A DNA stretch of 64,000 bases. Origin: Sporosarcina sp. ANT_H38 (lineage in GTDB: Bacteria; Bacillota; Bacilli; Bacillales_A; Planococcaceae). The position numbers were made by a program, and so were the translations under genes. The stretch is taken from assembly GCF_008369195.1 (NCBI RefSeq), contig NZ_VOBC01000001.1, positions 1,488,001 to 1,552,000 on the forward strand, read 5' to 3'. The notes beneath the pieces are model-generated. The model was not told the origin of the DNA. It saw only the letters and a list, made by a program, of their open reading frames with translations, and made no database searches. Shown piece after piece: positions 1 through 64,000 of this stretch (position 1 is its first letter; each line of letters begins with the position of its first letter).

Positions 1-504
1 ATCTACGCTTTTCTTCCGGATAAGATATGCAGTTTCCATTCGCTCGTTCTCCTCTTTGACCAACTCAAGTAAGCGGTAGTCAAATGAAGAGATATGGACA
101 TCGTCAACAACGGAAACTATATCAATGATCAGTTTGATTAATTCAGGGCGGTCCGAAACAGTTTCTTTCAATTCCACATTGAGGGCTAAACTGTGTTTTT
201 CGCAAAATGTCACCACTTCTATCAATGTCGGAATGTGGTGCCCAAAAAATATCCGTCTGCATTTCCTTCCAACACGAATTTCCGCCATTTCTGCACTTGT
301 CATGAATGAAATTGACCTTCGAATACCTGCAAGCCTAGAAAGTTCTGGATCATGGATGACAATCGGCACCCCATCTTCAGTTAACTGTACATCTAGTTCT
401 ATTCCATCAGCGCCTTGATCGATGGCTTTCTCAAATGCTTTCATTGTATTTTCAAAGCAGATGCCTGATGCGCCCCGATGTGCAAAAACTGTCGGATTAA
501 ACAT
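1..504 (-). CDS. Glycerophosphodiester phosphodiesterase, 3' end cut by window edge
   Basis: Hydrolyses glycerophosphodiesters to glycerol 3-phosphate and an alcohol. The frame starts MFNPTVFAHRGASG, carrying the HRG motif of the GDPD family. Family landmarks follow: ENTMKAFEKAID, the metal-binding GIELDVQLTEDG, and VIHDPELSR. The start ATG at 504 overlaps the stop of the DUF342 gene by 8 nt, so the two are probably translationally coupled. The C-terminus lies outside the window. In B. subtilis the homologue yqiK also lies downstream of spo0A, so this gene marks the ancestral flank of the spo0A locus. The call rests on the motifs; substrate specificity cannot be told. Confidence 0.85.
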   Translation of the reverse strand, partial: MFNPTVFAHRGASGICFENTMKAFEKAIDQGADGIELDVQLTEDGVPIVIHDPELSRLAGIRRSISFMTSAEMAEIRVGRKCRRIFFGHHIPTLIEVVTFCEKHSLALNVELKETVSDRPELIKLIIDIVSVVDDVHISSFDYRLLELVKEENERMETAYLIRKKSVD

Positions 505-2095
505 TCAGGACTCCATCGACGATTTCAAAAATACCTTTAGTGGTAACATGGAGTGTGGACGATTTGGAATTAACTTGGATGATTGTGCCTGGATTGGCTT
601 CTCTCGTCACTTCGATTTGAGCAGGTACAGCTTGCTTAATTTTACGAATTCTCAGTTGAATCTCTTTGTCAAGTTCAGCTATAACCTTTCCGTTCGACTC
701 AATCACTTCCAACATCTTTTCATATGCGTCTGCCTGAGGACCCCTCAATTGACTTTCGTTATTCCTAAATGGAAGGGCATGCTGTTCAAGTTTTCCGAAT
801 GTCTCTTGGTGTTCTTTTAGACTTTTTGCCATTTCTTGAATTTCCATATAAAGCAGTTCCTTGTCGATCCCTTTCGCACGAAGGATCGTCTTCCGTTCGT
901 GGCTATTTCCTGCATATGCACATTCAATTTTATAAAGCACCTCAACTTCTCCACCAATAATTTTACCTTTGTTTTTATCGATAAATACAGATTCCGCTCT
1001 AACTTCCGTCCCAAGTAGATATAAGCCGACATGTACTTCTTTCCCGTACAATTTACAATTATTTGCATGTTTAACGAATATATTTCCTCGCGCTTCGACA
1101 ATCGTCAATCCACCGCCGAAGATTCCTCCTTTTATGTAAACGTCTCCCTCTGACGACTGAATCTCCTTTGCATTCGTGATACCTTCATTTCCTTCAATAG
1201 AAATATCTCCTGTTGCATTTACTGAAAATCCGGCAAGTACTGTTCCATAAACAACAACACTCCCATCAAATGTTATCGAGCCTGTTTCAGGACCGACATC
1301 CCCGCTTACTACCAGTTGTTTTCCGACGCCAATCAAACCATCAATGCTTTCCAAAGCCCCTCCAAACGATGCCCGCAACACTAATTTATCCACATCTTGT
1401 TCTTCGTCCACTGATTTCCTGTCAAAGTAAATCTTAGCATCATTTCCCCGCTCAGCTGGAAGTTCGTTTCCGACCACATCCATGCCATTAACGCCCTCTT
1501 GCGTAGGTATTTTCTCACCAAGCCAATCACCTTGTTTAACAGGAGTAACGAAATTCATTTCAAAGTAATCAGCAGAACCGTCTTCACGAATCTCCGGCCT
1601 TCGTTCGGGTATTTCGATGTATGTTACGACTGCATCTTCACCTTTCTGAGGCTGTCTTCCAATAGCTGCGATAATGGGTTCACCCGGCTTAAACGGTTCT
1701 TCTAGCAATGCTTGCCTTCCATAAATAACTCCGGCATCATCAAGCACTTTTTCGGCTTGCTTTAAGATTGATTGTTTATTTTCTTCAAATTCCTTGGTTG
1801 ATACATTTATGTAAAGTTGGGCCATCATTTTATCAGGCGCGATGGATACTTCTATAGCTGGGATCCAATTGCCTATTACATGTTCTTCTAGATCTGTAAG
1901 TGCTTTTCTTAAAACTGGGAAAGAAATAATTTTTATTCGTGGATGTTCTCGCGTTATTGTGTCGAATGATTTAAGTGGAAAACCATTCTTCTTGGTGCGC
2001 AATATAACTTTTTCCTCTTGTACCAAAAGATCAAAAAACTCATTTTGAATTAACACCGATTCGACATCCTCTCTCTCGTTCTCATTATAGAGCAT
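497..2095 (-). CDS. FapA/DUF342 family polymer-binding protein
   Basis: A 532-residue protein of the FapA (DUF342) family. The N-terminal half (about 1-230) is a mixed domain. Residues about 230-400 form the repetitive glycine-rich beta-helix-like part (GSITFDGSVVVYGTVLAG, GDVYIKGGIFGGG) related to bactofilin/MinC-C folds. A charged stretch at about 400-490 is predicted helical or coiled coil. The family is poorly characterised; in Vibrio FapA takes part in flagellar assembly control, but in Bacillales the role is unknown. The start ATG at 2095 is preceded by GGTGA. It directly precedes the glycerophosphodiesterase gene. The order spo0A - DUF342 - GDPD is the expected one in related bacteria, but here 13.7 kb separates it from spo0A. 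Confidence 0.8.
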   Translation of the reverse strand: MLYNENEREDVESVLIQNEFFDLLVQEEKVILRTKKNGFPLKSFDTITREHPRIKIISFPVLRKALTDLEEHVIGNWIPAIEVSIAPDKMMAQLYINVSTKEFEENKQSILKQAEKVLDDAGVIYGRQALLEEPFKPGEPIIAAIGRQPQKGEDAVVTYIEIPERRPEIREDGSADYFEMNFVTPVKQGDWLGEKIPTQEGVNGMDVVGNELPAERGNDAKIYFDRKSVDEEQDVDKLVLRASFGGALESIDGLIGVGKQLVVSGDVGPETGSITFDGSVVVYGTVLAGFSVNATGDISIEGNEGITNAKEIQSSEGDVYIKGGIFGGGLTIVEARGNIFVKHANNCKLYGKEVHVGLYLLGTEVRAESVFIDKNKGKIIGGEVEVLYKIECAYAGNSHERKTILRAKGIDKELLYMEIQEMAKSLKEHQETFGKLEQHALPFRNNESQLRGPQADAYEKMLEVIESNGKVIAELDKEIQLRIRKIKQAVPAQIEVTREANPGTIIQVNSKSSTLHVTTKGIFEIVDGVLNV

Positions 2096-2133
2096 ACTTC
2101 ACCATTTTATCAGATTAATAAATCTTTAATAAC

Positions 2134-2173
2134 TAAAAAAACCTACCATACTAAAATAGATTCGAATAGTAGG
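2134..2173 (-). terminator. Probable rho-independent terminator
   Basis: Inverted repeat CCTACCAT/ATAGTAGG with a loop of about 15 nt, followed on the minus strand by a run of six T. It lies just beyond the displaced spo0A 3'-end copy at 2,206, where a spo0A terminator would be expected. Confidence 0.5.
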
Positions 2174-2205
2174 CACAGCTGTTATCAAAACTAAATCTTT
2201 TTCGA

Positions 2206-2264
2206 TTAGCCCGCCATTTGCTCAAGTCGAGTTTTATAGCGCCATGATAACGAATTCACTACTA
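2206..2264 (-). pseudogene. Displaced spo0A 3'-end copy 1 (putative attachment-site remnant)
   Basis: Read on the minus strand this stretch gives SSEFVIMAL, then after a small shift KTRLEQMAG and TAA. The real Spo0A ends [19 protein letters not shown]. So it is a degraded copy of the last 20 codons of spo0A in the same orientation as the gene, with a net loss of a few bases. There is no further spo0A similarity upstream of it. It sits between the DUF342 gene and the accessory block, exactly where the original spo0A 3' end would be left if a mobile element had inserted in the gene's tip. Confidence 0.7.
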
Positions 2265-2335
2265 TATAGGTTGAATGAATCCTTGGAATACCACTTTGGG
2301 GATGCCTCCCACCAGTACCAGTTACCCGTTTGCGT
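2258..2335. repeat. Dispersed intergenic repeat, copy A
   Basis: The block starting AGGTTGAATGAAT and containing GGGGATGCC recurs in diverged form at 47,598-47,670, in the same order (AGGTTGAATGAAT, GAATACC, GGGGATGCC). Neither copy is coding. Function unknown. Confidence 0.5.
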
Positions 2336-2468
2336 CTATTTAAAATACCCCTAAATCGCAATTTAGGAAGGAGTTATCAATATAACTTGTTAAACAAATC
2401 ATCAGCAAAATCTTACTTTGACATCCTAGGCTCCTCTTGGCGACACTAATTTCTATGTAGTTCGATTC
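2336..2468. other. Intergenic remainder before the VWA gene, nothing recognised
   Basis: AT-rich stretch downstream of the minus-strand VWA gene. No open frame, hairpin with T run, or known RNA was recognised. Confidence 0.4.
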
Positions 2469-3206
2469 TTATAATGCAAGCATATCCTTAGCCTTAATTT
2501 CACTCAGCCAATCCGGAAACTCTGTAAGCAACTTATCATATAGCTCTTCATCTGTAATATTCATAATGTCATCCACTTTAAAGAAATCAGCATTGTCTAC
2601 ATGTCTATCTTTAAGGTCGTCTAATTTCTGTAAGAAAGTAAACTCTTCTTTCCCAATTCCTACGAACTGCCAAAAGATTGGTTGAGTAGAGCTTTCACGC
2701 ACAATTCTCGTTGCTTCTCTCTTATCAGAATTGTTCCCATCCGTTATAAAGAGTACAAAAGTGGGATATGCAGGCTTTTTAGGCACTTCAACTTTCTTCT
2801 TATTAAACAACCCACCCAGCAAACTCTTAGTAACAGGTTCTTGATCTACATTTAAAGCTATTCCGTACTTAGCTACGACATCTTCCATAACAGGAGCGTA
2901 TTTCGTTGTACCGCTTACTCCCATATTATTATCTTTCACAAATGTAGCGTGATTCGCTTCTGTTGCAACACCTACGTAGTTTGATCCTTGGTTAAACTGG
3001 AAAACGTCAATTTCTTTATTAGCATCCATATTCATCCCAATAGCCAGAAGACGCTCAACAAGCTCCTGCACAGTTCCATTTTTGTACAACGTTCTCATTG
3101 AACCTGATTGATCGATTACGAGTACGATTTCAGCTTTAACACCATTTAGGTTCTTCTTTTCTAAAACGATACCCGCTTTTTTAGTTAAGTCGATTAAATT
3201 ACCCAT
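2469..3206 (-). CDS. VWA-domain protein, TerF/TerY-like
   Basis: A 245-residue cytoplasmic protein with a von Willebrand factor A domain. The metal-ion-dependent adhesion motif DQSGSM is at about residues 33-38, a conserved threonine occurs in GVSGTTKY, and FITDGNNSDKR supplies the third metal site. The N-terminus (LIDLTKKAGIVLEKKNL) resembles that of tellurite-resistance/stress VWA proteins, but no TerD domain is attached and no ter gene lies nearby. It stands alone inside the accessory block between two spo0A-tail copies. Binding partner and function are unknown. Confidence 0.75.
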   Translation of the reverse strand: MGNLIDLTKKAGIVLEKKNLNGVKAEIVLVIDQSGSMRTLYKNGTVQELVERLLAIGMNMDANKEIDVFQFNQGSNYVGVATEANHATFVKDNNMGVSGTTKYAPVMEDVVAKYGIALNVDQEPVTKSLLGGLFNKKKVEVPKKPAYPTFVLFITDGNNSDKREATRIVRESSTQPIFWQFVGIGKEEFTFLQKLDDLKDRHVDNADFFKVDDIMNITDEELYDKLLTEFPDWLSEIKAKDMLAL

Positions 3207-3414
3207 ATCATATCAATCTCCCATTCTTTTTTTGCAGTATTTAATACAATGATTCTAAGCTATTATACCACCTTAGGTTCAAGTTAGGATTCATGGGGAC
3301 GTATCCCCTTTCATTTATTTGATTCTCAACAATTCGAACATAAAAGAATCGGTGATTACGTAAATCTTTTTAGTAAGTGTGTGCGACTGCTCCAATAATT
3401 ACTAAGTTTCGAGA
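3207..3414. other. Upstream region of the VWA gene
   Basis: Contains the short palindrome GGGGACGTATCCCC at about 3,296-3,309. No gene was recognised. Confidence 0.3.
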
Positions 3415-3463
3415 AATACAAAAAAGTCAGCCCACACAATTATATAATGTGTTGGCTGACTTG
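3415..3463 (-). terminator. Rho-independent terminator of the cupin gene
   Basis: Strong hairpin AAGTCAGCC...GGCTGACTT (3,424-3,462), followed on the minus strand by a T run. It ends transcription of the cupin gene. Confidence 0.8.
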
Positions 3464-3500
3464 TTGTTGCTTTTTAAATAGGAAGAACTAGATTTACAAA

Positions 3501-4031
3501 TTAACCTAGTTCCGGAATTTCTTCGTAAGCCAACTTCATGATGATTTCTTCGTGTTTCGGATACTTCATTAAAAGTTCAGATTGTGTAAACAGTTCAAAG
3601 TCTTGGAATTCAAATCCGGGAGAAACCATACAACCTACCAGGGAGCAAGTATCTTCTTCCATAACGGATGACCCGAAGATTGAGTTTTTTGGAACTAGCG
3701 CTTGGGGCACTTCTCCATTATCCAAGTTCATCCCTAATTTGATTTCTTCATATTCTCCATTTTCATCAATGATGTGAATTGTTAATGGACTTCCAGCGTG
3801 ATAATACCATAATTCATCCGATTTTAAACGATGGAAGTGAGAGACGTCATTTGAAGTTAATAGAAAGTAAATGCTCGTATACATTTTTCGTTTGCCTTCG
3901 AAATTGACAGTCAATTCTTGGTCAGACGTGTGTTCTTCTGACTCAAAAGTTCTTTTATAATAACCGCCTTCTGGATGAGGGAGGAGTCCGAGATTAGACA
4001 CCCAGTATTGTGCATTACTATTCTTCATCAT
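3501..4031 (-). CDS. Cupin superfamily protein (DUF985/cupin_5)
   Basis: A 176-residue protein matching the DUF985 family in length and motifs. It opens with YWVSNLGLLPHPEGGYYKRT, then TSIYFLLTSNDVSHFHRLKSDE with the histidines of the cupin barrel, WYYHAGSPLTIHII, and the C-terminal GCMVSPGFEFQDFEL. The family is a single-domain beta-barrel of unknown substrate; some members are annotated as sugar epimerase-like. It has its own terminator downstream and is followed upstream by the nucleoside transporter on the same strand, 41 bp away, so co-transcription is possible. Confidence 0.85.
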   Translation of the reverse strand: MMKNSNAQYWVSNLGLLPHPEGGYYKRTFESEEHTSDQELTVNFEGKRKMYTSIYFLLTSNDVSHFHRLKSDELWYYHAGSPLTIHIIDENGEYEEIKLGMNLDNGEVPQALVPKNSIFGSSVMEEDTCSLVGCMVSPGFEFQDFELFTQSELLMKYPKHEEIIMKLAYEEIPELG

Positions 4032-4072
4032 AAAATCCCTTCCTCTTATAAATTTCTAGTTATTTTTAGTTA

Positions 4073-5272
4073 TTACCAAACAAATAAGCCTACAACCATA
4101 GCTGTTAAGCTAGAAACAAGGATACCACTTACTAGTAATAGCCATGTATATTTTGCGATAAATCTAGATTTCTTTTCGCCAAATAATGATTGCATACTTC
4201 CGAGAATGATTCCAATTGTCGCAAAGTTACAAAACGAAACAAGAAATGTTGAAGCAACAGCTTCTGTATGCGCATTGAAGCCCGAAAGCATTTCTTTTAA
4301 GTTGGTCATTGCAACAAATTCATTTAATACAATTTTCACTCCCATTAATTGACCGACTGAGAGTATTTGTGAAAATTCAACCCCCATTAATAAGCTTATT
4401 GGAGAGAAAATCAGACCAAAAATATTTTCAAGTGCAAGATCATCATGAATCAACCCCAAGAAACTGTTCGCAGCTGTAATAAGAGAAACAAATCCGATAA
4501 GCATCACTGCGATAATTAACGCTAATTTCCCACCAATCATCATGCTATTAGATATCACATCAAAGAAATTCCCTCTATCAGCTTTAGATGGTGTGTAGAC
4601 AACATCCTCTTCTTTTGACACAGTGTACGGATTGATCAAAGAAGTAATAATAAGTGCTCCAATCGCGTTTAACGGAATTGCCGTTAACACATATTTCGGA
4701 TCCAATAATTGCAAATATCCACCAAGCATCCCCGCACTTACGCAAGACATACTAATCATGGCTACCGTTAATAATCGTTTGTCACTCATTTTATTCAATT
4801 GATCTCTTGTGACTGCCAATGCTTCATTATTGCCTAAGAACATAACTTGTATTGCATAAAAACTTTCGAATCGAGGCATTTTAGTGATTTTAGATAAGAC
4901 CCATCCGATGCTATTAATAATCAACGGTAAAACACGGAAATAGGTTAAAATATCAAAAAACGTTACGACAAAAATAATTGGCATTAGTACATTCATGAAT
5001 AACGTGAAGGTCGAACCGTCGATTGGCGCAAACTCACCAAATACAAAGTTTACCCCTGACATCCCACTGCTAATTAGCCATAGGAAGAAATCAGAAACTA
5101 GCGTAATCACAGTTCCTCCAATATCAGTCGATAACATAAACCAGGTAGTAATTAACTGTAATACAAATAAGATAATAAGGGGCTTATATGTAATTCCCCT
5201 TTTATTAAATGACAAAAGAAAGGCAAGACCAAGTACAGATAAAATACCAATAATATTAATAATAAAATACAT
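4073..5272 (-). CDS. nupG: Purine nucleoside transporter, CNT family (NupG-like)
   Basis: Concentrative nucleoside transporter of 399 residues, the length of B. subtilis NupG/YxjA (397). About nine hydrophobic membrane segments are visible. The conserved core FLGNNEALAVTRDQL and the C-terminal FVSFCNFATIGIILGSMQ are typical of the family. It imports purine nucleosides with a cation. A guanine-type riboswitch with terminator lies directly upstream, as it does for B. subtilis nupG, which supports guanosine/inosine as substrate. The gene lies between two spo0A-tail copies, so it may be part of an inserted segment or have been displaced into it. Confidence 0.88.
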   Translation of the reverse strand: MYFIINIIGILSVLGLAFLLSFNKRGITYKPLIILFVLQLITTWFMLSTDIGGTVITLVSDFFLWLISSGMSGVNFVFGEFAPIDGSTFTLFMNVLMPIIFVVTFFDILTYFRVLPLIINSIGWVLSKITKMPRFESFYAIQVMFLGNNEALAVTRDQLNKMSDKRLLTVAMISMSCVSAGMLGGYLQLLDPKYVLTAIPLNAIGALIITSLINPYTVSKEEDVVYTPSKADRGNFFDVISNSMMIGGKLALIIAVMLIGFVSLITAANSFLGLIHDDLALENIFGLIFSPISLLMGVEFSQILSVGQLMGVKIVLNEFVAMTNLKEMLSGFNAHTEAVASTFLVSFCNFATIGIILGSMQSLFGEKKSRFIAKYTWLLLVSGILVSSLTAMVVGLFVW

Positions 5273-5321
5273 CCGCTTCTACTCCCTTTACATAAAAATA
5301 TTTCAACCATATAACTTTAAA

Positions 5322-5383
5322 AAATAAAAAAGACCCAAGAAATATTATCCACTTAAAATGAGTGAACAATATTTCTTGGGTCG
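5322..5383 (-). terminator. Riboswitch-controlled terminator of nupG
   Basis: Minus-strand hairpin with stem GACCCAAGAAATATT... and its complement, followed by TTTTTT. The 5' arm (CAAGAAATATTGTT) is almost exactly complementary to the sequence following the aptamer (AACAATATTTTCTTG, about 5,432-5,447), so the two structures exclude each other: guanine-bound aptamer favours the terminator. Confidence 0.88.
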
Positions 5384-5445
5384 TTTAAATAGCCGATGAT
5401 CCTAATGAGCTACATTCAGGAAAATCAAACACAAGAAAATATTGT

Positions 5446-5513
5446 TACCCATAGTCGATCCTTTACGGGGATCGGTAGAAACTTGCAGGCCATATTCCTG
5501 CGATTATATGAGT
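5446..5513 (-). promoter_or_regulatory. Guanine riboswitch aptamer
   Basis: The minus strand reads ACTCATATAATCGC ... GGCCTGCAAGTTTCTACC ... CGACTATGGGT, matching the purine aptamer consensus with its P1 stem, J2/3 GTTTCTACC and J3/1. The specificity base in CGACTATGG is C (guanine type), not U (adenine type). It controls nupG by termination. Confidence 0.92.
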
Positions 5514-5526
5514 AAAATACTATTAT

Positions 5527-5555
5527 TTTATAAAGTTACTTTAAGATTGTATCAA
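5527..5555 (-). promoter_or_regulatory. Sigma-A-type promoter of nupG
   Basis: Minus strand TTGATA (5,550-5,555), a 17-nt spacer, then TATAAA (5,527-5,532), placed about 15 nt before the riboswitch aptamer. Confidence 0.6.
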
Positions 5556-5705
5556 AAACTCTTATATTTGAAAAGCTTTTTAGAGATATCAATAAATCGA
5601 AAGTATATTCAATAAATAATAAATATTATTATTATTAAGTTAAATAACCCAATTTTAGCTTTTACATGCTTTTAAGGAAGAAAATTGCTTGGTTTATCCA
5701 TCAGT

Positions 5706-5783
5706 TAAAATGCTTTCATACCAACGTTAACTCGCCATATACTCAAGCCGGATTTTATCAGCAATCAATGGGATGGATTCTGA
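5706..5783 (-). pseudogene. Displaced spo0A 3'-end copy 2 (putative attachment-site remnant)
   Basis: The minus strand reads [18 protein letters not shown] then TAA, against [18 protein letters not shown] in the real Spo0A tail: 14 of 18 residues identical, with many third-base differences. Similarity continues about 20 bp past the stop (TTGGTATGA), into what is non-coding next to real spo0A. Upstream of the copy there is no spo0A similarity. It has the same orientation as spo0A and copy 1. Such a short, bounded 3'-end copy is what tyrosine-recombinase insertion into a gene tip leaves behind. Confidence 0.75.
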
Positions 5784-5982
5784 ACATATTTCACACGCCT
5801 GTTGATTAACCAGAATTAACCAGCAAACAACTTGATCATACAAGATGTTTCATTTACGTTTGTCATTGGATCGTTTCAGACTGAACGACTTCTATTTGAT
5901 TTGAATGTTAATCAAAAAGTTAGTACAAACGTTCGAACAAGGTTATAATTGTGGTAAATTAAAGCCAAAGGAGTCTTGCCTT
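5784..5982. other. Leader region before the AhpD-like gene
   Basis: Non-coding, AT-rich. Contains the AAAGGAGT ribosome binding site at about 5,967-5,974 for the following gene. No promoter was assigned with confidence. Confidence 0.35.
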
Positions 5983-6426
5983 ATGAGTCAAAGAGTTCCC
6001 TACAATGATGTTGCACCCGAAGGTATGAAAATTATGATGGATATGGAGAAGTACACTAAGCAGTCTACAATTAATAGAACTACTAGAGAGTTAATCAAAA
6101 TCAGAGCCTCTCAAATTAATGGCTGTGCATTCTGCATTGATATGCATTCATCCGATGCTCGTAAGATGGGTGAAACTGAACAACGAATTTATTGTTTGAG
6201 TGCTTGGAAAGAATGCACTTTTTATACACCGAAGGAGAAAGTTGCTCTGGAACTGTCTGAGCATATTACGCTAATCCCTACCAAAAGAGTTCCTGACGAT
6301 CTGTACAAGCGAGTACGTGAACAATATGACGAGAAACAATATGTTGACCTTGTTCTAATCATCAATCAAATCAACAGTTGGAATAGAATTTCTATTGCAA
6401 TGGGTAATATCGCAACTGAAAAATAA
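5983..6426 (+). CDS. AhpD-like carboxymuconolactone decarboxylase family protein
   Basis: A 147-residue protein of the AhpD/CMD superfamily. The segment RASQINGCAFCIDMHSSDA carries the CxxC redox pair with the downstream histidine of the alkylhydroperoxidase-type active site. NTRELIKIRA-like and INQINSWNRISI segments are family hallmarks. The start ATG at 5983 has AAAGGAGT 8 nt upstream; an upstream in-frame ATG at 5905 lacks a ribosome binding site. Likely a small cytoplasmic thiol peroxidase-type enzyme; the physiological substrate is unknown. It lies just inside the second putative inserted segment and has its own terminator. Confidence 0.88.
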   Translation: MSQRVPYNDVAPEGMKIMMDMEKYTKQSTINRTTRELIKIRASQINGCAFCIDMHSSDARKMGETEQRIYCLSAWKECTFYTPKEKVALELSEHITLIPTKRVPDDLYKRVREQYDEKQYVDLVLIINQINSWNRISIAMGNIATEK

Positions 6427-6435
6427 TTACTCTCA

Positions 6436-6463
6436 ACGAACATCTTTTGATGTTCGTTTTTCC
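6436..6463 (+). terminator. Rho-independent terminator
   Basis: Hairpin ACGAACATC-ttt-GATGTTCGT followed by a T run, directly after the AhpD-like gene. Confidence 0.8.
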
Positions 6464-6667
6464 ATCTCCTTTTACTGCGCAGTAAAAGTGAATTTCTTCA
6501 ACATCTACAATTGCGAAGCTTACAAGACTGTAATAACAGTCTCACCTAATAAAATAGTGAACATTTCAAGGATGTTTTAAGATACAAAGTGAAAATAAAA
6601 AACCGCTACTGAAAGGTGAATGTTATAAAAAAATCTTGTAAAGCGCTTATCTATATTTTGTGGTGCC

Positions 6668-6955
6668 ATGTTATTACTCGCTGGCGGATACATATTCACT
6701 ATTATGGATTACGGTACACCAGCTGAATTTGGCGAAGAAGTTTGGACCGAAACTAAGGAATTAGCTGAACAAGTGACTATCAAACACTTTAAAAATAAAA
6801 AAAATATGGATATCGTGATTAAAGATATAAGTCACTCAGGCGAATACGCAACACCCGAAATTTACATAGATGGACATGTTGCTGGCGATGAACAACAGAA
6901 ATTCTCTGCTATCGTAAGTTCTTCCAACGACTATGAAGTCACATGTAAAAACTAA
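6668..6955 (+). CDS. Small membrane-anchored protein, N-terminus apparently broken
   Basis: A 95-residue frame with a hydrophobic N-terminus (MLLLAGGYIFTIM) followed by a hydrophilic, probably extracytoplasmic domain. No family was recognised. The ATG at 6668 has no convincing ribosome binding site. A better-placed ATG at 6620, after GAAAGGTG, is in the same frame but is followed by a TAA at codon 3, next to a run of seven A (6,627-6,633). Without that stop the protein would start with KNLVKRLSIFCGAM, a typical signal-anchor. So the gene may be damaged or carry a sequence error. Confidence 0.5.
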   Translation: MLLLAGGYIFTIMDYGTPAEFGEEVWTETKELAEQVTIKHFKNKKNMDIVIKDISHSGEYATPEIYIDGHVAGDEQQKFSAIVSSSNDYEVTCKN

Positions 6956-7079
6956 AATGTGATATCATCGTATTCTATGAATAATTATTAACAAAGCGAA
7001 AGCCGATCAGTACGTCTAGTTCCAACTATTTCTTCGTTTAATAACGTTCTTTACTACTCCTATATCACCAGATGACTAT

Positions 7080-7119
7080 GATAAAGACTGTTGATTATTT
7101 TTAATCAGTGGTCTTTTTA
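7080..7119 (+). terminator. Terminator, repeat family copy 1
   Basis: Hairpin around TTGATTATTTTTAATCAGTGG followed by TCTTTTT. It is one of three closely related copies (others at 8,826 and 10,729), each preceded by GATAAAG and each about 90-130 bp after a small plus-strand gene. Confidence 0.7.
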
Positions 7120-7541
7120 GTTATATTGTGTATTACTCCTCTTGTTTGGTTGGTAAATAACCGATTCCCCTTGCAAATTCCAGTATCGACTCCATTACTT
7201 CCTCTTCGTATCCCCAGTGCCGACAATATAGACCACCTACCCGTTATCATGATTAAAATTATCGTCACCATTGATGAAGTCCTTGAAGTCGTTATCCAAG
7301 CCCCACATCGTACCGCCGCTAGTAAAATACATTCTTTGAACTTCTGTTTTAGTAGCGGCACCTTACTTCATTCTCAACGGAACCCCTGTATAATGATCCA
7401 CATAAACAATGCCCGGCCATCTTAAACAAAATACGCAAAGCGTTTGTGTTTTTTCGAGAATAAAAACTCTCTCCCGTTTTCAGCTATTTTTTCAATGAGT
7501 TTATTGATGATCATGATGCGTTCATGCTTATTTCTTTTCAT
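7110..7541 (-). pseudogene. Decayed gene of unrecognised accessory protein
   Basis: An ATG at 7541 with GGAGAGG upstream starts MKRNKHERIMIINKLIEKIA, which stays open to a TAA after KKHKRFAYFV. Protein-like sequence then continues in shifting frames: VDHYTGVPLRMK, a stop, GAATKTEVQRMYFTSGG, TMWGLDNDFKDFINGDDNF, a stop, VVYIVGTGDT, then EEVMESILEFARGIGYLP. At least four lesions separate these parts, so the gene is dead. The family was not identified; the style resembles short proteins carried by plasmids and phages. Confidence 0.55.
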
Positions 7542-7767
7542 AACCTCTCCAATTCTCCATTTGTTCGAATTGTGTACTATTTCCCAATCAATCTATAACC
7601 ACATTTACAACGTTATTTTTTACGATCACACACTAAATTACATCATTTAATTGTGCTGTAATAAATGCGCATATTTTATTAACAGGACAAATTACCAGAA
7701 CAAAATCTAGTATTTAATGATATAATATCCAGTCTATGAAATTTCGATAATGAAGGAGGAACCCGAC
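7542..7767. other. Intergenic region between divergent pseudogenes
   Basis: AT-rich. It holds TATAATATCC at about 7,720 (a plausible minus-10 element for the plus-strand GNAT gene) and the GAAGGAGG site at 7,752-7,759. Nothing else was recognised. Confidence 0.35.
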
Positions 7768-8244
7768 ATGATTACTCTCAGAAAAATCACACTAGAAAAC
7801 CGGCGTGCCATCTTTAAATTGGAAGTTTCAGAAGACCAACGTCGCTTCGTTGCGTCCAATCTATCAAGCGTGGCTTCGTGCTACGTCCTTGCAACCAATG
7901 GGGGACAACCATTTCCGTTTGCTATTTATTCCAATGAGTAGCCCGTTGGATTTGTTATGCTGACCTATGGAATCACCGGATACGAACTCCCATCAATCGA
8001 AGACGACGGGTATTGCATCGTGCGACTGATGATTGACAAGCAATACCAGAACCAAGGATACGGTCGAGAAGCTATGAAAAAAGTATTGGAATTTATCCGT
8101 ACCTTTCCGGCTGGTCCTGCAAATTACTGCTGGACCTCTTATGAAGCCAATAACGTCGTTGCTAAAAAGCTTTATGAAAGCTTCGGCTTCCATGACAACG
8201 GTGAAATCTTCCACAACGAACCAATAACTGTATTGCACCTCTAA
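7768..8244 (+). pseudogene. GNAT acetyltransferase interrupted by an amber codon
   Basis: Starting at ATG 7768 (GAAGGAGG upstream), the frame reads MITLRKITLENRRAIFKLEV up to FAIYSNE, then TAG (7,939-7,941), then continues in the same frame PVGFVMLTYGI. The rest has the acetyl-CoA-binding pattern IDKQYQNQGYGREAMKKVLE (Q/R-x-x-G-x-G/A) and the C-terminal NNVVAKKLYESFGF. Joined, the product is about 158 residues, normal for the family. Only the single in-frame stop separates the halves, so the loss is recent, or the base is a sequencing error. The second half alone lacks the N-terminal strands. Confidence 0.75.
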
Positions 8245-8525
8245 TTTGTGCCTCTCCATGATATAGGAATCGTTAATTTCATCAATTTCTGCGTTCTTAT
8301 GATTGAACTAGAGGGTATGATTGCTGGCGAAGTGAGTTTCCCTCTCTCTCATCCTCCTTACATCACAGTTTGTGTCTACTACGCTTTATATTTCCACTAT
8401 ATTGCTGACCCATTTCCCTTATTAAAACATTAATTATTTAATTACTTTTCATGTATCAATCATAAGCATATAATTTAAGAATTAAAAGATATTTTTTGCT
8501 TTTATTTCTCTTTTTTGGAGGCAAT
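8245..8525. other. Intergenic stretch
   Basis: Contains a 61-codon frame (8,248-8,433) without ribosome binding site that was not accepted. TTTGGAGG at 8,514-8,521 is the binding site of the next small gene. Confidence 0.3.
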
Positions 8526-8739
8526 ATGACTGATTTAACAGAACAACCATTGACTACTATACTAACTCAATTAACATTTAGCCCTCTGTATATTCTCACA
8601 GTAATAGTAGCTCTTGGTGTACTTATTTTCTTACGAAGTGAAAAGGGTTGCTTAATGTTTTTTTTATAAAATTTTCGCTGTCGGTCACATTATCATTTAT
8701 CTCCTAGCTATGTATTTTCATTTAACAAACCGGAATTGA
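8526..8739 (+). pseudogene. Small two-segment membrane protein with a frameshift in a T8 run
   Basis: ATG 8526 follows TTTGGAGGCAAT. The frame encodes MTDLTEQPLTTILTQ and a membrane helix (YILTVIVALGVLIFL) before ending at a TAA at 8,667 just after eight T (8,658-8,665). With seven T the frame continues YKIFAVGHIIIYLLAMYFHL to a TGA at 8,737, adding a second membrane helix. The intact protein would be about 71 residues. No family recognised. If the T8 is real, a 47-residue single-helix protein is made. Confidence 0.45.
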
Positions 8740-8825
8740 TACATTATTCGGGCCCACTACTAAATACATCTCTATTTATTGATTTCCTTCTCTGCTAATT
8801 CTGTTACTAAATCATAAGACAACTG

Positions 8826-8868
8826 CGATAAAGACCACTGATTATTTTTTAATCAGTGGTCTTTTTTT
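8826..8868 (+). terminator. Terminator, repeat family copy 2
   Basis: Perfect hairpin AAAGACCACTGATTA / TAATCAGTGGTCTTT followed by further T. It is the best copy of the GATAAAG-type terminator family. Confidence 0.85.
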
Positions 8869-9227
8869 GTCGTTATCTCTTCGCTTTATATTCGTACTGT
8901 CTATGAAGCTCTGCCTAAAATACCCTTTGCTTTCTTAAATGCAAGCGCATCATAAGAGAAGTTTAATTTACTGTAACTGCGAGTTTTTGATTGTATGGAT
9001 CGTAACCTTGGCAGCCTTCGCAATTTAATTGATGCTGAAATCTTTCTTCTCTACACCATTTTGAGAGTTTACTTAAGCAAACTCTTTTTTGATATTTAAA
9101 TAAGAATCATCAAGGAACCAAAAAATAATAATAAAAAGTACATAGAATATTAAGGTATAGACAATCATACATTTAATCAAAGTTGTTGTTTGTATTAGAT
9201 AGCAAATTATTGTAGAGGGGGATAGCT
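8869..9227. other. Intergenic stretch with a minus-strand coding scrap
   Basis: On the minus strand, about 8,970-9,080, a short frame reads KWCREERFQHQLNCEGCQGY, with a CxxC pair that looks like a remnant of a zinc-binding protein. It has no start or context. The GAGGGGGAT site before the next gene is at 9,214-9,222. Confidence 0.3.
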
Positions 9228-9626
9228 ATGAGCAATGAATTTGTTTTACTGGCACCGACAGCTTTTCAAGTGTTTAAAGCAGGTGAGTCGAATCCAAAAA
9301 AAGTAAAGCGGATTGTTTATGGACAAGCTACATCAGACGCGAATGGTATAGCCACACTTTATTTCACAGAAAACGGATTGGCTAATGGCAAAACATTTTT
9401 AACAACTATTGACTATGCAGTATCAAGCGTATATTCCACAAATCCTTCGATAAATGCAAGACCGAGAGTACAAATGCGCGAGAAGAATGTTACCGCAAAG
9501 TATGTCTCTGCTAATGTTACAAACACTAGCAGTATAGTAGTTCTAGGAATTAATGTATTAGGTTCAGAAAATCCAGTGAGTGGAATTCTTGTAGATTTTA
9601 TGATTTTAGGTAGTTTTGATAGTTAA
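9228..9626 (+). CDS. Hypothetical protein, phage-structural-like
   Basis: A 132-residue protein without signal peptide or membrane segment. It has a strong ribosome binding site (AGAGGGGGAT, 6 nt spacing). The first half contains QATSDANGIATLYFTENGLA, a pattern seen in small phage structural proteins where a value is added and checked by a beta-sandwich. The second half ends in a hydrophobic beta-rich tail. It neighbours a phage-type methyltransferase remnant and an integrase remnant, which fits a prophage origin. No family could be named with certainty. Confidence 0.55.
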   Translation: MSNEFVLLAPTAFQVFKAGESNPKKVKRIVYGQATSDANGIATLYFTENGLANGKTFLTTIDYAVSSVYSTNPSINARPRVQMREKNVTAKYVSANVTNTSSIVVLGINVLGSENPVSGILVDFMILGSFDS

Positions 9627-9774
9627 GTGAAAGCGACAAAGAGTTTGAAAGAATTGGATTAATAATGGTTGTTCGAAATTTTTGGTCACAATTTCCTCTA
9701 AGCTTTAAATTATTCGCCAGATAGATATTATTTTGCTTGGTTAGCAAATTGGATTTAAGGAATTCACTATTCAT
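9598..9774 (-). CDS. Possible small protein, unrecognised
   Basis: A 58-codon frame starting MNSEFLKSNLLTKQNNIYLA from ATG 9774, with AAGGGGG 6 nt upstream. Its 3' end overlaps the end of the converging 9228 gene by 29 bp. The C-terminal part is low complexity, so it may be a truncated remnant. No homologue recognised. Confidence 0.3.
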   Translation of the reverse strand: MNSEFLKSNLLTKQNNIYLANNLKLRGNCDQKFRTTIINPILSNSLSLSLNYQNYLKS

Positions 9775-9825
9775 TACCAAACCCCCTTCCACCTTTTTTG
9801 AATTATCTATTTTCAAAACGTTGTA

Positions 9826-10245
9826 TTAATCTTTCAAAATTGTGAGCCAATACATTTTACTTCTACGCTTCCCGAACTGTGGTTTAAAATCTATCACTGA
9901 TAGTATCTCGCCCCAATAGATTTGTTCTTCATTCTATTTGAAAATTAGTGTACCGCTCCGTTTCAAAACCCTGATGCACTCGATAAATCCTTGTTTCATA
10001 TCATTTGATCTACTTTTTTCAAATACTCCGTACTTCTTACCTAACCACGAATACTCCCCAACCTTTAACAAATATGTTGGATCTAATACTATTAAATAAA
10101 AACTACTATCAGAGAATGGAATATCACGGAAAACTACTATACTGTCATAGTTTACTTCTAATGTGCGACCATCACATAATGTGGCGCTTAGTTCACGTTT
10201 ATCCATGTAGATTGCACTTTCGTGTTGCATATGGAACCAAAACAT
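9826..10245 (-). pseudogene. Phage-type DNA methyltransferase remnant with amber stop
   Basis: The frame reads FWFHMQHESAIYMDKREL, TLCDGRTLEVNYDSIVVFRD, IPFSDSSFYLIVLDPTYL, KQGFIECIRVLKRSGTLIFK, then TAG at 9,934-9,936, then NEEQIYWGEILSVIDFKPQFG to a TAA at 9,826. This matches the small SAM-dependent methyltransferases of Bacillus phages, where TLIFKWNE is usual: the tryptophan TGG has become TAG. The DPPH-like catalytic motif is DPTY here. Upstream of 10,245 the frame ERILDS is shifted by a small deletion, removing the glycine-rich SAM motif. At least two lesions, so inactive. Confidence 0.7.
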
Positions 10246-10462
10246 GAATCTAAAATACGTTCAATCTATTTCTACACCTACTCATTTTGAGTCTACTCCC
10301 TATGTACGAACTGTCTAATTCCCTAACAATCAAAAGGATATATTATTACAATTCGGTAACAAACTGGTAACAATTAGCCGATAATGTTTACTTAATTATT
10401 TTTTGATGAGACAATTCCTTTAGAACAAATCAATTGTTAATGTCATAAATCGGAGGTGATTC
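10246..10462. other. Intergenic stretch
   Basis: Start of the methyltransferase remnant in another frame (ERILDS, about 10,250-10,270) and the leader of the next small gene with CGGAGGTGAT at 10,451-10,460. Confidence 0.35.
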
Positions 10463-10633
10463 ATGTTTGTAATCATACGAGACAACGATGGTGTAACAGA
10501 GATTTTAAAGGAATCTAGCACTCAGTCGGACAAAACTTTTACCGATTACTACGCGGCAGACTTGTTAGTGCAACAACTGAATCAAAACGTAATCCCCTCC
10601 AAAAATTGGAGTGTTTCTGAAAAATTACACTAA
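10463..10633 (+). CDS. Small protein of 56 residues, unrecognised
   Basis: ATG 10463 follows the near-perfect ribosome binding site CGGAGGTGATTC. The protein begins MFVIIRDNDGVTEILKESST and ends WSVSEKLH. It is acidic, soluble and without membrane segment. The strong initiation region and the following terminator-family repeat support a real gene. It is too short for most automatic tracks. Function unknown; lies in the prophage-like part of the accessory block. Confidence 0.6.
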   Translation: MFVIIRDNDGVTEILKESSTQSDKTFTDYYAADLLVQQLNQNVIPSKNWSVSEKLH

Positions 10634-10728
10634 GTAGCTCAACAAGCGGTTAGCTACTTAGCCTCTATCTCTGATTTTCATTAAATAAATTTTCTACCAA
10701 TATGTAGCTATTTTACAAGATAACCATG

Positions 10729-10767
10729 ATAAAGGTTGATGATTATTTGTAATCAGCGGTCTTTTTG
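10729..10767 (+). terminator. Terminator, repeat family copy 3
   Basis: GATAAAGG followed by an imperfect hairpin around GATTATTTGTAATC and CTTTTT, homologous to the copies at 7,080 and 8,826. It lies about 95 bp after the 56-residue gene. Confidence 0.6.
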
Positions 10768-10857
10768 ATTGAACTGAATAGCTACCTAAATACCGACAGC
10801 TGTTTTCACCTCGAATTTTCTTCACACGTCTCTGGTGAATTGGACCTGACCAATGTA

Positions 10858-11517
10858 TCAGTGAATCATAGGAAAACCGAATTTCCACAACAACACGTGT
10901 CGACCTTGATCAGATAACGAAACTTGTCGCCATTTCCTGTTTCCCGCTTCATTTTTCACCTGATAAACCCCACATTTCAATGCTTGTTCTACTTGTGGCC
11001 CACTCATTTCGACAGCTTCGTTCAGCCTCAACCCCATTGTCCCTGCCAATTGCATCACGGCTCACACATTAGCAGCTGTTTCAGTGCCTCTCCCATCGTC
11101 TTCAGCCCTTTCTCGTACGAACCTTCTGTATATCGTTATATTCGCGTTCTGTCCACGCTCTATCTCCTTTTACCGCTGGCGTTTTCTCTTATAGGATAAA
11201 AAATGTATCTTTCAGTCCTTTATTATCGGGAATTTCATGTTTGACTTTCGAATTCTTGTCTTGCATATAGCGAATTGCACCAAGGTCGTTTTTGAGCGTT
11301 TTCGGTGCAACTTCCTCTGTTTGTCGTTGTTGGATTTAAGCCACTAAATGTTTATCTTGTAAATTCCGCAAGTTTTCAGCTTGAATTCCTCGTCTAAAAA
11401 CCCGACGAAGTTCCGACAGCTGCTTTCGTATCTGGCACGAATACAGAAGGAGTTTGCTCTTGTATGTCGATATACTTTCTCCATCCGTGCCATGATTGGT
11501 GACTTTCCATTTGTCAT
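10858..11517 (-). pseudogene. Tyrosine recombinase (integrase) remnant 1
   Basis: From ATG 11517 (AAGGGAG upstream) the frame reads MTNGKSPIMARMEKVYRHTR then ARYESSCRNFVGFLDEEFKL, the SAM-like DNA-binding N-terminus of integrases. Further fragments in other frames include APKTLKNDLGAIRYMQDK and KTPAVKGDRAWTEREYNDIQ. The frame 10,858-11,058 reads LAGTMGLRLNEAVEMS, the conserved box around the first catalytic arginine of tyrosine recombinases, and VSLSDQGRHVLL. The C-terminal H-x-x-R/tyrosine part was not found. Several frameshifts make it a pseudogene. Confidence 0.72.
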
Positions 11518-11685
11518 TTTCAACTCCCTTTCACCCCCAAAAAATGCATAGCTCACACGTCGGTATTTTCAGGATTCCCTCGTCGAAGGCTAAAACAAAA
11601 ACATATAACCTGTGCCAACGGTATTTAGGGGTCTGTTTTCGGTTCTTGGGTACTGTTTTTGTTTCCTTTTAACTCTCATGTAGAC
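11518..11685. other. Upstream region of the integrase remnant
   Basis: No gene recognised. Confidence 0.3.
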
Positions 11686-11760
11686 TCAGTTGATATAACA
11701 TCCGTTCACGGAAGTAGTTAACTTTATTACTCAATAAGAAAAAGCAACCCGTTAGTTTAA
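11686..11760. repeat. Island repeat family R, copy 1
   Basis: Contains GTTCACGGAAGTAGTTAA and TTACTCAATAAGAAAAAGC. About 80% identical over 55 bp to the copy at 12,489. It lies immediately after the 3' end of the minus-strand gene 11,792-12,334. Confidence 0.65.
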
Positions 11761-11791
11761 CAAGGAATCTAATCTTCTTCTCTTATATTCG

Positions 11792-12334
11792 TTATTCAAT
11801 TGAATTAGCAATTTCAACTAATGTATCAGCGGTTACCTTAGATACCCTTTTATCGATTCCAAGCATATATTGCCAATTACCATCTTCGAAAACAAAAAAA
11901 TTAAATAATTGATGTTCAACATAAATAGCTTTCTGTCCATTTTTAAGTGTATAGACTTTCTGATTGCCTCTATTCTTAAAAGTTATTTTATTTTTCAAGG
12001 GACGAATATCAATTTTATAATTATTTACTGTTACCTTTTCATTCACTAACTTGATTTCCAGTAAATCATTGATGTCATATTTGTTATCTTCATTAAATCT
12101 TCCGAACTGGAGGGTGAAAGGAATAGATGGCTTGATTTCCGGCAATTTCACATCTTGTTTAAAGTGATTTTCAAATTCCTTAACTGCTTTTTCAACAGAT
12201 ATATATCCAAATTGGGCGTAACTTTCTTCAAGAGATGGGGGGGTATCGTTTGGGTTTGCAAATATCATTTCATTAGCTGAAAAACAAATGGAGATACATA
12301 TTATTGAAAATAAAAGATGAGTTTTTTTTTGCAT
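11792..12334 (-). CDS. Secreted protein of unknown function
   Basis: A 180-residue protein with a clear signal peptide: MQKKTHLLFSIICISICFSA, with a likely cleavage after IFA (about residue 27). The start ATG 12334 has AAGGGTGTG upstream; an upstream GTG at 12343 is less likely. The mature part is rich in beta strands; the C-terminal LFNFFVFEDGNWQYMLGIDK and VTADTLVEIANSI resemble the DUF4367-like C-terminal domain found on anti-sigma-type proteins of Bacillales. The neighbouring sigma/anti-sigma pair is consistent with that, but the link is inference. Confidence 0.6.
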   Translation of the reverse strand: MQKKTHLLFSIICISICFSANEMIFANPNDTPPSLEESYAQFGYISVEKAVKEFENHFKQDVKLPEIKPSIPFTLQFGRFNEDNKYDINDLLEIKLVNEKVTVNNYKIDIRPLKNKITFKNRGNQKVYTLKNGQKAIYVEHQLFNFFVFEDGNWQYMLGIDKRVSKVTADTLVEIANSIE

Positions 12335-12458
12335 TTGCCACACACCCTTATTCTTTTAATAAATAGCTTTCCCATTAACAGAAAATATATTACTCTTCTC
12401 CAACTAATCTGCCCCGTTGAACAAGTCGCTACATGAGAGATCAATCTTCAAACCATTG
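12335..12458. other. Intergenic stretch
   Basis: No gene recognised; leads into repeat copy 2. Confidence 0.3.
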
Positions 12459-12560
12459 AACGACCTTGTATACGCCATGCACACCAGGTTGACATAGCGC
12501 CAGTTCACGGGAGTAGTTAATTGCCTTACTCAATAAGAAAAGCTGCCATGTAAAGGGCAG
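12459..12560. repeat. Island repeat family R, copy 2
   Basis: Longest copy. Its left half (CGACCTTGTATACGCCATGC, CAGGTTGACATAGCGCC) matches 13,825-13,870; its right half (GTTCACGGGAGTAGTTAA, TTACTCAATAAGAAAAGC) matches 11,703-11,752. It follows the anti-sigma gene and includes its terminator hairpin. Confidence 0.65.
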
Positions 12561-12583
12561 CCGATTGTTCCCTTTTTTGATAT
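12536..12583 (-). terminator. Terminator of the sigma/anti-sigma operon
   Basis: Minus-strand hairpin GGCTGCCCTTTACATGGCAGC followed by TTTTCTT; stem GCTGCC/GGCAGC. Part of repeat copy 2. Confidence 0.65.
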
Positions 12584-12625
12584 TTAAATACTTTTATCAC
12601 CTTTTCGGACACCACTTCTTAAATA

Positions 12626-13237
12626 TTATTCCAGATAAGTTTCCGTTGAATATTCAATACCTTCTTCACCAACGAATTTCCTAGGTGCTATTTTTTTCAA
12701 GGTATAAGTGAACCCTTGCTTGCCAGTCACTTTGATTGTATACGTATCATTTTTCTTTTTAATACTATACTTGGTAAACTCTCCTGCTACTAAAGGTACC
12801 TCTTTTATTTTATACCTCTTTAAGATTTCTTCACTCAGGTCTGGATCGTAACTACTACTTTGGAAACGATCCTCAATCACGAGTGAATTTTTACTGAATA
12901 TAATTTCATAATAAGTTGTGCTAGTTTGACTCGTTTGTCTCAAAAAGACGCCGTCCCAGGAAGCCGTGACATCCGTTATATGCTCCCCTTTTCCAGAAGA
13001 CTCGCCAGTACCAATATATTCATTGTTGAACAAAACGAATATACCAGTGCAGACGGAGAATAAAACGACAAGTGAAACGATGGTTGGAAGCCATGTTTGG
13101 ATGCGATTTGCTTTTTTATTGCAGCTCGGTTGGAAAATCCGACGGTGCAAGTTTTCTTTTTGTGTTGAGGAGGGACGGAATGATTGGCCAAGCACTTCCA
13201 ACTCTTTCGTTATTTCATCATCGGATAAGTGTTTCAT
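12626..13237 (-). CDS. Anti-sigma factor (probable), single-pass membrane protein
   Basis: A 203-residue protein. ATG 13237 follows AAAGGAGGATTT. The N-terminus MKHLSDDEITKELEVLGQS is a short cytoplasmic region, followed by one membrane helix (WLPTIVSLVVLFSVCTGIFV, about residues 50-70) and an extracytoplasmic domain (TASWDGVFLRQTSQTSTTYY, GFTYTLKKIAPRKFVG). The gene overlaps the end of the ECF sigma gene by 20 bp, the usual arrangement for sigma/anti-sigma pairs. No zinc-binding HxxxCxxC motif is present, so sigma binding is inferred from position and topology. Confidence 0.7.
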   Translation of the reverse strand: MKHLSDDEITKELEVLGQSFRPSSTQKENLHRRIFQPSCNKKANRIQTWLPTIVSLVVLFSVCTGIFVLFNNEYIGTGESSGKGEHITDVTASWDGVFLRQTSQTSTTYYEIIFSKNSLVIEDRFQSSSYDPDLSEEILKRYKIKEVPLVAGEFTKYSIKKKNDTYTIKVTGKQGFTYTLKKIAPRKFVGEEGIEYSTETYLE

Positions 13238-13730
13238 TTGTAAATCCTCCTTTCTCCAATTCCTTTTTAAATACGGCAATTGCCCGCGACAGACTCATTT
13301 TCACTTTCCCTTCTGAACAATGTAAGATGGATGATGCTTCTTTTGTGGAAAATCCCTGAATCTTTCGCAATATGATCACTTGCTGGTAGCTAGGCTTTAA
13401 CCGATGGAGTGATTCATAAAATTGTTTTTGCTGCGAATTAAGAAGTGCAATCTCTTCCGGTGATGTATTGTGCTTGGAACTGAGGATATTCGTATCGAAA
13501 TAATACGTTAAGGGGTTTTTCTTTCTGAAATAGCTCATCGTTGTCGTATACGCAATCCGAAAAATCCATGTTTTTATGGAAGACTGTTCCTTGAATTGAT
13601 GTTCGTTCGCAATGACCTTCAAAAATGTCTCTTGTGTTAGGTCTTCGGCGGTATGAGGATCTTTGACTTGTAATAAGATGTAACTGTAGATGGAACCAAA
13701 ATAGTCATTAAACCATTTCTCACTGGACAT
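13218..13730 (-). CDS. ECF-type RNA polymerase sigma factor
   Basis: A 170-residue sigma factor of the extracytoplasmic-function group. Region 2 is visible as KDPHTAEDLTQETFLKVIAN with the RTWIFRIAY-like KTWIFRIAYTTTMSYFRKK; region 4 is LHRLKPSYQQVIILRKIQGF plus STKEASSILHCSEGKVKMSL, a helix-turn-helix. The start ATG 13730 follows AGAGGTGAAAG; GTG at 13739 is an alternative. It directs RNA polymerase to promoters of an unknown regulon, normally held by the anti-sigma protein encoded next. It lies within the accessory block, so the regulon may be local. No autoregulatory promoter could be defined. Confidence 0.9.
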   Translation of the reverse strand: MSSEKWFNDYFGSIYSYILLQVKDPHTAEDLTQETFLKVIANEHQFKEQSSIKTWIFRIAYTTTMSYFRKKNPLTYYFDTNILSSKHNTSPEEIALLNSQQKQFYESLHRLKPSYQQVIILRKIQGFSTKEASSILHCSEGKVKMSLSRAIAVFKKELEKGGFTNETLIR

Positions 13731-13820
13731 CTCTTTCACCTCTCTTCCCTTACTAACTACTTAGACGCAATCCATTAAAATCCGTAACGGTTATTATCAT
13801 ATCGGTATTAACATTACTTG

Positions 13821-13890
13821 TTAAAGGACCTTGCATACTCCATACATAACAGGTTAACATAACACCGATTCTCGGCAGTTTGTTAAGACA
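13821..13890. repeat. Island repeat family R, copy 3
   Basis: GGACCTTGCATACTCCATAC then CAGGTTAACATAACACCGAT, aligned to 12,463-12,512 at about 70% identity. It lies in the 400-bp gap upstream of the sigma gene. Confidence 0.55.
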
Positions 13891-14084
13891 GGTAACCCTT
13901 TGTAATGCCTCTGCCCCCCCTTATTGCCCTCGGCGTTCTTTATGCACGGAAACTATACATCGTTGAGTTAACGGGCTTTCTGGTGAAAGCTAAGCCTGTC
14001 TAAACGAATAGATATGCAGGTTTCAATTTATCTACAAGAAGGCAAAAAATATGTATTTTATAATCGAAATGTTTCTTCCCCAAT
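13891..14084. other. Intergenic stretch
   Basis: No gene was seen. A C7 run occurs at about 13,914-13,920. Confidence 0.3.
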
Positions 14085-14110
14085 AAAAAATAGCTACCGA
14101 AGTAGCTAGC
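14085..14110 (-). terminator. Terminator of the 14,139-14,579 gene
   Basis: Minus-strand TAGCTACTTCGGTAGCTA followed by TTTTTT. Confidence 0.75.
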
Positions 14111-14138
14111 TCAATAGTATTTATATATTTACAACCAA

Positions 14139-14579
14139 TTAATATGAGATTGAACCAAAACTTATACTTTTCTCACTAGATAGACCACATCCTTTTAATT
14201 GGACAAGTCTTCCACCGTAATCTATATCAACAGAAGTTAATTCTTCACACATAAATTGTCTTACAAATTCTTTCTCCGAGGTAAATTCTTTTACTTGAAT
14301 TTCTGATTTCTGTCGGTGCAAGTCGTAGATCTCTACTTCAGTTATTATTTTCATCTCGTTGCTGTTCTTTTCAATAAAAGAAGATACTGCAGCATGATTT
14401 TCTGTGTTTAGTTCATATGGATTAGTAAAATCCACTAGAAGTGGCTTAGACGTCTGAATATTTATAAAAATAGTGAGTGAGAGGATTATTATTAACGTTG
14501 TTGTGAGAATTATTAAAATCAAATTCACCATTACTTTAGTCGGATTGATATCCGGCTCTCCTTTTTGCTCGTTTGTCAC
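14139..14579 (-). CDS. Membrane-anchored hypothetical protein
   Basis: A 146-residue protein that starts with GTG (14579) after AAGGAGA. A single N-terminal membrane helix (VNLILIILTTTLIIILSLTI, about residues 18-37) anchors an extracytoplasmic domain of about 105 residues, with two cysteines (MCEEL, KGCGL) that could form a disulphide. No family recognised. It stands alone with its own terminator in the accessory block. Confidence 0.6.
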   Translation of the reverse strand: MTNEQKGEPDINPTKVMVNLILIILTTTLIIILSLTIFINIQTSKPLLVDFTNPYELNTENHAAVSSFIEKNSNEMKIITEVEIYDLHRQKSEIQVKEFTSEKEFVRQFMCEELTSVDIDYGGRLVQLKGCGLSSEKSISFGSISY

Positions 14580-15059
14580 GATAAGAATCTCCTTGTTATC
14601 GAGTTTGTTAAATTTGTGTAATGTATTTTAGTTCCTTTTACAAATTATCATGTAATTGTACGGTGTTCTTTGTTAGTTTTTCAACTTGTCCACCTTTACC
14701 ACTAATCTTTAAATGAAGCTGTTTATAGATTTAATGTTAATATATTTGACTGAAAAATTACTAGACCGGACGGCACAACATTTGGAAGCGGAACTTTAGC
14801 ACCCGGGAGATGCATCACAGATAAAGTAAATAATTCTTATCCTAACATGGCAATAGGGACGTATAAATTCTCTTTTGTTGTTTTGTCCCACTTTAGATAT
14901 AACTCGTTAGTCTTATTTCATTTCATTCAGCTATCCAATCAACATTCCACGTTCCTGTGGGTAATGTTTCATTCCCGATCCATCTAGCTCATCCTAAAGC
15001 TACTGTAACCTCAAGATGATAGTTACATCCATTAAAGACTTTAAGATGCTCTAGAATGG
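14580..15059. other. Gene-poor stretch with a plus-strand coding scrap
   Basis: On the plus strand at about 14,760-14,870 an open stretch reads TRPDGTTFGSGTLAPGRCIT, then PNMAIGTYKFSF; it has no start and soon breaks up. It looks like a remnant of an exported or phage-type protein that was not identified. No other feature recognised. Confidence 0.3.
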
Positions 15060-15668
15060 ATCCTGTGACCTCATGTTAATATTTTAAGCTTGTACTTCGA
15101 TGACACCAAGTACAATCAATAATTACTATCTTTCCTCATCAATTAATAAAGTTGATTCTTGTCTCTCTGTTATCTTATCGTTCTTAAAGCACTCAGGAAG
15201 GATTTCTACTTTTGCATGACTTCGCTTTATGCCTCTTTACATTTTAAAAGGTTGATAGCTTGCTAAACGAAATTGAAGCATCGATTTGTACTACTTGTCC
15301 GTTTTGATCACGAGTGTTCATCTTTCAACATTTATAGAATACTTTGATATAACGAACATAATTATTTATGGTTGCTGAAGAAACTGTCTTTTTTCAGGTC
15401 AATTTATACCATTAGGATCATTAATCTTTCGACTCTTCTCATTACCAACAACTGTGTAATCCCCTTTCTTTCGAACTTACTTGACGCATTGTCGAATACG
15501 GGCCGCTTTTACCTTATCTGATTCATAAGTCTCGAGTTCACTCTTTACATAAACTAGGAACAGCTTAATTTATTGATCATATGACATGAACATTTTCTCG
15601 GACAGTTTCTTTGATTCGTAATACAACAGTGAAACTTCTAGATAAAATCCGATTTCTGTCAACTTCAT
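15060..15668 (-). pseudogene. Tyrosine recombinase (integrase) remnant 2, next to spo0A
   Basis: From ATG 15668 the frame reads MKLTEIGFYLEVSLLYYESK, then LSEKMFMSYDQ, stop, IKLFLVYVKSELETYESDKV, AARIRQCVK, stop, YTVVGNEKSRKIN. After a frame change it continues VSSATINNYVRYIKVFYK. These are the helices of the SAM-like N-terminal domain of tyrosine recombinases (S..T...Y...IK.F). Several stops and a frameshift inactivate it, and the catalytic domain was not found. It is the first gene remnant beyond the spo0A 3' end, the standard position of an integrase next to its attachment site. Confidence 0.68.
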
Positions 15669-15689
15669 TTTTCTAGCCTCTTTCCGGAC

Positions 15690-15725
15690 ATAAAAAAACC
15701 AACTAATCTAAAAATTAGTCAGCTT
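15690..15725 (-). terminator. Terminator downstream of spo0A
   Basis: Minus-strand CTAATTTTTAGATTAG hairpin followed by GGTTTTTTT, about 100 bp after the spo0A stop. Confidence 0.6.
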
Positions 15726-15822
15726 GTTGTGTAGGGATTTATAGGCTTAGAAATTGAAGTTTAATATAAATCCTAAAAATAAGTCGGCTTAGTAGCTGTT
15801 GAAAATCTTGTCATACCAACAA

Positions 15823-16614
15823 TCAGCTCGCCATATGCTCAAGACGAATCTTGTCTGCGATCATTGCGATGAATTCACTATTAGTTGGTTTGCTTTTCAA
15901 GTGATGCACAGTGTAGCCAAACATTTTGGAAATAACATCATAATTGCCGCGGTTCCATGCCACTTCAATTGCGTGGCGAATTGCACGCTCGACACGGGAT
16001 GCTGTCGTATTGTATTTTTTTGCAATCTCCGGATAAAGTACTTTCGTCACTGAACCAAGCAAATCGACGTCAGTGTAAACCATTTGAATCGCTTCACGAA
16101 TAAACGCATAACCTTTAATATGAGCAGGGACACCAATCTCCTTAATAATTGCTGTAATTGTAGTATCCAGCACTTTTTGACTTACTGTTCCTGGCGCATA
16201 CTCTCCGCTAGCTTGAACTATCGGAACTATCGGTTTTCTTGTTCCTGCTACTTGGAATATCTGGTTTGCAAGTCGTTCGAATTCAAAAGGTTTAAGCATG
16301 AAATACGAAGCGCCTAGACTCGCGGCTTGCGTCATTACATCTTCTTGTCCAAATGCCGTCAACATAATAATATGCACATCGGCAGTTTGTGCATTTTCAC
16401 TCAACGTTTCCAAAACCGCAATTCCGTCAAGGTGTGGCATGATAATATCAAGTAATAAGACATCTGGTTTTTTCTCTTCTAACATTGACAGACATACTTT
16501 GCCGTTATGCGCTGTCCAAATGACATCAATTTCAGGATGCCTTTCAAAATATGTCATCATAGTTTTCACCAATTCCTTGTTATCGTCAGCAATCGCAACT
16601 TTCAGTTTATCCAT
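15823..16614 (-). CDS. spo0A: Sporulation master regulator Spo0A
   Basis: Response regulator and transcription factor at the end of the sporulation phosphorelay. Receiver domain (about 1-120): VAIADDN acidic pocket, [19 protein letters not shown] with the phosphorylated aspartate, MLTAFGQED, and [10 protein letters not shown]. The C-terminal DNA-binding domain contains [18 protein letters not shown] and the recognition helix [18 protein letters not shown]; both are almost identical to B. subtilis. ATG 16614 (MDKLK) is 8 nt from AAGGGGGA; the ATG at 16620 is too close. The 3' tip is the sequence duplicated at 5,727 and 2,206. A sigma-H promoter and 0A boxes lie upstream. Confidence 0.98.
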
Positions 16615-16691
16615 TCCCATTTCCCCCTTGTACGTTTATGACGACTTCTTTCCCTAAACATTATCAACCTTCTCTTAACTACACAAGAGAA

Positions 16692-16719
16692 ATTTCGACG
16701 AATCATGAAGTAATCCTCT
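16692..16719 (-). promoter_or_regulatory. Sigma-H promoter of spo0A, overlapping a 0A box
   Basis: Minus strand AGAGGATTA (16,711-16,719), 11 nt, then GTCGAAAT (16,692-16,699): exact fits to the sigma-H consensus RNAGGAWWW and RNNGAAWW with standard spacing. The minus-10 lies within TTCGTCGAA, itself one base from a 0A box. This corresponds to the sporulation promoter Ps of B. subtilis spo0A. Confidence 0.75.
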
Positions 16720-16761
16720 ATTATTCAATAAAAATGAATCTTCAGACATACAGTTTCCCTA

Positions 16762-16801
16762 AATTTCGACCATTTCCTTTATTTTTAATACTTTGTCGAA
16801 T
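16762..16801. promoter_or_regulatory. Spo0A-binding boxes upstream of spo0A
   Basis: TTTGTCGAA at 16,792-16,800 is an exact 0A box. AATTTCGACCAT (16,762-16,773) read on the minus strand gives ATGGTCGAAAT, one mismatch. Their position upstream of the sigma-H promoter suggests autoregulation by Spo0A~P. Confidence 0.65.
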
Positions 16802-16824
16802 CCCTTTTAATAAGTTTACCACGA

Positions 16825-16867
16825 TAAAAAAAAAGGACCAACTCACTTTTTGAGTTGGTCCTTTTTT
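16825..16867 (-). terminator. Terminator of spoIVB
   Basis: GGACCAACTCA...TGAGTTGGTCC hairpin flanked by A and T runs, directly after the spoIVB stop codon; probably bidirectional. Confidence 0.85.
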
Positions 16868-17835
16868 CAATTTTCTCCGCTACGCATTTTTTCTAGAAAA
16901 AGGGCTGCACCTTTTTTGGGATCATCGACAAACATATGCGTCACCGCTCCCGCAAATTTCCCATTCTGAATAACAGGACTTCCACTCATCCCCTGTAGAA
17001 TCCCACCCGTTGCCTCGAGTAATTTGGGATCTGTCAAGATGAAATGAAACTGATCTTCCTCTACTTCAATAATTCGAATAGAAAATGATTCAACCTCGGT
17101 CCCTTTAATCGTAGTGTAAATTTCAGCCAGACCTTCTTTTACTTCCGCAGGATGCATAATAGTTAGCGGTTCGGCTAACACTTTCTTATATTCGCTGTTC
17201 CACGATCCAAAAATGCCATAAATGCCATTTACCCGAATCGTCCCTAAAAAATCGTCATCATCAACAATTGTTGAAATTTTATAACCTGGAATACCAGGTA
17301 CACTTTTTTTAATTTGATCGATTTCTGAAAGATAAATTGCTCCTGTTCTAAATGAAGGTGGTGATTTCAATGCACTGTCGATTATCTGATGACCGAGTGC
17401 ACCGTATGTCCCCTTGTCCGGGTCGACATACGTCAAGGTTCCAGTCCCTTCCGTCCGATCTTTCAGGAATGGAAGGAGACGTTTCATCGCTTCGCCATCT
17501 GCTTGAACCTGACTTTTTTCCCCGTCACGAATGACATGCAATACGATTTCTTTCTTGTCACGTAATGAGGTTGATACTTTTTCGTACTCATGAAGGCTGC
17601 TGACTGCTACATTGTCTAATTGTCCGATTAGATCACCTGCCTTCAACCAGTTTTCTTCACTGATCATGACATCATTTGTAATGTAGACTCCCGACAAATC
17701 CATCTTAATACCGATTGACTGTCCCATCGGAATCAGCGTTCCGTCTTTTGCAAATACTACATTTGAAGCAAATGGCATGACAAGAAAAAGCACAGATAAC
17801 GAAACGGCCAACTTGAGTTGTCTACTCCATCCCAT
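16867..17835 (-). CDS. spoIVB: SpoIVB sporulation serine peptidase
   Basis: Secreted by the forespore into the intermembrane space, SpoIVB cleaves SpoIVFA to release pro-sigma-K processing. The product has an N-terminal signal/anchor (LKLAVSLSVLFLVMPFASNV), a reduced PDZ domain (about 38-110), and a SpoIVB peptidase domain with the catalytic histidine in YGALGHQI and serine in GGILQGMSGSPVIQNGKFAG. It has 322 residues against 426 in B. subtilis, mainly shorter before and inside the PDZ region. Its place between recN and spo0A is the conserved one. The catalytic residues are kept, so activity is expected. Confidence 0.93.
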   Translation of the reverse strand: MGWSRQLKLAVSLSVLFLVMPFASNVVFAKDGTLIPMGQSIGIKMDLSGVYITNDVMISEENWLKAGDLIGQLDNVAVSSLHEYEKVSTSLRDKKEIVLHVIRDGEKSQVQADGEAMKRLLPFLKDRTEGTGTLTYVDPDKGTYGALGHQIIDSALKSPPSFRTGAIYLSEIDQIKKSVPGIPGYKISTIVDDDDFLGTIRVNGIYGIFGSWNSEYKKVLAEPLTIMHPAEVKEGLAEIYTTIKGTEVESFSIRIIEVEEDQFHFILTDPKLLEATGGILQGMSGSPVIQNGKFAGAVTHMFVDDPKKGAALFLEKMRSGEN

Positions 17836-17960
17836 GTTTCACCTCCCTTAATAAGATACTGTTGGTATGTCCGTTCAGGGGAATGTTATGAAAGGGTAAA
17901 TCAAGCAATAATGGAACGAAAACTAATTTTACTGTGTTGGCAACTGTTAAGTAAAAAAAA

Positions 17961-17996
17961 TAAAAAAAACGTGCATAATATAGTATGCACGTTAAG
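17961..17996 (-). terminator. Terminator of recN
   Basis: AACGTGCATACTATATTATGCACGTT hairpin region (stem AACGTGCATA/TATGCACGTT) followed on the minus strand by TTTTTTTT. Confidence 0.85.
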
Positions 17997-17999
17997 TGA

Positions 18000-19697
18000 T
18001 TATCTAAAGGATTTCTTGCGTTCGGCAGCCAAAGTCAACAACTCTTCCGCATGTTTTAACGTTAATGGCGTGGTTTCAGCTCCGGACAACATCCTGGACA
18101 ATTCTTCAGTCCTATCTGATTCAATGACATCATGAATTTCCGTCTTCGTCCTATCACTTATTACATCCTTTTTAATGAGGTAATGGTGATCGGCCATTGC
18201 GGCAACTTGTGGTAAATGTGAAATACACAGCACTTGGGACTTTGTTGCGATTATAGCTATTTTTTCTGCAATTGCTTGTGCAACCCTTCCGCTTACACCA
18301 GTATCCACTTCGTCAAAAATGAGTGAAGTAACACCTTGGTGTTTAGAAAATATTGTCTTTATCGCTAACATTATGCGAGAAATTTCACCACCCGAAGCTA
18401 CTTTGACAAGTGGCTTCAACGGTTCTCCAACGTTCGTCGATATTAGGAAGTTCACATCATCATATCCATTGGAATCGAAAGTACCTAATGCTTTCCGAGT
18501 GATATCCACTTTAAAAGAAGCTTTTCCCATATGAAGTTGATCGAGCTGTTCCATAATTGCATTTTCTAATTGAATGGACGACTTTTGGCGAATAATTGAT
18601 AACTCTCCTGCTTCAATTTCAAGGTCCTTTAAAAATTGTGTAAGTTTTTCCTGCTCAGCAGAAAGACGCTCATCCCTGCTAACTAAACTTTCAAGTTCAT
18701 CTGTGATTTTATCTCGATATATAAGAATGTCCTCAATTGTTTTGCCATACTTTCTTTTTAGGGAAATATGGAGAGCAAGACGCTCTTCAACTACTTCGAG
18801 TCTTGTAGGATCAAATTCCATATCATCAAGTATACTTTTGAGTTCATGCGCAGTATCTTGTAAGGAATAGAAACTTGTTGCAATCGTTTCAGCGTGCATT
18901 TTCAGACTGTTATCGACTGAAGCCGCATCCTCCATATCACTCATTGCAGAACCGACCCAGTCAAGCGCATGTGTATCCCCACTAATCGACACGTATGCCG
19001 TATTTAATCGCTCAAATAAACGATTAAAGTTTTGAAGTTTTTGTTTTTCTGCTTCTAGTTGATCCTCTTCACCAATGACAAGTGCGGCCGCATTAATTTC
19101 CTTCAGTTGGAATGAATACAAATCAATACGTTGGGCAACTTGCTGCTCATTATCATCTGCCTTTTCAAGCTTCCGCTTTAGTTTCCGATAACTCTCATAC
19201 AGTTCGGAATAATTTTCATAGGCATTCTCAAGTTTTTCACCTGCAAAATGATCAAGCAAATGAATATGACTTCTCTCATGCATTAATTCTTGGTTTTCAT
19301 GTTGACCATGTATGTCAATCAGCTGGGAACCAATTTCTCTCAAGATAGCAATTGTCACGAGCTTACCATTGACACGGCAAACCGTTTTACCGTTCGAATT
19401 TAAATCGCGTCGCAAAATAACGACACCATCCTGCACATCAATACCAAATTCAGCCAATTGAACAATAATCGAATGCGCCTCTTCTTCAATGGTGAAAAGC
19501 CCTTCGAGTTCGGCTTTTGTCGCTCCATGGCGGATAAATTCCTGTGATCCTCTTCCACCCGCCAACAGTTGGACAGCATCGATAATAATAGATTTCCCCG
19601 CACCTGTTTCCCCAGTTAATACGGTTAAACCTTCGTCAAAAGTTACTTCAAGGTGTTCAATGATTGCAAAGTTTTTTATGGAAATTTCACGTAACAA
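18000..19697 (-). CDS. recN: DNA repair protein RecN
   Basis: SMC-like ATPase that acts at DNA double-strand breaks. Length 565 is normal. Walker A GETGAGKSIIIDAVQLL near residue 30, long coiled-coil arms (about 150-370) and the C-terminal signature KVASGGEISRIMLAIKT with Walker B LIFDEVDTGVSG. It is followed by its own terminator and preceded by argR at 15 bp, the standard order. Confidence 0.97.
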   Translation of the reverse strand: MLREISIKNFAIIEHLEVTFDEGLTVLTGETGAGKSIIIDAVQLLAGGRGSQEFIRHGATKAELEGLFTIEEEAHSIIVQLAEFGIDVQDGVVILRRDLNSNGKTVCRVNGKLVTIAILREIGSQLIDIHGQHENQELMHERSHIHLLDHFAGEKLENAYENYSELYESYRKLKRKLEKADDNEQQVAQRIDLYSFQLKEINAAALVIGEEDQLEAEKQKLQNFNRLFERLNTAYVSISGDTHALDWVGSAMSDMEDAASVDNSLKMHAETIATSFYSLQDTAHELKSILDDMEFDPTRLEVVEERLALHISLKRKYGKTIEDILIYRDKITDELESLVSRDERLSAEQEKLTQFLKDLEIEAGELSIIRQKSSIQLENAIMEQLDQLHMGKASFKVDITRKALGTFDSNGYDDVNFLISTNVGEPLKPLVKVASGGEISRIMLAIKTIFSKHQGVTSLIFDEVDTGVSGRVAQAIAEKIAIIATKSQVLCISHLPQVAAMADHHYLIKKDVISDRTKTEIHDVIESDRTEELSRMLSGAETTPLTLKHAEELLTLAAERKKSFR

Positions 19698-19712
19698 TTG
19701 CTTTCACCTCTT

Positions 19713-20162
19713 TCAAAGCATCGCTAAAAGTTTTTCTTTCACTACTTCTGTCAGAGATTCATCACGACAAATAATCAGACACGTATCATCGCCACAAATC
19801 GTCCCAAGAATTTCATTCCAGCTAAGATGATCCATTAGTGAACCGACAGCTTGTGCATTACCAGGAAGCGTTTTCAAAACAATAAAATGGCCTGCTCCAT
19901 CGATGCTAACGAATGCATCGGTCAGCATACGGTGAAGCTTTTGTTCCGTGTTGTACTTATGTACGGGTGGCAGGCTGTACTTATAACTCCCATCAGACAA
20001 AGGGGTCTTAATAAGATGCATTTCTTTTATATCCCGTGAAACGGTCGCTTGCGTTACGTCAACTCCCGCTGCTTTTAGGCTGTCTACGAGTTGATCCTGT
20101 GTTTCTATTTCAAAGTTTGAGATAATATCCCGAATACGAATTTGCCTATGCCCTTTATTCAT
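19713..20162 (-). CDS. argR: Arginine repressor ArgR/AhrC
   Basis: Arginine-dependent DNA-binding regulator of arginine biosynthesis and catabolism. 149 residues. N-terminal winged helix [20 protein letters not shown] with recognition part [18 protein letters not shown]-terminal hexamerisation and arginine-binding core [15 protein letters not shown] and [13 protein letters not shown]. The ATG at 20162 follows GGAGTGAT; the upstream frame has no better start. Located between tlyA and recN as in B. subtilis (ahrC). Confidence 0.96.
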
Positions 20163-20225
20163 GCCAATCACTCCGATACCATTGTTATGTCTTATTTCAT
20201 ACTGTACCACCCATTATTTCATACA

Positions 20226-20260
20226 ACAAGAATAGCACGCAAATTAATGCGTGCTATTGC
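20226..20260 (-). terminator. Possible terminator or attenuator between tlyA and argR
   Basis: Stem AATAGCACGC/GCGTGCTATT overlapping the end of tlyA. The T tract after it is weak (CTTGTTGT), so readthrough into argR is likely. Confidence 0.45.
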
Positions 20261-21075
20261 AGTTCCTTGTAGGCTTCTTCGACAAGGTTGTCAAATGAAA
20301 CATCGTCAAATGATGTCAAAGCATCGTCTTCAGAAGTCAAGTGGAACAGAAACTCAATATTTCCTTCTCCGCCAGTGACGGGAGAATATGAAATTCCGCG
20401 TAGACTGAATCCCTCTTTTATGGATGCATCAGAAATTTTCTTTAAAACTTCAAGGTGAATGGATTTCTCCCTTACAACACCTTTTTTCCCCACTTTCCCT
20501 TTCCCTGCCTCAAATTGCGGCTTTACAAGGACCATGACATCGCCGCCGTCCGCAATAATGCGCTTTAATGCAGGTAGGATAAGCGTCAATGATATAAAAG
20601 ATACATCGATTGTAGCAAATTGCGGTATACCTTCGGTGAAAATCTCCGGTGTAGCATGTCTAAAGTTTGTTCTTTCCATCACAGTTACGCGTGGATCCTG
20701 ACGTATTTTCCACGCCAGCTGATTGTACCCGACATCAAGTGCATAGCAATGAGATGCACCATTTTGAAGGGCGCAATCTGTGAAACCACCCGTTGATGAT
20801 CCGATATCCAGCACAATTTTGTCAGTGACATTGGCGTCAAACTGCTCAAGCGCTTTTTCAAGCTTCAAGCCACCCCGACTGACATATTTCAGTTTCGAAC
20901 CTTTGACAACAAGCGGTGCATCTGCAAATATTTTTTCACCTGGTTTATCTAGTCTTGTTTCAGCGGTAAAGATGATGCCCGCCATTATGGAGCGCTTTGC
21001 TTGTTCCCTTGTTTCAAAGAGACCTCGCGCAACCAGGAGGACATCTACCCGTTCTTTCGGTATACGATTTGTCAT
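20254..21075 (-). CDS. tlyA: TlyA family rRNA 2'-O-methyltransferase / hemolysin-like
   Basis: A 273-residue protein with an N-terminal S4 RNA-binding domain ([20 protein letters not shown]) and an FtsJ-type Rossmann methyltransferase domain ([40 protein letters not shown]). The family 2'-O-methylates ribosomal RNA; the B. subtilis homologue is yqxC. Its start overlaps the dxs stop by 4 nt (ATGA), so the two are translationally coupled. Confidence 0.93.
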
Positions 21076-22979
21076 ACTTGTTCCCTTTCCACTTCTTGCA
21101 TTTTTATAAATGATTCCATATTCTCAACTAGATGACCTGCAGTCATACCGATTTCTGCGAGCAGTTCGTCAACATTGCCATGTTCAATGAACTGATCTGG
21201 AATGCCCATCCGTCGAATCGGCACAATTGTCTGAAGTGTATCATGTGCGTATTCAAGTACTGCACTGCCGAAACCACCGGCGAGAACCGCCTCTTCAACT
21301 GTTATAACTGGCATTCCGGTTGCAAAAATCATGTCTAACATTGCAGTATCAAGCGGCTTGATAAATCTTGCATTGATGACTTTCACATGAATCCCTTTAG
21401 TAAATAATATGTTGGCAGCTTCCAGCGCCATCGGAATTGTTGTTCCGAATGTCAAGATTACGCCATCATGGCCTTCACGTAGCACTTCCCATGAGCCAAT
21501 TGGGATTGGACGCAATGTTTCATCCATAGTTACGCCGAGTCCATTTCCTCTTGGATAACGCATTACTATAGGGCCTTCATCGTAATCTAAAGCCGTTTTC
21601 ACCATATGCTGACCTTCGTTTTCATCTTTCGGCATCATGATAACCAGATTCGGCATATGCCTTAAGAATGCAATATCGAAGACGCCCTGATGCGTTTCAC
21701 CATCTGCACCTACTAGCCCTGCACGGTCAATACCGATAAAAACATTCAGGTTTTGTCTGGAAATATCATGAAGCATCTGATCATAAGCTCGTTGCATAAA
21801 TGTCGAATAAATTGCAAGGAATGGTTTCATCCCTTGCGTCGCAAGACCTGCTGCCATCGTCGTTGCATGCTGTTCAGCAATACCGACATCAAAGAACCTA
21901 TCTGGGAATTCCGCTGCAAATGATTCTAGTTTCGATCCGACAGGCATTGCCGGCGTTATTGCGACAATACGTCTATCTTCACGTGCAATCTTTTGAACCG
22001 TACCTGCAACAAGTCCACTCCATGATGGTGCCACAGAAGATGATTTGACAAAATCACCTGTCTCGATCTTATAAGGTCCTGTGCCATGCCATGTACCGAT
22101 TTTATCGTCTTCGGCCGGGCTGTATCCCTTGCCCTTTTTCGTAATAACATGAAGCAAGACAGGCCCATCCATTTTCTTGGCATATTGAATATTACGTTCA
22201 AGATCATTGAAATCATGCCCGTCGATCGGTCCAAGATATGTGAAGCCTAGTTCTTCGAAGAAGACACCCGAAACGAGAAGATATTTTAAACTGTCTTTCA
22301 CCCGCTCTGCAGCAGTAGCAAGTTTACCGCCGACCGCCGGAATTTTCTTTAAAATATATTCAAGTTCATCTTTTGCACTATTATATTTGCCAGCAGTTCT
22401 TAACTTTCCAAGGACTGCATGAAGCGCACCGACATTGGGAGCGATTGACATTTCATTGTCATTCAAAATAACAATCATGTTCGTTTTCGCATGACCGATA
22501 TGATTAAGTGCTTCAAGTGCCATACCGCCTGTTAGCGCACCGTCTCCGATGACTGGTATTACATAGTTTGAATCACCCTTGATGTCCCGTGCAGCCGCCA
22601 TGCCCATAGCTGCCGAAAGGGAGGTAGAACTGTGACCTGTTTCCCACACATCATGATCGCTTTCAATTCGTTTCGGGAATCCGCATAAACCTTTGTATTG
22701 TCTAAGCGAATCAAAGTCTACAGCACGCCCTGTTAAAATTTTATGGACGTATGCCTGATGCCCCACATCCCAAATGATTTTATCAGTAGGACTATCAAAA
22801 TGCCGATGTAATGCAATTGTCAGTTCAACTACTCCGAGATTCGGGCCGATATGGCCGCCAGTAACAGATAACTTCTCAATAAGAAATTTCCGAATTTCTT
22901 CTGCTAATCCTGCCATCTGTTCCTTTTCGAGTTTCTTAATAAAAGATGGACTTGAAATTTCAGTGAGTTCCATCAACAT
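21072..22979 (-). CDS. dxs: 1-deoxy-D-xylulose-5-phosphate synthase
   Basis: First enzyme of the MEP isoprenoid pathway: condenses pyruvate and glyceraldehyde 3-phosphate using thiamine diphosphate. About 635 residues, usual length. Transketolase-type motifs: [15 protein letters not shown], the cofactor motif [20 protein letters not shown]...NDNEMSI, and the pyrimidine-domain [15 protein letters not shown] and [18 protein letters not shown] 22979 follows AAGGTG; an adjacent GTG at 22982 is possible. It follows ispA in the operon, so two isoprenoid genes are side by side. Confidence 0.97.
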
Positions 22980-23069
22980 CACACACCTTCATAAGTTAAT
23001 TGCCACGGTTATTACTACGCTGACCTCATTATATCAAGTAGGACGACTAGCACAACACTTTGGTTCGTT

Positions 23070-23954
23070 TCATGATTTTCGTTCTACTATGTAATCAGCG
23101 AACATTCCAAGAAGTGAATGCTCCGATTCTAAAAACGCGAGTGAGTCTCTTGCAGATTGGTGATGTTTTGCAAGACCTGCCATTGCACCTTCCAGACCAA
23201 GTAGTGATGGATACGTAGACTTCTCACTTATCGCATCGCTCCCTACAGTCTTTCCAAGTTCTTCTGTAGTAGACGTGATATCTAGAATATCGTCCTGTAT
23301 TTGAAAAGCGAGTCCAATATGGTACGCAAAGTCTTTCAACTTCGCCGATTTTTCTTCATCTAGCCCTGCTAGTATTGCTCCGGCTCCGATACAAAATGAC
23401 AATAGAGCCCCTGTTTTATTAACATGTATCGTTTCGAGTTCGGATAGAGACAGTTTTTTAGTCTCGCCTTCAATATCAAGCATTTGTCCGCCGACCATTC
23501 CGGTTGCCCCAGAAGCGTCCGACAGCAATCGGATGATTCGAAGAGTATCTTGCGCAGATGTATCTACTAAATGAGTTAAGCTTCCGAATGCCAAGGTTTG
23601 TAGCGCATCCCCTGCAAGAACAGCAACCGCTTCCCCGTAAACGATATGATTCGTTGGTTTACCGCGCCTAAAATCGTCATCATCCATACAAGGCAAATCA
23701 TCGTGGATAAGGGAATACGTATGCAACAATTCCACAGCACAAGCTATCGTCAAGGCATCATCTGATTGGGCACCTAAGTCGTCGAGCGTGGCAAGGACAA
23801 GGAGTGGCCGGATCCGTTTACCACCGGCATTGATTGAATAGGCCATTGAGGACTTCAATGTTTCAGATACATTCGCAGACCCTAGTAGGCTATTCAGTTT
23901 AGCATCGATAATTGGCATCTTTTTTGCGATAAATTCTTGTAGTTCCTTATGCAT
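23070..23954 (-). CDS. ispA: Geranyl/farnesyl diphosphate synthase
   Basis: Polyprenyl synthetase that extends dimethylallyl diphosphate to farnesyl diphosphate. 294 residues. First aspartate-rich motif DDLPCMDDDDFRRGKPTNH, second QIQDDILDIT, and GGKRIRPLLVLA near the N-terminus. The start ATG 23954 overlaps the end of xseB by 8 nt; the longer frame to 24050 is antisense-free but overlaps xseB and is not needed. Confidence 0.96.
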   Translation of the reverse strand: MHKELQEFIAKKMPIIDAKLNSLLGSANVSETLKSSMAYSINAGGKRIRPLLVLATLDDLGAQSDDALTIACAVELLHTYSLIHDDLPCMDDDDFRRGKPTNHIVYGEAVAVLAGDALQTLAFGSLTHLVDTSAQDTLRIIRLLSDASGATGMVGGQMLDIEGETKKLSLSELETIHVNKTGALLSFCIGAGAILAGLDEEKSAKLKDFAYHIGLAFQIQDDILDITSTTEELGKTVGSDAISEKSTYPSLLGLEGAMAGLAKHHQSARDSLAFLESEHSLLGMFADYIVERKS

Positions 23955-24189
23955 TCGAATCGGTACCTTTAGCTGGGTCAAACTCTGACTTGTTGCCGTC
24001 TTTATCGATAATAGAAATGAGCTGTTTTTCAGCATCCTGTAATTTCCCATGGCAATAAGCAGACAATTCCATCCCTTTTTTGTAAAGAGTTATGGCGTCT
24101 TCAAGTGGTACGTCCCCTGTTTCTAGCTTCTGGACAACTTCCTCTAAGTTAAGCATCGCTTCTTCAAAGCGGATTGGTTCTGTTCCCAA
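23947..24189 (-). CDS. xseB: Exodeoxyribonuclease VII small subunit
   Basis: An 80-residue partner of XseA in the single-strand nuclease exonuclease VII. Family signature FEEAMLNLEEVVQKLETGDV and LEDAITLYKKGMELSAYCHG. It starts with TTG (24189) after GGGGAGGAAAT, adjacent to the xseA stop. The C-terminus overlaps ispA. Confidence 0.94.
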   Translation of the reverse strand: MGTEPIRFEEAMLNLEEVVQKLETGDVPLEDAITLYKKGMELSAYCHGKLQDAEKQLISIIDKDGNKSEFDPAKGTDSNA

Positions 24190-25545
24190 TTAAATTTCCT
24201 CCCCTGCATTCATTGTAATCGTTTGGACCGTCGCTTCTGCGACTCCGTCTTGCAAACGTATTTGGATGTTTCCTCCAACCTCTAGTGCTTTGGCAGAATT
24301 GGCAACTTCGTCATTCTGATAAACAATCGAATATCCGCGTTCCATAATAGTAAGTGGATTAAGCGCCTTCAGCATGCGTACGGATGCATGGAAACGGTCA
24401 CTCCTCATACGGACATCTTGATGAACTCCCCTTGTTAGACGGTCCGTAAGTGCCGCTACATTCCGATGTCCTTCTTTAATTCGCTGTTCTGGCGAGAAAG
24501 AGGCAAGCAGGCTGTTTAATCTTTGGTGCTGAGATAAACGATATCCTGTAATATCTTGTCCACTTCGGAAGAGTCTTCCTTCCAGTCCAATTAATCTTTC
24601 TGTGAAAGGACGATAAAGACGCTCCGGGAATTGAAGTGGATAGGATGTTTGTAAACTTGTCAAACGTTTGCGTTCGTTTTTTATTTGATTGGAAAGGGCA
24701 TTATAGATGACACGTTTTCGATCCAACAGCCTTTCAAATAACTCGTCGCGAGCTGGTACTGCCATTTCAGCGGCAGCTGTCGGTGTAGGCGCCCGTCTAT
24801 CCGAGACAAAATCAGCAATTGTCGTGTCGGTTTCATGTCCGACAGCGCTTATAACTGGAATTTTACAAGAAAAGATTGCACGTGCTACAGATTCTTCATT
24901 AAACGCCCACAGGTCTTCAATTGAACCTCCACCACGTCCAACGATGAGAACATCGATAGTGCCATATGTATCTGCCTGTTCGATTGACTTAACGATAGAA
25001 GGTGCTGCTTGCGGCCCCTGAACAATCGCAGGAAATAAAATGATTTCTGCAAGTGGATAACGCCTTTCAATTGTTGAACATATATCTTGAATTGCAGCAC
25101 CTGATTGCGCCGTAACTACACCGATTTTAGTTGGAAACGAAGGTAATGGTCTTTTCCAGCGTGTATCGAATAGACCTTCTTTCCCTAAACTTTCCTTCAA
25201 TTGCTCAAATGCGAGATAAAGCGCACCGATACCATCGGGTTGCATTGATTGGGCATATAATTGATAATTTCCGCTTGTTTCGAAAACTGTCACATCGCCT
25301 GTAATGAGTACGTTCATGCCATTTTCAGGCTTAAACTTGAGACTTGATGCACTTGAACGGAACATCGCTGACTGGATCCTACTTTTTTCATCTTTCAAGG
25401 TGAAATAAATATGTCCGCTCGGATGACTTTTTACATTCGACAGTTCCCCTTTAACAAAAACATTGCGTAAATGGGGATCTGCATCGAACTTTCGTTTGAT
25501 ATATTTAGTTAATGCTTGTACAGACAAGTGTGGGTCTCCGGCCAA
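24190..25545 (-). CDS. xseA: Exodeoxyribonuclease VII large subunit
   Basis: A 451-residue catalytic subunit. N-terminal OB fold (VFVKGELSNVKSHPSGHIYF, TLKDEKSRIQSAMFR), central nuclease domain with IGVVTAQSGAAIQDI and VGRGGGSIEDLWAFNEESVA, VGHETDTTIADFVSDRRAPT, then a long coiled coil. The start is TTG (25545) after AGGAGG, as judged from the conserved N-terminus LSVQALTKYIKRKFDADPHL. Confidence 0.96.
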   Translation of the reverse strand: MAGDPHLSVQALTKYIKRKFDADPHLRNVFVKGELSNVKSHPSGHIYFTLKDEKSRIQSAMFRSSASSLKFKPENGMNVLITGDVTVFETSGNYQLYAQSMQPDGIGALYLAFEQLKESLGKEGLFDTRWKRPLPSFPTKIGVVTAQSGAAIQDICSTIERRYPLAEIILFPAIVQGPQAAPSIVKSIEQADTYGTIDVLIVGRGGGSIEDLWAFNEESVARAIFSCKIPVISAVGHETDTTIADFVSDRRAPTPTAAAEMAVPARDELFERLLDRKRVIYNALSNQIKNERKRLTSLQTSYPLQFPERLYRPFTERLIGLEGRLFRSGQDITGYRLSQHQRLNSLLASFSPEQRIKEGHRNVAALTDRLTRGVHQDVRMRSDRFHASVRMLKALNPLTIMERGYSIVYQNDEVANSAKALEVGGNIQIRLQDGVAEATVQTITMNAGEEI

Positions 25546-25615
25546 CAGTCCCGCCTCCTGATTCTTAACGTATAGAAACGCTGTCTTTCCATTGAAAAAC
25601 AGCGTCCGTCCGGTT

Positions 25616-26494
25616 TTATAGTTGTTGAGAGTATCTTATTTCTGTAGAAGCTTTTTCTGCACTTTGAAGTGTATTTTTCAGTAACATCGTAATCGTCATA
25701 GGACCTACCCCACCAGGAACCGGTGTAATAGCCGAAGCTTTTGTTTTTGCCGATTCGAAATCGACGTCTCCGCATAATTTACCGTTCTCATCGCGGTTCA
25801 TGCCGACATCTATCACGACAGCACCTTCTTTAATATGCTCATCTGTAATGAACTTTGTCTTGCCTATTGCGACAATTAGAATATCAGCCTGTTTTGTAAA
25901 TGAGACTAAATCCTTCGTTTTAGAGTGACAGTACGTGACTGTGGCATCACGCTGCAACAGCAATTGGCCCATCGGTTTCCCGACAATATTGCTGCGTCCA
26001 ACGATAACAGCATGCTGACCACTGATTTCAGTACCTGTCCTTTCGAGCAATTTGATGATACCGTACGGGGTACATGATAGGAATGCCTCTTGACCAATAA
26101 TCATTTTCCCTACATTTTCTGGGTGGAATCCATCTACGTCTTTTGTCGGATCAATTGCACGGATGACAAGGTTTTCGTCGATGTGGTCAGGTAATGGAAG
26201 CTGAACAAGAATGCCGTGAATCGAATCATCATTATTCAACCGCGTGACATGGTCGAGTAACTCCTTTTCAGATACGGTGATTGGAAGTTCAATCAGTTCA
26301 GATTTCATGCCAACTTCCAAACTCGACTTCTGCTTATTCCTTACATATGTACGGGAAGCCTGATTCTCGCCGACAAGGACGACTGCGAGCCACGGTTGAC
26401 AACCTTGTTCTTTCAACGCGGTAACTCTTTCCTTGATTTCTTCCCTGATTTCTTTACCGATTGCTATTCCATCAATCAGTTTTCCAGTCATCAT
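25616..26494 (-). CDS. folD: Methylenetetrahydrofolate dehydrogenase/cyclohydrolase
   Basis: Bifunctional one-carbon enzyme converting 5,10-methylene-THF to 10-formyl-THF with NADP. 292 residues. Signature [20 protein letters not shown], Rossmann [19 protein letters not shown] and the C-terminal [22 protein letters not shown] 26494 follows GGGGGTA. Lies between nusB and xseA as in B. subtilis. Confidence 0.97.
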
Positions 26495-26515
26495 GATACC
26501 CCCAAATGGTTTCAA

Positions 26516-26896
26516 TTATTGTTCTTCAAACTTTGATAGTACACCGTTTACAAAACGACCTGATTTTTCATCACCGAATACTTTACATAGCTCGATTGCC
26601 TCATTCAAGACCACTCGATGTGGTACTTCCTCATTGAACAGCAGTTCATAAACTGCGATTCTCAAAACGGTCCGTTCTATTTTCGGAAGACGGTCCAATG
26701 ACCAATGCTCCAGTTTTCCTTTGAGGACCTCATCAATCGCTTCTTTATTTTGCACAGTTCCCCGTACAAGCTGTTCGTAGAAGCGGTTTACCGGTTCTTC
26801 AATAATGTAGTTGATAGCCTCATCTACACTCAGTTCTGAATTATCAAGTTGAAAAAGGGTTTGTACTGCTTTTTCACGTGCTTCTCTTCGTTTCAT
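26516..26896 (-). CDS. nusB: Transcription antitermination factor NusB
   Basis: A 126-residue helical protein that with NusE binds boxA RNA during rRNA antitermination. N-terminal MKRREAREKAVQTLFQLD and C-terminal LNEAIELCKVFGDEKSGRFV with NGVLSK are diagnostic. ATG 26896 follows GGAGGAG. Confidence 0.95.
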   Translation of the reverse strand: MKRREAREKAVQTLFQLDNSELSVDEAINYIIEEPVNRFYEQLVRGTVQNKEAIDEVLKGKLEHWSLDRLPKIERTVLRIAVYELLFNEEVPHRVVLNEAIELCKVFGDEKSGRFVNGVLSKFEEQ

Positions 26897-26969
26897 CTTA
26901 TTATTCTCCTCCACTACCGTATCTCTAGGGCATTATCATAGCATAAACAGGTTGCCGGATACAGTAAGA

Positions 26970-27008
26970 CAAGTTGAAAAGCATCATCCGGCTGGACGAT
27001 GCTTTTCA
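26970..27008 (-). terminator. Possible terminator between asp23-like gene and nusB
   Basis: Minus strand AAAAGCATCGTCCAGCCGGATGATGCTTTT, stem AAAAGCATC/GATGCTTTT, moderate T content after it. May act as partial terminator within the accB-recN operon. Confidence 0.5.
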
Positions 27009-27010
27009 GA

Positions 27011-27412
27011 TCATACCGTTTCCGCTCCAGCCTCAGACTGAATCCCTGTAATATGGACATTAACTTCTTTCGTTTCAAGGGAAGTCATGTTGAATATCGC
27101 ATGACGAATTTGCTGTTGGATATCCACGGCAATGGCAGGTAGTGAATAGCCATATTCGACAACGCAATATACGTCAATCGTCAAGCCATCTTCAGTCCAT
27201 TCCGTTTTGACCCCTTTACCATGGTTCACTTTACCGAACTTTTCCGCAACCCCCGTGGCAAAGTTTCCTCTTGTATTCGCGACGCCTTTTACTTCCGTCG
27301 TCGCAATTCCGATAATCACTTCAAGAACTTCGGGAGCAAGCTGGACACGGCCGAGCTCACCATTCCCCGCCGAAGCCATCCCGACGAATGTTGGAATTGT
27401 TTTGTCAGTCAT
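27011..27412 (-). CDS. Asp23/Gls24 family envelope stress response protein (YqhY-like)
   Basis: A 133-residue Asp23/Gls24 protein. Landmarks: GRVQLAPEVLEVIIGIATTE, VKGVANTRGNF, the VDVYCVVEYG-like strand, and INVHITGI-like NVHITGIQSEAGAE at the C-terminus. In B. subtilis the homologue yqhY lies after accBC and influences acetyl-CoA carboxylase; the same order here supports that role. Confidence 0.9.
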   Translation of the reverse strand: MTDKTIPTFVGMASAGNGELGRVQLAPEVLEVIIGIATTEVKGVANTRGNFATGVAEKFGKVNHGKGVKTEWTEDGLTIDVYCVVEYGYSLPAIAVDIQQQIRHAIFNMTSLETKEVNVHITGIQSEAGAETV

Positions 27413-27429
27413 TCCAAGTCCCCTCCCTT

Positions 27430-28776
27430 TCAGTCCATAATCTTGTATTTTTCAAGAAATTTCGTATCGAAATCTCCTGATTTAAAGACTTCATTGTCCA
27501 TAAGCTTCAAGTGGAACGGTATAGTTGTCTCGACACCTTCGATGATAAATTCATCAAGTGCCCGTTTCATCCTAGCTACCGCTTCTTCCCTTGTATCCGC
27601 ATGTACAATGAGTTTCGCAACCATTGAATCGTAAAATGGAGGGATTGAATAGCCTGTATACATTGCCGAATCTACACGAACACCAAAGCCACCTGGAGGC
27701 ATGTACATGGTTACTTTCCCCGGTGAAGGCATAAAGTTTTTCATCGGGTTTTCAGCGTTGATGCGGCATTCGATTGACCAGCCATTGATTTTTATATCTT
27801 CTTGACGATAGGCCAACTTCTCACCCGATGCGATTTTTAGTTGTTGTTGGACCAAATCAATTCCTGTAATCATTTCTGTAATCGTGTGTTCTACTTGGAT
27901 TCGCGTATTCATTTCCATGAAGTAGAATTTTTGATTGATATGATCGAAAATGAATTCAACTGTTCCGGCACCCTCATAATTGACGGCTTCTGCCGCTTTA
28001 ACTGCCGCTTCTCCTACTGCCAATCTCAGTTCAGGTGTCAGAGCAGGTGATGGCCCTTCTTCAACAAGCTTTTGCATCCTGCGCTGGATCGAACAGTCAC
28101 GTTCGCCTAAATGGATTGTGTTGCCGTATTTGTCAGCGAGTATTTGAACTTCGATATGACGGAATACTTCAATAAACTTCTCAATGTAGACACCAGGATT
28201 GCCAAAAGCAGCTGCAGCCTCTTTTTGAGTGATTTTGATTCCATTGATTAACTCTTCAGCATCCCTTGCAACACGAATTCCTTTACCGCCACCGCCAGCT
28301 GTGGCTTTGATGATAACTGGAAAACCGATTTCTTCAGCAATTCGGAGACCATCTTGTTCATCAGCAACGATTCCAGTAGAACCTGGAACAATTGGTACAC
28401 CCGCTTCTCGCATTGTTTCACGTGCTACATCTTTCGTACCCATCCGTGAGATATTGTCCGAAGTAGGACCGATAAATTCGATATTGACCTCTTCACATAG
28501 TTCGGCGAAACTCGCATTTTCTGCTAGGAAACCATATCCCGGATGAATTCCATCGCAACCAGTTAGTTTTGCAACACTGATGATATTTGAAAAGTTTAAG
28601 TAGCTGTCTTTAGATAATTTTGGACCGACGCAATAAGCTTCATCTGCTAATTCGACGTGTAGGGCATCCTGATCAGCTTCTGAATAAACCGCGACCGTTT
28701 TCATGCCAAGTTCTTTACAAGCCCTGATGATACGTACGGCAATTTCGCCACGGTTAGCTATTAAAACTTTTTTCAT
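27430..28776 (-). CDS. accC: Acetyl-CoA carboxylase biotin carboxylase subunit
   Basis: A 448-residue ATP-grasp enzyme that carboxylates biotin on AccB. Motifs: [20 protein letters not shown], glycine-rich ATP loop [56 protein letters not shown]. Follows accB by 13 bp in a two-gene unit for malonyl-CoA synthesis. Confidence 0.97.
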
Positions 28777-28789
28777 TTTTCATTCCTCC

Positions 28790-29302
28790 TTAATTAGATC
28801 TTACAAGGAAGAGAGGCTGTCCGTATTCAACGAGTTGCCCGTCTTTTACGAGAATCTCGACGATTTCCCCTGAAACTTCCGCTTCAACTTCATTGAATAG
28901 CTTCATTGCTTCTACGATACATACGATCGCTTCTGCCTTCACGCTATCTCCTTTTTGTACATAAGCTGCTACATCGGGGGCAGATGATGAATAGAACGTC
29001 CCAACCATTGGTGAAATGATTTTGTACAGCGATGGATCTTCCGTCTGTGTTACAGCAACAGGTGCAGCGGGTGTTTCTTGTTGAGGTGCAATTACTTCTT
29101 CAGTTTTCTGAACTTGCAAAGCGGAAACTTCCTGCTGAACAGGTTGTACTTGTTCTACAACAGTTGCAGCTGCTACTGCCTGTGCACTACCACTACCTTT
29201 TTTCAATACGAGTTTTGCACCATCAGATTCATAAGTGAATTTTTCAATTGAAGATTGATCAATTAGTTTAATGATTTCACGGATTTCTTGGATTTTAAGC
29301 AT
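28790..29302 (-). CDS. accB: Acetyl-CoA carboxylase biotin carboxyl carrier protein
   Basis: A 170-residue protein: N-terminal helix, an Ala/Pro/Gln-rich flexible linker (about 40-90), and a biotinyl domain with the biotin-accepting lysine in VEAMKLFNEVEA. Carries CO2 between AccC and the carboxyltransferase. First gene of the accBC-yqhY-nusB-folD-xse run. Confidence 0.96.
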   Translation of the reverse strand: MLKIQEIREIIKLIDQSSIEKFTYESDGAKLVLKKGSGSAQAVAAATVVEQVQPVQQEVSALQVQKTEEVIAPQQETPAAPVAVTQTEDPSLYKIISPMVGTFYSSSAPDVAAYVQKGDSVKAEAIVCIVEAMKLFNEVEAEVSGEIVEILVKDGQLVEYGQPLFLVRSN

Positions 29303-29587
29303 AATCGATTCTCCCTACTCTATTTTAATTAGGTTCTATAACTATTTTAGCTGTTTTCTTCCCATATTGAAATAGATAATGGTTATTTGCCTTAAAGTTT
29401 GCTATTAAACAATAAAAACGCTTGTACCTGTTTTATCCCTAAAAGCGCTGAAAGGCTTGAAGTTCATGGCGTTCTTCACCTTTTCTACAAGACTAAAGCG
29501 ACTCAATGTGTTGGCACATTGAGTCTAGAAGTGAACTCTCTAAGTCATAATATTATCAATGTACGTGATTTTATAATTTCCTAAGCA
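29303..29587. other. Region between the spoIIIA cluster and accB
   Basis: Holds a hairpin GACTCAATGTG...CACATTGAGTC at about 29,498-29,525 and presumably the accB promoter. No FapR operator was recognised. A 61-codon plus-strand frame here lacks a ribosome binding site. Confidence 0.35.
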
Positions 29588-29613
29588 AAAAAAAGACCCC
29601 ATTTAGGGCCTTT
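29588..29613 (-). terminator. Terminator of the spoIIIA cluster
   Basis: Minus strand AAAGGCCCTAAATGGGGTC followed by TTTTTTTT, directly after spoIIIAH. Confidence 0.7.
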
Positions 29614-29624
29614 GTTTTCTTTAC

Positions 29625-30173
29625 TCATTCAGCGTCACCAGTAAAAGCGACAGTCACTTTTTTTGCGTCTTTCCAACTCGTCTTGACGTAATGTGTAATT
29701 TCTTCTGCCATTTTTGCCGAATGTCCTTCAGAGGATAATACAGTGATTTTCACTTCACCATCTTCATTGTATACAAATGCTTCAGGATACCCCATTGCTT
29801 TAATTTCTAATTCCATAAGCGCCTCTGCTGATTCCTGTTTAGTCAGCTGGCCCATCTCATCGAACACCTTGGTTTTTTCTTCAGCTGTAGTTTCGGACGA
29901 TAACATTTTAGCCATCAATTGCTCTCCCAATTTGCTCCGTACATTGCGGACCTCCATCCGCATTTCTTCAAATACATACGCTTCAGCGAAGACAGGTGCC
30001 GTTTTTTCTGAGTCGCCTGTTTTCTCTACTATTTCAACAGAGTTTTCCGTGTCTTTGAAAATGTTAATCCCATCGAATGGCATAGGTGATTTTTCCTTGA
30101 TGTAATAGATGGAAATAACCGCCACTAAGCTGAGCAATGTTAAAAACCATACTGTTCTTTTATTCGTTCTCAT
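29625..30173 (-). CDS. spoIIIAH: Stage III sporulation protein AH
   Basis: Mother-cell membrane component of the SpoIIIA-SpoIIQ channel; its extracellular YscJ-like domain pairs with SpoIIQ. One N-terminal helix (VWFLTLLSLVAVISIYYI), then SETTAEEKTKVFDEMGQLTK and ETEIKAMGYPEAFV-like LEIKAMGYPEAFVYNEDGEV. 182 residues against 218 in B. subtilis. Start overlaps the spoIIIAG stop (TAATG), after AAGGGGG. Confidence 0.93.
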   Translation of the reverse strand: MRTNKRTVWFLTLLSLVAVISIYYIKEKSPMPFDGINIFKDTENSVEIVEKTGDSEKTAPVFAEAYVFEEMRMEVRNVRSKLGEQLMAKMLSSETTAEEKTKVFDEMGQLTKQESAEALMELEIKAMGYPEAFVYNEDGEVKITVLSSEGHSAKMAEEITHYVKTSWKDAKKVTVAFTGDAE

Positions 30174-30631
30174 TATTGTTCCCCCTTTTTCTTCATTCCA
30201 ACGATAGCAATTCGATGTTCGGGCAGCTGGAGGACGGTTGATAAGATCTTCGATAATTCGTTTTGAATTTTGAAGTCCTCCGCACCTTCCGCAACGACAA
30301 GAATGCCTTGAAGCTCACTCCCCTTTTCAGCCGATGCAGTGGACGTTGAAAAGTAATCGGATAGCGGATTAGTGGACTCCCTATTTTCATAATGGAAATA
30401 TAACGAAATTTCCCCGATCCCTTCGATTTTCATCAGCGCCTCTTGTAGTGCTGCAAATTCCCCGCTCTCCTCCTTCTTTCCCTTCTCCCCCCCGATGACA
30501 CCAAGACTGGAATTGATGAAAATGATGACCAGGAGAACAATCGTCCCGAGGAGGATCGTATGGGTTTTCCTTGTTGGTTTGTGCATGTCATCACCATTTC
30601 CGCTCATTGTGCCGCTTGTACGACCTGTCAT
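30173..30631 (-). CDS. spoIIIAG: Stage III sporulation protein AG
   Basis: Component of the feeding-tube channel, forming a ring in the intermembrane space. One membrane helix (ILLGTIVLLVIIFINSSLGV), then a short linker and the ring-building motif GILVVAEGAEDFKIQNELSK with VLQLPEHRIAIV. About 152 residues against 229 in B. subtilis; the region between helix and ring domain is compressed. No good ribosome binding site precedes ATG 30631; ATG 30607 or 30586 are alternatives. Confidence 0.88.
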   Translation of the reverse strand: MTGRTSGTMSGNGDDMHKPTRKTHTILLGTIVLLVIIFINSSLGVIGGEKGKKEESGEFAALQEALMKIEGIGEISLYFHYENRESTNPLSDYFSTSTASAEKGSELQGILVVAEGAEDFKIQNELSKILSTVLQLPEHRIAIVGMKKKGEQ

Positions 30632-30653
30632 CAATGAATCATTTTATGCAGTT

Positions 30654-30820
30654 TCATAGAAGGCTATGACCAAAAATTTTGAAGAAAGATTGAATTACCC
30701 AAATACCCATCGCGATTTTTATAATTGGCAGGAAGTTTTCTTCAGTTTCACTTGGGAATAACAGCAGAATTGTTGAAGCTAAGAGGGTGATAAGCAGGAC
30801 CCCCGTTAAAAAGACTCCAT
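30654..30820 (-). pseudogene. spoIIIAF: Short SpoIIIAF-like protein, frameshifted at codon 4
   Basis: Between AE and AG a 165-bp stretch encodes FLTGVLLITLLASTILLLF and KIAMGIWVIQSFFKIFGHSL, aligning with the N-terminal two-helix part of B. subtilis SpoIIIAF (MSFLTEWLTTIVLFILF...). The natural start ATG 30820 (GAGGCGGGGA upstream) gives only MESF and TAA. One extra base in the A5 run at 30,808-30,812 restores a 55-residue protein. Even then the large C-terminal domain of SpoIIIAF (206 residues in B. subtilis) is absent. Either a sequence error plus natural shortening, or a decayed gene. Confidence 0.6.
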
Positions 30821-30828
30821 TCCCCGCC

Positions 30829-31728
30829 TCATTTCATCGTAGTAATCAGCTTCACAAGAATTATGGAAAAAAGCGCAGTATAGATAAACGCAAAAGCAAT
30901 TAGAAAAGAAATAGCACATAACACGAATAATGTTCTCCCTATATCATCCAATATCCCTGTAATATCCTCGTTTGCAAATGGTTCGATGAGTGCTGCAGTC
31001 CATCTGTAGAAAAACGCTGTAAGCAGCGTTTTAAACGACGGAATGAGTGCAACAGTCCAAATTGCAGATATGAGCCAACCTCCAGCGAAAACACTGGCAC
31101 CCGACGAATAACGTCCAATCGTCCCCATACTTTCGGTCATAAATGAACCAATAAGAGGGACATTTTGGCGTATTAGCTCTTTAATAGGTTCGCTTGCTAA
31201 CCCCGTAAGCGCCCAGGACATCGTGCCTCCTACAGTTATAAAGATAGAATAAGCTGCTACGACAGCTGAAACCGTTCCTAGAAGGGTCGTCCGAATCAAA
31301 TCCGCCATTTTTGTAAACGGTACGGCTGGGAGTATCCTAGATACGAGATCTAGAATAAGTGCTGCTGTTAAAAGTGGTATGAGTACTTTTTCCGTGAGAA
31401 CAATTGCACCATTCGCAAACAACAGCATTGCCGGCTGAAAGTTCAGCATGCTGAATGCTCCACCAGCAGCAATCATGCTCGCAGTCAATATTGGATAAAT
31501 TGAAATGAACATCGTTGTTATCGATTGTGCAATATCACTGATGAGTGCCAAATGTTCAAACGCTGGTTGCAATACGACCGTTACGACAATAAAAATCAGA
31601 ACCATCCTCGTCCATTTTGCAAACGAAGGGAACAAGAAATCCACTAACAATGCCATAAATGTTGCAATGATAATGATGACAAAGCTTGACAATACGGTTC
31701 CGAGTATCGATTCTATAAAGGAATTCAT
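30829..31728 (-). CDS. spoIIIAE: Stage III sporulation protein AE, N-terminally short form
   Basis: Polytopic membrane protein of the SpoIIIA channel. 299 residues with about seven helices, aligning to the last three quarters of B. subtilis SpoIIIAE (399). The signal peptide and extracellular N-terminal domain (about 90 residues) are missing. The start ATG 31728 has AGGCGGGG upstream and lies only 15 bp from the spoIIIAD stop, so the short form is structural. Conserved parts: PILTASMIAAGGAFSMLNFQ, PAMLLFANGAIVLTEKVLIP, KMADLIRTTLLGTVSAVV. Confidence 0.9.
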   Translation of the reverse strand: MNSFIESILGTVLSSFVIIIIATFMALLVDFLFPSFAKWTRMVLIFIVVTVVLQPAFEHLALISDIAQSITTMFISIYPILTASMIAAGGAFSMLNFQPAMLLFANGAIVLTEKVLIPLLTAALILDLVSRILPAVPFTKMADLIRTTLLGTVSAVVAAYSIFITVGGTMSWALTGLASEPIKELIRQNVPLIGSFMTESMGTIGRYSSGASVFAGGWLISAIWTVALIPSFKTLLTAFFYRWTAALIEPFANEDITGILDDIGRTLFVLCAISFLIAFAFIYTALFSIILVKLITTMK

Positions 31729-31743
31729 GGATGCCCCGCCTGT

Positions 31744-32121
31744 TCATTTTGTTATGAGTCTTGAAAGTAGTTCGATTAATGTGGACGTCTGTTGCATCCA
31801 CAAGGTCAGTATGGCGATTTTCACTGCGAAATGAGCGACTGCTGCAAGTGAACCGTATCCTGCCTCCTCGATATGTTTTGCGATGAGCTCAGAGATATAA
31901 AAAAGAATAGCACTGCCTATTAATAACTTTGCAAACGGATCCGGTAATGGTTCAAACATAGCGACAAAATACTTCCCAAATGGAAAAACAATTGTTATGA
32001 GCAAGTTGAATAGAAAATAGAAAAAAATAGATGCATACAAGAGTGGCTGCAATTTAGGTACAGCAAAGGAAATGAGGAGGAGAATAAGGAAAACAACAAT
32101 TAGCTGAATTAACGTAAACAT
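31744..32121 (-). CDS. spoIIIAD: Stage III sporulation protein AD
   Basis: A 125-residue membrane protein with about four helices; ISELIAKHIEEAGYGSLAAV matches the conserved AEFGAQLTKDAGQGAIASK region of SpoIIIAD. ATG 32121 overlaps the spoIIIAC stop (TGATG) and fits the B. subtilis N-terminus; a GTG at 32142 would give an unnatural extension. Confidence 0.88.
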   Translation of the reverse strand: MFTLIQLIVVFLILLLISFAVPKLQPLLYASIFFYFLFNLLITIVFPFGKYFVAMFEPLPDPFAKLLIGSAILFYISELIAKHIEEAGYGSLAAVAHFAVKIAILTLWMQQTSTLIELLSRLITK

Positions 32122-32330
32122 CAGACCGACATAGACAACCACTGGAAAAACTCCGTGATTTCCGTGAAGAAAATCTTAAGAAATCGAAGCATTTCGGCAG
32201 TGATATATATATAGGCGATGAAAAATAAAAAAAAAGAAAACTCTTTCCTGTCAGTCTGTTCGAAAAAGATATGCAGAAAACCGATGACTAATCCGATACC
32301 GGCTACGCGTAGCAAGTCATTTAATTCCAT
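32121..32330 (-). CDS. spoIIIAC: Stage III sporulation protein AC
   Basis: A 69-residue, two-helix membrane protein: MELNDLLRVAGIGLVIGFLH then IFFEQTDRKEFSFFLFFIAY, matching SpoIIIAC (68 residues in B. subtilis). ATG 32330 is preceded by GGGGGGAATA. It is the first spoIIIA gene here: the ATPase gene spoIIIAA and spoIIIAB, expected just upstream, are absent. Confidence 0.88.
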   Translation of the reverse strand: MELNDLLRVAGIGLVIGFLHIFFEQTDRKEFSFFLFFIAYIYITAEMLRFLKIFFTEITEFFQWLSMSV

Positions 32331-32649
32331 CCGGTATTCCCCCCATTGCACTATCCTATGTGCCCGGAGACGGTCATAGAACAAAAGCGCAATACGCACT
32401 TCAGCATCGAAACAGGAGGGATGTAATTCAATCCCTCTCCACCAGCAACGAAACAGTGAACCTTCCGGACTGCTAATGAACCGAGGTGTGACGCCTGGAG
32501 CTAGACACTGTCCTGCGTCGTGAAATTCTTAATTCTTATCTTTAGTAAAAGGAACTCTTTGCCTTTGTCAGCAATGCCGAAGTCTAGACGCTACATCTCT
32601 ACGTCGGAAATTTACCACAATGTGAGATTGTAAAAGTACCTAAACAACG
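32331..32649. repeat. Gap between efp and spoIIIAC with short repeat-like element
   Basis: No trace of spoIIIAA or spoIIIAB was found in any frame. The stretch 32,490-32,530 (GCCTGGAGCTAGACACTGTC) resembles, by memory, the small TGTCTAGCTCCAG element scattered through Bacillaceae genomes. A weaker, possibly related unit lies at 32,578-32,610 (AGTCTAGACGCTACA). Confidence 0.4.
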
Positions 32650-32691
32650 AAAAAACACCTTGCATCCCGAATTGGGACGCAAGGTGTTTGG
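32650..32691 (-). terminator. Terminator of efp
   Basis: AAACACCTTGCGTCCC...GGGATGCAAGGTGTTT hairpin followed by TTTTCG on the minus strand. It separates efp from the spoIIIA genes. Confidence 0.85.
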
Positions 32692-32783
32692 GCTAGAAGT
32701 AAACTATTCCTGCAGTTGAGAGGGGTTAAACTTCGACCCTCTCAACCATTACAGGACATGTCGTATTTAAGCTATATTCCTTT

Positions 32784-33341
32784 TTATGCGCGAGAAACGT
32801 ATTCTGATTCCACTGTATTGATGATAAGTTTATCACCAATGTTGACGAAGAATGGTACTTGTACAACAACGCCAGTCTCCATTTTAGCTGGTTTAGAACC
32901 ACCGCTCGCAGTATCGCCTTTAATACCCGGTTCAGTTTCAGCAACTTCCAGAACGACCGTTACAGGCAGTTCAACACCAAGTACTTCATCTTTAAACATG
33001 ATGATATGAACTTCCATATTTTCTTTTAGGAACTTCAATTCGTCTTCAATCTGCTTCTCAGGAAGTTCAATTTGTTCGTATGACTCGTTATCCATGAAGA
33101 CATGCTCGTCTCCATTTGCATACAAGTATTGCATGCGACGGTTATCAATTTGCGCTTTCGCGACTTTTTCCCCAGCGCGGAACGTTTTTTCATTGACGTT
33201 TCCTGAACGTAGGTTACGCAGTTTCGAGCGAACGAACGCCGCGCCTTTACCTGGTTTAACGTGTTGGAAATCCATTACGCGCCAAATATCCCCGTCAAAT
33301 TCTATTGTTAATCCTGTTTTAAAGTCGTTTACTGAAATCAT
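32784..33341 (-). CDS. efp: Elongation factor P
   Basis: A 185-residue translation factor that relieves ribosome stalling at polyprolines. N-terminal [40 protein letters not shown] with the modified loop lysine, and C-terminal SRA end as in B. subtilis. Follows papA by 26 bp. Confidence 0.97.
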
Positions 33342-33367
33342 GATGATTCCTCCAATTAGATAGTAGA

Positions 33368-34426
33368 TTATAAGATAAGTAGTTCTTTCGTTGAATGTGT
33401 CAAACGCTCATTACCATTTTGAGTCATAATAATATCATCCTCGATACGGACGCCACCGATTCCAGGCAGATAGATACCTGGCTCAACTGTAACTACCATA
33501 TTTGGCTCAAGTACCATCTCAGAACGGAAAGATAATCCCGGTCCTTCATGCACTTCAAGACCGATGCCGTGTCCCGTTGAATGACCAAATGCCTCACCAT
33601 AGCCTTTAGACTTGATGTAGTCGCGTGCAATTGCATCCGCTTCTATTCCTGTCATACCCGGTTTAATCTCTTTTAAAGCAAGTTCTTGTGCTGCAAGAGT
33701 CACTGCGTAAATTTCTTTCAGTTTGTCAGAAGGTTCACCGACAGCTACCGTACGCGTGATATCTGAAATATAGCCTTCATACAACGCACCGAAGTCGAGC
33801 GTAACAAAATCTCCCGTTTCAATTACTTTGTTCGTTGCAACTCCGTGTGGAAGTGCACCACGTAAGCCGGACGCAACGATAATTGAGAATGAAGATGACG
33901 TTGCCCCTTGTCTACGCATTGCAAACTCAAGCTCATTCGATACTTCTAATTCCGTCACACCTGGTTTGATGAATGTACAAATATGCGTGAATGCATCATC
34001 TGCAATTTTTGCCGCTTTTTTCAAAATAGCTAGCTCATCTTCCGTTTTCACCATACGCAGTTTTTCAACGAGGCCGGAAACTGGTTTAAGCTCTGCTTCG
34101 ACTTTCCCATTATATAGCTCGTAAAGACCGAATGACATATCATCTTTTTCGAAACCGATAGTCTTAAGTTTCATGCTTTTCGCTTGCTCGGCTACTTCTT
34201 CAATGATGGTTGTCGTATGCTGAACGATGCGGAAATCACTGATTTCTTTTTCCGCCTGATCAGTATAACGGAAATCTGTAATAAATACTGCATCGTCGGA
34301 CGAGATGAGAGCAAGTCCAGCTGACCCCGTAAAACCAGTCATATAACGACGGTTGTACGAGTTCGTAACGAGTAGTGCGTCGATGCCATGTTCTGTTAAC
34401 AATTTACGCAGTTTTGTCAATTTCAC
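33368..34426 (-). CDS. papA: Xaa-Pro aminopeptidase (M24 family)
   Basis: A 352-residue metallopeptidase. Metal ligands are visible in [38 protein letters not shown] and [20 protein letters not shown]. The start is GTG 34426, just inside the aroQ stop region, with GGGG 9 nt upstream; the upstream part of the open frame is aroQ in another frame. Homologue of B. subtilis yqhT/papA. Confidence 0.93.
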
Positions 34427-34430
34427 AGTT

Positions 34431-34871
34431 TCATACCCCTTTTCCCCGGAGAAGGAAAGCGTGGAAGGCGAGTTGATATCCGTCCGTGCCGAATCCAGAT
34501 AATTGACCGATACAGACGGGCGCAATAACGGATTTCTCTCTGAACGGTTCACGACTATGTATATTCGAAATATGGATTTCGATTACAGGCACATTTACAG
34601 ACGCGACAGCATCACGTAGGGCGATACTATAATGCGTAAACGCACCTGGATTAAAGACAATGCCATCCAGACCTTGATCTTCTGCTTCATGGACTTTGTC
34701 GATTAAAGCACCTTCCGAGTTAGACTGGAAGAACGATAGTTCAACACCATTTAACAAAGCAATCTTGTCTAATTTGCGTTCAACATCTTCCAGTGTTTCT
34801 GCACCATAAATACCCGGCTCTCTCTTTCCGAGCCTGTTAAGATTGGGTCCGTTCAGAATTAGTAACTTCAT
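34431..34871 (-). CDS. aroQ: 3-dehydroquinate dehydratase type II
   Basis: A 146-residue enzyme of the shikimate pathway. ILNGPNLNRLGKREPGIYG contains the catalytic arginine and tyrosine, FNPGAFTHYSIALRDAV and VIEIHISNIHSREPFREKSV the other active-site segments. Homologue of yqhS. Confidence 0.96.
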   Translation of the reverse strand: MKLLILNGPNLNRLGKREPGIYGAETLEDVERKLDKIALLNGVELSFFQSNSEGALIDKVHEAEDQGLDGIVFNPGAFTHYSIALRDAVASVNVPVIEIHISNIHSREPFREKSVIAPVCIGQLSGFGTDGYQLAFHAFLLRGKGV

Positions 34872-34933
34872 CGCCGCACCATTCCCCTCACCGTTGTCTT
34901 CCCCATTTTATCATATCGTTCTTTGGTAGCAAC

Positions 34934-35362
34934 TCATTTTACACTTTCATCCGAAAGTTTCTTCATAAACACGGCCGTTCCCGTAATAAACCTGAAAACC
35001 ACTGCCATTAAGGCGAAATATGGGAGTGATATGGATTTAATAGCATCTAAGGGCGTCTTCGGTGAACCAATCGTCCATTCAACCGTAAAAACAACGATAA
35101 TTCCAATGATTAAGGCTGTAATAGATGGGGGAATTGAAGTTGTGAACGAAACCGCAAAATAAACAATGGCATATAACAATACCAACGCAACAAACAGCAA
35201 AGCCCATTTGATTGTGAAATGGGCGGACGCAAACATCTGCCACTTTTTTGCCCAGCCGACAGGTGACCAATTTATGAAATTAAATAACTGCAAAAATTTA
35301 AGTGCTAACGTTGTGAAAAATGCGCCAACTAGCGCAGTCCATAGTAGTGTTTTATTAATCAT
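34934..35362 (-). CDS. yqhR: YqhR family membrane protein
   Basis: A 142-residue protein with four hydrophobic segments (LLWTALVGAFFTTLALKFLQ, WALLFVALVLLYAIVYFAVS, ITALIIGIIVVFTVEWTIGS). Position between aroQ and the divergent yqhQ is as in B. subtilis. Function unknown; it is often found under sporulation control. Confidence 0.85.
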   Translation of the reverse strand: MINKTLLWTALVGAFFTTLALKFLQLFNFINWSPVGWAKKWQMFASAHFTIKWALLFVALVLLYAIVYFAVSFTTSIPPSITALIIGIIVVFTVEWTIGSPKTPLDAIKSISLPYFALMAVVFRFITGTAVFMKKLSDESVK

Positions 35363-35491
35363 AAATATCCCTCCTATTCAAAGTGTCGGGAGGTTCAGAA
35401 CATTTTAAACATCATTCTGGAGTGTGCCACCGTTTTTTAGTATAATGAATTATAGGATTTAGTTGATATGAAAGAAAGTGTGGGTAATCGT

Positions 35492-36466
35492 ATGGAAAAA
35501 GAACAACAACCTCCTACTTATGGAGGCCAAGCACTTGTCGAAGGAGTTATGTTCGGAGGAAAAAATCATACTGTGGCGGCAATTAGACGGAAGGACGATA
35601 CAATCGATTACTTCCATCTACCAAAAGAAAAGAATAATTTCCGGATGAAACTGAAGAAAATCCCATTCGTTCGAGGCATTGTTGCGTTAATCGAGTCCGC
35701 AGGCGTTGGTTCACGTCATTTAACATTCTCAAGCGAACGGTATGATGTTATGCCAGGAGAAGAAGTAGAAAAGGAAGAAGAAACTTCAAAATTGGCGATG
35801 GTTCTAGGTGTCGCTGCGGTCGGAGTTTTATCTCTACTATTCGGGAAATTTGTTTTCACGCTTATCCCAGTTTTTCTTGCACAAGCTTTGCAATTTGTTG
35901 CCCCAGGAAAAACTGCTCAAATTTTACTTGAAAGTTTGTTCAAACTTATTTTGTTACTATCGTATGTCTCACTCATTTCGATGACCCCCCTCATTAAACG
36001 GGTATTCCAGTATCACGGGGCTGAGCATAAAGTGATTAACGCATATGAAAACAACTTACCCCTGACAGTAGAAAATGTTCAGGCGCAATCGAGACTTCAT
36101 TTCCGTTGTGGTAGTAGTTTCATGCTATTTACTGTGATTGTCGGGATGTTTGTCTACTTCCTCGTGCCAACTGATCCATTTTGGTTCCGTATTGTGAACC
36201 GAATTCTTCTCATTCCGGTTGTGCTTGGTATTTCTTTTGAGGTCTTACAATTAACAAACTCACTTCGTAACGTTCCTGTGCTGAAGTATTTAGGCTATCC
36301 AGGATTGTGGCTCCAATTGTTGACGACTAAAGATCCAGATGACAAACAAGTGGAAGTTGCGATTGCTTCATTCGAGAGGTTGCTCGAGATTGAAGAACAC
36401 GGGGTTGAAGTAATGGAAGTAGTGTCGAAAAAAGATTCTGAAACAGAGACTGTTCCTGTAACTTAA
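35492..36466 (+). CDS. yqhQ: YqhQ, DUF1385 membrane protein
   Basis: A 324-residue DUF1385 protein. PPTYGGQALVEGVMFGGKNH is the signature N-terminus, followed by membrane segments and the conserved YHGAEHKVINAYENNLPLTV and HFRCGSSFMLFTVIVGMFVY. ATG 35492 aligns with the B. subtilis start; ATG 35468 is an upstream alternative. Divergent from yqhR. Function not established. Confidence 0.92.
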   Translation: MEKEQQPPTYGGQALVEGVMFGGKNHTVAAIRRKDDTIDYFHLPKEKNNFRMKLKKIPFVRGIVALIESAGVGSRHLTFSSERYDVMPGEEVEKEEETSKLAMVLGVAAVGVLSLLFGKFVFTLIPVFLAQALQFVAPGKTAQILLESLFKLILLLSYVSLISMTPLIKRVFQYHGAEHKVINAYENNLPLTVENVQAQSRLHFRCGSSFMLFTVIVGMFVYFLVPTDPFWFRIVNRILLIPVVLGISFEVLQLTNSLRNVPVLKYLGYPGLWLQLLTTKDPDDKQVEVAIASFERLLEIEEHGVEVMEVVSKKDSETETVPVT

Positions 36467-36512
36467 GAAAAGCGGAAGCTGCCAATTATGGCTGCTTCCG
36501 CTTTTTGGCTAG
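36467..36512. terminator. Terminator after yqhQ
   Basis: AAAAGCGGAAGC(tgccaattatggct)GCTTCCGCTTTTT hairpin, T run on the plus strand. Confidence 0.88.
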
Positions 36513-36513
36513 T

Positions 36514-36766
36514 TTATAAACCATATTTCAATTGCGCATTACAGTTCGTTCATGTATTACAGCCACCCATTTCTTCAATGGTTCCTGCTCTACATACAGG
36601 GTATGCATACCCAACTTCGAATCAGATCGTGCCATTTGTCGAGCGTAAATCCTGTTTTATATTGATGAGAACTACTTTACGATTACCGACTACTTCTTCA
36701 ATATAGTCCGAATCCATCCTATTTTGAACGTATTCTTGTTGAAAAATAGCGCCTGAGTTATAGACG
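36514..36766 (-). pseudogene. Remnant of a class II ribonucleotide reductase C-terminus (tentative)
   Basis: Directly after the lipM stop, the minus strand reads in one frame SDYIEEVVGNRKVVLINIKQ, DLRSTNGTI, TGA, FEVGYAYPVCRAGTIEEMGG, CNT, TGA, TNCNAQLKYGL, TAA. The last part with cysteine pairs (PVCRAG...GGCNT*TNC) looks like the zinc/thiol tail of adenosylcobalamin-dependent ribonucleotide reductases. Two in-frame TGA codons and the lack of the rest of the gene mark it as a remnant. The family call is from memory of the tail pattern. Confidence 0.45.
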
Positions 36767-37603
36767 TTATTTCTTAAATGTCCATTCGTCATTCGCATAT
36801 TTCTTACGTTCAATTTCAAAGACATATCGGAGCTGTTGATCTGTTAATTCCATTGGTTCCAGTTCTATATTGAGTGCTACTTCAAATCCTTTTGAAAACG
36901 CGTCTGCACATTCGCTAACCGTCACTGGACGGTTAACCAATCTATCAATAGCTACTGCTTTCTCAGGTAAGCTTGCACGCATTTGTTCACGCTGCACTTC
37001 CGATTTGAATGTAAAAAGGGAAACAAGCTTATCCACATCTAGACTTAAAAGTATCGCACCATGCTGTAAAATGACACCTTTCTGTCTTGTCTGTGCACTA
37101 CCCGCAACTTTTTTTCCTTCGACTACAAGTTCGTACCAACTCGGGGTGTCAAAGCAGACTGCGCTTTTTGGTTTCTTTAAATCCCTATTTTCTTGTGCAG
37201 TTTGTGGTATTGAAAATGCTGCGTCGAGCCCTAGATTGCGGAATCCTTCAAGCAAACCGCCCGAAATAACACGATAAGCTTCTGTTACCGTTTCGGGCAT
37301 ATCCGGATAGCTTTCACTGACAATTACGCTATATGTAAGTTCATGTTCATGCAGGACACCCCTGCCTCCAGTCGGACGTCTAACGAAATCGAGTCCAAAT
37401 CTTTTCACTTCATCCATATTTATTTCCTTTTCTACACTTTGAAAATAACCGATTGATAATGTCGCCGGCTCCCATTCATAAAATCGAAGTACTGGACCGA
37501 TCTCCCCATTACTATGCCATTCAAGTAATGCTTCATCTAACGCCATATTGAATGAAGCGCGGCATTTCCCTGAATTGATGAAATGCCAAATCTTTTTCCC
37601 CAT
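36767..37603 (-). CDS. lipM: Octanoyltransferase LipM
   Basis: Transfers octanoyl from acyl carrier protein to GcvH in lipoate synthesis. 278 residues, equal to B. subtilis LipM. Motifs: [33 protein letters not shown], and the catalytic cysteine in [34 protein letters not shown]. Its acceptor system, glycine cleavage, is encoded at 58.6-62.6 kb. Confidence 0.95.
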
Positions 37604-37772
37604 TTGAATTCCCCCTTCACAACGAATATCATTTTAGCATTCCAATTAACAATTAAGCTATCTATTATAATTATACTTATTCCTAATCTCATATCGAAAG
37701 ACAGCATTGGACCCTTTTGTAAAGGTCCTTTTATACTAGATTAGGTCCTCCCGTGGAGATGACATTCCCTTG

Positions 37773-38102
37773 TTACTCCATACTTTGTATATTTATAATA
37801 TCTGCTATCGGTATTTTTTCTGAACCGAACAGGCCGTCGAGCACAATGTATATCCCTTGTATATCAATGTCTTCAACTACCCCCTGATGTTGAATAATTC
37901 GTCCGTTAACCCATGTTTTAATAAGCGTTTCACCTACCCTTTTATATGCTGACTCTAACTCTTCTTGGATCAATTGCAAATCCCATTCGTTCAGTTCTGG
38001 CCTCGTAATGTAATTATCCCGATCCGTCCATTTTCGCAGCTCGACAACATGCTCTGACAACATCATCGCTGTCCATTTAATATTCCCACGGTCTCGAATC
38101 AT
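37773..38102 (-). CDS. YolD-like protein
   Basis: A 109-residue YolD-family protein: MIRDRGNIKWTAMMLSEHVV, LRKWTDRDNYITRPELNEWD and QHQGVVEDIDIQGIYIV. The family usually follows uvrX-type Y-family polymerases in SOS operons and may modulate them. ATG 38102 follows AGGAGAG. The frame begins 10 bp after the stop of a uvrX remnant, so the operon partner has been lost. Confidence 0.85.
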   Translation of the reverse strand: MIRDRGNIKWTAMMLSEHVVELRKWTDRDNYITRPELNEWDLQLIQEELESAYKRVGETLIKTWVNGRIIQHQGVVEDIDIQGIYIVLDGLFGSEKIPIADIINIQSME

Positions 38103-38112
38103 AGTAACTCTC

Positions 38113-38299
38113 CTATCCCTTATGACCATCGACTAACTTAGAACGCTTAATAGTAGTTCCGACGTTCACACACTCAAAATCCACGTAGAGCCTTGCCGCT
38201 AAGAATAGTATCCATAGTTGAACTGATTCGAATATGTCATTTTTTAATCTCATCTATACAAACGATGTTTCGATTTGGAAATTTACCGTACTCCATCAT
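38113..38299 (-). pseudogene. Internally deleted uvrX (Y-family DNA polymerase) remnant
   Basis: ATG 38299 begins MMEYGKFPNRNIVCIDE, the N-terminus of UvrX-type polymerases (...FPNR.I.CIDM). It breaks off after about 16 codons. Just before yolD, another frame reads VNVGTTIKRSKLVDGHKG and TAG, matching the polymerase C-terminus. The roughly 380 codons between are gone. So a large internal deletion left both ends in place, upstream of an intact yolD. Confidence 0.62.
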
Positions 38300-38488
38300 A
38301 TAACCAACCGTTCTCTTAATTGATGGGAACGAGTTCAAGGACGCTGTCGATTTGACTACATTAGGTCAAAAATGAGACCTCAACTTCCTGTAGCACCGTG
38401 ATTCTTCAATTTCTTATTTCGCGTTCTTTTAACAAGTACATTATATCTATCACATAACTTCGTTCCTTCAACTTAATTAATTCGAAAC

Positions 38489-38535
38489 GCACATACGTTC
38501 CGCTCTATTCATCCTAGTATAAGGAATGTACGTTC
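38489..38535 (-). promoter_or_regulatory. LexA-like boxes flanking a promoter
   Basis: Minus strand GAACGTACATTC (38,524-38,535) and GAACGTATGTGC (38,489-38,500) each differ by one base from the LexA half-site pattern GAAC-N4-GTTC. TATACT (38,516-38,521) lies between as a minus-10. This fits an SOS promoter for the uvrX-yolD unit. Confidence 0.5.
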
Positions 38536-38810
38536 TTATTGCAATGATGAATAACTACTTACCAAAAATTATCAAAAGCCAAATTTTTGATAATAGTTCA
38601 AAGAAGGGCAGCTAGATGGCTTTACACCATTTATCTGCCCTTCCACTAATATATATATCTGATATCCTCTATTTTTTATTAAAACTGTCTTCCGCTGAAC
38701 ATGGCTTTTGTTAAGAGGTAGTATTCAAACTGAAATTCCTTTGTAGGATCGTGAATTTATTATTTTGTTAAAAAAATGCGCTACAAAGAGCAAATTAATT
38801 TATTTAACTA
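38536..38810. other. Intergenic stretch upstream of the SOS promoter
   Basis: Contains the hairpin AAGGGCAG...CTGCCCTT at about 38,605-38,642 without a clear T run. No gene recognised. Confidence 0.35.
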
Positions 38811-39515
38811 TCACTTTTTTCTAAATAAAGCAGTCCATAATGCAGATATACCAAACGTTTTTTCGGTCTGATTCATATCTTTCATTCTACGTATTTCTAA
38901 TTCTTCAAAGTCGGAAAAGATAGCTCTCAGCTTGTCTTCTGTAAATCCCAGTCCTCCATTAAGGCTTCGTAGCCTGTAGACTTCCCAATCCGATATATCG
39001 GATCCCCCTAACTCTCCTCCTTGTACAAAGCAAGTAATTGCATAGTAGCCGCCTGGTTTTAATGCCTTGTGTATTAAATCTATGTAATCCTTTCTTCTAT
39101 GAGGAGCTATATGATGAAAACAACCGGAGTCATAGACAATATCATAAGTCCCTTCTTCTATTTGAACATCAAAAATATTATTATGAATAAAGTTTACGTT
39201 TACATCTCTTTCCTTTGCTCGTTCAGTTGCCCACCGAATAGATTGTTCTGATAAATCAATCGCATCAACTGTACAACCTTTTTCTGCACAGTAAATCGCA
39301 TTCCTGCCCGGACCACATCCAAGTTCAAGCACTTTTCCGGAATTCACATCATTATTTTCAAAAAAACCTACTAGGTTCTCATCCGGTTTGTCTACGAAAA
39401 AGGGGATTTTTTTCTCTCGATTCGCATAAAATTCATTCCAAAAATCCGTTGGCTCACGCAATAATGAATCTAACATTTCCAATAAATCTTCATGGCTATT
39501 TATCGTTTCTTTCAA
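38811..39515 (-). CDS. Class I SAM-dependent methyltransferase
   Basis: A 234-residue Rossmann methyltransferase. SAM-binding GKVLELGCGPGRNAIYCAEK (motif I), VDAIDLSEQSIRWA (motif II), YDIVYDSGCFHHIAPHRRKD (motif IV region), and KPGGYYAITCF (motif post). Such proteins methylate small molecules; the substrate cannot be told. It stands between a yolD gene and the photolyase operon on the same strand. Confidence 0.88.
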   Translation of the reverse strand: MKETINSHEDLLEMLDSLLREPTDFWNEFYANREKKIPFFVDKPDENLVGFFENNDVNSGKVLELGCGPGRNAIYCAEKGCTVDAIDLSEQSIRWATERAKERDVNVNFIHNNIFDVQIEEGTYDIVYDSGCFHHIAPHRRKDYIDLIHKALKPGGYYAITCFVQGGELGGSDISDWEVYRLRSLNGGLGFTEDKLRAIFSDFEELEIRRMKDMNQTEKTFGISALWTALFRKK

Positions 39516-39616
39516 ACTAACCCCTTCTTCCTAATTATAATGATAGCTTAATTGTACTATTAATTCACACTTATACAATAATTATTCCTCCAGGATCACA
39601 GTCATAGCTTATATAG

Positions 39617-39657
39617 CAAAAAAGCCGTTTTCCTCTTCAATCAGGAAAACGGCTCAT
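39617..39657 (-). terminator. Terminator of the photolyase operon
   Basis: GAGCCGTTTTCCTGATT...AGGAAAACGGCTTTTTT: strong stem AGCCGTTTTCCT with T run on the minus strand. Confidence 0.9.
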
Positions 39658-39659
39658 TT

Positions 39660-41099
39660 TTACGAGTTATTTTTCACTTTTGCGAATGCTTCCAAAGCAC
39701 GGTGCCTTGCAAGTGAATGATCAATGATGGGAAGCGGATAAGTTGTCCCAAGTTCGATGCCTGCTTCAAGTAATTTATCAGCGGGCGCTTTCCATGGCTC
39801 ATGTAAATACTTAGATGACAGGCTTGCGAGTTCAGGAAGCCATTTCCGGATGTACTCTCCGTCAGCATCAAATTTCTTGCTTTGCAGGATCGGATTAAAT
39901 ATTCGGAAATAAGGTGCTGCATCGATACCTGTACCCGCCACCCATTGCCAGCCCATGGCATTGTTCGCGACATCATAATCGACAAGCGTTTCCTTAAACC
40001 AGGTAGATCCTTCTGTCCAAGAAATGAGCAAGTGTTTGACTAGAAATGAAGCGACTACCATGCGAACCCGGTTATGCATCGCACCCGTCTCCCATAATTC
40101 TCTCATCCCGGCATCGACAAGCGGATAGCCCGTCAAGCCTTTTTGCCACCTCGCAAACTCTTCATCTGATCCCAGCCATGGAAACCCTTTAAACTGTTCA
40201 CGTAGAGGCGAATGCACCATTGTTGGGAAATGAATAAGTTGATGATACGCGAACTCGCGCCATATTAATTGCCTTAGAAAGGCCTCGACGGATGTATGCA
40301 TATACTCTTCTGTTTCCTCATCAGTAAGTCTTTTAGCTGCGTGCCAAATTGACCTGACGCTGATATCTCCCCATGCTAAATGAGGCGACAGTAATGACAC
40401 CGAATCTGCAGATGGGCTATCGCGACCTTCAACGTAGCGACTAAGCCCCTCTTCTGTAAACTGTTGCCATCTTGCAATAGCACCCTTTTCTCCTGGCTCC
40501 CAATATGCGTGGAACTTTTCATCCCAGCGAATTGCAGGTAATAAACCAAGCTCATCTATTTGTACAGATAGATGAGCTTGATCATACGCCGCAAACTCAT
40601 CTGGAATAGGCAGTGGACGTTGGACAGTTTCCTTCATGGTTCTTTTCCAAAATGATGTAAAAACTTTATAAGGATCATTCTTTTGATTCAATAAATCACC
40701 CGGCGGAAACAGCAAATTTGACTGAAAAGAACGAACCTCTATCCCATTTTCAGTAAGACGTTTACAAATCGCCTGATCTCTTTTTAAAATTGATGGCTCA
40801 TACCTTTCACCATAAAAAACTGCATCGGCATTTGTCTGTTCAATAATAGTAGTGAGTTCTTTTAAGCAATTGCCAAGTCTAATTACGAACAATAAGCCCT
40901 TCGATTCAAGTTTTTTCTTTAAGGAAAGCAATGAATGATGTAGCCACCAATGTGACGCTTCGCTCGTTGCGTATTCTCGCTCTTCCTCCTCAGACCAGAT
41001 GAAAACCGGGATTACAATTCCTTGCTGAGCAGCTTCCCATAATGCGGGATTATCATGAATGCGAAGATCTTTCCTGAACCAAACAAGTATTTTCTTCAT
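39660..41099 (-). CDS. phr: Deoxyribodipyrimidine photolyase
   Basis: Light-driven repair of cyclobutane pyrimidine dimers using FAD and an antenna cofactor. 479 residues, normal for class I photolyases. N-terminal alpha/beta domain VWFRKDLRIHDNPALWEA; FAD domain with FLRQLIWREFAYHQLIHFPT, TGYPLVDAGMRELWETGAMH, NRVRMVVASFLVKHLLISW and NAMGWQWVAGTGIDAAPYFR. Its start overlaps the ABC ATPase stop by 4 nt, so it is the third gene of an ABC-permease/ATPase/photolyase unit. A light-sensing type regulator lies 5 kb away. Confidence 0.95.
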   Translation of the reverse strand: MKKILVWFRKDLRIHDNPALWEAAQQGIVIPVFIWSEEEEREYATSEASHWWLHHSLLSLKKKLESKGLLFVIRLGNCLKELTTIIEQTNADAVFYGERYEPSILKRDQAICKRLTENGIEVRSFQSNLLFPPGDLLNQKNDPYKVFTSFWKRTMKETVQRPLPIPDEFAAYDQAHLSVQIDELGLLPAIRWDEKFHAYWEPGEKGAIARWQQFTEEGLSRYVEGRDSPSADSVSLLSPHLAWGDISVRSIWHAAKRLTDEETEEYMHTSVEAFLRQLIWREFAYHQLIHFPTMVHSPLREQFKGFPWLGSDEEFARWQKGLTGYPLVDAGMRELWETGAMHNRVRMVVASFLVKHLLISWTEGSTWFKETLVDYDVANNAMGWQWVAGTGIDAAPYFRIFNPILQSKKFDADGEYIRKWLPELASLSSKYLHEPWKAPADKLLEAGIELGTTYPLPIIDHSLARHRALEAFAKVKNNS

Positions 41100-41788
41100 T
41101 GACTAACTGTACTTTTTTCATTTTGCAACGTCAGGACACCATCCGTCATTTTGTAAACTTTGTCGCAGTAATCGACTAGGCGGATATCATGCGTGACGAT
41201 AATCGTTGTCGTATTTTTATTCTTTGTTTCATTTTTCAGCAGTTCCATTACTTCATAAGCCCGTTCTGAGTCGAGAGAAGCTGTCGGTTCATCGGCCAAA
41301 ATAATCGATGGATTACTGTAAAGTGCCTTGGCAATTGCTACTCGTTGACGTTCACCGCCAGACAAATCTGAAGGATATTTAGTACGTAATTCACCAATAC
41401 CCAAGTCGTCATACAGCTCTTCCAGTTGATTTTTGTTCATATTGCCCTTTTTCACTTGGTCCAATAGTTTCAACTGATTGGCGACCGTTAAGAACGGAAC
41501 CAGATTCGATGCCTGTAAAATGAAACCAATTTCCTTCAGTCGGATTTTCGAGCGTTCCTTTTCATCTAACTTCCCTAAACTCTTATCATTGATGATGACA
41601 TCGCCTGAAGTAGGCGAGAGAAGCCCACCCACAATCGTCAGAAATGTGCTTTTTCCAGAACCCGACGGACCGATGATCGCAATCAGTTCGCCCCTATCTG
41701 CAGTGAAGTCTGTTGCCTTCATAGCTTCTACTTGTTTATGGCCGCTGCCAAATGTTTTTTTCACTTGGTTTAATTGTAAAACTGCCAT
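41096..41788 (-). CDS. ABC transporter ATP-binding protein (HrtA/MacB type)
   Basis: A 230-residue ATPase. Walker A GPSGSGKSTFLTIVGG, Q-loop LQASNLVPF, signature LSGGERQRVAIAKAL, Walker B IILADEPTASLDSE. Pairs with the FtsX-like permease encoded 3 bp upstream. The pair resembles heme/antimicrobial efflux systems. Confidence 0.94.
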   Translation of the reverse strand: MAVLQLNQVKKTFGSGHKQVEAMKATDFTADRGELIAIIGPSGSGKSTFLTIVGGLLSPTSGDVIINDKSLGKLDEKERSKIRLKEIGFILQASNLVPFLTVANQLKLLDQVKKGNMNKNQLEELYDDLGIGELRTKYPSDLSGGERQRVAIAKALYSNPSIILADEPTASLDSERAYEVMELLKNETKNKNTTTIIVTHDIRLVDYCDKVYKMTDGVLTLQNEKSTVSQ

Positions 41789-41791
41789 CCT

Positions 41792-42859
41792 TTACCCTCC
41801 TATCGCTTTCAATGGATCGATTCGTACAATTGTTAGAACTGAAAACACTGCACCCATGATCGCAACGACAATCAGAACCAACCCGTAAATGAGCATCGTA
41901 ATAAGGTCGAATGCTACAGGTACCGCGCTCGGTAAAAATGCACCTGTGAGTAATGCCAATCCGAAACCAACAGCAACACCAATCGCCGCCAATAGGAATG
42001 TCTGTGCAATGACGGAACGGGATAAATAGCCGTTAGAGATACCTTGTGCTTTCATGACGCCAAACATACTTATTTTCTGGACTGTCAATACGTATAGGAA
42101 GATGGCTACGATGACCGCCGAAATCCCAAACAAGAAATAAATCATGAAGTTCAACGTCAAACTCTGTTCTGTGTATCCAGGTAAACTGCGGATGAATGTT
42201 TCAATTTCAATTGATTCCAGTGAATCATTTTGAGAGATAGCAGAAGTGTCATCAGTACGAACGACTACTCCATTTATACTTTCTTTGTTTGCCTCCGCCG
42301 CTTCACCGAATTTCACGCGTTGGAAAGTGGCAAGATCACCGTATAGAACTGGAGCTGCATTAAATCGTGCTTTGTCTGTGAAGCCTACAATGGTTAAGAC
42401 TTCATCGGAAGAAGATAAACGCAGTTCATCGCCTATCTCAAATCCCTCTTCTTTTAATGCATCACTTGCAATGACTTCGTTATCATTTGAAAACACATCG
42501 CCTTCTGTGACTTTAGGCATTATGAATTCGTCTTTGTTTATCCCAAAAATAGAGACATTACTCTTCTGATCACCAGTACCTGCGACGGCATTAATTTGAC
42601 CGATTACAGCCATTTCTTTTGCATCGATATCATTTACCTTGTCAAGCGTTATCGAGGATTGAGACATGCTCTTATCGGATTCTTCGGTTAAAACGATAGA
42701 CGTAGCTTCCCACTTATCCACTGATTCTCGATTCATATTTTGCAAACCATTTGCAAGACCTGATAGGAAGAATACTAAATACGAGACCAACATTAGTACA
42801 CCTATGATCAATGTGAAGCGCAACTTATTCTTCTTAATTTCATTCCAAGCTAAAAACAT
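41792..42859 (-). CDS. FtsX-like ABC transporter permease (HrtB-like)
   Basis: A 355-residue permease with one N-terminal helix (LRFTLIIGVLMLVSYLVFFL), a large extracytoplasmic MacB-type domain (about 45-225), and three C-terminal helices ending in SVLTIVRIDPLKAIGG, the FtsX signature. MFLAWNEIKKNKLRFTLIIG resembles HrtB-type permeases of Firmicutes. The substrate is unknown; heme efflux is a possibility from similarity only. First gene of the operon. Confidence 0.88.
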   Translation of the reverse strand: MFLAWNEIKKNKLRFTLIIGVLMLVSYLVFFLSGLANGLQNMNRESVDKWEATSIVLTEESDKSMSQSSITLDKVNDIDAKEMAVIGQINAVAGTGDQKSNVSIFGINKDEFIMPKVTEGDVFSNDNEVIASDALKEEGFEIGDELRLSSSDEVLTIVGFTDKARFNAAPVLYGDLATFQRVKFGEAAEANKESINGVVVRTDDTSAISQNDSLESIEIETFIRSLPGYTEQSLTLNFMIYFLFGISAVIVAIFLYVLTVQKISMFGVMKAQGISNGYLSRSVIAQTFLLAAIGVAVGFGLALLTGAFLPSAVPVAFDLITMLIYGLVLIVVAIMGAVFSVLTIVRIDPLKAIGG

Positions 42860-42890
42860 GTTTTCACATCCCTTTCATAATCATTTTACC

Positions 42891-44207
42891 TTATAATTGC
42901 AATGCCGTTTGATGAAGATTTTCTGCAGTCGTTGCTACTTTCTTCGTATCATTGCCGATTACTTTTATCACCTGTACTAATTCTGTTACATCTATTTCTA
43001 CACGATTAATATGATGATCATTTTCTACAATAGAATGAAGGATTTTCTTAAACTTTTCCTGTGTTTGAATTGAGCCATCCAATCCGAGTGCCACACTCTC
43101 TTTGACTTCGGTAATCGTATTCACGGCCTGATTTGTCAATTCAGTGGATACTTTGACCAACCCCGTAATCTGCTCGACCGACCGTTTAGATTGTTCCGCC
43201 AACTTCCGCACTTCTTGGGCGACCACCGCAAACCCTTTTCCAGAATCCCCCGCACGTGCAGCCTCAATCGATGCATTTAGTGCCAACAAGTTGGTTTGTT
43301 CAGCAATACTTTTCACCATTTCAATAATGTTAGTAATTTGGATCGAGGATACCTTTAACTGATTAACGATTTCCGCCATATCTTCTGTACCTCCGGCAAT
43401 AAACTTCATTTGAGATTCTAAATGAAGTACCATTGCATTCCCGGCTGACGCATCCGATTGAATTTGTCTAACACTCTGCACGTTGGAATGGATGCTCTCG
43501 CTAATTGCGCTTGCGTTTACATCCACTTGCCCAATGGAAGTACTCGTCTCTTCCGTTAACTCAGCAAGGTCTTCACTAATAGAATAGATTTGATTTTTCA
43601 AATCACTCTTGACAATCTCGTACTGGGCTTCCCTTAATCTCACATTTTCCTTCTCGTATTCCTCTAAAACAATCTGCATTTCAAAATTAATTAGTCTCGA
43701 AACGATTAACATTGCTTTTTCCCGTTGATCAGTTGCTTTTATACCTGTTGTTACCAATCGGATTATCACCTCTTGGATTTGCTGAAATGCACCCATATAC
43801 CATTTTGGCGCTAATCCAATTTTAAAATGCATTTGCGCTATTTTCATTTTTTTCTGAATGGATTCTTCGTCCATTTTCCCATCGAACATTCCAATAATAT
43901 AGGTACTTATCAATTGCTTCAAGCGGTCTACCTTCGTTCGCTCATCAATAATTAGTCGAAGTGAAGGGACGGCTAATACTTTTTCATAAAAGACGGATAC
44001 AATCTCATCGATTCCTTCTTTTATAAAGGGCTGAAATGATTTTACAATGGCTAAGTCCTGCGTAGTAAATCCAATCAGTTTCATCTGTTTTTCTAACTCC
44101 GGATATGTATGCAAATCTATCTTTGGTATGTATTGAGATGCTTCAGCTTGCTCAGACTGAGTTGCTACTTCAACACTACGATTTCTCCATTTAAATAATT
44201 GATTCAT
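42891..44207 (-). CDS. hemAT: HemAT-type heme oxygen-sensing chemotaxis transducer
   Basis: A soluble globin-coupled sensor of 438 residues (HemAT of B. subtilis has 432). The globin domain covers about 30-200, with the proximal histidine in [19 protein letters not shown] (H127). The methyl-accepting signalling domain follows, with the hairpin tip [20 protein letters not shown] and [18 protein letters not shown]. No membrane segment. It senses oxygen and controls CheA. ATG 44207 follows GGGGGAATC. Confidence 0.95.
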
Positions 44208-44388
44208 AACTGATTCCCCCGTTCATATCTATTAAAACTTTATCTTGTCTTATCTCTATTATTAGCAGAATGATAATCGTTCGTCAAATGTTTGTATACA
44301 CTTCAGCTAAAAAGATTATACAAATATGTATAATTGTAATATAGTAGATACCTACAGACGTAATTATCAGTAAATTAGGAGGAATTTC

Positions 44389-45387
44389 ATGAATCAGTGC
44401 AAAGCCTGTATTCCCACCATATTGTTTTATAAAATCCTTATTTCCGGAGAAGAAAATTTGTCTCACCTACCTCAATTACAATCTTATCTCGAAAGTAACG
44501 GCTTATTGGTAAACTCTCGGGATAATATCATTGTCGTAAAAGAAGCTGCAGTTGCGGGGCTGTATGATTATTTTAGCGACATAATGGAAGTAGATAAAAT
44601 TTCATTCAAAGTAGATGGTAGTGTTTGGAGACCCATTCACGAGGTCGTTGAAATGCTAGAATTCCAATGGATTGATAAGGTCATACTCGAAAAAAACATT
44701 ACATTCCATATTCAACCAATCGTTACTGGGAATGAGCAGATCTTCGCCTACGAAATGCTGGCCCGATTTCAGGATGTTACAGGAAACTCTGTGGCTCCTT
44801 ATCAGGTTTTTACGGCAGCAAAAAAAAGAAACAGAACCTATGCCCTGGACCGCGCTTGCCGTATGTCCGCAGTTAAAACCGCAGCAACTATTAACCAAAA
44901 AGTATTCATCAATTTCATCCCGACTTCAATCTACTCGCCTGAACATTGTTTAAGAACAACAGTTCAACTTGCAAATCAGTTAGGAATACCATTTTCTAGA
45001 CTAGTATTTGAAGTAGTTGAGACAGAAACTGTTGCAGATATCGAGCACCTGAAAAAAATATTAACGTATTACAGGAAAAGAGGTTTACAATACGCTCTCG
45101 ATGATGTGGGAGAGGGCTTTAGTACAATCGAAGTCTTGGAACAGTTAATGCCAAATTATATGAAGCTGGATATGAAGTTTGTACAAGGTGTATCTACAGA
45201 CCTTATTAAACAGCAAGCTGCTAAGAAGTTCTTATTAGCAGCTTTACAAGTTGGTGCCATTCCCCTAGCTGAAGGAATAGAAGAAAGAGTTGATTTCGAG
45301 TGGCTAAAAGAAATTGGCTACGAGTTATTCCAAGGATATTTATTTGGAAAACCTGCCCCCATCCCTTCAGATCTAAATGCATTGTAG
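44389..45387 (+). CDS. EAL-domain protein, probable c-di-GMP phosphodiesterase
   Basis: A 332-residue protein with an N-terminal region of about 95 residues (no membrane helix) and an EAL domain. Active-site elements: AYEMLARF (EML in place of EAL, glutamate kept), KVFINFIPTSIY (Asn), FEVVETETV (Glu), YALDDVGEGFS (DD pair), YMKLDMKFV (Lys), IPLAEGIEE (Glu), and FQGYLFGKPAP. All metal and catalytic residues appear present, so hydrolysis of c-di-GMP is likely. ATG 44389 follows TTAGGAGGAA. Transcribed away from hemAT. Confidence 0.88.
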   Translation: MNQCKACIPTILFYKILISGEENLSHLPQLQSYLESNGLLVNSRDNIIVVKEAAVAGLYDYFSDIMEVDKISFKVDGSVWRPIHEVVEMLEFQWIDKVILEKNITFHIQPIVTGNEQIFAYEMLARFQDVTGNSVAPYQVFTAAKKRNRTYALDRACRMSAVKTAATINQKVFINFIPTSIYSPEHCLRTTVQLANQLGIPFSRLVFEVVETETVADIEHLKKILTYYRKRGLQYALDDVGEGFSTIEVLEQLMPNYMKLDMKFVQGVSTDLIKQQAAKKFLLAALQVGAIPLAEGIEERVDFEWLKEIGYELFQGYLFGKPAPIPSDLNAL

Positions 45388-45834
45388 AATGAATTACCCG
45401 CGACTGTTGATTAGACATTTTCTTACATACAATACTTGTAAGAAAATCGGAAAAATTTTTCATAGCGATCGTAAGTGCCAAAAATAGAATTTCGTGCACA
45501 CTTTCACGTTGTACAAAGCGTTCTTTACTTACTTTTAACAAATTCCATACTTGTCATCATGAGATACTTTATATAAAATGACACTTCAACGGGGATCCCC
45601 CACTATAACTAGTTACGACTTTGAATTTATTGTTTAAAATTTGCCCCGAAAGCTTTGGCACTTTGTGTACTCACGCCTTCGGAGAGCAAAGGATAAACAA
45701 TCAGCTTACGATTATCAAAAAAATGTATAGGGATAATAGTTTAGGAATCGTTTAATCCAAAACGATCAAAAACACTAGGAGACAGAATGCCTAGTGTTTG
45801 ATGGCAAGAATAAGTAGTTATTTACTGGTTGTTT
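45388..45834. other. Intergenic region before the B12 regulator
   Basis: On the minus strand at about 45,430-45,541 a frame reads KERFVQRESVHEILFLALTI and AMKNFSDFLTSIVCKKM; it could be a remnant but was not identified. A hairpin AAACACTAGG...CCTAGTGTTT lies at 45,770-45,801, with T only on the minus strand. Confidence 0.35.
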
Positions 45835-45878
45835 TTGGCAAATGAACAGATGTGTACAATAATAGCTACAGGACATCG

Positions 45879-45910
45879 TTGTATAATGTTACACTTACAA
45901 CATTGTACAA
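45879..45910. promoter_or_regulatory. Dyad operator overlapping the promoter of the B12 regulator
   Basis: TTGTATAATGTT, 8 nt, AACATTGTACAA: a 12-bp inverted repeat with one mismatch. TATAAT inside the left arm can serve as minus-10. A related TGTACAAT half lies at 45,853. MerR-type regulators bind such dyads, so autoregulation is likely. Confidence 0.55.
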
Positions 45911-45969
45911 CTCATGAAATATCCTTATACTTGCACAAGAGCTTACAATTTGTCGAAAGGATGAACTTC

Positions 45970-46908
45970 ATGACTCTAACTGATATAAATGGCATGTATT
46001 ATATTCAACAGGTCTCGGCTATGACCGGATTATCAAAACAAGTCATCCGCAAATGGGAAGAACGTTATGAACTTGTAAATCCTAAGCGATTAGAAAACGG
46101 CTATCGGATCTATAGTGAAAAGGATATTAACGCACTGCTCAGCGTTAAAATACTTTCTGAGCAAGGACAGGCTGTTAAACAGGCCGTTGATCTTGTGAAG
46201 GAAAGAAGTGCAGCGGGAATTGATACTCCTAAACCTGTCCAATCCATTCATCAACAGGAGGGTCTGCATGAGCATGTCTTTCAGCTTCTTGAAAAGGGAT
46301 CTAATTGTGATGAATTAGAATTAAACCTTGTATTGCAACAGGCCTATCACTCTTTCGGATTAGCAGACTTTTTAACATCCGTCATCATTCCATTTTTAAA
46401 TGAAGTCGGGAACAGATGGGAGAAAAAAGAATGGAGTGAATACCAAGAAGCCATCTCAAGTCTTGTCGTACGTGATTTTTTAGTGCAGCTTCGCCGAAAT
46501 TATCAATGTCGTGAAGACGCACCTTTAGTCGTGGGCGCATGCCTGCCACATGAACGACATGAAATCCCTTTACACATACTCTTGCTACAATTCATGATGA
46601 GGGGTTGGAGAACACTATTGGTAGGTGCTTCCCCAGCCCCTGGATCCGTTGAATCATTGGTGAAGAAATTGAAACCATCTAAAGTTCTTCTCTCAGCAAC
46701 AACGACTATACCTTTTGAAATGGATCCCGGTTTATTAATGAATCTAGATCAGTTTGCTGCCGAAAATGAGCATATCGATTTTTACCTTGGTGGCGCGGGC
46801 GGACTCGAGTATGCAATGAACAAAAAACTTCGAGCAATCCATGTAACCAATTCAATCGAAGCAACATTCACTGTTAATAAACGCCAAAAAGAAGGTACCA
46901 GCGTCTAA
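45970..46908 (+). CDS. MerR-family regulator with B12-binding domain (LitR/CarH-like)
   Basis: A 312-residue regulator. MerR helix-turn-helix at the N-terminus (YYIQQVSAMTGLSKQVIRKW, EERYELVNPKRLENGYRIYS); a helical cap (about 90-170) with FLNEVGNRWEKKEWSEYQEA; and a Rossmann B12-binding domain with LPHERHEIPLHILLLQFMMR, where H is the likely lower cobalt ligand. CarH proteins use adenosylcobalamin to sense light. The capping motif W-x9-EH of CarH reads W-x9-EA here, so the histidine is missing. ATG 45970 follows AAAGGATG. A dyad operator lies upstream; a photolyase operon is nearby. Confidence 0.85.
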   Translation: MTLTDINGMYYIQQVSAMTGLSKQVIRKWEERYELVNPKRLENGYRIYSEKDINALLSVKILSEQGQAVKQAVDLVKERSAAGIDTPKPVQSIHQQEGLHEHVFQLLEKGSNCDELELNLVLQQAYHSFGLADFLTSVIIPFLNEVGNRWEKKEWSEYQEAISSLVVRDFLVQLRRNYQCREDAPLVVGACLPHERHEIPLHILLLQFMMRGWRTLLVGASPAPGSVESLVKKLKPSKVLLSATTTIPFEMDPGLLMNLDQFAAENEHIDFYLGGAGGLEYAMNKKLRAIHVTNSIEATFTVNKRQKEGTSV

Positions 46909-46931
46909 CGCAGGTACCTTCTTTTCATAGT
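46886..46931. terminator. Bidirectional terminator between the converging genes
   Basis: GAAGGTACC(agcgtctaacgca)GGTACCTTC with A/T flanks on both sides; overlaps the end of the B12 regulator. Confidence 0.85.
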
Positions 46932-47338
46932 TCAATCAATTTTGGTTCTTCACCTTTTTTATTCATCAAACGGATTGTGACGGGTGAAACTTTCAATATG
47001 ACAAGATTCGGATCTTCAGGACCACTGAACCATGGTTTCATATGCTCATTCCACATTTTCTCTTTTAAATTATCATCGTCTGAAACAGTTACAGTTCCTT
47101 CAATTTCAAGGAATTCGTCACCAAAACCTTCTCCTTCGTAGCCAATTAATATATGTGTATGCGGATTCGCTTCAAGTTCATCCACTTTCTGCGTTTGTTT
47201 TGATGTTGCTGAATAGAGTGTAAACTCATCACTAAAAAACGTCATGTAACGAGTGTGAGGCTTGTTATTTTGAATCGTCGCCATCGTACCTACATTGCTT
47301 TCTTTTAAAATTTTCAGCGCTGTCTTTTTTGTATTCAT
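46925..47338 (-). CDS. Pyridoxamine 5'-phosphate oxidase-like stress protein (YdaG-like)
   Basis: A 137-residue split-barrel flavin-binding protein: ESNVGTMATIQNNKPHTRYM, FTLYSATSKQTQKVDELEAN, VILKVSPVTIRLMN. It resembles general stress protein 26 (YdaG) of B. subtilis. Function not established in the family. Start ATG 47338 with AGGGGAG upstream. Confidence 0.88.
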   Translation of the reverse strand: MNTKKTALKILKESNVGTMATIQNNKPHTRYMTFFSDEFTLYSATSKQTQKVDELEANPHTHILIGYEGEGFGDEFLEIEGTVTVSDDDNLKEKMWNEHMKPWFSGPEDPNLVILKVSPVTIRLMNKKGEEPKLIEL

Positions 47339-47597
47339 AAAGATCTACTCCCCTTTTTCAATGTTATCTTAGTTTACCTCTCTAAGTAGGAAGCTAAACA
47401 TTGCTTTCCAGGAAGTCATTATATTGTTAGAAGGAGCTAAGGTATGATATCCACCATGCCTGTCGATAAAACATTTATTTGCATAAAATACTGGCGAGAA
47501 GGGCACAATAACCTCCAGTTTTACTGGACCATTTCCGGCTCGCTCTCGGTGAAATATTCATGACAGTTTTACAGATAGGTATGTGTCGCTGTCTATA
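47339..47597. other. Intergenic stretch
   Basis: No gene recognised. Confidence 0.3.
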
Positions 47598-47670
47598 GAG
47601 GTTGAATGAATGATTCCATTGAATACCGATTCGACACTTAGGGGATGCCATCTACATCACCATAGCTAAT
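47598..47670. repeat. Dispersed intergenic repeat, copy B
   Basis: AGAGGTTGAATGAATGATTC ... GAATACCGATTCG ... TAGGGGATGCCATC: a diverged, slightly longer version of the repeat at 2,258-2,335, just after the kdpE stop. Confidence 0.5.
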
Positions 47671-47681
47671 CCTCACTATTT

Positions 47682-48383
47682 TCATTCAATATCATACCGT
47701 AGCATTCGGTATCCTACGCGTATGTGAGTCTGGATATACTTCGGCTTCGCTGGGTTCTCTTCGATTTTCTTACGTAGCGTAGCCATAAATACACGCAAGC
47801 TTGGCACATCCGACAACAGGGCGCTATGCCACACTTCTTTCAACAGGAAATTATGCGTCAAGACTTTGCCAATATGCTTAGACAGAACGACCAATAACTT
47901 ATACTCATTAGGTGTCAGATGTACTTCGTTACCACGCACAAACACCGTATTACCCAAGTAATCGATGCGCAAATCTCCGTTCACGAACATCGGGTCCTCC
48001 GAAGCTGACTGACGGTCGCTAAGAGTTCTCCTGAATACCACTCTAATACGGGCCAATAGCTCATCCACACTGAACGGCTTCGTCACATAATCATCTGCAC
48101 CGGCATCGAGAGCGTTGATTTTATCACGCTCCTCTCCGCGAGCACTAACCACGATTATCGGAGTTTGCGACCAGCTTCGGACTTTACGGATAACATCGAC
48201 GCCATCCATATCTGGTAGACCAAGATCAAGAATAATCAATTCAGGTTGCATTGACATCGCCTTTTGTAGTGCCATTTTACCGTCCAGCGCAATTTCATAT
48301 TCATATTGCTTTGTATTTAAAGTCATTTTGATCAAGTTCCCGATAGCCACATCATCTTCCACTACTAGAATTCGGTTATTCAT
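47682..48383 (-). CDS. kdpE: KdpE response regulator
   Basis: OmpR/PhoB-type regulator of 233 residues that activates kdpFABC. Receiver domain VVEDDVAIGNLIKMTL, LIILDLGLPDMDGVDVIRKV with the phospho-aspartate, VTKPFSVDELLARI; winged-helix output EVHLTPNEYKLLVVLSKHIG and VGYRMLRYD. Overlaps the 3' end of kdpD by 8 nt. Its likely target is the perfect inverted repeat in the kdp promoter region. Confidence 0.95.
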   Translation of the reverse strand: MNNRILVVEDDVAIGNLIKMTLNTKQYEYEIALDGKMALQKAMSMQPELIILDLGLPDMDGVDVIRKVRSWSQTPIIVVSARGEERDKINALDAGADDYVTKPFSVDELLARIRVVFRRTLSDRQSASEDPMFVNGDLRIDYLGNTVFVRGNEVHLTPNEYKLLVVLSKHIGKVLTHNFLLKEVWHSALLSDVPSLRVFMATLRKKIEENPAKPKYIQTHIRVGYRMLRYDIE

Positions 48384-51084
48384 CTACAACGACAACTCCT
48401 TTTTCAAGCATAAAACTAAAAATCGCACCCGACGGTACATTATCTGACACTGTTAGCTCGCTTCCATGCACTTTTAAGATTGCTTGGCACAATGATAGCC
48501 CGAGTCCGAGCCCCCGACGATTATCGCAGTGATGAGTTTTATCAGTCGTAAACGGCTCAAACAGCCGAGTTTTCAACGTATCCTCAATGCCTGGACCGTT
48601 ATCCATGATGCAGATACGCACAAAACTTCCCACCTCTTGAGTTGTTAGGATAATCTCGCTGCCCGCTGGTGTATATGTCAGTGCATTATCAATAAGATTA
48701 ATCATCACTTGGATGATTAGTCTTGCATCCATCATCGCGAACAACAACTCCGACTCTACACGGCAATAAATACGATGCGTATTTTCATTATGCACCACGT
48801 GTAAAAGGGCTTCCTGCATAATTTCTTCAACAAGTTCCGGTTGCATCTCAATCGCAAGTTTCCCATCATCCAACCTAGAAACAGCAAGTAGATTCTCAAC
48901 CATTTGCACTAGCCATTTCGAGTTGCTATGGATATCGCGATAAATCTGTATTTTCTGCGCCTCGTCAATTTGTTCTACGCTCGTCAATAAAATTTCTGCG
49001 TTGCCTGAAATACTTGTCAGCGGTGTCCTTAAATCATGTGAAATTGCGCGTAAAAAGTTTGCACGCATCTGCTCAAGCTCCGCCTCACGCATAACTTCCT
49101 CATTCGATTTTTGCAAATACCATTTATCTAGTGCAAACGAAAAATCATTCATGATAGCGTGCAGAATATCCCGTTCAAACGACGGCAGTGGGGATTCTTT
49201 CATCAGCGCAATACCAATTACACCTTTCACGTCCCCCCCCGACAAGAATGGTAAATAATACGCTTTCGCTTCCTGGAACGTATCTGTCGATACACCGGCC
49301 GCTTGCTTATTGTTTGCGACCCATTTCACTACTCCGCGCTCGTTCGCATTATCAAACAGGGCTTTCATCTCTATATTTTCCGCTTTGGTCAATACATCAG
49401 TCTTAAAAAATACCGTTTCCTCTATTAATTGATTAGTAATCATATAAAATATGGCTGGTTTTTCCACAAGTTTGACGATTTGTGACATGCCTTCAGTTAT
49501 GATTTCCTCATGTGACTTCGCATATTGCAATTTACGGTTAGTTTCCAGAAGTACTTCCGTCCGGTACGACTTACGAACCGCTGCAATCGCCTGTTCCTTC
49601 ACTTTCCGCGTTAAACTACTCGTGATGAATCCCGAAATAAACATAATCAAAAACGTCGTCGTGTAATCTTGGTGATACACATCAAAAGAAAACTGCGGAT
49701 CGATGAATAAAAAGTTGAAAATGAGCACCGCAACCAACGAACTGATGATGCTCACTACCCAGCCAGTTGACCACATGGCAAGCAACAACACGCCTAGAAT
49801 ATAAATAGTAATAATATTCGCTTCACTCACGCCGATAGTTAAAAAAAACAGTCCGATTATCGATGCTAAGCCTAAAACGATCGACATTTTTAATAAGTCC
49901 ATCCAGTCAAACTTTAGTTGTGTCTTCACTCCAGGAAAGTGCATCGATTTATTTTCTAGATCAGGCACTATATATAACGCCAAGTTCGGTACGTAGTCAT
50001 TGAGACGATCGCCGATCTTGGAATTCGGCCGCCACCATTGCTTTTTCGTCGCGGTCCTCCCAATAACGAGCTTTGTCACATCACTTATCCGTGCATAATT
50101 GGCAAGCGCAACCGCCACATCATTTTCCTGTACAGTGACTACATGACCGCCGAGTTGTTCTGTCAGTTTGATGTGCTGCTGTAGCCGCTCGGAATCAGCA
50201 GCATTGTGAGTCATTTCTTCTTTTTGCACATAAAGCGCCGTAAACTTGCCATGCAGCGCCTGCGCAAGTCGTGCTGCCGTACGGATAATCTTTGCGTTCG
50301 TAGGCGAACTACTGATGCCCACCAACACATGATCCTCTACCATTGCACTGTGAGTCAGTAATTCGGTGTCGAGTGTCTGCTGATGATAAATCGTATCCGC
50401 CGTGCGACGCAGGGCGATTTCACGGAGAGCCACCAGATTCGATCTCTTAAAAAAATGCTCCATCGCTTTTTCAACCTGAGCCGAACCGTAAATTTTCCCT
50501 TCTTTTAACCGCTGGATCAAATCATCCGGCTCAATATCAACAAGCTTGATTTGCGCCGCATTATCAATCAGATAATCTGGAATATGCTCGCGTACTTTCA
50601 CACCGGTAATTTCCTCCACCAAATCATGGAGACTTTCAATATGCTGGATGTTGACGGTCGTGTAAACATGGATACCTTTCGCAAGTAATTCCTCAACATC
50701 ACCAAACCTCTTTAGATGGCGCATTGTTGGAACATTCGTATGCGCCAGTTCATCAATAAGTACAATCTCAGGCTTCCGTTCAAGCACTGCATCGATATCA
50801 AACTCTTCAAATATCTTCCCTTTATACTCAATCTTGTTAGTCGATATAATTTCAAGTCCTTTAAGTAAAACGGTTGTTTCGGGTCGGGCATGTGGTTCAA
50901 CATAGCCGACGACCACATCCAAACCAAGCTTTTCTGCTTGGTGGGCAGCGTCTAGCATAGCGTACGTTTTGCCTACCCCCGCGGCATACCCAAGAAATAT
51001 TTTTAGTCTACCCGCGCCCGCTCCTTTTTCCTGCTGTTTAATCTTTGCTAGAATCGCTTCTGGACTGGGACGTAAGTCTTCCAT
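48376..51084 (-). CDS. kdpD: KdpD sensor histidine kinase
   Basis: A 902-residue full-length KdpD. N-terminal KdpD domain with Walker A GYAAGVGKTYAML; USP-like domain (about 245-370); four membrane helices (about 395-500); GAF-like region; histidine kinase with phosphorylated His in LRAISHDLRTPLTSISGNAE and ATP lid GRGLGLGLSLCQAI-like RRGLGLGLSLCQ. The USP domain carries S-x-S, exactly 20 residues, then FTALY, which is the c-di-AMP binding motif described for Staphylococcus aureus KdpD. So K+ and c-di-AMP control is expected. ATG 51084 follows GAGGTGA. Confidence 0.95.
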   Translation of the reverse strand: MEDLRPSPEAILAKIKQQEKGAGAGRLKIFLGYAAGVGKTYAMLDAAHQAEKLGLDVVVGYVEPHARPETTVLLKGLEIISTNKIEYKGKIFEEFDIDAVLERKPEIVLIDELAHTNVPTMRHLKRFGDVEELLAKGIHVYTTVNIQHIESLHDLVEEITGVKVREHIPDYLIDNAAQIKLVDIEPDDLIQRLKEGKIYGSAQVEKAMEHFFKRSNLVALREIALRRTADTIYHQQTLDTELLTHSAMVEDHVLVGISSSPTNAKIIRTAARLAQALHGKFTALYVQKEEMTHNAADSERLQQHIKLTEQLGGHVVTVQENDVAVALANYARISDVTKLVIGRTATKKQWWRPNSKIGDRLNDYVPNLALYIVPDLENKSMHFPGVKTQLKFDWMDLLKMSIVLGLASIIGLFFLTIGVSEANIITIYILGVLLLAMWSTGWVVSIISSLVAVLIFNFLFIDPQFSFDVYHQDYTTTFLIMFISGFITSSLTRKVKEQAIAAVRKSYRTEVLLETNRKLQYAKSHEEIITEGMSQIVKLVEKPAIFYMITNQLIEETVFFKTDVLTKAENIEMKALFDNANERGVVKWVANNKQAAGVSTDTFQEAKAYYLPFLSGGDVKGVIGIALMKESPLPSFERDILHAIMNDFSFALDKWYLQKSNEEVMREAELEQMRANFLRAISHDLRTPLTSISGNAEILLTSVEQIDEAQKIQIYRDIHSNSKWLVQMVENLLAVSRLDDGKLAIEMQPELVEEIMQEALLHVVHNENTHRIYCRVESELLFAMMDARLIIQVMINLIDNALTYTPAGSEIILTTQEVGSFVRICIMDNGPGIEDTLKTRLFEPFTTDKTHHCDNRRGLGLGLSLCQAILKVHGSELTVSDNVPSGAIFSFMLEKGVVVVDE

Positions 51085-51115
51085 CAAGAGTCACCTCAAT
51101 TTTATTATAACCTCA

Positions 51116-51169
51116 ATTTCCATTAAGACAGCATTAAGATTTCCATCTTAATGCTGTCTTAATGGAAAT
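51116..51169. promoter_or_regulatory. Perfect 25-bp inverted repeat between kdpD and kdp structural genes
   Basis: Arms 51,116-51,140 and 51,145-51,169 are perfect complements around a 4-nt centre (TTCC). Each arm contains CATTAAGA twice at 11-bp spacing, i.e. one helical turn, as OmpR-type regulators prefer. It lies in the divergent kdpD / kdpF interval, so it is the best candidate KdpE operator. It could also form a hairpin in RNA, but no T run follows. Confidence 0.75.
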
Positions 51170-51244
51170 CACCTTTCTCTAACACTACGTTAATATAAAT
51201 TTCATTATGATTGAATCATCCCATAAACAGAAAGGGTGATGCAG

Positions 51245-51337
51245 ATGATGGACGTATATATGATTGGCATCCTGATCATAAGTTTCGCAAGTCTTTATGG
51301 ATTGACGGTCTGGTGTTACAGGCTAGTAAATAACTAA
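51245..51337 (+). CDS. 30-residue membrane peptide upstream of kdpF
   Basis: Short gene MMDVYMIGILIISFASLYGL then TVWCYRLVNN: one membrane helix. ATG 51245 follows AAAGGGTGATG. It is the first frame of the kdp transcript, 12 bp before kdpF. Not a standard kdp subunit; perhaps a second small stabilising peptide or regulator of the Kdp complex. Confidence 0.6.
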   Translation: MMDVYMIGILIISFASLYGLTVWCYRLVNN

Positions 51338-51349
51338 GGAGGAATAATT

Positions 51350-51430
51350 ATGTGGTTAATAATGGGCACCACCATTGTTTTGTTGTTTGGTTATTTAGGT
51401 CACGCATTACTTTATCCAGAAAACTATTAA
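51350..51430 (+). CDS. kdpF: KdpF, small stabilising subunit of the Kdp ATPase
   Basis: A 26-residue single-helix peptide: MWLIMGTTIVLLFGYLGHAL ending YPENY, as in KdpF. ATG 51350 follows AAGGAGGAATA. Lies 23 bp before kdpA. Confidence 0.85.
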   Translation: MWLIMGTTIVLLFGYLGHALLYPENY

Positions 51431-51453
51431 TACGCCTTTAGGAGGTAACTGAT

Positions 51454-53148
51454 ATGTGGCAAATCGCCTTGGTACTAGCAATTTCTCTACCGCTTGTCAT
51501 TGCAACAGGCCATTATTTGTATCACGTGACGATGCAGCAAAAGACCTGGCTTGACCCTGTGATGAACCGTGTCGATAACGTAATCTACAAATTTGTAGGC
51601 ATCAAGCAGGTCGATATGACAGGTAAACAATATGTATTGGCGCTGATTCTTTCAAATGCCCTTATGATATTCATCGGCTACTTCATATTGCGGCTTCAGT
51701 CAGTGCTGTTTTTGAACCCGAATGGCATCGGTAATATGGAAGCGTCGCTGTCATTCAATACGATTATTTCTTTTATGACGAATACAAATCTACAGCACTA
51801 CAGCGGCGAATCAGCGATGAGCCATTTAGGTCAAATGGTTGTCATCACATTCATGATGTTCACGTCGGCAGCGACCGGCTATGCGGCATGTATGGCATTC
51901 TGCCGTCGCTTAGTCGCTAAAACAGATACACTCGGCAATTTCTTTGTGGACTTTATACGCGTGACAACACGTGTACTAATTCCAATTTCCTTTGTCGTGG
52001 CATTAATTTTAGTATCCCAAGGTTCGCCTCAAACTTTCAACGCAAACGAAACTGTACAAACAATCGAAGGAAAAATACAGGATATCGCACTTGGACCAAT
52101 CGCGTCGCTTGAATCCATTAAACACATCGGTACGAATGGGGGCGGTTACAACGGGGCCAATTCTACAACGCCATTTGAAAACCCAACGATCATTTCAAAC
52201 ACCATAGAAATAATCTCTATGATGCTATTGCCTGGTGCTTGTGTTGTGGCATTCAGCTTAATGGTCGCAAACCGCCGTAAGAAAACCATATTCAGCAAAC
52301 AGGGATTGGTCATTTTTGCTGCTATGGGCATCCTGTTCCTCATTGGCCTTGGCATTTGTTATGGAGCTGAGCGTGCGGGCAACCCAATTATCGAAGAGAT
52401 GGGCATTACACAGAATCTCGGTAGTATGGAAGGGAAGGAAATGCGCTTTGGCGTCGCCCAATCAGCTTTATTCTCTGTCGTGACAACAGCCTTTACGACC
52501 GGTTCGGTCAATAATATGCATGATACCTTAACACCTCTTGGCGGCATGGTAACGATGTTTAACATGATGCTAAATGTCGTATTCGGCGGTAAGGGTGTCG
52601 GTTTGATGAACATGATGATGTATGTCATGCTGACGATTTTCATTGCTTGTTTAATGATCGGCCGTACCCCACAGTTTTTAGGTAAAAAAATTCAAGAAAA
52701 AGAAATGAAATTAATTGCGCTTTGTATTTTAATCCACCCTGCGATCATTCTGGTATTCACAGCTATTGCAGTTACGACCACAGCTGGAATCGCGGGTGCC
52801 TCAAATCCAGGCGCACATGGATTTTCTCAGATTCTTTATGAGTATGCCTCTTCATCAGCGAACAACGGCTCCGGTTTTGAAGGTTTATCCGATAACTCGA
52901 CATTTTGGAACGTTACGACGGGTCTCGCAATGTTCTTTGGTCGCTATTTAACGATTATCATTCAATTTGCCATTGCATCACTGCTTGCCAATAAATTATG
53001 GCACAGCGAATCGGTTGGTACGTTGAAAACAGACAACGCGATGTTTACATTTTTACTTGTCGCAATTGTACTGTTGATAGGCGCATTGACATTCTTACCC
53101 GCGTTAGCGCTCGGTCCGATAACAGAACACTTACAAATACGTTCTTAG
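51454..53148 (+). CDS. kdpA: K+-transporting ATPase subunit KdpA
   Basis: The potassium channel-like subunit (564 residues, about ten helices). Selectivity-filter loops: SFMTNTNLQHYSGESAMSHL, GTNGGGYNGANSTTPFENPT, TTAFTTGSVNNMHDTLTPLG, SSANNGSGFEGLSDNSTFWN. Takes K+ from outside and passes it to KdpB. Ribosome binding site TAGGAGGTAACTG. Confidence 0.97.
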   Translation: MWQIALVLAISLPLVIATGHYLYHVTMQQKTWLDPVMNRVDNVIYKFVGIKQVDMTGKQYVLALILSNALMIFIGYFILRLQSVLFLNPNGIGNMEASLSFNTIISFMTNTNLQHYSGESAMSHLGQMVVITFMMFTSAATGYAACMAFCRRLVAKTDTLGNFFVDFIRVTTRVLIPISFVVALILVSQGSPQTFNANETVQTIEGKIQDIALGPIASLESIKHIGTNGGGYNGANSTTPFENPTIISNTIEIISMMLLPGACVVAFSLMVANRRKKTIFSKQGLVIFAAMGILFLIGLGICYGAERAGNPIIEEMGITQNLGSMEGKEMRFGVAQSALFSVVTTAFTTGSVNNMHDTLTPLGGMVTMFNMMLNVVFGGKGVGLMNMMMYVMLTIFIACLMIGRTPQFLGKKIQEKEMKLIALCILIHPAIILVFTAIAVTTTAGIAGASNPGAHGFSQILYEYASSSANNGSGFEGLSDNSTFWNVTTGLAMFFGRYLTIIIQFAIASLLANKLWHSESVGTLKTDNAMFTFLLVAIVLLIGALTFLPALALGPITEHLQIRS

Positions 53149-53163
53149 CGAGGAGATACTACA

Positions 53164-55230
53164 ATGCGAACGACATCAAAAAAGAGCTTTATAACTGGTG
53201 ATATTATAAAGAGTTCTATTTTAGGATCTTTTAAAAAGTTAAACCCGGTATACATGGTTAAAAACCCAGTAATGTTCGTAGTTGAAATCGGTTTTATATT
53301 CGTACTTTTGTTAACCCTTTTCCCTAACATGGGAGACAATGGTAGCAATGTTACTTTGCGCCTCTATAATGCGATTGTCGCTTCGATTTTACTCATCACA
53401 ATCCTATTCGCAAACTTCGCAGAATCCATTGCGGAAGGTCGAGGCAAAGCTCAGGTGCAAACACTTAAACAAACAAAAACGTTTACACAGGCACGTGTAC
53501 TACTTACCAATGGCAAAGAGATCATGAAAGAGGCAAATGAGCTAAAAAAAGGTGATGTTGTCTTAGTAAAAGCGGGAGAAGTTATCCCAAATGATGGCGA
53601 AGTGATTGAAGGGATCGCAACCGTCGACGAATCGGCAATCACAGGTGAATCAGCCCCCGTTGTGAAAGAACGCAGCGGTGATTTCACATCCGTCACAGGC
53701 GGTACCACCGTGACGAGTGACTGGCTAAAAATCGAAATCACTTCACTGCCAGGCGAATCTTTCTTAGACAAAATGATTGCGCTTATTGAAGGTGCGAGTC
53801 GTAAAAAAACACCAAATGAAATTGCGTTGAACACCTTATTAGTCAGTTTGACAATTATCTTTCTACTGGTTGTCGTCACACTTTACCCAATGGCCGCCTA
53901 CCTTAATGTGCATATTCCGCTAGCGACATTAATTGCGCTGACTGTCTGTTTAATCCCAACAACAATCGGTGGGCTATTATCAGCAATCGGGATTGCCGGG
54001 ATGGACCGTGTGACACAGTTCAATGTAATCGCCATGTCAGGAAAAGCTGTCGAAGCATGTGGTGATGTCGATACATTGATTTTGGATAAGACAGGTACAA
54101 TCACTTATGGAAATCGTCTAGCATCCGAATTTTCTCCAGTGCAAGGCGTTAATATGAAAGAACTGATACGCGCGGCATGGTTAAGTTCATTAAATGATGA
54201 CACACCCGAAGGTAAATCGATTCTAGCACTTGCCTGCAACTTAGACGTCGATGGTACAGATGAAAGAATGATTTACGAGACGGGCTACCCTATTTCATTT
54301 ACAGCACAAACACGTATGAGTGGACTTGATATGCAAGACGGCACAAAAATTCGTAAAGGTGCTTCAGATTCAATGAAAAAAATGAGCATCGCTGCCGGCC
54401 ATATCATACCAAAAGACTTGGAGGGATTGGTGCATCGAGTATCATCACTAGGCGGCACACCCTTAGTAGTAACGAAAAACGATAAAATCCTTGGCGTTAT
54501 TTATCTGAAGGACGTCGTGAAATCCGGTTTAAAAGAGCGTTTCGAAAAACTCCGTGCCATGGGCATTAAAACAATCATGTGTACAGGAGACAACCCGCTG
54601 ACAGCCGCCACGATTGCAAAAGAAGCTGGCGTTGACGGTTTTATCGCTGAAAGTACGCCCGAAGATAAAATCAATGTGATAAAAAAAGAACAGGCGCAAG
54701 GGAAAATCGTAGCGATGACTGGTGACGGTACAAATGACGCACCCGCATTGGCACAGGCAGACGTAGGGCTAGCGATGAACTCTGGAACAAATGCGGCGAA
54801 AGAAGCGGCGAATATGGTCGACCTGGACTCGAATCCGACCAAAATTATCGAAGTAGTTGAAATCGGGAAACAATTACTGATGACACGTGGAGCTTTAACG
54901 ACATTCAGTATCGCGAACGACGTGGCCAAATACTTCGCAATCATTCCAGCGATGTTAATGGTAGGAATTCCAGAAATGAGTGCACTAAATATCATGCAAT
55001 TGAACTCATCGACAAGCGCTATCCTCTCGGCATTGCTTTTTAACGCGATCATCATTCCATTGTTGATCCCAATTGCAATGAAAGGTGTTAAATACAAACC
55101 GATGAGCGCTTCAAGACTACTAAACAGAAACTTGCTGATTTACGGACTTGGTGGCATTATCGCCCCCTTTATCGGTATTAAATTAATCGATTTAATTATT
55201 GGGCCTGTTTTAGTCATGATGGGCCTATAG
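53164..55230 (+). CDS. kdpB: K+-transporting ATPase subunit KdpB
   Basis: P-type ATPase subunit of 688 residues. Actuator motif [11 protein letters not shown], phosphorylation motif [14 protein letters not shown], nucleotide domain KGASDSM, hinge [20 protein letters not shown]. Membrane segments at the N-terminus, centre and C-terminus. Follows kdpA by 15 bp with CGAGGAGATA. Confidence 0.97.
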
Positions 55231-55243
55231 GAGGAAACGTAGC

Positions 55244-55882
55244 ATGAAAGTATTTTTTGAGTACTCTAAACAAGCACTGCTAATCACTTTCTCTATGCTC
55301 ATATTATGCGGTTTGATTTACCCATTCGCGGTAACAGGGGTGGCGCAAGTGTTATTCAAACACCAGGCAAACGGCAGTTTAATTGATTTGGATGGCGAAA
55401 TTATCGGCTCTGAAAAGGTAGGGCAGGCGTTCACTGCACCCGAGTATTTCTCTGGCCGTGTATCCTCGATAAATTACAACGTCTATACTAAGGAAGATAC
55501 CGTTCCGGATGCTAATGGTGAAACAAATTACGGAGGCGTGAGTTCCGGTACATTCAACTACGCACCGTCCAACCCTGAACTGGAAAAGCGAATTGAAACA
55601 GATATAGAGAAATTTTTAGTTTTGAATCCAGATGTACAACGCGAACAAATTCCGGCTGACTTGATGACCGCCTCCGGATCTGGTCTTGATCCACACATCA
55701 GCGTGGATGCCGCACTCATTCAAATAAACCGTGTGGCCAAAGAAAGTGGCCTATCCGTGAATGAAGTAAAAGCGATTGTCAATACCAATAGTGAAAGCCG
55801 CGTATTCGGTGTGCTCGGAGAAAACATAGTCAACGTCTTAGGCACTAACTTAGACATATACAAAAAAATGAATGAGAAATAA
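55244..55882 (+). CDS. kdpC: K+-transporting ATPase subunit KdpC
   Basis: A 212-residue periplasm-side subunit with one N-terminal helix (ALLITFSMLILCGLIYPFAV). Conserved: EIIGSEKVGQAFTAPEYFSG, PADLMTASGSGLDPHISVDA, VFGVLGENIVNVLGTNLDIY. Stabilises the KdpAB complex. Last gene of kdpFABC. Confidence 0.96.
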   Translation: MKVFFEYSKQALLITFSMLILCGLIYPFAVTGVAQVLFKHQANGSLIDLDGEIIGSEKVGQAFTAPEYFSGRVSSINYNVYTKEDTVPDANGETNYGGVSSGTFNYAPSNPELEKRIETDIEKFLVLNPDVQREQIPADLMTASGSGLDPHISVDAALIQINRVAKESGLSVNEVKAIVNTNSESRVFGVLGENIVNVLGTNLDIYKKMNEK

Positions 55883-55967
55883 TTTCAGAAATATAAATTT
55901 CGTAAAATCCATCCTTGTACTGCAAGGGCACTGTAAAAGTGGATTTCTCCAAAAGCTTTTCGAATCT

Positions 55968-56006
55968 TAAAACACCAAGGGGCTTTTCCCTTGGCGTTTT
56001 TGTCTT
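55968..56006 (+). terminator. Terminator of the kdp operon
   Basis: AACACCAAGGGGCTTTTCCCTTGGCGTTTTTG: stem ACACCAAGGG/CCCTTGGCGT followed by T. Confidence 0.85.
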
Positions 56007-56117
56007 GCACTAAGCATTGTATCGTCGTTCATCGCTCAATCAATTGGAAGTGCAAAGTCCTTGCCCTCTTAGGCTCCAGGTCAAATCCTTAAACGTTAAT
56101 TCAGTAAAGAAACGATG

Positions 56118-56558
56118 TTATAACTTTTTTCTAAATGATGAACACCATTTATCATAATTAAATTTCTCCTCGTAGAATCTGTGAGCATCTGTTCTTTGGA
56201 TTCCCGATTCTAAAGCGACATACTCTGCCCCATTATCCTTTGACCATTTATGAATGTAAGTTAAAAGTCTTTCACCATACCCAAGAGAACGGTGTGAAGC
56301 ATCTGTTACCAAATCATATATAAAAACATGACGTTTATTATAAAAATTCACCCTCAGGCTTAATCCTGCTACAGCTACAATCGTATTTTCGGAAAAAAAT
56401 GCAAAAAGACGATATCCGTCGATTTTCATCTCACTAAGCAAATCAAGGTATGTCTCTTCCACCAAATCTAAACGAAGCTGTTTCATAATTAGAAAGGCTT
56501 CTTTCCACTGTACTGTGGTCGTTAACTCTAAAATCTTCTCTGTTGAAATACTCACCAT
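56118..56558 (-). CDS. GNAT family N-acetyltransferase
   Basis: A 146-residue acetyltransferase: FIYDLVTDASHRSLGYGERL carries the acetyl-CoA loop (Q/H-R-x-x-G-x-G), and ALESGIQRTDAHRFYEEKFN is the usual C-terminal part. ATG 56558 follows GGGGGATT. It follows the phosphatase gene by about 70 bp when the latter is read through its frameshift, so both may be co-transcribed. Confidence 0.85.
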   Translation of the reverse strand: MVSISTEKILELTTTVQWKEAFLIMKQLRLDLVEETYLDLLSEMKIDGYRLFAFFSENTIVAVAGLSLRVNFYNKRHVFIYDLVTDASHRSLGYGERLLTYIHKWSKDNGAEYVALESGIQRTDAHRFYEEKFNYDKWCSSFRKKL

Positions 56559-56628
56559 AAATCCCCCTATTTCCAGTGATTCAAGTCTAACTTCTTCACT
56601 ACAGTATTCTAGTTTTATTCTTCCCCTG

Positions 56629-57199
56629 TTAGTTGAAGAAGGAAAAAGTATTACAATTCCAGTGCTTAGAACTTGTTTCTTTCTTACCTTTCCAACCCGT
56701 TTTTTGTAGTTCATTAGCTAGCAGCATATTAAAAAAATCCATGTCCAACCAATACCACTGTTTCAAATTCTCGAGCATATTCAACTAACAACTCGGCTGC
56801 CTTTTCAGCCCTATATTTCGCGCTACTCAAAGACTCGCACCCTCTTGAATAACCACTAAACCATAAGCATCTTAAAATCACAGCCCAAATATTCGGATTT
56901 AATTTTAATCCCCATAATTTTGTTAAGGGAGTAGGCAAGTCTGTTTCACGAAACAAGGGAAGTGAAATGGCTTTTAAGTTGGGATTTAACAAATTTGCCG
57001 ACTCGATAGACCTTTGTAAATCACTCGTAATAACAATATTAGCAGTCGCTATTATTTTAAGCGTTACTGTTGGATAAGAATTTTCTTCAAAAACACCATT
57101 ATAATCATATCTATCAACCCAAATTTTAAACTCCTGAAGACTTATTCGACTATTATCGATCCAACTGGATTTACCATGTCTTATTAAAGATATTTCCAT
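56629..57199 (-). pseudogene. Histidine phosphatase family protein with a frameshift in an A7 run
   Basis: From ATG 57199 (GGGAGAGAG upstream): MEISLIRHGKSSWID with the RHG catalytic motif, TSDLQRSIESANLL, AKYRAEKAAELLVEYAREFE and VVLVGHGFF, then TAA at 56,729 inside a run of seven T (minus strand; A7 at 56,731-56,737). With six T the frame continues NMLLANELQKTGWKGKKETS, SKHWNCNTFSFFN to 56,629, the normal end of this family. So the gene is intact except for one base. The truncated form keeps both histidines but loses the last helix. Confidence 0.75.
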
Positions 57200-57774
57200 A
57201 GCTCTCTCCCGTGTTATAGTATGAAATAATTTCTCCAAATTGAGTATGGAAAGTCCTTCTTGCACTTCGCCCGTTTATTTAACAAATAGAACTACTTTAT
57301 AAGTCCATTCTAAATTAAACCAATTTATTGTCAATTCATCCTTAACTCAAACGTCATGATTACTAGTAAACCTCCCATGTGTTATCTGTTCTTACTGTTT
57401 CATCATTTTTGAAGCTCGGATTTTGAATTTCATTTGTGAAACTTAGCGAATGAGTCGATTTGTATAATTTCTGCGTCCTTTGAGGGAATTATGCCATAAA
57501 TGCAAAGGAGAAACTGCTTAGAGCGAGGCATTCCCGATGCTCCGAAGAGGGATGGAGTGGAATCATTTAATCTATATACCAAGTTCGTCGATTGGACTTT
57601 TAGCATTTTGGGTGTGAATCACTAGATCACATAAGAAAAATGCTACCACGAAGGATGCTACCAATAAGTTCTTGATTTAAAAGCATTTGCGGAATCCTTT
57701 ATTTAAGCTTCTCCATTGAACATGTGCCGCTCAATCTTTATAATGAAAAGGTAGAGAGAAAGGGGAAAGTTGTT
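57200..57774. other. Intergenic region upstream of yqhL
   Basis: No known gene. A 41-codon plus-strand frame starts at about 57,499 (MQRRNCLERGIPDAPKRDG) without good ribosome binding site. The open frame above 57,199 upstream of the phosphatase is only its leader. Confidence 0.35.
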
Positions 57775-58152
57775 TTGAATTATTATTTTTTAGGAGCCGT
57801 CGCTCTCATCGTAATCCTTTATTTCGTTGTGACGATGCTACGTTTGCGGAAAGCTGTTACAACCTTGACGCAGGAGCAATTTATCGAAGGCTATCGGAAA
57901 GCACAGCTAATCGATGTACGTGAGGCAAAAGATTTTGATGCCGGCCATATTTTAGGAGCGCGTAATATCCCTTATTCTCAGTTCCGTCAGCGGTATAAAG
58001 AGATCCGTTCGGACAAGCCCGTTTATTTGTATGATCAAAACGGTGGAAAAAGTGCACGTGGAGCATTATTCTTAAAGAAAAAAGACTATCAGCAACTGTT
58101 TCACCTGCAAGGCGGTTTCCGTCAATGGACAGGTAAAGTAAAAAGTAAATAA
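57775..58152 (+). CDS. yqhL: Rhodanese-like membrane protein YqhL, active-site cysteine absent
   Basis: A 125-residue protein with one N-terminal helix (YFLGAVALIVILYFVVTML) and a rhodanese domain (RKAQLIDVREAKDFDAGHIL, GARNIPYSQFRQRY, LQGGFRQWTGKVK). The position of the catalytic cysteine is aspartate (VYLYDQNGGKSARG), so sulphur transfer is not expected. It starts with TTG 57775 after AAAGGGGAAAG; no ATG is usable. Position before the gcv genes is as in B. subtilis. Confidence 0.85.
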   Translation: MNYYFLGAVALIVILYFVVTMLRLRKAVTTLTQEQFIEGYRKAQLIDVREAKDFDAGHILGARNIPYSQFRQRYKEIRSDKPVYLYDQNGGKSARGALFLKKKDYQQLFHLQGGFRQWTGKVKSK

Positions 58153-58155
58153 AAT

Positions 58156-58190
58156 GTGAAGTTCCTCCATTCCGGAGGAACTTTTTTCTA
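58156..58190 (+). terminator. Terminator of yqhL
   Basis: AAGTTCCTCCATTCCGGAGGAACTT followed by TTTTC. Confidence 0.88.
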
Positions 58191-58269
58191 TAAAAACTAT
58201 ATATTCCTGAGTTGAAATAACAATATCCGCATTAATAAGTAACGTTTTGAATACGGAGAACAAATTAGA

Positions 58270-58310
58270 TTTAAAAAGGAGAAGCCCAAGCAGCTTCTCC
58301 TTTTGTATTT
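58270..58310 (-). terminator. Hairpin terminator after the small membrane protein remnant
   Basis: AAAAGGAGAAGC(tgcttgg)GCTTCTCCTTTTT on the minus strand. Confidence 0.7.
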
Positions 58311-58349
58311 CAATTAATTTTTTTATCACGCAACATGTTCACTTCCTCT

Positions 58350-58604
58350 CTATCCACCATATATTTTTACTATGGCTAAGAATATCAATGCAAAGATTGG
58401 AAAGATAATCAATAATTTGATAGTTGCTGCTTAGTTTTCAGTCAGTGCAAGTACAAGAAGAAAGTTAGTATAAACGAAAATAAATAGAAAGAAGAGCCCG
58501 CAAGTAAAAATAACTTCATTAACTTTTCCAAAATGATTCCTGCTGAATAGTGAATAGAACAGAATCGGCACCACACATAGCGAACTAAAAGAGCCTATAT
58601 CCAT
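58350..58604 (-). pseudogene. Small multi-helix membrane protein with in-frame stop
   Basis: Minus-strand frame: VVPILFYSLFSR, VIFTCGLFFLFIFVYTNFLL, VLALTEN, TAA, then AATIKLLIIFPIFALIFLAI and VKIYGG, TAG. Three membrane helices in one frame broken by a single TAA. The true start is unclear: the first ATG (58604) lies inside the gcvPB terminator, and GTG at about 58,580 may be used. Followed by its own terminator. Family not recognised. Confidence 0.4.
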
Positions 58605-58624
58605 TGGATTATAGGCTCTTTTAG
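58586..58624 (-). terminator. Terminator of the gcv operon
   Basis: AAAAGAGCCTATAATCC...GGATATAGGCTCTTTT: strong stem, T on the minus strand, directly after gcvPB. Confidence 0.88.
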
Positions 58625-58642
58625 CTTATTTCTGTATTTCAC

Positions 58643-60103
58643 TTATTTTTTCGTATAACGCAGAACTGGGAAACGTGCCGCTTTGGTTTCATCAAGACGA
58701 TTAATGACTGTCGTATGCGGTGCATTTTGGACGATTTCTGGGTTATCTTCTACTTCTTTTGCAATTTGGATAAGTGCGTCACAGAATGCATCGAGAGTTT
58801 CTTTCGACTCTGTCTCCGTAGGCTCAATCATCATACCTTCCTCAACGTTAAGCGGGAAGTAAATTGTTGGCGGGTGATAGCCAAAGTCAAGCAGTCGTTT
58901 CGCCATATCAAGCGTACGCACGCCAAGTTTCTTCTGACGACGACCAGACAGTACGAATTCATGTTTACAATGACGGTTATAAGGCAAATCGAAATGTGGC
59001 TCCAATCTGCGCATCATGTAGTTAGCATTCAGTACGGCATATTCCGTAACAGCTTTCAAGCCATCTGGCCCCATTGAACGAATGTACGTGTATGCACGCA
59101 GGTAGATTCCAAAGTTACCGTAGAACGGTTTAACACGGCCAATCGACTGTGGCAGATTGTATTCAAAAGCGTAAACTTCATCTTTTTTCACAAGGACTGG
59201 TTTCGGAAGGAATGGAATTAAATCCTTCTTCACACCCACCGGACCCGAACCTGGTCCACCGCCACCATGTGGCCCTGTAAATGTTTTATGCAAGTTCAAG
59301 TGAACTGCATCGAAGCCCATGTCTCCAGGGCGTGCTTTAGACATAACTGCATTCAAGTTTGCGCCGTCGTAATAAAGTTTCCCGCCAGCAGCATGAACGA
59401 TCTCAGCCATTTCAAGAATTTCTTCCTCGAAAAGACCCAGTGTATTCGGGTTCGTCAGCATAAGTGCCGCCGTGTCATCCCCTACATGTCGTTTAAGGTC
59501 CTCAAGATCAACAAGTCCATCTTCACCTGACTTAACTGTAATCGTCTCGAAACCAGCAACTGTAGCTGAGGCCGGGTTTGTACCGTGTGCAGAATCGGGA
59601 ACAAGTACTTTTGTACGTTTGAAGTCACCGTTTGCTTCATGGAAAGCCCGAATCATCATCAAAGCTGTCCACTCGCCGTGCGCTCCTGCTGCAGGCTGAA
59701 GTGTCACTTCGTCCATACCCGTAATTTCTACAAGATGCTCTTGTAGGTCATACAAAACTTCCAGTGCACCTTGAACAGTCGACTCATCTTGCAGTGGGTG
59801 AATATTCGCGAATCCAGGGTAACGTGCAACAGATTCGTTGATTTTCGGATTATATTTCATCGTACATGATCCAAGCGGATAGAATCCTGAATCGATACCA
59901 TGGTTACGATTTGAAAGTGCTGTGTAATGACGCATAATATCAAGTTCTGAAACTTCTGGAAGTTCCGCAGCTTCCTCGCGAACAAATCCTTTTGGCAATA
60001 GAGCAGAAAGGTCAAGTTCAGGCACATCCAGTTCAGGAAGACTATAGCCTATCCGTCCTTCTCTCGTAATTTCAAAAATTAACGCCTGGTTATCTTTATG
60101 CAT
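58643..60103 (-). CDS. gcvPB: Glycine dehydrogenase (decarboxylating) subunit 2
   Basis: Pyridoxal-phosphate subunit of the glycine cleavage P protein. 486 residues (B. subtilis 488). Lysine for the cofactor in [39 protein letters not shown] and [13 protein letters not shown] are diagnostic. ATG 60103 overlaps the gcvPA stop, after TGGAGGCC. The extension to 60187 in the open frame is within gcvPA and is not part of the gene. Confidence 0.97.
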
Positions 60104-61442
60104 GAAGGGCCTCCATTTCCTGCACAAGTGCATCGATTTCTTCTTTTGTACGCTGTTCAGTAACAGCGATAAGTGTGTGGTTAGCAAATTCTGGATATGT
60201 CAGACCAAGGTCATAACCACCGATTATTCCTTGTGCAAATAATTTAGTGTTTACTTCTTTTACTGGTTGTTTGCAATCAACGACGATTTCATTGAAATGT
60301 GCTCCACTAAATTTAACGTCAAAGCCCGCTTTTTCAAAGGCTTCTTTCGCATAGCGTGTTTTCACTATGTTTTGGTAGGCGATTTCTTGTGCGCCAATTT
60401 TACCAAGTGCAGTCATCGCCACTGAAGCGGCAAGTGCATTTAAGGCTTGATTCGAACAGATATTGGACGTCGCTTTATCACGACGAATATGCTGTTCACG
60501 TGCTTGAAGTGTCAATACGTAGCCACGACGGCCTTCATCATCAGTTGTTTCTCCAACAAGACGGCCTGGAACTTTACGCATCAACTTTTTCGTTACAGCG
60601 AAGTAACCACAGTGTGGTCCGCCAAATGATTCAGGTATACCGAACGGTTGTGCATCACCGACTGTAATATCTGCGCCAAGCTTACCAGGAGGCGTTAATA
60701 CTCCTAGTGCAAGTGGGTTTGATGAAACAACGAACAGTCCACCTTTCGCGTGTGCAATTTCCCCGATTTTTTGAATGTCTTCAATCTGACCGAAGAAGTT
60801 TGGATATTGCACAAGAACTCCAGCTGTATCCTCGCCCATCATTTCTTCCAACATCGCCATATCAGTAACGCCATCTTTTTGTGGAATTGTGACAACTTCG
60901 ATGTACTGTCCAGATGCATAAGAAAGGACTACATCACGGGATTCAGGGTTAACTGTTTCAGAAATTAGAATCTTCTTGCGACGCGTATGACCTGCTACAA
61001 GTGTTCCCGCTTCCGCTAGAGCCGTTCCACCGTCGTACATAGATGAGTTTGCAAGGTCCATGCCAGTCAGTTCACAGATCATTGTCTGGAACTCAAAGAT
61101 AGCTTGTAATTCACCTTGTGAAATTTCCGGTTGGTAAGGCGTATAAGCCGTATAGAACTCGGAGCGTGAAATGACATGGTCGACGATGATCGGCTTATAA
61201 TGATCATAGACACCAGCGCCTAGAAATGATGCATATGTACGCGCATCCGCATTTTTCGCTGCCAATTTTGACAGTTCTTTTGTCAGTGAAGACTCGGATT
61301 TTGCTTTTTTAATATTGTACTCGCCTTTAAATCGAACTTTTTCAGGAATATCTTCAAAAAGTTCATCTACGGAAGTAATCCCGATTGTTTTCATCATTTC
61401 ATTGCGATCGGTTTCAGTCATTGGAATATAACGATGCTGCAT
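60096..61442 (-). CDS. gcvPA: Glycine dehydrogenase (decarboxylating) subunit 1
   Basis: A 448-residue partner of Gcv[81 protein letters not shown]. Together they release CO2 from glycine and load aminomethyl on GcvH. Follows gcvT by 33 bp. Confidence 0.97.
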
Positions 61443-61475
61443 ATTCTCTTAACCCCTTTTCATAATATTATATGA

Positions 61476-62573
61476 TTAGCGTTTATAAAATGGTGTAGCA
61501 ATAATTACAGCTTTCAAGCGCTTAGTACGAATTTCGACTTCAATTTCTGTTCCTTCAGCGGTATGTTCACTGTTCAGAAGCGCAAAACCGATGTTCTTTT
61601 TAAGTGTCGGTGATTGTGTTCCAGTTGTTACTTCACCGATTTGTTCTTCACCTAGGAATACTTTATAACCTGTACGCGGAATTCCTTTATCAATCATTTC
61701 CACACCTACGAGTTTACGCGGTACACCATTCTCTTTTTGGGAAACCAGGACTTCTTTCCCGAAGAAATCCACTTCTTTATTCACCTTCACAACGAAGCCA
61801 AGGCCCGTTTCGAGTGGTGAAATATCTTTTGATAGCTCTTGCCCATATAGTGGCAAACCAGCCTCAAAACGAAGCGTATCACGTGCACCAAGACCAGCTG
61901 GTACAACACCTTCACTTGCGCCAGCTTTAAGAATAACTGACCACAATGCGACAATTGCTTCAGGCGAGCCGTAAATCTCAAATCCATCTTCTCCTGTGTA
62001 TCCTGTACGCGAAACAAGTACTTTATGGCCTGAAATATCAACATTTTCTTTAAAACGGAAAAATTTGATGTCTGCTAAAGGCTCATTCGTTAATGTTTGA
62101 AGAACGTCTTGTGCAATTGGACCCTGAAAAGCGAGCAACGCATAAGAAGAAGATGCGTTTTCAATTTTGACCTCGTCCGTAGCGTGGCTATTCATCCACT
62201 CAAGATCTTTGTCGATATTTGATGCATTGACAACCAAAAGGTAGTTATTATTCCCGCGTTTATAGATTAATAGATCATCCACAGTCCCGCCGTTTTCATA
62301 ACACATAGCCGTATATTGAGCTTGTCCGTCTTTAAGTTTCGAAACATCGTTCGTAACCATCTTTTGCAAATAAGATAGTGCACCTTCTCCAGTGACAAGC
62401 ACTTCACCCATATGCGAAACATCAAAAAGACCGGCTTTTGTTCGTACAGCTTCGTGTTCAGCTTTAATACTTGAAAACTGCACAGGTAATTCCCAACCAC
62501 CAAAATCAATCGTTTTACCACCGTATTCTGCATAACTGTCAAAAAGGACAGTGCGCTTCAAAGACTCTGACAA
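61476..62573 (-). CDS. gcvT: Glycine cleavage system T protein (aminomethyltransferase)
   Basis: A 365-residue tetrahydrofolate-dependent enzyme: [70 protein letters not shown]. First gene of the operon, under a glycine riboswitch. Confidence 0.97.
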
Positions 62574-62601
62574 GTTCTATTCCCCCTTAAAAGTTTTGAT
62601 G

Positions 62602-62640
62602 AAAAAAGACAGAGGTCCCCTAATTAGGAAACCTCTGTCC
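62602..62640 (-). terminator. Expression-platform terminator of the glycine riboswitch
   Basis: GACAGAGGTTTCC...GGGACCTCTGTC followed by TTTTTTC on the minus strand, between the second aptamer and gcvT. Confidence 0.85.
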
Positions 62641-62800
62641 TTGTACCTGAAAGTTTGACCTTACGGCTTTCCTCGTTGGTGGCCGGCTTAACCGGCGCTC
62701 TCCAGAGATGCGTCATGTATGAGTCTTGTTACCTGAGAGATTCATAACATAAGTTACTTGCTCCTTCGGCGACGCCATTGCGTGCTCTCCCCATACAATC
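62640..62800 (-). promoter_or_regulatory. Tandem glycine riboswitch
   Basis: Two aptamers on the minus strand. First: GGGAGAGCACGC...GCGTCGCCGAAGGAGCAAGT...CTCTCAGGTAACAAGAC (about 62,722-62,796). Second: TCTGGAGAGCGCC...GGCCACCAACGAGGAAAGCC...AACTTTCAGGTACAAGGACAG (about 62,636-62,708). Each has the GGAGAG start and the CTCAGGTA/TTTCAGGTA end typical of the class. Glycine turns on gcvT-PA-PB by preventing termination. Confidence 0.95.
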
Positions 62801-63029
62801 ATTCGCGTTATTCAATTGAATTGAAGATGATTAAGATTCGGACAACTAATGCCCTTTCGCCTTATATCTTAACATTTCATCTCTGTAAGCGCAATACTTT
62901 TTAATTGATAGCCGTTTTCACGAACATTAAAAAATATAATTTTATTATAGTTCGTGTTTTTGCCCATTAATTAAATTTTCATCCAATTAAAGAGGTGGAG
63001 AAACGACAATCAGCGGTTGATTTTCATCC
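62801..63029. other. Promoter region of the gcv operon
   Basis: About 230 bp between riboswitch and aroK, AT-rich, no gene. The promoter for the riboswitch transcript must lie here; no single box was certain. Confidence 0.4.
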
Positions 63030-63548
63030 TCATTTATATTCCCCTTTAAGCCTACTAATTTGGAATGCGATATAATCTACAATATCACGCAACGATCGAT
63101 TTTCTGTTTCGACTTTAAAATGTGCACCTTGTAAATAGTGAGGTTTTCGATTATTAAATAACTCTTCAAGATCGGAACGTGTCGACCTTTGTACAATCGG
63201 ACGGTTTCGATCCGTGGAAATACGTCGCCAAATATCGCGAAACGGAGCATTAAGAAAAAAGACTAGGCCTGTCTTCCGCATAATATCTCTATTTTCTTTA
63301 CGCATCGCTACGCCACCGCCTGTCGCAATGATACAAAATTCATCACGAAACGACCGAAGAAACTCTGTTTCCATTTCTCGAAAACGTTCTTCACCATACA
63401 TTTCAAATATTTGAGGGATCGTCAAACCAGTTATCTTTACAATTTCAGTATCCATATCATAATATGGCATTTTTGTCGCAAAGCTGAGCCGTTTGCCGAT
63501 TGCACTTTTTCCTGACCCCATATAACCAATCAAATACACTTTCTTCAT
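63030..63548 (-). CDS. aroK: Shikimate kinase
   Basis: Phosphorylates shikimate with ATP. 172 residues: Walker A GYMGSGKSAIGKRLSF, shikimate-binding DMDTEIVKITG and IATGGGVAMRKENRDIM, lid RPIVQRSTRSDLEELFNNR. ATG 63548 follows GGTGAT. The longer open start (63560) is less likely. Downstream of the comG operon as in B. subtilis. Confidence 0.96.
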   Translation of the reverse strand: MKKVYLIGYMGSGKSAIGKRLSFATKMPYYDMDTEIVKITGLTIPQIFEMYGEERFREMETEFLRSFRDEFCIIATGGGVAMRKENRDIMRKTGLVFFLNAPFRDIWRRISTDRNRPIVQRSTRSDLEELFNNRKPHYLQGAHFKVETENRSLRDIVDYIAFQISRLKGEYK

Positions 63549-63578
63549 GTCATCACCCACTTGGCAGAACGAATAGTG

Positions 63579-63758
63579 TTATTCGTTCCGTTTCATTATT
63601 CTCACCGTTTCGTTTTCATAATACATTTCAAGAGAATCGTAAGTCCTTTGAATACTATCATGCCATGAAACGAGGGAAAAAAGAAAGAGACTAACGAAAA
63701 ATAATAAAATAATTGCTGCTGCAAGCATTGCGCCATGTTCATTTCGGATAAAATCCAA
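63579..63758 (-). CDS. comGG: Short ComGG-like competence pilin component
   Basis: Last gene of the comG operon. About 59 residues with one membrane helix (AMLAAAIILLFFVSLFLFSL) after LDFIRNEHG, a minor-pseudopilin style N-terminus. It starts with TTG (63758 or 63764) after AAGGAG. B. subtilis ComGG has 124 residues, so this form lacks most of the extracellular domain. Identity rests mostly on position between comGF and aroK. Confidence 0.6.
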   Translation of the reverse strand: MDFIRNEHGAMLAAAIILLFFVSLFLFSLVSWHDSIQRTYDSLEMYYENETVRIMKRNE

Positions 63759-64000
63759 CCGCAAAACTCCTTACTTTAACGGTGTCATTCAACATTGTCA
63801 CATAAGCAGTTACAGTTAATCCATCAAATGTGAACGTAACCATCTTGACTTCTGTAACTAATGGAATATGCCCGGTTATGTCTACTCGTTTCCGAATAAC
63901 TGTTCCACTTTGCTCAATATCAATTAGCCCACGATTATTCTTAAGTCGGATTGTCCTGCCATTGTTAACCACGCGAATTTCACTGACGTCAGAAAGAAGG
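63739..64000 (-). CDS. comGF: ComGF competence protein, C-terminal part
   Basis: Open from the window edge: EIRVVNNGRTIRLKNNRGL, GHIPLVTEVKMVTFTFDGL, KVRSFAVGFYPK. This matches the C-terminal half of ComGF (GR.IR.N..GHVPLL..V). The N-terminus is outside the window. Overlaps the start of the next gene. Confidence 0.75.
   Translation of the reverse strand, partial: LLSDVSEIRVVNNGRTIRLKNNRGLIDIEQSGTVIRKRVDITGHIPLVTEVKMVTFTFDGLTVTAYVTMLNDTVKVRSFAVGFYPK

Follow-up and report, generated by a model that had tools for sequence, protein, structure and literature searches.

Two probable successive insertions of tyrosine-recombinase elements at the 3' end of spo0A in a Sporosarcina genome

The 3' end of spo0A in Sporosarcina sp. 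ANT_H38 has very probably received two successive site-specific insertions from a family of mobile elements with their own tyrosine recombinase. This is our reading of a 64,000-nucleotide stretch of its DNA (the window), compared with spo0A loci of other genomes. The comparison also indicates that elements of this family integrate into the end of spo0A, leave the gene restored and are able to stack. Spo0A is the key sporulation regulator of Bacillota, and a literature search found no published report of its gene as an attachment site.

The window contains one complete spo0A gene (15,823 to 16,620, minus strand), which is the sole full Spo0A match in the genome. Its end was found again, in the same orientation, at 5,707-5,780 (copy 2) and 2,205-2,273 (copy 3), both on the minus strand. 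In a local alignment of the spo0A end, copy 2 scored 38 and copy 3 scored 23, against at most 17 for any other place on the two strands of the 64 kb. These scores confirmed the three same-strand copies described in the sequence-only reading and placed both repeats above the level of chance similarity. Copy 2, with its stop codon at 5,727-5,729, has about 20 nt after the stop in common with spo0A, an extension already proposed and now seen on alignment; these 20 nt are an element-type flank. Its translation was compared over 22 residues with 18 residues of the gene. Copy 3 (stop codon at 2,206-2,208) contains a frameshift, yet it retains the terminal RLEQMAG-stop. We read copy 3 as the oldest, displaced host end of spo0A, and copy 2 as both the far junction of a younger element and the former spo0A-side junction of an older one. 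The last ~20 codons of the intact gene (15,823-15,882) would form the spo0A-side junction of the younger element.

The flank beyond copy 3 supports its assignment as the displaced host end. The DUF342 gene, the normal downstream neighbour of spo0A (497 to 2,095, minus strand), starts 13,731 bp past the spo0A stop in the window. We compared a set of 84 downstream regions, consisting of 80 loci, three genomes and the window. Among 40 Sporosarcina-type loci (L009-L048), 25 have the start of a DUF342 or glycerophosphodiesterase gene at most 310 bp from the spo0A stop, in line with the earlier statement that these genes directly follow spo0A in related bacteria. The distance is 310-1,000 bp in 8 of these loci and more than 1 kb in 2; neither gene was found in the other 5, and 3 of these contigs end within about 1 kb. 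The flank past copy 3 matches the sister strains BP05 and E16_8 and the empty spo0A-DUF342 site of S. limicola, the kind of site that the sequence-only reading had suggested looking for. The aligned region includes the ancestral spo0A terminator (2,134 to 2,176, minus strand), now behind copy 3. Judged by these alignments, the sequence that follows copy 3 is the former 3' flank of spo0A.

At the other end, a decayed tyrosine recombinase starts about 120 bp past the real spo0A stop. This pseudogene (15,704 to 15,324, minus strand) corresponds to the N-terminal third of the protein, contains stops and belongs to the spo0A-linked family. Its best match, over 15,662-15,334, is L207 from IMG/VR (E 4e-17), followed by L201 (2.6e-16) and L167 (1.4e-15), both of which lie directly after spo0A. 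The integrase remnant suspected next to the real spo0A end was thus borne out.

Linkage of the recombinase to spo0A was found in each of the samples surveyed. With a search model made from spo0A-linked genes, the recombinase lay directly after spo0A in 21 of the 21 genomes with a match among 261 genomes of the family (E<=1e-45), and one extra recombinase gene in this survey sits after a displaced spo0A tail. The order-level search covered the same 261 genomes and is not an independent survey. A sample of 398 Bacilli genomes gave 6 further matches, 5 of them directly after spo0A and the sixth behind an 18-codon spo0A tail (E 0.002); a phylum sample (398 genomes) gave a single match, after spo0A. 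Among 14 IMG/VR contigs, all 5 with enough upstream sequence open with a spo0A tail. Integrases directly downstream of spo0A, an expectation of the sequence-only reading, are therefore found in all three samples. Remoter recombinases were not at spo0A in 8 of the 9 examined, out of 28 weaker places. One of the remote type (L196), located 38 kb downstream of spo0A in G020, was considered as a far element end and rejected, as no spo0A tail lies nearby. Kinship with known phages or plasmids was likewise discarded: the best matches came from 5 phage and 10 plasmid records and were 24-34% identical. By comparison, the histories of recombinase and host are incongruent: recombinases of two genera are 94.7% identical and their Spo0A proteins 74.8%.

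A displaced spo0A end was found in 15 relatives, 4.5-35.8 kb away. One of these ends is a 64-nt exact copy at a distance of 16.1 kb; the repeat in L081 extends over 105 nt at 87% identity by BLAST and contains an indel that hides it from an ungapped comparison. L066, G022 and JAI121 yielded no displaced copy. In G112, two elements stand in tandem with two recombinase genes, the second of which is split, and in G128 and L080 further DNA lies beyond the displaced copy. Empty, single and tandem sites thus occur among the genomes compared, and tyrosine-recombinase elements that leave spo0A whole and displace its old end, as had been proposed for the window, exist in relatives. Viridibacillus arvi and Rummeliibacillus suwonensis are examples of hosts whose recombinase gene is still open.

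We considered the possibility that segmental duplication or gene conversion of spo0A, with later decay, produced the repeats and that no mobile element was involved. The copies are indeed diverged, and L057 carries a much longer duplicated part of spo0A, with no recombinase within 2.5 kb of the gene, indicating that not every insert at spo0A need share the same mechanism. Yet the remnant in the window belongs to the spo0A-linked family, long repeats bound elements with an open recombinase, and the insert interiors are largely unrelated in the sister strains. We give this explanation hardly any credence and rejected it because a recombinase remnant is present, the interiors differ and the relatives are intact.

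The older insert of the window (2,274 to 5,706, between copies 3 and 2) contains, all on the minus strand, genes for a TerF-type vWA protein (2,469-3,206), a DUF985 cupin (3,501-4,031) and a nucleoside transporter (4,073-5,272), the latter behind a purine riboswitch (5,432-5,531) that was the sole Rfam match within the window's initial 20 kb. The younger insert comprises, besides the recombinase remnant, a region (5,781 to 15,323) with a CMD-family gene (5,905-6,426, plus strand), an ECF sigma factor gene (13,218-13,739, minus strand) and further ORFs.

A recombinase remnant was also looked for behind copy 2, and none was found; the older insertion accordingly rests on repeats and flanks. An alternative is that the hot spot is real and only one event was site-specific, the older segment having arrived by homologous recombination of spo0A tails or both segments forming a composite element. 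Besides the lack of a recombinase, the ordinary metabolic look of the older genes and the long homologous tail in L057 fit this scheme. We nevertheless consider it unlikely, since copy 2 has an element-type flank past its stop, a feature shared with G128 and L080, and since the tandem array of G112 has two recombinase genes. Such a flank is expected of a former spo0A-side junction, which makes two insertions the better reading. The succession proposed in the sequence-only reading is therefore retained.

Two site-specific insertions would have proceeded as follows. In its circular form, the element would carry a copy of the spo0A tail, about 60 bp and at most ~280 bp long, that closes with the stop codon; behind this tail would come a terminator hairpin and then the recombinase gene. 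Crossover between this tail and the chromosomal spo0A end, presumably within the last ~60 bp, would join the host gene to the element's tail, so that Spo0A remains whole with the last codons and terminator of the element. The old tail and terminator would move to the far side, beside DUF342, and the site would be re-created, allowing the next element to enter and stack. In the window, the insert between copies 3 and 2 would have come first. Both elements are now dead, with one recombinase reduced to a pseudogene, the other lost and the tail copies diverged.

Across the family, the recombinase gene follows spo0A on the same strand at a distance of ~120-190 bp. Its start falls within the hairpin at the end of spo0A or immediately after it, at the U-run. 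The window has a predicted hairpin with a U-run at the matching site (15,692 to 15,724, minus strand). Thirty-six leaders were taken, which gave 32 rows with identical ones counted once; after removal of 3 without a qualifying U-run, all 29 testable leaders folded more stably than shuffles. No Rfam match at gathering score was obtained for the hairpin in 5 loci. The hairpin would both end spo0A transcripts and hide the ribosome-binding site of the recombinase. It is conceivable, though doubtful, that the element thereby reads the sporulation decision: with the ribosome-binding site and start codon of the recombinase built into the hairpin, altered transcription or read-through of spo0A at onset would set recombinase synthesis and lead to excision before the spore forms. 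Each insertion would at once exchange the last codons and terminator of spo0A, the 3' end of the master regulator thus coming from mobile DNA.

A related idea is that the element is a developmental switch resembling skin, with excision timed to sporulation and serving the host. The conserved leader hairpin and the place of the recombinase gene, right after spo0A, would suit it, as would the prophage-like elements excised from several other sporulation genes during sporulation (PMC10747680, in excerpt). Yet the spo0A end is complete in all occupied sites examined, leaving nothing to reconstitute and no sign that insertion or excision alters Spo0A; moreover, the elements of the window are dead. 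We regard such a switch as very improbable.

These comparisons indicate that the last codons of spo0A, its terminator and its downstream neighbourhood have been repeatedly rewritten by mobile DNA, through a recombinase family known here from several families of the class and, beyond the class, from one genome of the phylum. The spo0A end is an insertion hot spot for annotators to heed and a suggested integration target for genetic tools in Bacilli, and the system lends itself to a precise test of whether elements use the sporulation decision to time their excision.

The closest known systems include islands at the 3' ends of conserved genes, such as SGI1 in trmE and others in tRNA or tmRNA genes (PMC8409611 and PMC4383910, in excerpt). 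The spo0A elements share with them a tyrosine recombinase at one end, a directly repeated 3' end of the target gene at the opposite end, a target that stays whole when occupied, empty sites in relatives and possible stacking. They differ in the target itself, in a recombinase that matches generic models only, and in the position of its start codon at the U-run of the target gene's hairpin. PICI-like phage satellites are a further candidate parallel: 8 of the 15 bounded spo0A elements measure 15.7-17.4 kb, and some spo0A elements encode proteins of small terminase-like, tape measure-like, capsid and tail type (scanned: 8 of 22 ORFs in G117, one in G235 and one in L077). In contrast with these satellites, gene content is variable, the recombinase alone being common by clustering to all 12 elements compared. 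A small gene near the far end was compared with known excisionases and no link emerged, the G117 copy having no PHROG or Pfam match. Finally, the intervening elements of sporulation genes, namely skin in sigK, SP-beta in spsM, vfbin in spoVFB, gin in gerE and yin in yabG, likewise place mobile DNA, in part resembling phage, at a sporulation gene (excerpted text of PMC10747680). Whereas those elements interrupt genes that excision rebuilds, spo0A stays whole, and the recombinase of the spo0A elements is of the tyrosine type.

The sequence-only reading had proposed that the end of spo0A (15,823-16,620, minus strand) is repeated in the window, and this was confirmed by scanning all 64 kb, on either strand, with the last ~150 nt of the gene. 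Copy 2 (5,707-5,780) scored 38 and copy 3 (2,205-2,273) scored 23, as compared with 17 for the best remaining place. Copy 2 has a frame open to its own stop, with numerous synonymous differences, and ~20 nt past the stop are common to it and spo0A; copy 3 is frameshifted. Immediately behind spo0A, in the same orientation, lies a decayed tyrosine recombinase frame (15,704-15,324; best E 4e-17, N-terminal third). The DUF342 gene is found 13,731 bp from the spo0A stop.

The spo0A neighbourhood was compared in 80 named loci. Among 40 loci mostly from Sporosarcina (L009-L048), the spo0A stop was followed within 310 bp by a DUF342 or glycerophosphodiesterase gene in 25, at 310-1,000 bp in 8 and beyond 1 kb in 2; neither was found in 5, three of which are explained by a contig end. 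The corresponding numbers for 40 loci from other genera (L049-L088) were 9, 11, 12 and 8. The region was also disturbed in close relatives of the window: Sporosarcina sp. E16_8, the closest named relative by Spo0A (98%), from which the host was assigned to Sporosarcina, with 3,943 bp, BP05 with 1,198 bp, JAI121 with 590 bp, and the genomes G020 and G022 with 1,214 and 3,976 bp. The ~145-480 bp right behind spo0A were alike in three pairs (G022-window, G022-BP05 and BP05-window), and the final ~120-260 bp ahead of DUF342 in all six pairs among the window, E16_8, BP05 and G020, while the insert interiors did not match except for some shorter internal stretches. One and the same terminator lies beyond copy 3 in the window, in the corresponding flanks of BP05 and E16_8, and at the empty spo0A-DUF342 site of S. 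limicola. On this sequence evidence, what these inserts have in common at their far end is a displaced spo0A tail with the old 3' flank behind it. These comparisons favour insertion, as had been proposed, over an ancestral 13.7 kb. Counting against this reading, no displaced spo0A tail was found when looked for in G022 and JAI121.

Intact arrangements were found in Lysinibacillus, Viridibacillus and Rummeliibacillus, where a recombinase frame begins ~140-190 bp behind spo0A. A 64-nt stretch of the spo0A end is repeated without mismatch 16.1 kb away in L. fusiformis Juneja (L084). Among the 28 genomes in which a recombinase was hit, ten were chosen for a longer look, and all ten contained a displaced spo0A end, at ~15.7, 15.9, 16.1, 16.3, 16.6, 17.4, 20.1, 21.1, 23.1 and 35.8 kb. 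Together with L084 and four further loci (L077, L080, L064 and L081), this makes 15 relatives; the same test revealed no copy in locus L066. In the 14 relatives allowing a gap-free comparison, the repeat started 62-281 nt ahead of the stop codon; its end coincided with the stop in 10 of them. In genome G128 and locus L080 it ran 34-40 nt past the stop, the same pattern as in window copy 2, and DUF342 was another 6.7 kb and 0.8 kb beyond the displaced copy, respectively, as expected if another element remnant comes next. Genome G112 displayed a tandem array, in the order spo0A, recombinase 1, displaced tail (+16.2 kb), recombinase 2 (split into two pieces), tail (+19.7 kb) and DUF342. Separately, in Psychrobacillus soli (L057), a 12.1 kb insert (10,789-22,900) separates spo0A from DUF342 and starts with a long partial repeat of the spo0A 3' region that is nearly identical to the original; no recombinase match was observed within 2.5 kb after spo0A, and this insert perhaps entered by a different route.

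Tyrosine recombinases share characteristic R, H, R, H and Y positions, and these were invariant in an alignment (A1) of three open recombinases (L084, L077 and L080). The recombinase family matched Phage_integrase in Pfam; its matches to NCBIfam models all fell below the respective cut-offs. A1 found matches at E ≤ 1e-45 in 21 of 261 genomes of the bacterial family (7 of 19 genera); all 21 lay directly after spo0A, and one extra gene, in G112, was behind a displaced tail. Since A1 was built entirely from spo0A-linked genes, weaker matches matter as a control. Nine of 28 such places (E 1e-41 to 1e-30; L188-L196) were examined: eight had no spo0A within ~1.5 kb, and the ninth (L195) was a 54%-identical remnant behind spo0A with a further tail copy beyond. 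A class-wide sample of 398 genomes yielded seven hits, one of them counted before; the other six span six families, five lying after spo0A and the sixth (L202) after an 18-codon spo0A tail, itself matched at an E of only 0.002. The single hit in a phylum-wide sample of 398 genomes was also located after spo0A. IMG/VR provided 14 loci, with a spo0A tail in all five that had sufficient upstream sequence; the other nine begin at most ~110 nt from the recombinase and are uninformative on this point. Of 84 regions searched over the 2.5 kb behind spo0A (window included), 17 contained a family match on the same strand and none on the opposite strand. In one cross-genus pair the recombinases were 94.7% identical versus 74.8% for Spo0A, and in a within-genus pair Spo0A was 95.8% identical versus 50% for the recombinases, a mismatch that can be read as horizontal movement of a module bound to one site.

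In most members, a hairpin and then a T run, ending at or near the recombinase start codon, separate this codon from the spo0A stop; the window has such a hairpin at 15,692-15,724. A GGAGG-like ribosome-binding site is often present in the 3' arm. Of 32 leaders, three without a qualifying U-run were set aside; the remaining 29 were all more stable than their shuffled versions (z -2.3 to -8.5, with 100 dinucleotide shuffles per leader). The ribosome-binding motif was fully paired in 18 and not found in 3. Hairpins from five loci matched no Rfam family. We infer that the hairpin prevents recombinase synthesis from spo0A read-through; some transposase genes are protected in a comparable way. Similar hairpins are left behind spo0A in L055, L067, L074 and L086, four Lysinibacillus loci that had no recombinase match, so that spo0A may retain a terminator of mobile origin.

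The recombinase alone was common to all 12 elements compared. A tape measure-like cluster was present in 7, and 6 carried, ~200-300 nt ahead of the far end, a gene for 82-91 residues that is, by position only, a candidate directionality factor. In the G117 element, 8 of 22 ORFs were scanned, revealing tape measure-like, small terminase-like, ParB-like and endonuclease VII-like proteins; one G235 protein matched an SU10-type major capsid protein and one L077 protein a tail protein. In the window, the younger segment (spo0A to copy 2) carries a CMD-family gene and one for an ECF sigma factor, and the older one (copy 2 to copy 3) encodes a TerF-type vWA protein, a cupin and a nucleoside transporter preceded by a purine riboswitch (5,432-5,531, minus strand). 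A ~60-nt unit with a near-perfect hairpin occurs three times in direct orientation within the younger segment (7,060-7,118, 8,807-8,866 and 10,708-10,766), and one further copy is on contig C6. Another ~60-nt repeat, at 11,677-11,742 and 12,476-12,541, is dispersed, mostly in intergenic gaps, with 18 matches genome-wide (contigs C1, C2, C4, C7, C8 and C10); nine are on C2, all in one orientation. Two short overlapping minus-strand frames at 10,694-11,058 resemble a piece of another recombinase, for which no match to the spo0A-linked recombinase panel was reported.

The displaced ends in relatives, the spo0A-linked recombinases and the old 3' flank support the interpretation of the window as elements inserting at the spo0A end. 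For the older of the two putative insertions no recombinase of its own was found, and we infer it from repeats and flanks. Among the papers listed by full-text literature searches, none was seen to describe spo0A as an attachment site, though the TIGER/Islander table may include islands of this kind. Gene-end integrating elements are a known class, of which this family is a new member with an unusual target and leader.
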